Source: Saccoglossus kowalevskii (taxonomy: Eukaryota > Hemichordata > Enteropneusta > Harrimaniidae). Taken from it: DNA of 20,013 bases. Location: contig NW_003147774.1 in assembly GCF_000003605.2 (NCBI RefSeq), positions 154,353-174,365 of the forward strand, given 5' to 3'. Every line of letters starts with the position of its first letter. The first letter of the stretch is position 1. Under the pieces are notes generated by a model. It made no database searches and was not told the origin of the DNA. It saw only the letters and a list, made by a program, of their open reading frames with translations. Made by a program: the position numbers and the translations under genes. Of the stretch, positions 1 through 20,013 are shown in pieces.

Positions 1-171
1 AAAAGGCTTTTTGGGCGTTTTGTATGGAATTTATTTTCACTGATTTTTGATGAGTTTAATGTGAAATATAGGAAAAAAAAGTATATTCGCTGGATTTTAT
101 TTTCACGGAATCATTTCTTAAGTGAAAATAGCGAAAATAAATTCCAAGCGAAAATAAAGTATTCTACAGTA
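1..171 (+). mobile_element. MITE-like repeat family 1, copy A (left part cut by window)
   Basis: The core GGGCGTTTTGTATGGAATTT and the end AAATAAAGTATTCTACAGTA are shared with copy B (6292-6631), in the same orientation, and with copy C (12582-12870), inverted. The element is AT-rich, built from short GCGAAAATA-type motifs, and has no coding capacity. It lies in the intron after exon 24. Confidence 0.8.
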
Positions 172-177
172 AGTCAA

Positions 178-292
178 TTAACATAATTTTTACTCAAAAA
201 CTTTGGCCATTTTCGTCGAAATTAAATCTTCTGAAACAGAACTATTTTGTGAATTTGTGATGAAAAGAGTGAACTGATGGTGAAAAGGTTAA
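178..292 (-). mobile_element. MITE-like repeat family 2, truncated inverted copy
   Basis: The reverse complement of the right 52 bases aligns with the left end of 2001-2244: TTAACCTTTTCACCATCAG at the tip, then an identical 27-base block CTTTTCATCACAAATTCACA-AAATAGT. Further in, TTTTTGAGT-AAAATT sequence also matches. One end is missing, so this is a truncated copy of the element at 2001. Bases 293-463 to its right hold nothing I recognise. Confidence 0.7.
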
Positions 293-463
293 TGCACTAT
301 TCAGGAAACAAAGGACTGTGAGTGAATGAGTTGCATTGAGTCTGTGCACACTCAGCCAGACTACTAAATGAATCTTAGACGAAGAAGACTGATAATTAAA
401 TTACAAATGTTGTCTTTGATACATGCTACATCACGACCACTATTTAGTGAAAGCATGACATAC

Positions 464-640
464 AAACCTTATAAGTCCAATAGATGGTCTATGTGTCAAC
501 GTCCATGTATAAGCCACATTATGTTCCCATCCTCTCATTTCTGGATCATGCCATAATAACGTGACTTGATCTGTTGTATCATATGAATGCCATAGTGCAT
601 CACTCAATGTTTTACCCGGACCAGTACTGGATATAACTTT
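464..640 (-). CDS. Exon 24: thrombospondin C-terminal domain, later part (last exon in window)
   Basis: It encodes [40 protein letters not shown] and [16 protein letters not shown]-x-T-G-P-G-x-x-L-x-x-A-L-W-H ... L-W-x-D-x-x-x-x-G-W-x-x-x-x-x-Y-x-W-x-L-x-H-R-P-x-x-G-x-I-R is the family signature. I placed the donor at GTATGT after Phe. An alternative, GTTTGT four bases earlier (exon from 468), would end it mid-codon. Reading through instead meets TAG within 8 codons and would drop about 45 residues, so the last exon must lie left of the window. Confidence 0.9.
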
Positions 641-3600
641 CTGAAACAAAAAATATCCAAAAAAAAAATAAGATTAGTAATGACCATGTCCATGGAAATC
701 TTGGACCTCTCATTAATATTATCTTCTATTGAGACTAGAATAACTACTGGTTTTTAATTTGAGGGCAGTAGAAATATGGTCAACAACAATTACCGGTACA
801 TCACAATAAAATAAAACTCTAAGCACATTTTTAAAAGAAGCAAATAAAAATTTGCTGAACCATTATAATATTATTTATTTTGACTATACACACATCTCTG
901 TCATTTATATGCACACATGCACTACTAACGCAGCAAGTATGGTATACCGGATAATAACAAAGTAAGTTTTATGTAGAACAAAGAAGTAATGAAGCTTCTT
1001 AGTACAAATCATCATCGCAATGTTGGGTGATCAATGTCAAACAAACTATGCCCAAAAGTCATAATTCATAACTGCTAAAAATGAATCATATAAATGAAAA
1101 AACAAATTTCATAAATTTATCATGTAAACTCTTTTAGCTAGTGTTGTTTGAGGATACAAATCCTTGAAAAAATGTCTGGTTTATGATTTTTTTTTTGCAG
1201 AACAGATACCTACATGTAATTAAATTGATACAATCAAAGAATTTCATTGTAAATTTAAGCACTACTATGCACCTCTCCCTCACCACATAAATCATTTAAA
1301 AAATAGTGTGAGTGAAATTATGTTTTACTGTTCTTCAACTGATCCTCACCTTTATCTGTAAACCTTTTATACCAGCTCTATAATCAGGATAATTTAAATT
1401 CTTATGTCTCCACATCACAATGTAAAACTTTCTACTGCTTTGATATCCAAACACAAAACCCATATAATTTGTACCGACATCAGAATTTACAAACAATGTA
1501 CCAGAGTAATCCACTGGTCCAAAGTAATCACGACCTATCAACATGAGTGGCATTTCAGTGTCTGCTAACTGGTGAACTTCTTTGCCCTGTAAAAATAATA
1601 ATAAATTATATTACAGACCGATGGAAGATACAATCACCATACTGCCTTTGTAAGTTTTTTGCAGTATTCTCTTATTAATATACATCTTTTTCTGTCACGC
1701 GCAACTACCCTGTAGAGGCATCCTTACATACATGCTGTCTGTAGTGATAATGTATTGGTAGGTTAACAATCCAAAATGGCAGTGAAAGGGGATTCATGAT
1801 CAGGAGTTCCGCTAAGTTCTGAAGTAGGTGGCTATATAGATTTAGAAAGTAGGAGTCCATAATGTGACTCTGTTCATCTATAGATTGTGATCCTTAAAAA
1901 CACAAAGTAGTCAATTTAAATAGCTCAGTAACCAGCTATTTAAGTGGTATATAGAGGATAATATTTGGTAATTGTTGTCTTTTTATCTAAGTGCTGGCTC
2001 TTAATTTTTTCACCACAAGTATAGTCTTTTCATCACAAATTCACAAAATAGTCCAGTTTATAGTCTGCACTTTCCTTCAGAACATTGTGACAAAAATAGC
2101 GAAATTTTTTGAGTCAAAATTGAAGAATAACTCAAATTTTGTTTGTTGGCTCAAAAATTAGGGTTCATTTCCAGAAATATTGAAAAATATAAGAAAACAG
2201 TGCAGAAAAAATTGGACGAGGAAGTCTGATGGTGAAAAGGTTAACAAACCCTGCATGAGAGATATCTGGGGATCTAAATATCAATGCCCAAAATTTTCAT
2301 CTGTTTTCACAATTTATGAACATTTTATAACATTTGAAAGCAACATGAATGCTGACAGTACAAAATCGACTTGTTTGGCATAAACCTGAACTTGAAATAA
2401 TGAAGTCTCCATGAAAAACAGCATATTCTTGATAACTGAAAGCAGTAATCTCTTTTGCTTGTTCAATAAATACTGTCATGCGCACAGTAGAAACTCAACA
2501 TGATGATACCTACCTGATCAACTAAATACCATACTGGGGGTGCTGCGTCTGTTAAAGTAGGGTCCAACTCAACTGATATATAATCTTCAAAACTAGTTGT
2601 TTGATAATTTATATTTTTTGGGCAATTGTCATATTCATCATCAATGCCATCTCCATCATAGTCGTCCTCGCAATCATCTCCAACCAAGTCACCTAGAAGA
2701 GAAAATATTGATTGAAGCGATTAAACAATGTGATCAAGTCACAATATGCAACCTACTATAATGCTACCTTGGCTGTTCAATATAGCAGAATCTAATTAAC
2801 CAGATAGCTGACCACTCTTGGACATAACCATTGAAATATAACAATACAATAGTCACAGTAGACTTTCAAATCTAGCTGATTCCAGTTTATGTCACCCAGT
2901 CAGCAAAATGATCTAGATGGATGAAAGCATAGATTGTTCTTTGAATTGACATTTCGATCTGCTTGCTGTGCAGTGGTTCATCAGTTAGTATATGACAACC
3001 ACAACTAGAGATCAAAACGGCAGATCAAATGAAATAAACATGTTGAATGTTGTCCCGTCCGCCTGTTTATGTCACAGAAATGACTTTAGCACTGTATTAT
3101 CATTGCTCACTTAATTCTCAAACAATTTTTTAAATACTATATCATGTAAAATATTCAGTTACGTTGCTAATAGAAAGAAAACAAGTGTTGGAATTTGTAA
3201 GTTTCATCATATAGCTGCTATATACTGTACTATGTTAAGATTACCATTCAAGTCTGTCTGTGTTGGATTTGCTACCAGTGGACAATTATCAGATGTATCC
3301 GGGATACCATCACCATCTTTATCTTCATCACACATATCACCCACACCATCTCCATCAGTGTCTAACTGATCTGAGTTTGGTACATTCTCACAATTGTCAG
3401 CAAAATTGGGAATACCATCACCATCTCTGTGAAATAATAAAAACATTGATTTTGACTGGGATATAAAGTTTCACCAGACCAACCAGTGATTTGTCTGTCG
3501 CTTTTTTAATGAGCAAAAAAACAATCACAACAATATTTTTGTAGTATATATTGTAAATATATTTGGCAAATCATACAAATGGTAATTTATTAAATTTTCA

Positions 3601-6600
3601 TGTATGGAATTCCTACTTAATAAAGGCTGAAGAAATATTTTCAGATTCTAGTGGCGGAACTACTGTGATTACATTGTGCTGATAAGTGAAATTTGCTATT
3701 AATATTAAACATATGTGAACTTAAATAACATAACTCATTGTTTTACTGAAAATATGGTACTACTGTAAATGCAATATTTATTCACCTGTTTTTATTTTCG
3801 CTATTTTTGCTGATAGGTAAAATTCGCTAAACTCATAGTTTTCACATCAAAATAGTGAAATTAAATCCAGTGAAAACAAATGGTTATATAGTACTGTTCT
3901 TTATTAGAGGTATGCATAAGAAATAGGGCAGTGCATAAGCAGTGTAAGTTGTATTTACCTGTCTTTATCTGTTCCATCAGGGTCATCGCATGCATCACCC
4001 CATCCATTATGATCACTATCAGTCTGGTCTGTGTTGCCAATATCAACACAGTTATCACATGCATCACCTACACTATCACCATCCCCATCTGCCTGGTCAC
4101 TATTGGCAACAAATAAACAATTGTCTGTATCATCTAAAACACCTAGATAGAGATAGAAAAACATGAAACAAATTAGCGCATCACCAGATACACTGTATTA
4201 TTTCAGCACACATATGACTGCAATGGATCTGAACTTGGCATACGTTAAACTGTGTGGCAATCTTCCTTTTATGAAGACCTTTTAGTCTGGTGTCTTGAAA
4301 AAAACATTGAATTGTTGCCATAAAAACAATACAGTGTTTGATAGGTTAGACATATGCAAGTTAAATAATTAACATATTGAATGTTAGAAATGTGGTCTGT
4401 AATGACTTTTTGACCTGGCTTTTTGACCCGAAGCCACTACAGTGTCAGTTTGACCTGGTATTTTGTAATCTTCTTTTCAGAAGGATTTTTCCCAAATTGA
4501 TGCAGTGCTCTGGATATGTCTACAGAACATAGGACAGACTCAATTCAGCTTTTAAAACTATGCCAACATGAACAAAATTCAAAATTCTTGAAACAAATCA
4601 ATCTTGTAACTTAGCATCAATATTTTTATCACTATAACAGTAACATATATATCTACATCATCATCATTATCTAACTTACTATCATTATCATCATCAGTAT
4701 CACATATATCACCATCTCCATCATCATCATTATCTAACTGATCAGGATTGAGATCATTGACACAGTTGTCACAGTCATCACCAACACTATCACCATCAGT
4801 GTCAGTCTGACCAGGATTCTTGACATATTGACAATTATCCTACAAATCAAATAGAGAAGCACATCAGATATTTTTGAAAGAGGTGTCTTCCTTTAAAAGT
4901 GAGAAGGCATATCAGTAGTAGACACTAGAGGGCAGTGTTTATACTTACATCCTCATCATAGATGCCATCGCCATCATCATCTCTATCACATATGTCTCCT
5001 TTATTGTCATGGTCATTGTCTTCTTGTCCACTGTTTGGAATGACATCACAATTGTCAGCTTTACAAATGTCTTCATTGCAGTGCAACGCAATGGCTGGGT
5101 ACCCATCGCCATCGATGTCATAACCACAGTAAACACCATCACCAGCATACCCATCATTACACTGATGAATTCACAAGAATACATTTCAATAATGTATGTA
5201 ATAACACTGTTTCACTATATTTTGGAAAATGAGTTTTGATACCGACTCTACAATGAGAACTGTAGAATTTTTTGAATGGGGTCAAGATTGAAGAATGTCA
5301 AAAATTCTGAAAGTCTGAAAGTTGTATAATCGAACTTTTTCACATTTCTAGATCAAATCTGGAAAACAAACTAAGGGAATTGTCAGCATCCTTTATTTTA
5401 GGTTTTTGTCATATTACCTCAAACCCTGCAAATAGAAGTGTGCATGGAATCATGGGAAGAAGCATGGTGCATTGCCGTGTGATAACTGTCATAAAGGTGA
5501 TTGACAGGACATACAATGTACTTGTTTTCAACTCTGGAAGGACAAGTAGAATCTACCAGGTGTGCTTGAGATTTACATAACAAAGGGTGTTTACAACTTT
5601 GGAAGAAGAATTAAAATCTATCAGGTGTGCTGTTATTTGAAGTAAGTAAGTAAGTAAGTAATTCTTTATTGCTATCGTATCCCATTTGAGATCTTGACAA
5701 AAAGTACAATAAAGTCAAAAACATGTAATAATAAAAAAATGAAAAATAAAAGGAAATACTAAAAATACAGTAAGAAATAAGAAAGGATGTTTATGATCTA
5801 CTGAGTTGCTACATGACACAGTTGCTAGCAAGATCACATTCTGATTGGCTAATGTGGAAACCCAGATTCTTCATTCATGACTGTACATTTCTAAACTGCT
5901 TGGCATCATATTTTCATACCTCACTTTAGTTGCATCCCCATCTTGTATTATGTGCAGAACACCTCCCACCGATTAAAAATGATAAATTAGGTTGTTTTGA
6001 CCAGAAATACTGGAATACTGAGCTAACTGAATACCTGCAACATGGTTGTGGTATGTAATTACTAAATCAAATGTACTTTTCATTATTGTAATCACTCAAA
6101 ACCGCTATTTTATTATTCTAAATTTAATTCCAAGATTCTGTTGGATAGGATTTCTCATGAAACATACAAAATCCAATGCCCTTATTATATTTACATGGAC
6201 CAGGTCTCACATATTGAAAATGAAAATTTAACTTTTGTGAAATTATACACTTGCAAATACAAAGAAAAATTGTGCATTTTAGTTAACAATGTACTGTGGA
6301 ATACTTTATTTTCGCTGGAATTAATTTTCGCTGAAAAGGCGTTTTGGGCGTTTTGTATGGAATTTATTTTCACCGATTTTTGATGAGTTTAATGCGAAAT
6401 ATAGGAAAAAAAGTATATTCGCTGGATTTTATTTTCACTGAATCATCCAATCAGCGAAAATAGCAAAAATAAAGTATTCTACAGTATTTCTCAATAAATA
6501 AGGCAAAAAAATGTAATAGCATTTTTGCCCCACCACTTGATCTTAGCAGATACAGTTCAGGTAATAGCAAGTTGACATCCAGCGAAAATAGCGAAAATAA

Positions 6601-9600
6601 ATTCCAAGCGAAAATAAAGTATTCTACAGTAACTGAACCTTTGACAGAAGATTGAGATAAGTGTATTTACCTCACATATGTAAGTTCCAGGTCCAGTATA
6701 TATGCAGGTAGCATCATCATGACAATTATTTGTGCCCAAGTCACAGTAATTTCCACTTAAACATCCAATGTATCCATCTCCTATGTAACCAGGTGGACAG
6801 GTACCACAGGTATAACTTCCCTGAAAACATAGAGAATTTGCATAATGTAGTAATTACACACCAATAACAAAGTTACATTAGTAAACTTGTGCCAATTTCA
6901 TCACAATCATCATCATTATCTAAATCACTATCATTATCAGTGTCACACATATCTCCATCACTGCCATTATCAAACTAACTTTCATTTTCATCAGTGATGC
7001 CAATTTAAGAGAACCAGAAAGAAACTAGCAATAGATTTGCTCTATCCGAAGCACATCTCCAATAGAAGTGCATGTAAACTAACAGTTGTATTTATTGTAT
7101 ACTGAATCATTATATTTTCTTAGAACAAATACAGTAGGTAAAACATAATGCCAATTTTATTTTTGAATTTGAGAAGAATGAGAGTATTTTTACTAAAGAA
7201 AATATTTGTCATGTGCTGGGTTTTATCCAAAATCCTACCAGGGGGAGAACTCATTCAGACCACTCAGTTTTCAATTGAAATTCATCAGAGAAAGAGTCAG
7301 TGGAAATTGTAATAAACATGCTACATGTATAACTAGAATATGGAGAAAGCTATATATGCACCAATGTTTACCAACCAACCACAAATATGGGAATGTTTGG
7401 CATGGCTGTCAAGAATGATTAATGTATTTTACATACTGGGATCTATTTGTTAGAATATGTATAAGCATAATGTAGCAAAACATACTTACTATTGTATTTG
7501 TACATACTGACAGTGGATCACAGTTATTGTCACCAGTGAGGCATTCATCAACATCATCACAAACCTGAACAATATGAAGTAAAATATAATTAAAACCCAG
7601 ACCATATAGATGTCATCTAATTACTGTTTCACATTTAAAGTTTGTGCATGGTAATATATTCCTGGTTTGATGTTTACAATCAAAACTAAGAATGAAGTAC
7701 ATACCAAGAAAATTTATGTATTGCAGTATGACCTGCCATGTGCAGCTCTGAAAGACGACAACTTTTAAGGATCCAAAATGTTCAAGAAAATCATGAAATT
7801 AACATTTAATGGTGAACATTTAATGGTTCTACAGTATATAATGTATTACCTACCTGGGTCTGAGTAAGTATGTGTTCTATTCCTACACCATGTGGTGCAT
7901 ATCCACTATAACCACACGGACATCCACTACATGTATATCCAGGTGCTAAATTAATACATTCTTCAAAACATGCACCTGGGTTAGCAGCACACTGAAAATA
8001 CACACACATTTATTAGTATTAGTCTACAGTAAAAAAAGAATAGAACTACCGTTACTGCTATATCGGTATATGGCTTGTTAGGTGTCTGTAAATGATATTG
8101 TCTGGACGTGGAAGTTATTATTATTCATGATATTTAGATATTTATGATATTTATATTTGTTACAAATAACAGTTTTATTATTAAACACTGTCACAGAACT
8201 CTCAGTCACACATTACATTTTTGTAGGGTAAAGCGGGAAACTGAAAGGAGATATGGTGAAAAAGAGATGTTAGGAATTAATATGGAAGACATGCAATGTT
8301 ATCCCAACACATTGTGGTTACCTGATGCAAATATTTAAAGCATGGTGGTCCTTGTGTTCGGTATGCAACATACAAATCAAGTGTTGACATACATTGTTGG
8401 TTTGCCTGCCATACAATGATCATCACCTTGTACTATAGTTATATTTAGGCAAATCAAGAGAATCACAGATAAAATGTGACAATTATTTCAGAAAACAGAT
8501 ATTTATAACAAGATTGCTTTAAGGAGTGTGATTGAAAAAAGCAATGAGAAGAAATTGCCTTATAAAATATATTTGTAAATGGAACTAAGAGATGAAGGAT
8601 GTGGCAGTAAAAGGTCATGTATTGATAACTTTACCTCATCAATATCGATGCATGTTAAGCCATCACCAGTAAATCCCTCTGGGCACTCACCACACGCAAA
8701 TGTACTGCCACCAGTGTTAACACATTGTACATCACCAAAACATGGATTAACGTCAGCCCAACATGGACCTGAAATAACACTTTATTATGAACATATTTGA
8801 ATTCTACTACTGTAAAATGACTAATTTTCACTGGGTTTAAATTTCACTGATTTAGCGTTTCAGGCATATTTAGTGGGTTTAAAATTCACGGTTTTATCAT
8901 TTGGATAATGTGTTCTATGCTCAATTTACATATTCACTGGGTTTTAATTTACCGCATTTTCCAGTCAGCGAAAAAAGCCAAATTAAAACCCAGTGAATAA
9001 TTAACCCTTTTACAGTATTCCACTGGCCATGCTCTAAAAGCATTGTGGATCACTGATTTTAGCTGGAATATATTACAACAGAAAATATCTGTTTGCGTTT
9101 GTTTTTTTTTATTTTCACAGACTTGACATAAATTACACACAGACCTCTTTTACTGGATTTTAAATATCCAAAAAAATATATCGAGTGTTAAATTATATTA
9201 TAAATAGAATTGTTTTAATAATCATATAGTGCCCTCTTGTGGTAAAAAAATAACTTGCTCAGCATTGCTTGTAACATTTCAAAATGGTATTTTTTGAGGG
9301 GTTTGGGAGATCATGGGACGATATTCTTCTAAAATCTGCAGTATATAGAATAATGTAAAAAGATCTGAGTTTATAGTTTATAGTTTATAGTGTTTTCCTA
9401 TCTGGTTTAATTTTATGTCTGACCTCCACTGAACCTATTTAGCATAAAGTAATAAAGATGAGTGAAAACTAAAAGATTTTATTGTGCTTTATGCACAATT
9501 TCATTGAAATAAAAGAAAAACTTTGCTTTTTGTCCCTGATTAGTGATTTTTTTTCTTGGAATATATTAAAGCTTAGCAATTTATTTATTTCGAGATCCTG

Positions 9601-12600
9601 TTTATATAAACTAGTAAAGGAATCTATAAAACCATACTAGACAAACAAATTTGCATAATTATTACTTACAATTGGAAACACTTGTACATGTTTTACATGC
9701 AGTACAATCGCCATCTGAATATTCATCTGGGTCACAGGGGTCACACGCTGTTTTGCATTCTGTACTAGAATAACCTGGTTCACAGCATAAACATTCAGAT
9801 TGTGCAGACTGGTTGTTATATGACCCTGGTTTACAACACTTACAAAACTCTGGAAGGAAAATAACGACTGGTTGTTATATGACCCTGGTTTACAACACTT
9901 AAAGATCTCTGGAAGGAAAATAATGACTGGTTGTTATATGACCCTGGTTTACAACACTTAAAGAACTTTGGAAAGAAAATAACGACTGGTTGTTATATGA
10001 CCCTGGTTTACAACACTTACAAAACTCTGGAAGGAAAATAACGACTGGTTGTTATATGACCCTGGTTTACAACACTTAAAGATCTTTGGAAGGAAAATAA
10101 TGACTGGTTGTTATATGACCCTGGTTTACAACACTTAAAGAACTTTGGAAAGAAAATAACGACTGGTTGTTATATGACCCTGGTTTACAACACTTAAAGA
10201 ACTCTGGAAAGAAAATAACGACTGGTTGTTATATGACCCTGGTTTACAACACTTAAAGAACTCTGGAAAGAAAATAACGACTGGTTGTTATATGACCCTG
10301 GTTTACAACACTTAAAGAACTCTGGAAAGAAAATAACGACTGGTTGTTATATGACCCTGGTTTACAAAACTTAAAGAACTCTGGAATGGAAATAACGACT
10401 GGTTGTTATATGATCTTGGTTTACAACATTTACAAAACTCTGGAATGGAAATAACGACTGGTTGTTATATGATCTTGGTTTACAACATTTACAAAACTCT
10501 GGAAAGGAAATAATGACTTTGATGATAATAGAGGATGATGATGTTCAGGTCAAAATGCACATAGGAGCTTTCAGTTTAATAAAACAACAAAATGGTAATG
10601 GATGAAAAAGGTAATTATGCAATTTACCATATTGCCTGCTGAAAGCCAACACACAAATCAATGGCAAAGAAAGTCAGCAGGCAATGAGTTAACAAGTTAA
10701 CATATTTGTTCTATTAGGAGTGCAACTCATAATTTAAGTACAGTGAAACATTAAAATATTATTTATTTTAACCACAGAATCACCTTGACACTTTATATAA
10801 GCATACAAGTTAAAATACAGTACTGTTTGCATTTTTTCAATATTGAATAATAATTAACTTTCAACTTGAGAGTTTGTGTACGATCCAACACATTCGTCAG
10901 TGGAGATAATGTTGAAGATTTTGACTTTGACTGTATTCCAACAAACTCTAATATTTTTAATCTCATAAATTTGGGTGGTACGTAATTAATATTGTAATAA
11001 AATGTGCATATTTTTTGTGACCATTTCTGTTTCTTCATTGTAAAAGTCGATGACAACGCAACTAATTTTCGTAATTTTATTTTCCCTCAAAGACGTAATA
11101 TCCCCCTTAATCACATGGTGAATTAAAATTATCATTTGCACTCTTTTTTGAGGGGGATGCTCGGGTAAACACCCACACCTAAAAAAAATCATGATTTTCT
11201 GAGTTGAGGACCCTGGGCACTATAAATGCAGTTGAGTATGGTAATACTTTTGTCTATTAAGGCAATGCATGTTACAATATGATCATTGAAAAAAAGGTCT
11301 GAAATGTTTGTTTGTGCATTAACAGGAGACGGTACTTCCTTACCTGTATTATACCCCAGTGAGAAATATCCTGGTCCACATATGGAAGCAACACCCTCAA
11401 AACATGCTGTACCAGGCTCACACAATGTACATGATGATGGGCAGGATGTTTCATCACATCGACCATGGTGATATATAGGACATGGTGTTGCATAACCATC
11501 AGTACATAGCTACAATACAAATTTGACAGTACTCATTGTCATCTCAATCCTGTTAATGATCTACAACATGCTTTATATTAATACATTTACTTTATTAATC
11601 CTATACATGATAATCCTGCAGATATTGTGAATATTAGTACACATACTGTATTGATTCTGATTCTCGAGTCCTCATGTAAGGGTATACATACTTTTTAGTC
11701 GTGCAGACACAGTGAGTAGTTTCAACAGATGTTACTATTAAAACATATACTGTATTAATCTTATTCACAAATGCTTCATGTATGGGTATTGCCAGCATAC
11801 ATCCTTTAATTATTACAGGTGCTTATTAAAACCTTAAATTTATTAGTCATAGACTCACTAATTAGATATGTTGGGAATATCAAATTCATCAATAAAACAT
11901 TTACTCTGTTAATATTAGACAATTGCATCATGGGAGTTTTATCACATAAAACTTTTAAAACTTACCCATCCTATGGGACAGGGGGAACACTCTTCAGCAT
12001 GTCCAAATGAGTGCTCCGTTATTGACCTATCACACGGTGATGGTGGATCGCATCGACCACAAGGACGTTGGATATCATCACCAATACAGTAGTAAGTAGT
12101 CTCACATCGAACACACTCAGTGTCATCTACAGGATGAAATGTTAACTATTTATCAAAGTAAAACTGACAACATGCATAATAAACTGTAAACCAATAATAT
12201 TTACTGCTATTCATTTTCACAGGATTTTATGGCATTCGTAACGACAAAATGTTGTGAAAGTTACTGATACTTTGTGTTATAGGACCACCAGAGAAATTTT
12301 TACAGCAACAAAATGTTGCGATTTTCACTGACTTGCAAAAAGTTCTACAGCCTTTAGGTTGTTCTATTGATCATAGTCTATCAATAGTCGTCTTGCTGAC
12401 GTTTCTGTGTGAGCGGCGTAAACATCGTTTCTGTACCGAAGGAATGAAATGTCAAGCTTATGGTGCTCAGGCAGAAACGAGCATTTCATAGGCAAGATGA
12501 CTGTTGACAGTCTATACTGATCATTACATTATTTAATGGGATTTTATCTGTAAAAAATCTTTCATGCATATCATAAGAGAGGGATGTCAACTTGCTATTA

Positions 12601-15600
12601 CCTGAACTGTATCTGCTAAGATCAAGTGGTGGGGCAAAAATGCTATTACATTTTTTTGCCTTATTTATTGAGAAATACTGTAGAATACTTTATTTTCGCT
12701 ATTTTCGCTGATTGGATGATTCCGTGAAAATAAAATCCAGCGAATATACTTTTTTTCCTATATTTCACATTAAACTCATGAAAAATCAGTGAAAATAAAT
12801 TCCAAGCAAAACGCCCAAAAAGCCTTTTCAGCGAAAATTAATTCCAGCGAAAATAAAGTATTCCACAGTAAGTTGATACACAGATGGAACTCATGCAGAA
12901 TAGAGTTTGATTGGATGTATATAGATATCCTAGTTGCATACCCTCATAATGCCTTGGTATGCGATTATAAACACCTGTGTGGCTGACAATACTAAGTTTC
13001 CCATTGTTACTTTCACCAGTTGGTTACAAAGTTCAATCAAAATTGTCTCATATATTATTAATACTAATATAATTAATATAATATTGTAATATTATTATAT
13101 CAAGGAGAATATCATTTAAAAATTTTCAGTTAAATATACTCACGCAATAGTCTTCTTGCTGGTGTGCAACCTAATAATTCAAATCTTAAACCTATCCCGG
13201 TATTCCATGTTATTGGATTAATTCGTATATGTTGTGATTTGATGGTACTGTGAAAAATGTTGTTCTTAAACGACCCACTATTATGGTTGCCAGTGAATAC
13301 CTGTATAAGTACAGATAAGAAGAATTACAGGATTACTGTCAGAAATTGGCCACTGAGCATTGCCATGGTTATAGGCCATTCACTTTTCTATGTATTCATC
13401 CTATGTATTGTACTGACCCATTGTTTTATGTTATCTCAATCTAGCCCATAACTTGATACATATTTGACCAACTCGATCAGGAAATCCTATTCCCACAATC
13501 ACTTCAGAATATATTACTTACTCAATCAATCAGAGTGCACTCTACTTCAAGAATGAGTGGCCATTAAAAATTGCAAGATTTGAGGAAGACTTCCTATGGG
13601 AGTTTGTAAGATCTATGTGTGGCTTTCACAATAAAAAAGTAACAAAAACAGTAGCAAAATTAAGAAAAGAGAAAAATTACACTTTAAAATTGATCTTATT
13701 TTAATCAGATTGGATCAAGTACATGTATACACTTACCACATCATTCCCATTGTCATCAGTGAAGCTTGTGTAGGTACTTCCATCATCACTGTATTGTATT
13801 TTAAATGTTGTAACCCAGTATTCTTTATCAGGATTACCCTGAGTTACAATGCCATTATAGAGGTATGTCTCACCCATATCAATAGCTAGCCATTGTGATG
13901 TATCAAACACTGCTGGTACCCATCCTAGATATTAGCAAGGTAAAGACATTGGGCTATGATATGTATAACTGTAATTTTATTACACATACATTATACATTG
14001 TGCATGTTGATTATATGTGGATAACACTGTATTTGAAGTGAATTCATAAACTAAATTCATTAAATCAACATTACAATTATGGTGTACGTTAGGTCATGTT
14101 TGTAGATGAAAAACATAACAAACAAAGGTCATAGCATCAGAGTGGCATCAATCTAATTATCACAAAAGTATTTTTGGAGTATTTGCTATGTACATTTGAT
14201 GGTCAATGGTCAATTTTGATGAAGTAACGGTATCTCCACAGCATACTCCCTGCTGATTGGCATTTTGATATTGAATTATAGAAAAAGAAATTTAGGTTCA
14301 AAATTAAATCATTCAATTTTTATGGCAGATGCTTGATCATTTTATGCATTACTTGAGATCTTGCAGTAAAAGAAAAATTATCTATTATTATTATTTAAAA
14401 AACCCTGTGACTATGTTTAATCCTCATTGTTTCTATATTATTTCACTTGTTAGAGTAATAAAAAGAGCTAGGTGGACTGCATCACCCGTTTTCGCAAGCT
14501 CTGATGTAAACATAATCTCTCACAAACAGGTGTGGGATTAAGCTGATAAGTCTTGTATTTTATCTTGGTAAAATTAATAGATCTGATTGGAGGCGTCTCT
14601 AAAGAATGTGCCCAATCGAAGATTGCATAACATGTGACAAATGGTCTTATATATAATGTAGCGTTGTGTTGCCGATCAAGAAGAATTGCCGATGCAGTTT
14701 TTGGTGGCTTTTCCACAGTTCCTAATTGCCATAGTTCCATGATTGTCTCCGGTATGTGGCCTAGGTTCTGAACAAGAACTACTGTTACAGTCTGTTAAAA
14801 CTTATTTATGTAGACTATCACTTGATTTGGTTACAATGCGATTTTGACGCAGATACCGCAGTCGATTCAATGTGTCCGTTCCTTTCAATGCAAAGCACTT
14901 AGTTGGATACAAAGCCTCAGCCTCTAGCATGGGTCGGTTTGTGCAAAATATTGAAATCATTCCCAAAGCAAGTGCACAGTTCTTACCTCAGAGACATACA
15001 GTTGCTATGTTTTTAAACATATGACGGTTCACTGAGAGCATATAATTTGCATCACGCACATGAATATTACCGTGCATTTCAAGGTGGCAGTATGTCTTAT
15101 CGGTGTTTCTTTAGTACAGTGAAAAATTGGGTAACAAATTAATAAAATGAGTGTTGGTGTATTTTTAGCCCTCATGTAACAGATAGTAAAATCCGGGGCT
15201 GAGAAGAAAACTTCTACTGAACAATTTTGCCTGTGATGCAGCTATAATGAGCAATTGACTGGACAATGCATTGAAGAAAATATCTCAAGTATTTCCAGAG
15301 AGGATCGCACTTAAATAAACATTGGCTATATACCATCTGTCAAGGTGTAGTGCTGAGGCCAAGGCCGAATAACTGAACCTTGGCTAGCAAAGATGGGTTA
15401 AGTGGTCTCGCTTTACCTGAGCCTTTTGGTATAGTATCATCTCTTCCTAGTGTCAACCTTGCTCTTTCTTTACTAAACTCATCACTTTCCTCGGATGAAG
15501 CTGACATCCATTCATCACGTACCACATAATTTCTCAAACCAAGTTCTTCCCGACAACCTGAAAAGGTCACATGGAGAACATATAATTTGCAATTATCTTC

Positions 15601-18600
15601 AACCTAGAAGACTACAAGTATGTTGGAACTGGTGAAAAATGGAATTTATACATTTTTTGATAGAAATCTGAAAAAGAAATTATATTATATACTGATTAAT
15701 ACTGAAGTTTGTCAATGAATGTGCTTTATATAAACAATAATCACACATTGCAATTCCCCTTTACATTCAAACAGAATTCAAACAGCCTTCTGACCAACAA
15801 GAACAATATTGCTATTGTGATCCACTAGTAAATATACAGAAAATTTGCTTTTAATGTTTAATATTTGTGTCTTATGTGAAATTAATTGCAAGAAAAAGCC
15901 TGCATGTCATCAATTTATATCATTTAGCAAGTTATAAACACTTTGCAATATGTATTTAGAAAAGAAGAAAAAAACAGTGTAAAGACCATCGTTGGACTTG
16001 TCTCTGTATTCTAAATGAGAAAACTGTAGATATATTCCATGATTGTGAGAATGATGAATGATGCAGATTCTCCTTACTCTAATGATAACACACTATAACA
16101 TGGAATGAATAAACATGATTGGGAAGGAAATAGTACAACAAAACAAACTGTTACATAGCACTTACTGAATTCTAAAATGTAATATTTAGGAACTCTAAGA
16201 TATACTTTTCCAGTAGTATAACCAGTATAGATACTGATATCTATTGGATCACCTCTTGTATCAGTCAAACACGTATCATGCATAGTGATTTCCACTGTAA
16301 CAGTGTCTCCACGTGTTGGGGTACCACCATCTATTGCAGCTAAGGTAAACTCAACTATGCTAGTATCATTGTAATTTGACCTATTTAAAAAAAAAAGCTG
16401 TTAAACTTCTGAAAATATTTTCCTTTTTACAGTGACAGTGCTAAATAATGTATACAATACAATCAAAAAAGCAGAAAATTAAAAAGTGACAACCATGGTT
16501 GCATATGCTAAATATCTGACACAAAATACAATGAAGATGAATGCCTATATCTAGAAATACTGATATATAAACTAGCGAGTCTTACACGAATTACACGATT
16601 TTTCAAAACTGTCAGCTGACAAGAATAGGATAGGAGTAAAGTTGCATGTAATTTCGCCTTTAGGCTTTGATTGAAAGAGTTAAGAATTCCATACACTAAC
16701 ACTATATTAACAACATACCCTTATCTTTTCATCTATGACTGACTACAGTGTTAATGTCTACTTACCTCTCACTGTATTCAGAGACATGGTAAGTCACTTC
16801 CCCACTTACACCACTATCTAAATCACTTGCATTGACAACAAATAGTGGATCCGATTGTAAAATTGGTTGTGGGTACAGACTAATAGTTGATGATTCACTC
16901 AGTTCTGGACAGTTGTCATTTACATCTTGAACGACAACCTGAAAATTTACAACAGTGGTTTGTATTATTAATTTGCTACATAATCATTCAAATTCTTCAA
17001 ATCACCCAGAATTCATTGCCATACTCAATAGTACATCTAGTTTTTACTTTGACATCCAGAATGCCAATATCCCTATGTAAAATATGCATATGGCACAACA
17101 TCGCTTGCCGGCGCCGTTTTTTTCCATAAAATTTGGCTATAGGTGGAGCTCCTAGTAGACCATCGTGTAAACAGACTTCGTATGTATAAAGATGAGCTTG
17201 ATATCATAGTATTTTTGTTACCACTAACCTTGACAACAATTTTGCCATCAGCTGCAGGGGATGCGTTATTGTCAACAACACCAATAATAATCATATATAG
17301 AAAAGCTGCTTCATAATCTAATCCAGTATCCAGAGTTAACAACACATTATCTGTAGTAATGCTAAATTCCTGGCTCCCAGAAACAGCAGCTTCAGTAGCT
17401 GGTGAACAAGGAAATGTTTTCTCTTTTTAAAGTTTCTGAGTACAGTATATAGAGAACTGAAAGACTGAGAATTCTAAACAAACTGTCCATGAACTTTCAA
17501 ACAGATTGTGAGAATGCATTTTTATACCTATTGTTGAATAAAGACATTTCTTCTTGATTATTCATACAGCCATTTCTTGGTAGTGCCAATGATAGGTTTG
17601 TGTCTCCTTTGTTGGCATTTGAGCATGACTCATTGCCTATTTTGTCGTTTAATAAATAAAATAAGTTTTGAATAAAAATGTACATGTTTACTAATGATAA
17701 ATACTCACATACATGTATACTTACCAATAACTGATGGAGACGTACACAACAGGAATGTAGTACCATTGATAGTATCAGTTAAAGGTGGGGTGACTGTGGT
17801 TGGTGGAAGAGCAGCTACACGATTAGCAGTATTGTCTTCAACAATTGTAAAATGTCTTGCTTCATTGCCTGTGAATGAGTGTTTCAATATATACTTTAGA
17901 CAGGTTAATTTTAGCATACTTTTTTTTGCCACATGCCTGTAATGTTAATGTCATGAGTAAAATAATTGAAGTTCACTTTCTGTTGAATCGTTTTTGGAAT
18001 GTTATGTTGCGATCTCTGGTTACATGACAAAACAATGGTGAACATATTTTAATAAATATGACGCATACATCAATCTATGTCAACTTTGCAATAGGTTATG
18101 TTATATTGAACTCTCTTAATAATAATGATTCCTGTGTGATACTATGCATGGAGCAGTCCCGGCTAGTTATTAAATTTAAGATATACAGTTTTATAGTAAT
18201 ATAGTTTGAACACAAACAGTTCAGAAATATGGATCCAGAAGCTGATTGCTCGATTATGATGATTTTTTAACATTAAAATGATTGACATTCAGTCATCTTG
18301 AATCCAATCTGAAAAACAAAATGACGTGCATCAGGGACTCATAATGTCTAATGTACTGTGAATGCATTCATTATTTACTGGGTTTTAATTTCACTATTTT
18401 CTCTGATAAGTAAAATTCGCTAAATTAAATCTATGTGAATATGTAAAATATGGCACTAGAACTAGCTGATATGGCACTAGAACTGCATTCAATGTAACAA
18501 AATTGCCACCAATCAGTCTTTTGAATCCGATCAGAGAATTTTAAGGTATGCGTATAGTTACGTTTAAGATATAGGTCTGGATGCACACATGGACACACTG

Positions 18601-20013
18601 ACACACAAAGGTCAAACAATAGACTTAAAGAAGATGAAAATGAACTGAAAAGATACAATTTAAAATCTTTTTTGGCGCATTGCAAATAAAAAGGATATAT
18701 TTAAGCATTTTTGAAAAATGAACTGTTTCACAGTATACGATAATTCTCAAATAATTTTCAAAACATCAGCAAATTCGAACATTATCATCAAGTGATTTTG
18801 AATACCGGTAATTCGTGCTAAAGAGGAAAAATAAAACTGCAGCTGTTGGTAATCAAACTAAAAGTAAATATTCTGAGTTGTAGAATATATACTTATTATT
18901 ATATATCTATCACCGTAACGCCATAAGTTACAGCGTGCTGTAATTTTGCGGTATTTTACAGGGTATTTTCCTCTAAATATAAAAACAAACATGGCTGCCA
19001 CCATAGTTTACCGAATTCAACATAAAGAAGTTTGCTGATTCTGTTCTAAACATTTTGGATTTAGGTATTTCCATGGTGTATCCTTGGAAGGAAAAGATGT
19101 ATAATAATAAGGTTATTACGAAGATACCTCAAAGTATGCACTCAGACAGTATGCCGTACCTCGACCTCCACTGCGCATTGGTTGTACTCCAGCTGTACTG
19201 TCTTCGTGCATATTCTGAGGTGGGAGATTTTCGTAATAACCTCATATTATTGCATAACTCATACAGACAAATCAGTAAATAATATGTGTCCTGAGGAAAT
19301 ACAGTATTTTTTATATCTAGCATGAAAGGGTGCACATCCAAGTATAATAGTCACCTTGTAAAATGGTTACATTGTAATCACCAACGGAGAATGCATCTGT
19401 TATTACAACAGTTTCTATAATTCCACCAACATGAAAATCTTCATCTGGTTTTACGAGGTAATCTAACGGTGGTTCTACATCATAGTCTACAAACTCTGTT
19501 CCTTCTGTTTCTAAGTAAAATGAGGAACTACATCCAAGTCTTTCAGTGAGAAAGATATCAAAGTGGTAGACATGGCCAGCCTGAAATAAAACAGGAAAAA
19601 AAAGTAAGTATTAAATAATTAATGTACAGCAATAAAGTACTAGTTATGAAGTAGAAACTGTATTGTATCAATGGTGATCATCAACACTTGTCAGTACAGA
19701 TCAGCAATAGACACTAGGTTGAGCAAATGTCAGTAATTAGTAGTACATTAGATTTTATTTTACTACTAGCATTGTCAACTCACCTCAAGATCCAGAAAGA
19801 CCTTTTCATCAGAAAGAGTCTGTGTGATTACACATTTACCATTAACAACTGTCCCTCCTTGTGGTGTGATGTAGCCACCTCCTGAGTTAAGAATTAAGTC
19901 ACAATCAAAGAAAGCTTAGAAAGAACTCCCGTGTGGCTGAGAGTATTGAAGACACATTAAAAATTAATTAAAAATTACATGTACCTGTACATGAGATATT
20001 GATAGAAAAGCTG
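464..20013 (-). CDS. Mega-thrombospondin-like multidomain extracellular protein gene (24 exons seen, both ends missing)
   Basis: Joining the 24 exons listed below (span only; introns included in these coordinates) gives one uninterrupted frame of about 1303 codons, with all junctions phase-compatible and all introns GT-AG. Domain order by approximate residue of this partial protein: fibro-slime 1-85, linker 86-180, cadherin-like 180-345 (two repeats), RGD linker near 350, F5/8C 363-513, cysteine-rich GCC2/TNFR-like 524-694, four EGF-like 694-872, thrombospondin type 3 wire 872-1130, thrombospondin C-terminal domain 1130-1303 (incomplete). Known family behaviour: the type 3 wire and C-terminal domain bind many calcium ions and matrix or cell partners; cadherin repeats bind calcium; F5/8C domains bind lipids, glycans or collagens. 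I infer a secreted matrix or surface adhesion protein. The upstream domains separate it from ordinary thrombospondins and COMP. The signal peptide, start codon, stop codon and any multimerising coiled coil are not in the window. About 45 residues of the C-terminal domain are still to come. Confidence 0.9.
641..1349. other. Intron 23 (709 bp), nothing recognised
   Basis: AT-rich intron between exons 23 and 24, with simple A and T runs. No repeat shared with the rest of the window, no domain remnant and no RNA gene was visible on either strand. Confidence 0.7.
1350..1586 (-). CDS. Exon 23: thrombospondin C-terminal domain, middle
   Basis: It encodes [60 protein letters not shown] and ends [10 protein letters not shown]-[YF]-S-G-T-x-F-[VI]-N and G-F-V-F-G-Y-Q-S-S-x-x-F-Y-x-V-M-W are the strongest family signatures of this domain. 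It is a 237-bp phase 0-0 exon. In known structures this sandwich packs against the calcium wire and carries cell-binding surfaces. Confidence 0.97.
2001..2244 (+). mobile_element. MITE-like repeat family 2, longer copy
   Basis: The left tip TTAATTTTTTCACCACAAG and right tip CTGATGGTGAAAAGGTTAA form imperfect terminal inverted repeats ending in TTAA. A shortened inverted copy is at 178-292. There is no coding capacity. TTAA at both tips would fit a piggyBac-type target site, but this is inference from two copies only. Confidence 0.6.
2514..2692 (-). CDS. Exon 22: last type 3 repeat and start of thrombospondin C-terminal domain
   Basis: [20 protein letters not shown] then YDNCPKNIN is the terminal type 3 unit. 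It passes directly into [20 protein letters not shown] and WYLVDQ, the first strands of the C-terminal lectin-like beta sandwich (family pattern F-x-x-[YF]-x-x-V-x-L-D-P ... W-x-[VL]). It ends in phase 0; the next exon starts GKE, as in the family. Confidence 0.95.
2693..3244. other. Intron 21 (552 bp), nothing recognised
   Basis: Intron between exons 21 and 22. The phrase GTTTATGTCAC occurs twice (about 2886 and 3065), and TTTCGATCTGC near 2953 has a partial inverted partner near 3020. I see no longer structure. Confidence 0.6.
3245..3426 (-). CDS. Exon 21: thrombospondin type 3 repeats
   Basis: It encodes [40 protein letters not shown] and [20 protein letters not shown]. These are among the most canonical type 3 units in the gene (D-x-D-x-D-G-I-P-D-x-x-D-N-C-P-x-x-x-N-P-x-Q). 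The donor GTAATC is weaker than its neighbours but keeps the phase. Confidence 0.95.
3761..3893. mobile_element. MITE-like repeat, small divergent member (TACTGTAAA ends)
   Basis: It begins TACTGTAAATGCAATATTTA and ends ...CCAGTGAAAACAAATGGTTATATAGTA in short form; the two ends are imperfect inverted repeats. The internal phrase GATAGGTAAAATTCGCTAAA is shared with 18354-18435 (GATAAGTAAAATTCGCTAAA). It lies in the intron between exons 20 and 21; the rest of that intron shows nothing. Confidence 0.55.
3959..4142 (-). CDS. Exon 20: thrombospondin type 3 repeats
   Basis: It encodes [40 protein letters not shown] and [14 protein letters not shown]. Two G-D-A-C-D endings and two D-N-C starts give two more calcium-binding units. 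The P in LFVANSDQ-type repeats is replaced, a minor divergence. The exon starts in phase 1 and ends two bases into an Arg codon completed by exon 21. Confidence 0.94.
4143..4637. other. Rest of intron 19, no gene seen
   Basis: The phrase TTTTGACCTGG is repeated around 4408-4465 (three TTTGACC blocks). Nothing else was recognised. Confidence 0.6.
4638..4679 (-). pseudogene. Thrombospondin type 3 repeat remnant directly after the exon 19 donor
   Basis: On the minus strand the intron opens GTAAGTTAGATAATGATGAT, and the in-frame continuation of exon 19 would read [12 protein letters not shown]. The same exon contains [14 protein letters not shown], and the DNA block AGTTAGATAATGATGATGAT occurs in both. 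The donor therefore sits inside a duplicated type 3 unit. The open frame runs on about 30 codons to TGA, without the cysteine a working repeat needs. Confidence 0.6.
4680..4839 (-). CDS. Exon 19: thrombospondin type 3 repeats
   Basis: It encodes [20 protein letters not shown] then [20 protein letters not shown] and [10 protein letters not shown]. It contains alternating D-N-C ... N-P-x-Q-x-D-x-D-x-D-x-x-G-D-x-C-D units. The frame stays open past the donor (GTAAGT) into sequence that still looks like a type 3 repeat; the splice is supported because only splicing joins in phase to exon 20. Confidence 0.93.
4949..5161 (-). CDS. Exon 18: end of EGF 4 and start of thrombospondin type 3 repeats
   Basis: [20 protein letters not shown] completes the last EGF and enters the type 3 wire. 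The stretch [20 protein letters not shown] reproduces the first type 3 repeat of thrombospondins, including the conserved NSGQ-D sequence. It ends [11 protein letters not shown] in phase 0. The Asp-rich loops bind calcium in known thrombospondin structures. Confidence 0.96.
5529..5631 (+). repeat. Diverged direct repeat, about 39 bp at 64-bp spacing
   Basis: CAACTCTGGAAGGACAAGTA continuing to CTACCAGGTGTGCTT (from 5529) recurs as CAACTTTGGAAGAAGAATTA continuing to CTATCAGGTGTGCTG (from 5593). It lies in intron 17. No coding frame persists through both copies. Confidence 0.75.
5641..5660 (+). repeat. (AGTA)5 microsatellite
   Basis: Five perfect AGTA units followed by ATTCTTTATT. On the minus strand this reads AATAAAGAAT then TACT repeats, which resembles the 3' tail of some non-LTR retrotransposons. 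No reverse-transcriptase remnant was seen beside it, so only the microsatellite is certain. Confidence 0.9.
6292..6631 (+). mobile_element. MITE-like repeat family 1, composite copy B
   Basis: It begins TACTGTGGAATACTTTATTT and ends AAATAAAGTATTCTACAGTA, which are imperfect terminal inverted repeats. The same right tip also occurs internally at about 6467-6486, so a second end fragment follows a spacer of about 95 bases (6487-6580) beginning TTTCTCAATAAATAAGGC. That spacer is also present, inverted, in copy C, so it belongs to the element. No protein is encoded. It lies in intron 17, ending about 40 bases from exon 17. Confidence 0.85.
6671..6820 (-). CDS. Exon 17: end of EGF module 3 and EGF module 4
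   Basis: [20 protein letters not shown] closes module 3. [20 protein letters not shown] then GTYICE is most of module 4, whose last cysteines come from exon 18. It is 150 bp, phase 0-0, with donor GTAAAT. A MITE-like repeat ends only about 40 bases beyond the donor (6631). Confidence 0.93.
6891..6990 (-). pseudogene. Thrombospondin type 3 repeat relic inside an intron
   Basis: The minus strand reads [20 protein letters not shown] then [10 protein letters not shown]. It aligns with exon 19 ([14 protein letters not shown]) and its intronic continuation (KLDNDDD) over about 30 residues and clearly at DNA level. It is bounded by TAG just upstream and TAA downstream, lacks a convincing acceptor or donor, and lies between EGF exons 16 and 17, where a type 3 unit has no place. 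I therefore call it a relic of a duplicated exon. Confidence 0.65.
7302..7425 (+). pseudogene. Possible antisense EGF-like fragment, frameshifted
   Basis: The plus strand reads [12 protein letters not shown] and, after a one-base frame change, [11 protein letters not shown]. The pattern C-x-x-x-A-T-C ... G-x-S-Y-x-C resembles an EGF module such as this gene's own [17 protein letters not shown], but on the opposite strand. It could be an inverted duplicate that decayed, or chance. Confidence 0.3.
7490..7564 (-). CDS. Exon 16: calcium-binding EGF module 3, first half
   Basis: A 75-bp phase 0-0 exon encodes [20 protein letters not shown] then CTNTI. D-x-D-E-C ... N-N-C ... S-x-C-x-N-T is the calcium-binding EGF consensus; the next exon supplies GSYTC. 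Splitting the EGF before G-S-Y is a plausible old intron position. Confidence 0.92.
7854..7991 (-). CDS. Exon 15: EGF-like module 2
   Basis: It encodes [40 protein letters not shown] and ILTQTQ. The HGVGIE stretch matches the elongated EGF loop found in thrombospondin second EGF repeats. It is 138 bp, phase 0-0, so the exon could be skipped without a frameshift. The donor is GTAGGT. Confidence 0.92.
7992..8634. other. Intron 14 (643 bp), nothing recognised
   Basis: AT-rich intron between exons 14 and 15. There is an ATATTTATATTT-like stretch near 8140, but no repeat family or coding remnant was found on either strand. Confidence 0.6.
8635..8768 (-). CDS. Exon 14: EGF-like module 1 (thrombospondin/COMP type)
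   Basis: It encodes [20 protein letters not shown], then [17 protein letters not shown] and IDIDE. P-C-W-x-D-x-N-P-C-F followed by C-x-x-C-P-x-G-[FY]-x-G-[DN]-G is the first EGF-like module seen at the start of the conserved C-terminal half of thrombospondins. The exon ends in phase 0 with D-I-D-E, starting the calcium-binding EGF consensus completed by the next exon. Confidence 0.93.
8808..9017 (+). mobile_element. MITE-like repeat family 3 (about 210 bp)
   Basis: It begins TACTGTAAAATGACTAATTT with CACTGGGTTTAAATTTCACT inside, and ends AAACCCAGTGAATAATTAAC then CCTTTTACAGTA. The two ends are inverted repeats of about 40 bases. The interior is made of CACTGGGTTTTAA and CAGCGAAAA motifs similar in style to family 1. 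It has no coding capacity. It lies in intron 13. Confidence 0.75.
9371..9391 (+). repeat. Three tandem TTATAGT units
   Basis: Three perfect 7-bp units in intron 13. The surrounding 9018-9669 shows only AT-rich sequence with no recognised element. Confidence 0.85.
9670..9849 (-). CDS. Exon 13: cysteine-rich module; its 5' edge seeded a minisatellite
   Basis: It encodes [40 protein letters not shown] and [13 protein letters not shown]. About 14 of 60 residues are Cys, in C-x-x-C and C-x-P-G-[SY] patterns. The real acceptor was chosen because only from this copy (minus strand CTTCCAG, exon base 9849) does the reading frame continue through the whole exon into exon 14. The first 42 coding bases and the acceptor are copied eleven more times upstream in the transcript (see the 59-bp array). 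Confidence 0.88.
9808..10515 (+). repeat. 12-copy 59-bp minisatellite made from the 5' edge of exon 13
   Basis: Units start at 9808 and every 59 bases to 10457 (12 x 59 = 708), each beginning ACTGGTTGTTATATGA. Unit 1 is partly exon 13 itself: on the minus strand it contains the pyrimidine-rich acceptor TTTTCCTTCCAG and the first 42 coding bases. Units 2-12 repeat that acceptor region upstream. The CAG is kept in units 1, 2, 4 and 7-12 but mutated to CAA in units 3, 5 and 6. Units 1-3 and 4-6 match as 177-bp blocks, units 7-9 are nearly identical, and units 11-12 are the most diverged. Confidence 0.97.
10516..11343. other. Rest of intron 12 (828 bp), nothing recognised
   Basis: AT-rich. TTTTCCCTCAAAG near 11083 and TTTTTTGAGGGGG near 11145 are weakly complementary. 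No coding remnant or repeat-family member was seen. Confidence 0.6.
11344..11509 (-). CDS. Exon 12: cysteine-rich GCC2/TNFR-like module
   Basis: It encodes [20 protein letters not shown], then [20 protein letters not shown] and [20 protein letters not shown]-x-x-C-x-P-G-x-x-C and C-x-P-G-Y-F repeats continue the module of exon 11; the junction G-W-L-C-T-D-G is typical of GCC2-type repeats. The 166-bp exon ends in phase 1. Confidence 0.88.
11581..11940 (+). repeat. Four diverged copies of a short motif in intron 11
   Basis: Related phrases occur at 11581 (ATACATTTACTTTATTAATC), about 11639 (ACACATACTGTATTGATTCT), 11742 (AACATATACTGTATTAATCT) and about 11897 (AACATTTACTCTGTTAATAT). The second and third continue into similar TCATGTA-GGGTAT sequence. 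Spacing is irregular (about 58, 102 and 155 bases), suggesting an old, decayed tandem. Confidence 0.5.
11966..12126 (-). CDS. Exon 11: cysteine-rich GCC2/TNFR-like module
   Basis: It encodes [34 protein letters not shown] and ends [11 protein letters not shown]. Spacings such as C-x-x-C, Y-Y-C and S-P-C-P-x-G-W are typical of the ephrin-receptor-like (GCC2/GCC3) or TNFR-like cysteine-rich class. The exact family cannot be settled by eye. The end is phase 0 and the donor is GTAAGT. Confidence 0.88.
12368..12523. repeat. Long imperfect palindrome (possible MITE)
   Basis: The left arm TGATCATAGTCTATCAATAG then TCGTCTTGC pairs imperfectly with the right arm GGCAAGATGACTGTTGACAG then TCTATACTGATCA. 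The centre has GTTTCTG and CAGAAAC. The total is 156 bp with no coding potential. It is locally richer in G and C than the flanks, which suggests an insertion. Confidence 0.65.
12582..12870 (-). mobile_element. MITE-like repeat family 1, inverted copy C
   Basis: It is the reverse complement of about 6292-6594 of copy B: it starts GGATGTCAACTTGCTATTAC, carries the same spacer with GGTGGGGCAAAAATGCTATT, and ends ATAAAGTATTCCACAGTA. The outer right end present in copy B is missing, so copy C is truncated or predates it. It lies in the intron between exons 10 and 11. Confidence 0.85.
13043..13105. repeat. Very AT-rich low-complexity tract
   Basis: About 60 bases made almost wholly of TTA, TAA and ATA words, 39 bases from the donor of exon 10 (exon edge 13144). 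Simple sequence; no other function is inferred. Confidence 0.8.
13144..13300 (-). CDS. Exon 10: F5/8 type C domain, C-terminal part
   Basis: It encodes [20 protein letters not shown], then [20 protein letters not shown] and a Cys. The elements F-x-G-N-x-x-x-x-x-x-x-x-N, the basic R-I-x-P-x-x-W and the closing L-R-x-E-L-L-G-C are diagnostic of the domain end. The tail PARRLL leads into the cysteine-rich region. The donor is GTGAGT. Confidence 0.95.
13301..13736. other. Intron 9 (436 bp), nothing recognised
   Basis: Between exons 9 and 10. No shared repeat or coding remnant seen. Confidence 0.6.
13737..13924 (-). CDS. Exon 9: F5/8 type C domain, middle
   Basis: [20 protein letters not shown] is the W-x-x-x-x-x-x-x-x-Q-W-L-x-[IV]-D-x-G signature of F5/8C domains. 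It is followed by [20 protein letters not shown], equivalent to the V-x-x-I-x-x-Q-G ... W-V-x-x-F motif, and by [13 protein letters not shown]. All expected core residues are present. The 188-bp exon starts in phase 1 and ends in phase 0 before VFTGN. The intron upstream of it in the transcript is 1.49 kb. Confidence 0.95.
13925..15416. other. Intron 8 (1.49 kb), no gene seen
   Basis: It separates exons 8 and 9 of the discoidin domain. The part 14460-15060 is less AT-rich than its flanks and holds an open minus-strand frame (14468-14740, 90 codons) with no domain features. It may be a transposon fragment, but I found no second copy or inverted ends in this window. Confidence 0.5.
15417..15557 (-). 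CDS. Exon 8: F5/8 type C (discoidin) domain, N-terminal third
   Basis: It encodes [20 protein letters not shown], then [15 protein letters not shown] and TLGR. This is the standard opening of an F5/8C domain: C-x-x-x-L-G-[LM] ... I-x-D-x-x-[IM]-x-A-S-S ... ARL. The first Cys should pair with the Cys near the end of exon 10 (LLGC). Family members bind phospholipids, collagen or glycans through loops on one end of the beta barrel; the ligand cannot be predicted here. Confidence 0.92.
15558..16165. other. Intron 7 (608 bp), nothing recognised
   Basis: AT-rich, between exons 7 and 8, with A-rich runs near 15960. No repeat family member seen. Confidence 0.6.
16166..16380 (-). CDS. Exon 7: second half of cadherin repeat 2 and RGD linker
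   Basis: [20 protein letters not shown] then TVEI is the closing part of a cadherin repeat (A-x-D-x-G-x-P-x-R ... V-x-V). A linker follows that contains the tripeptide RGD in [18 protein letters not shown], then [11 protein letters not shown] leading into the discoidin domain. A second R-G-D occurs inside the cadherin repeat (TPTRGDTV). The next exon opens with the first cysteine of the F5/8C domain. Confidence 0.88.
16381..16765. other. Intron 6 (385 bp), nothing recognised
   Basis: Between the two halves of cadherin repeat 2. A run of nine or ten A (plus strand) next to the acceptor of exon 7 provides its pyrimidine tract. Nothing else seen. Confidence 0.6.
16766..16938 (-). CDS. Exon 6: cadherin linker (DVNDN) and first half of repeat 2
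   Basis: It begins [27 protein letters not shown] is the classic calcium-binding linker between cadherin repeats. It continues [20 protein letters not shown], where DLDSG...G-x-V-x-Y is the D-x-D-x-G calcium motif and following strand of repeat 2. An N-x-S sequon (NAS) precedes the motif. The exon starts in phase 0 and ends two bases into a codon; the donor is GTAAGT. Confidence 0.92.
17229..17398 (-). CDS. Exon 5: cadherin repeat 1
   Basis: It encodes [20 protein letters not shown], then a strand like [10 protein letters not shown] and the closing strand ADGKIVVK. This is the second half of a cadherin repeat: F-x-I-x-T ... L-x-T-x-x-x-L-D-Y-E ... V-x-D-x-x-x-P. The LDYE acidic motif is a calcium ligand site in cadherins. 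The usual A-x-D-x-G is replaced by VVDNNASP, so this repeat is somewhat divergent. The frame runs in phase 0 into exon 6, which supplies the D-x-N-D-N linker. Confidence 0.85.
17399..17724. other. Intron 4 (326 bp), nothing recognised
   Basis: Between exons 4 and 5. An 89-codon minus-strand open frame here (17497-17766) overlaps exon 4 in another frame and shows no domain, so I treat it as chance. Confidence 0.6.
17725..17868 (-). CDS. Exon 4: linker before the cadherin repeats
   Basis: A 144-bp symmetric phase 1-1 exon encodes 48 residues, including [20 protein letters not shown] and [17 protein letters not shown]. The stretch is rich in Thr and Pro, has one N-x-T glycosylation sequon (NGT) and one Cys. 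The VED-N opening resembles the start of a cadherin strand, but calcium-motif residues are lacking, so I call it only a linker or degenerate beta domain. A 1.49-kb intron separates it from exon 3. Confidence 0.8.
18354..18435. mobile_element. MITE-like repeat fragment, relative of 3761-3893
   Basis: It starts TACTGTGAATGCATTCATTA, then has TACTGGGTTTTAATTTCACT and GATAAGTAAAATTCGCTAAA, the last shared with the element at 3761. Only one end is recognisable. The rest of intron 3 (17869-18353, 18436-19102) shows nothing else. Confidence 0.55.
19103..19251. repeat. Imperfect palindrome of about 150 bp (possible MITE)
   Basis: The left arm AATAATAAGGTTATTACGAA then GATACCTCA matches the reverse complement of the right arm (TGAGGTGGGAGATTTTCGTA then ATAACCTCATATTATT). 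Further in, AGTATGCACTCAGACAGTA pairs loosely with TACTGTCTTCGTGCATATT. Overlapping open frames on both strands are a by-product of the symmetry. Confidence 0.65.
19355..19580 (-). CDS. Exon 3: fibro-slime domain C-terminal half
   Basis: It begins [20 protein letters not shown], which matches the fibro-slime C-terminal signature (A-G-x-x-Y-x-hydrophobic-D-hydrophobic-F-x-x-E-R-x-x-x-x-S-x-F-x-hydrophobic-E-T). After ETEG comes an acidic, proline-containing stretch ([19 protein letters not shown]), then beta-rich sequence ending DYNVTILQ. Fibro-slime domains were first noted in slime-mould PA14-containing proteins and occur in some animal matrix proteins. The 226-bp exon ends in phase 1 and the donor is GTGACT. 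Confidence 0.85.
19784..19914 (-). CDS. Exon 2: fibro-slime domain core
   Basis: It encodes [20 protein letters not shown], then a strand ending KVFLDLE, followed by a GTGAGT donor. This fits the fibro-slime pattern (hydrophobic-D-x-x-L-hydrophobic ... GG ... Q-G-x-V). I chose the right boundary at the acceptor TTCTTTCTAAG because the extra 11 residues look like the expected strand of the domain. A second acceptor (TTAACTCAG, exon end 19881) lies 33 bases further in and keeps the same frame, so the shorter exon 19784-19881 is possible. The codon before the longer start is TAA, so the exon cannot extend further. Confidence 0.75.
19985..20013 (-). CDS. Exon 1 of window (partial): fibro-slime domain, N-terminal strand
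   Basis: The right edge cuts this exon. The minus strand reads SFSINISCT plus one base, then a GTACAT donor. The phase (one base left over) matches either acceptor of the next exon. The hydrophobic strand would be the beta segment just before the core fibro-slime signature. The exon is too short to identify alone; the call rests on the frame running on into exon 2. Confidence 0.55.

Follow-up and report, generated by a model that had tools for sequence, protein, structure and literature searches.

The gene that fills the analysed stretch of DNA (20,013 nucleotides from Saccoglossus kowalevskii, here called the window) very probably encodes the middle and the C-terminal portion of a bilaterian mega-thrombospondin (mega-TSP), the most likely of the readings considered, and so is most likely an additional member of an already published family, to which one more species is added. 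Mega-TSPs were described in 2019 (Shoemark et al., PMC6526912). As described in the main text of that paper, their bilaterian members contain cadherin, F5/8 or discoidin and growth-factor-receptor Cys-rich domains, followed by EGF modules, type 3 repeats and a TSP_C domain, and mega-TSPs further have a signal peptide, about 1000 amino acids of N-terminal LRRs and a second ConA/MAM-like domain after TSP_C, while FN3 is a typical, not universal, bilaterian addition. The first ConA-like domain is without the DDD motif and reads GID in Hydra and GTD in Nematostella; TSP-DD of Ciona is a bilaterian mega-thrombospondin, no mega-TSP was found in vertebrates, and the family is backed by transcripts according to the authors (PMC6526912). 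The initial annotation had placed the window gene in this class, and both a domain search and a comparison with the published architecture bear the assignment out: cadherin, F5/8C, EGF, type 3 and TSP_C modules match Pfam (Cadherin, F5_F8_type_C, EGF_3, EGF_CA, TSP_3 and TSP_C pass their cut-offs), their order fits that of bilaterian mega-TSPs as published (PMC6526912), and GTN (1467..1475, minus strand, as are all parts of the gene below) stands in place of the canonical DDD calcium motif in an alignment with two other thrombospondins of the same genome.

On the minus strand, 24 exons over positions 468..20013 give a gene fragment with a single open frame of 1290 residues, free of stops and open at both ends; all introns are GT-AG and the exon phases join. 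Exons 1–6 lie at 19985-20013, 19784-19881, 19355-19580, 17725-17868, 17229-17398 and 16766-16938, exons 8–13 at 15417-15557, 13737-13924, 13144-13300, 11966-12126, 11344-11509 and 9670-9849, exons 14–18 at 8635-8768, 7854-7991, 7490-7564, 6671-6820 and 4949-5161, and exons 19–24 at 4680-4839, 3959-4142, 3245-3426, 2514-2692, 1350-1586 and 468-640. The frame was built from stop-to-stop frames and splice-site scores as a model of 23 exons and 1280 residues, with four ends of three exons shifted by one or two bases to sit on GT or AG, and exon 1, truncated at the window boundary (20013), was added later to give 1290 residues. When site score alone decided the acceptors and donors for these 23 exons, each exon's frame being that of the model, 21 of 22 junctions were phase-compatible (binomial 1.4e-9 at 1/3), with the score-chosen sites deviating from the model at two acceptors and two donors. 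Only the junction between exons 3 and 4 failed; there, an alternative acceptor outscores the one in the model. The test ran from the exon 2–3 junction onwards. A simple custom gene finder trained on the 23 exons chained 21 of them and omitted the second and third F5/8C exons, because dropping both preserves the frame; they were kept in the model because all three discoidin exons align continuously to neuropilin b1. The earlier proposal of one gene across the window is thus upheld by the joined frame and the agreement of the junctions. The search for missed exons in four introns of the cadherin region brought no convincing single one, with five weak candidates, none above 0.7 in summed site score, all within 17869-19354. 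Of the 87 kb of adjoining sequence, 75,444 bases are N; the readable 12 kb contained no gene chain on either strand. Rfam and tRNA scans of the 20,013-nt window returned no match.

Several repeated sequences lie in the introns. A minisatellite at 9807-10518 (59 bp unit, 12.1 copies, 95% matches) occupies part of the intron before exon 13 and overlaps the start of this exon; its unit reaches across the 3' splice site into roughly the first 40 bases of exon 13, and CCAGAGTT is found eight times in the array, counting the real acceptor of exon 13. An intronic stretch at 6900-6994 is type 3-like coding sequence with a stop at its start, identical in 64 of 83 columns to the end region of exon 4680-4839; it may be a relic of a duplicated exon or merely GAT-rich sequence, which matches in other registers too. 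Two inverted copies of a 297-nt element (6284-6580 and 12582-12878) are 96% complementary, and related fragments occur between 1 and 177; the element resembles a small mobile element with dispersed copies.

The canonical C-terminal region of thrombospondins, composed of EGF modules, type 3 repeats and TSP_C, is present except for the last part of TSP_C, and all three of its claimed components were recovered by Pfam. The EGF modules, which number four when counted by eye, are encoded by exons 14–17 and the start of exon 18 (5131..8768), where EGF_3 (9.4e-14, three stretches) and EGF_CA (2.9e-10, two stretches) pass their cut-offs and cEGF lies below. The type 3 calcium wire (2599..5130, exons 18–22) matches TSP_3 in five stretches (3.6e-44), and its 268 residues include 81 Asp and 18 Cys. 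The TSP_C (L-lectin-like) domain (468..2598, end of exon 22 and exons 23–24; 3.6e-53) spans profile positions 4-150 of 198, its last quarter falling beyond the window. Human TSP2 (2rhp) aligned to residues 812-1280 and 680-771 of the 1280-residue model with a whole-sequence E of 1.4e-144, and the long insert in EGF2 is common to TSP2 and this gene. At the sites where TSP1 carries RGD and KGD, this gene, judged by eye from the TSP2 alignment, seems to have VGD both times.

Of the domains expected in the central region of a bilaterian mega-TSP, a cadherin domain, with one repeat over the cut-off, and an F5/8C domain were found. The F5/8C (discoidin) domain (13144..15557, exons 8–10) passes the Pfam F5_F8_type_C cut-off (3.2e-23), as the initial annotation implied, and matches b1/b2 of neuropilin-1 with E 4.9e-37. 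With neuropilin b1/b2 and the C domains of coagulation factors V and VIII it shares the family and the cysteines at both ends, but the neuropilin C-end-rule pocket, whose residues we take to be Y297, D320 and T349, is not kept; in the alignment Y297 is replaced by E and D320 by F, and the T349 loop is four residues shorter. Neuropilin-like C-end-rule binding by this domain is rejected on account of these changes. The block that follows (9670..12126, exons 11–13) stands where the growth-factor-receptor Cys-rich domain is expected and has 30 Cys in residues 504-680 of the 1280-residue model. Its description as Cys-rich therefore holds, but the GCC2-like identity given to it earlier is not supported by Pfam, no family of which matched at a maximum E of 10, a setting at which HMMER filters drop most matches above about 0.1.

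Upstream of the discoidin domain the picture is less clear. Residues 1 to about 68 (19505..20013, exons 1 and 2 and the start of exon 3) may be the C-terminal part of a fibro-slime-like module. Profile TIGR02148 matches with E 0.0086-0.022 and 15.2-16.5 bits against a curated cut-off of 45 bits, through one 30-residue piece that corresponds only to the final third of the profile; the domain itself is truncated at the edge of the window, and the stretch matched nothing in Pfam. A PDB search gave two weak matches, FAT4 (E 0.011, at the start of the following cadherin repeat) and a short, chance-like one (E 0.7). Of the fibro-slime domain first proposed, a weak profile match is left, well below the cut-off; a literature search brought no report of a thrombospondin joined to fibro-slime.

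The proposal of two cadherin repeats stood for the first repeat, while the second proved weaker than claimed. Repeat 1 (residues about 79-232, 16909..19472, from the end of exon 3 through exons 4–5 to the start of exon 6) ends in DVNDN and matches Pfam Cadherin in one stretch (E 6.4e-08, 33.3 bits against a cut-off of 28.8). Because the stretch weakly similar to FAT4 comes after the fibro-slime piece, the repeat seems to start at the end of exon 3 and to contain an unusual insert, largely from exon 4. This exon, 144 nt long and of phase 1-1, interrupts the repeat and is a candidate cassette exon, the skipping of which preserves the frame; the Pfam cadherin score is slightly higher with it (33.6 bits) than without it (30.1 bits). 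The degenerate cadherin-like repeat 2 (residues about 233-310, 16280..16908) is missing its middle and stays below the cut-off (E 0.039, 14.8 bits against 28.8), with phmmer matches to protocadherins extending into its first half; a search of the intron located there for a missed exon gave no candidates. Two RGD tripeptides (residues 303 and 322, 16248..16313) lie near and after the end of repeat 2, against 0.37 expected by composition in the whole 1280-residue model, and may be considered putative integrin sites, no more.

Other thrombospondins of the same genome serve as controls for the DDD site. The search of 572 Mb in 4830 contigs, with the window at bases 154353-174365 of contig C3806, found at least nine TSP_C matches on three contigs, belonging to the window gene and to two other thrombospondin genes, C135 and C354 (loci L021-L023 and L018-L020). 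C135 carries three TSP type 1 repeats like members of subgroup A, the origin of which has been placed in the deuterostome ancestor (PMC6526912); C354, only partly readable upstream, has type 3 repeats with an RGD kept in the wire and a TSP_C domain. A genome with a gene like C135 and a mega-TSP, a kind not found in vertebrates (PMC6526912), would probably be that of an invertebrate deuterostome. Both read DDD at the site where the window gene reads GTN, and over the compared part of TSP_C the latter is 50% identical to C354 and 50% to C135. The gene thus shares with canonical TSPs (TSP1/2, COMP, C135 and, where readable, C354) the EGF2 insert, the type 3 wire and TSP_C, but differs from them in reading GTN instead of DDD and in its cadherin, discoidin and Cys-rich modules, and its part in the window contains no type 1 repeats. 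With bilaterian mega-TSPs it has in common the cadherin, F5/8C, EGF, type 3 and TSP_C modules and the absence of DDD, and in the expected place it has a Cys-rich block that Pfam does not identify (PMC6526912). It departs from them in the possible fibro-slime-like stretch before the cadherin, a module unnamed in the main text of that paper, which names a PA14 domain for the Hydra mega-TSP (PMC6526912). For FN3, typical of bilaterian members, Pfam gave no match in the part of the gene that lies in the window. No architecture of this kind was found in the accessible text of PMC12549020 and PMC8191133, both of which cite the mega-TSP paper.

Two other explanations have to be weighed against a single mega-TSP gene. 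The window might hold two adjacent genes, one for a cadherin-discoidin protein and a separate one for a thrombospondin, as the last ~470 residues by themselves resemble a thrombospondin and the 1494-base intron preceding exon 13 consists in part of minisatellite. We consider this highly improbable: every junction from exon 9 to exon 15 is phase-compatible under the choice of sites by score, a published family, transcript-backed per its authors, has the same content (PMC6526912), and the putative thrombospondin would be without DDD, whereas both C135 and C354 have it. In particular, a split between exons 10 and 14 is unlikely because the four junctions there remain phase-compatible when sites are chosen by score only.

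The gene could also encode another protein of the TSP superfamily, for instance a lineage-specific chimera without the LRR N-terminus. Both ends of the gene fall outside readable sequence, so that neither the signal peptide and LRRs nor the second ConA-like domain is seen, and fibro-slime is absent from the main text of the mega-TSP paper (PMC6526912). Still, the other TSP-related groups, built of sushi repeats with a single EGF or of type 1 repeats, are without cadherin, discoidin or Cys-rich block as described there (PMC6526912), and we give a chimera very little credence. A mega-TSP is consequently retained as the preferred reading.

The absence of DDD raises the question of which state is the older. 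In the 2019 model the DDD site arose inside animals, after the mega-TSP branch (PMC6526912). Genome contigs of bacteria and archaea, scanned with the three TSP_C pieces of this genome, yielded 19 loci, all with DDD, although the seed pattern permitted only D/T and D/N at the last two places. Three of the 19 proteins were analysed further; each matches the Pfam TSP_C profile almost from end to end, and the PEP-CTERM cut-off is passed by two of them. The second draw, made by the Pfam TSP_C profile, was free of the seed pattern, while the profile itself may favour DDD-bearing domains. For the phylum to which the L030 genome (titled Planctomycetales) belongs, 17 of 392 genomes had TSP_C; for the order containing the L033 genome (Nitrosomonas oligotropha), 3 of 399 did, two of these over the cut-off. 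Each tally counts the centre genome, which came from the pattern scan. The same search gave no match in 14 control genomes. Among the 22 loci drawn by Pfam, of which L060 and L078 lie below the cut-off and L068 is cut at the site, the 21 with a whole site read DDD (14), DND (3), and DGD, FRD, APD and QAN (one each). L044 comes from the same genome as L030 and has the same reading, and is probably counted in both sets.

The bacterial TSP_C loci (L024-L042, L044, L057 and L059-L078) include some small PEP-CTERM proteins and some giant open frames, and the frame of L030 also matches Ig-like, cadherin-like and RHS families. An IMG/VR scan for TSP_C gave 101 candidates, none confirmed, and a narrow literature search found no reports of bacterial TSP_C.

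An earlier tree of 22 rows merely separates animals from bacteria. A larger tree has 33 rows, 12 of 41 bacterial loci having been excluded for being short, near-identical or repeated. Its four animal rows group in a single clade (100/99), which a midpoint root places among the bacterial rows, and the program warns of long branches meeting at this clade. In both trees, whose animal rows are the window gene, C354, C135 and TSP2, the branch of the window gene is by far the longest of the four. Neither tree settles the position of the window gene relative to C354, and the larger one also leaves open how these two branch with respect to the C135-TSP2 pair. Because bacterial TSP_C domains mostly read DDD and the animal clade lies among bacterial rows, the data favour DDD as the older state. 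This suggests that mega-TSPs may have lost the motif, on the basis of sequences from one mega-TSP, a midpoint root and long branches, and with transfer from animals to bacteria possible. That DDD predates animals, being common to diverse bacterial TSP_C domains, and was lost in mega-TSPs, contrary to the 2019 model and here alongside a possible fibro-slime-like module, has in our judgement an even chance of being correct.

The product of the gene is most likely a secreted, elongated adaptor of the extracellular matrix and cell adhesion with several contact sites. By homology, the EGF modules, type 3 wire and TSP_C would fold, as they do in canonical TSPs, into a signature region stiffened by calcium, to which the discoidin and cadherin-like modules may add contacts; integrin contact via the predicted RGD or VGD sites is possible. 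Since GTN replaces DDD and the Cys-rich block occupies the place of the coiled coil upstream of the EGF modules, the protein is probably a monomer that would not enter the matrix through DDD-dependent TSP-TSP contact. DDD is reported to be important for the integration of TSPs into the matrix via such contact, while COMP in which alanine replaces all three aspartates was still able to bind collagen (PMC6249252), so the protein may keep ligand binding but not the DDD assembly route. The useful part of this analysis is the test of DDD polarity: the loss of DDD in mega-TSPs, if true, would matter for the question whether the earliest TSP of animals could assemble in the matrix by the DDD route.
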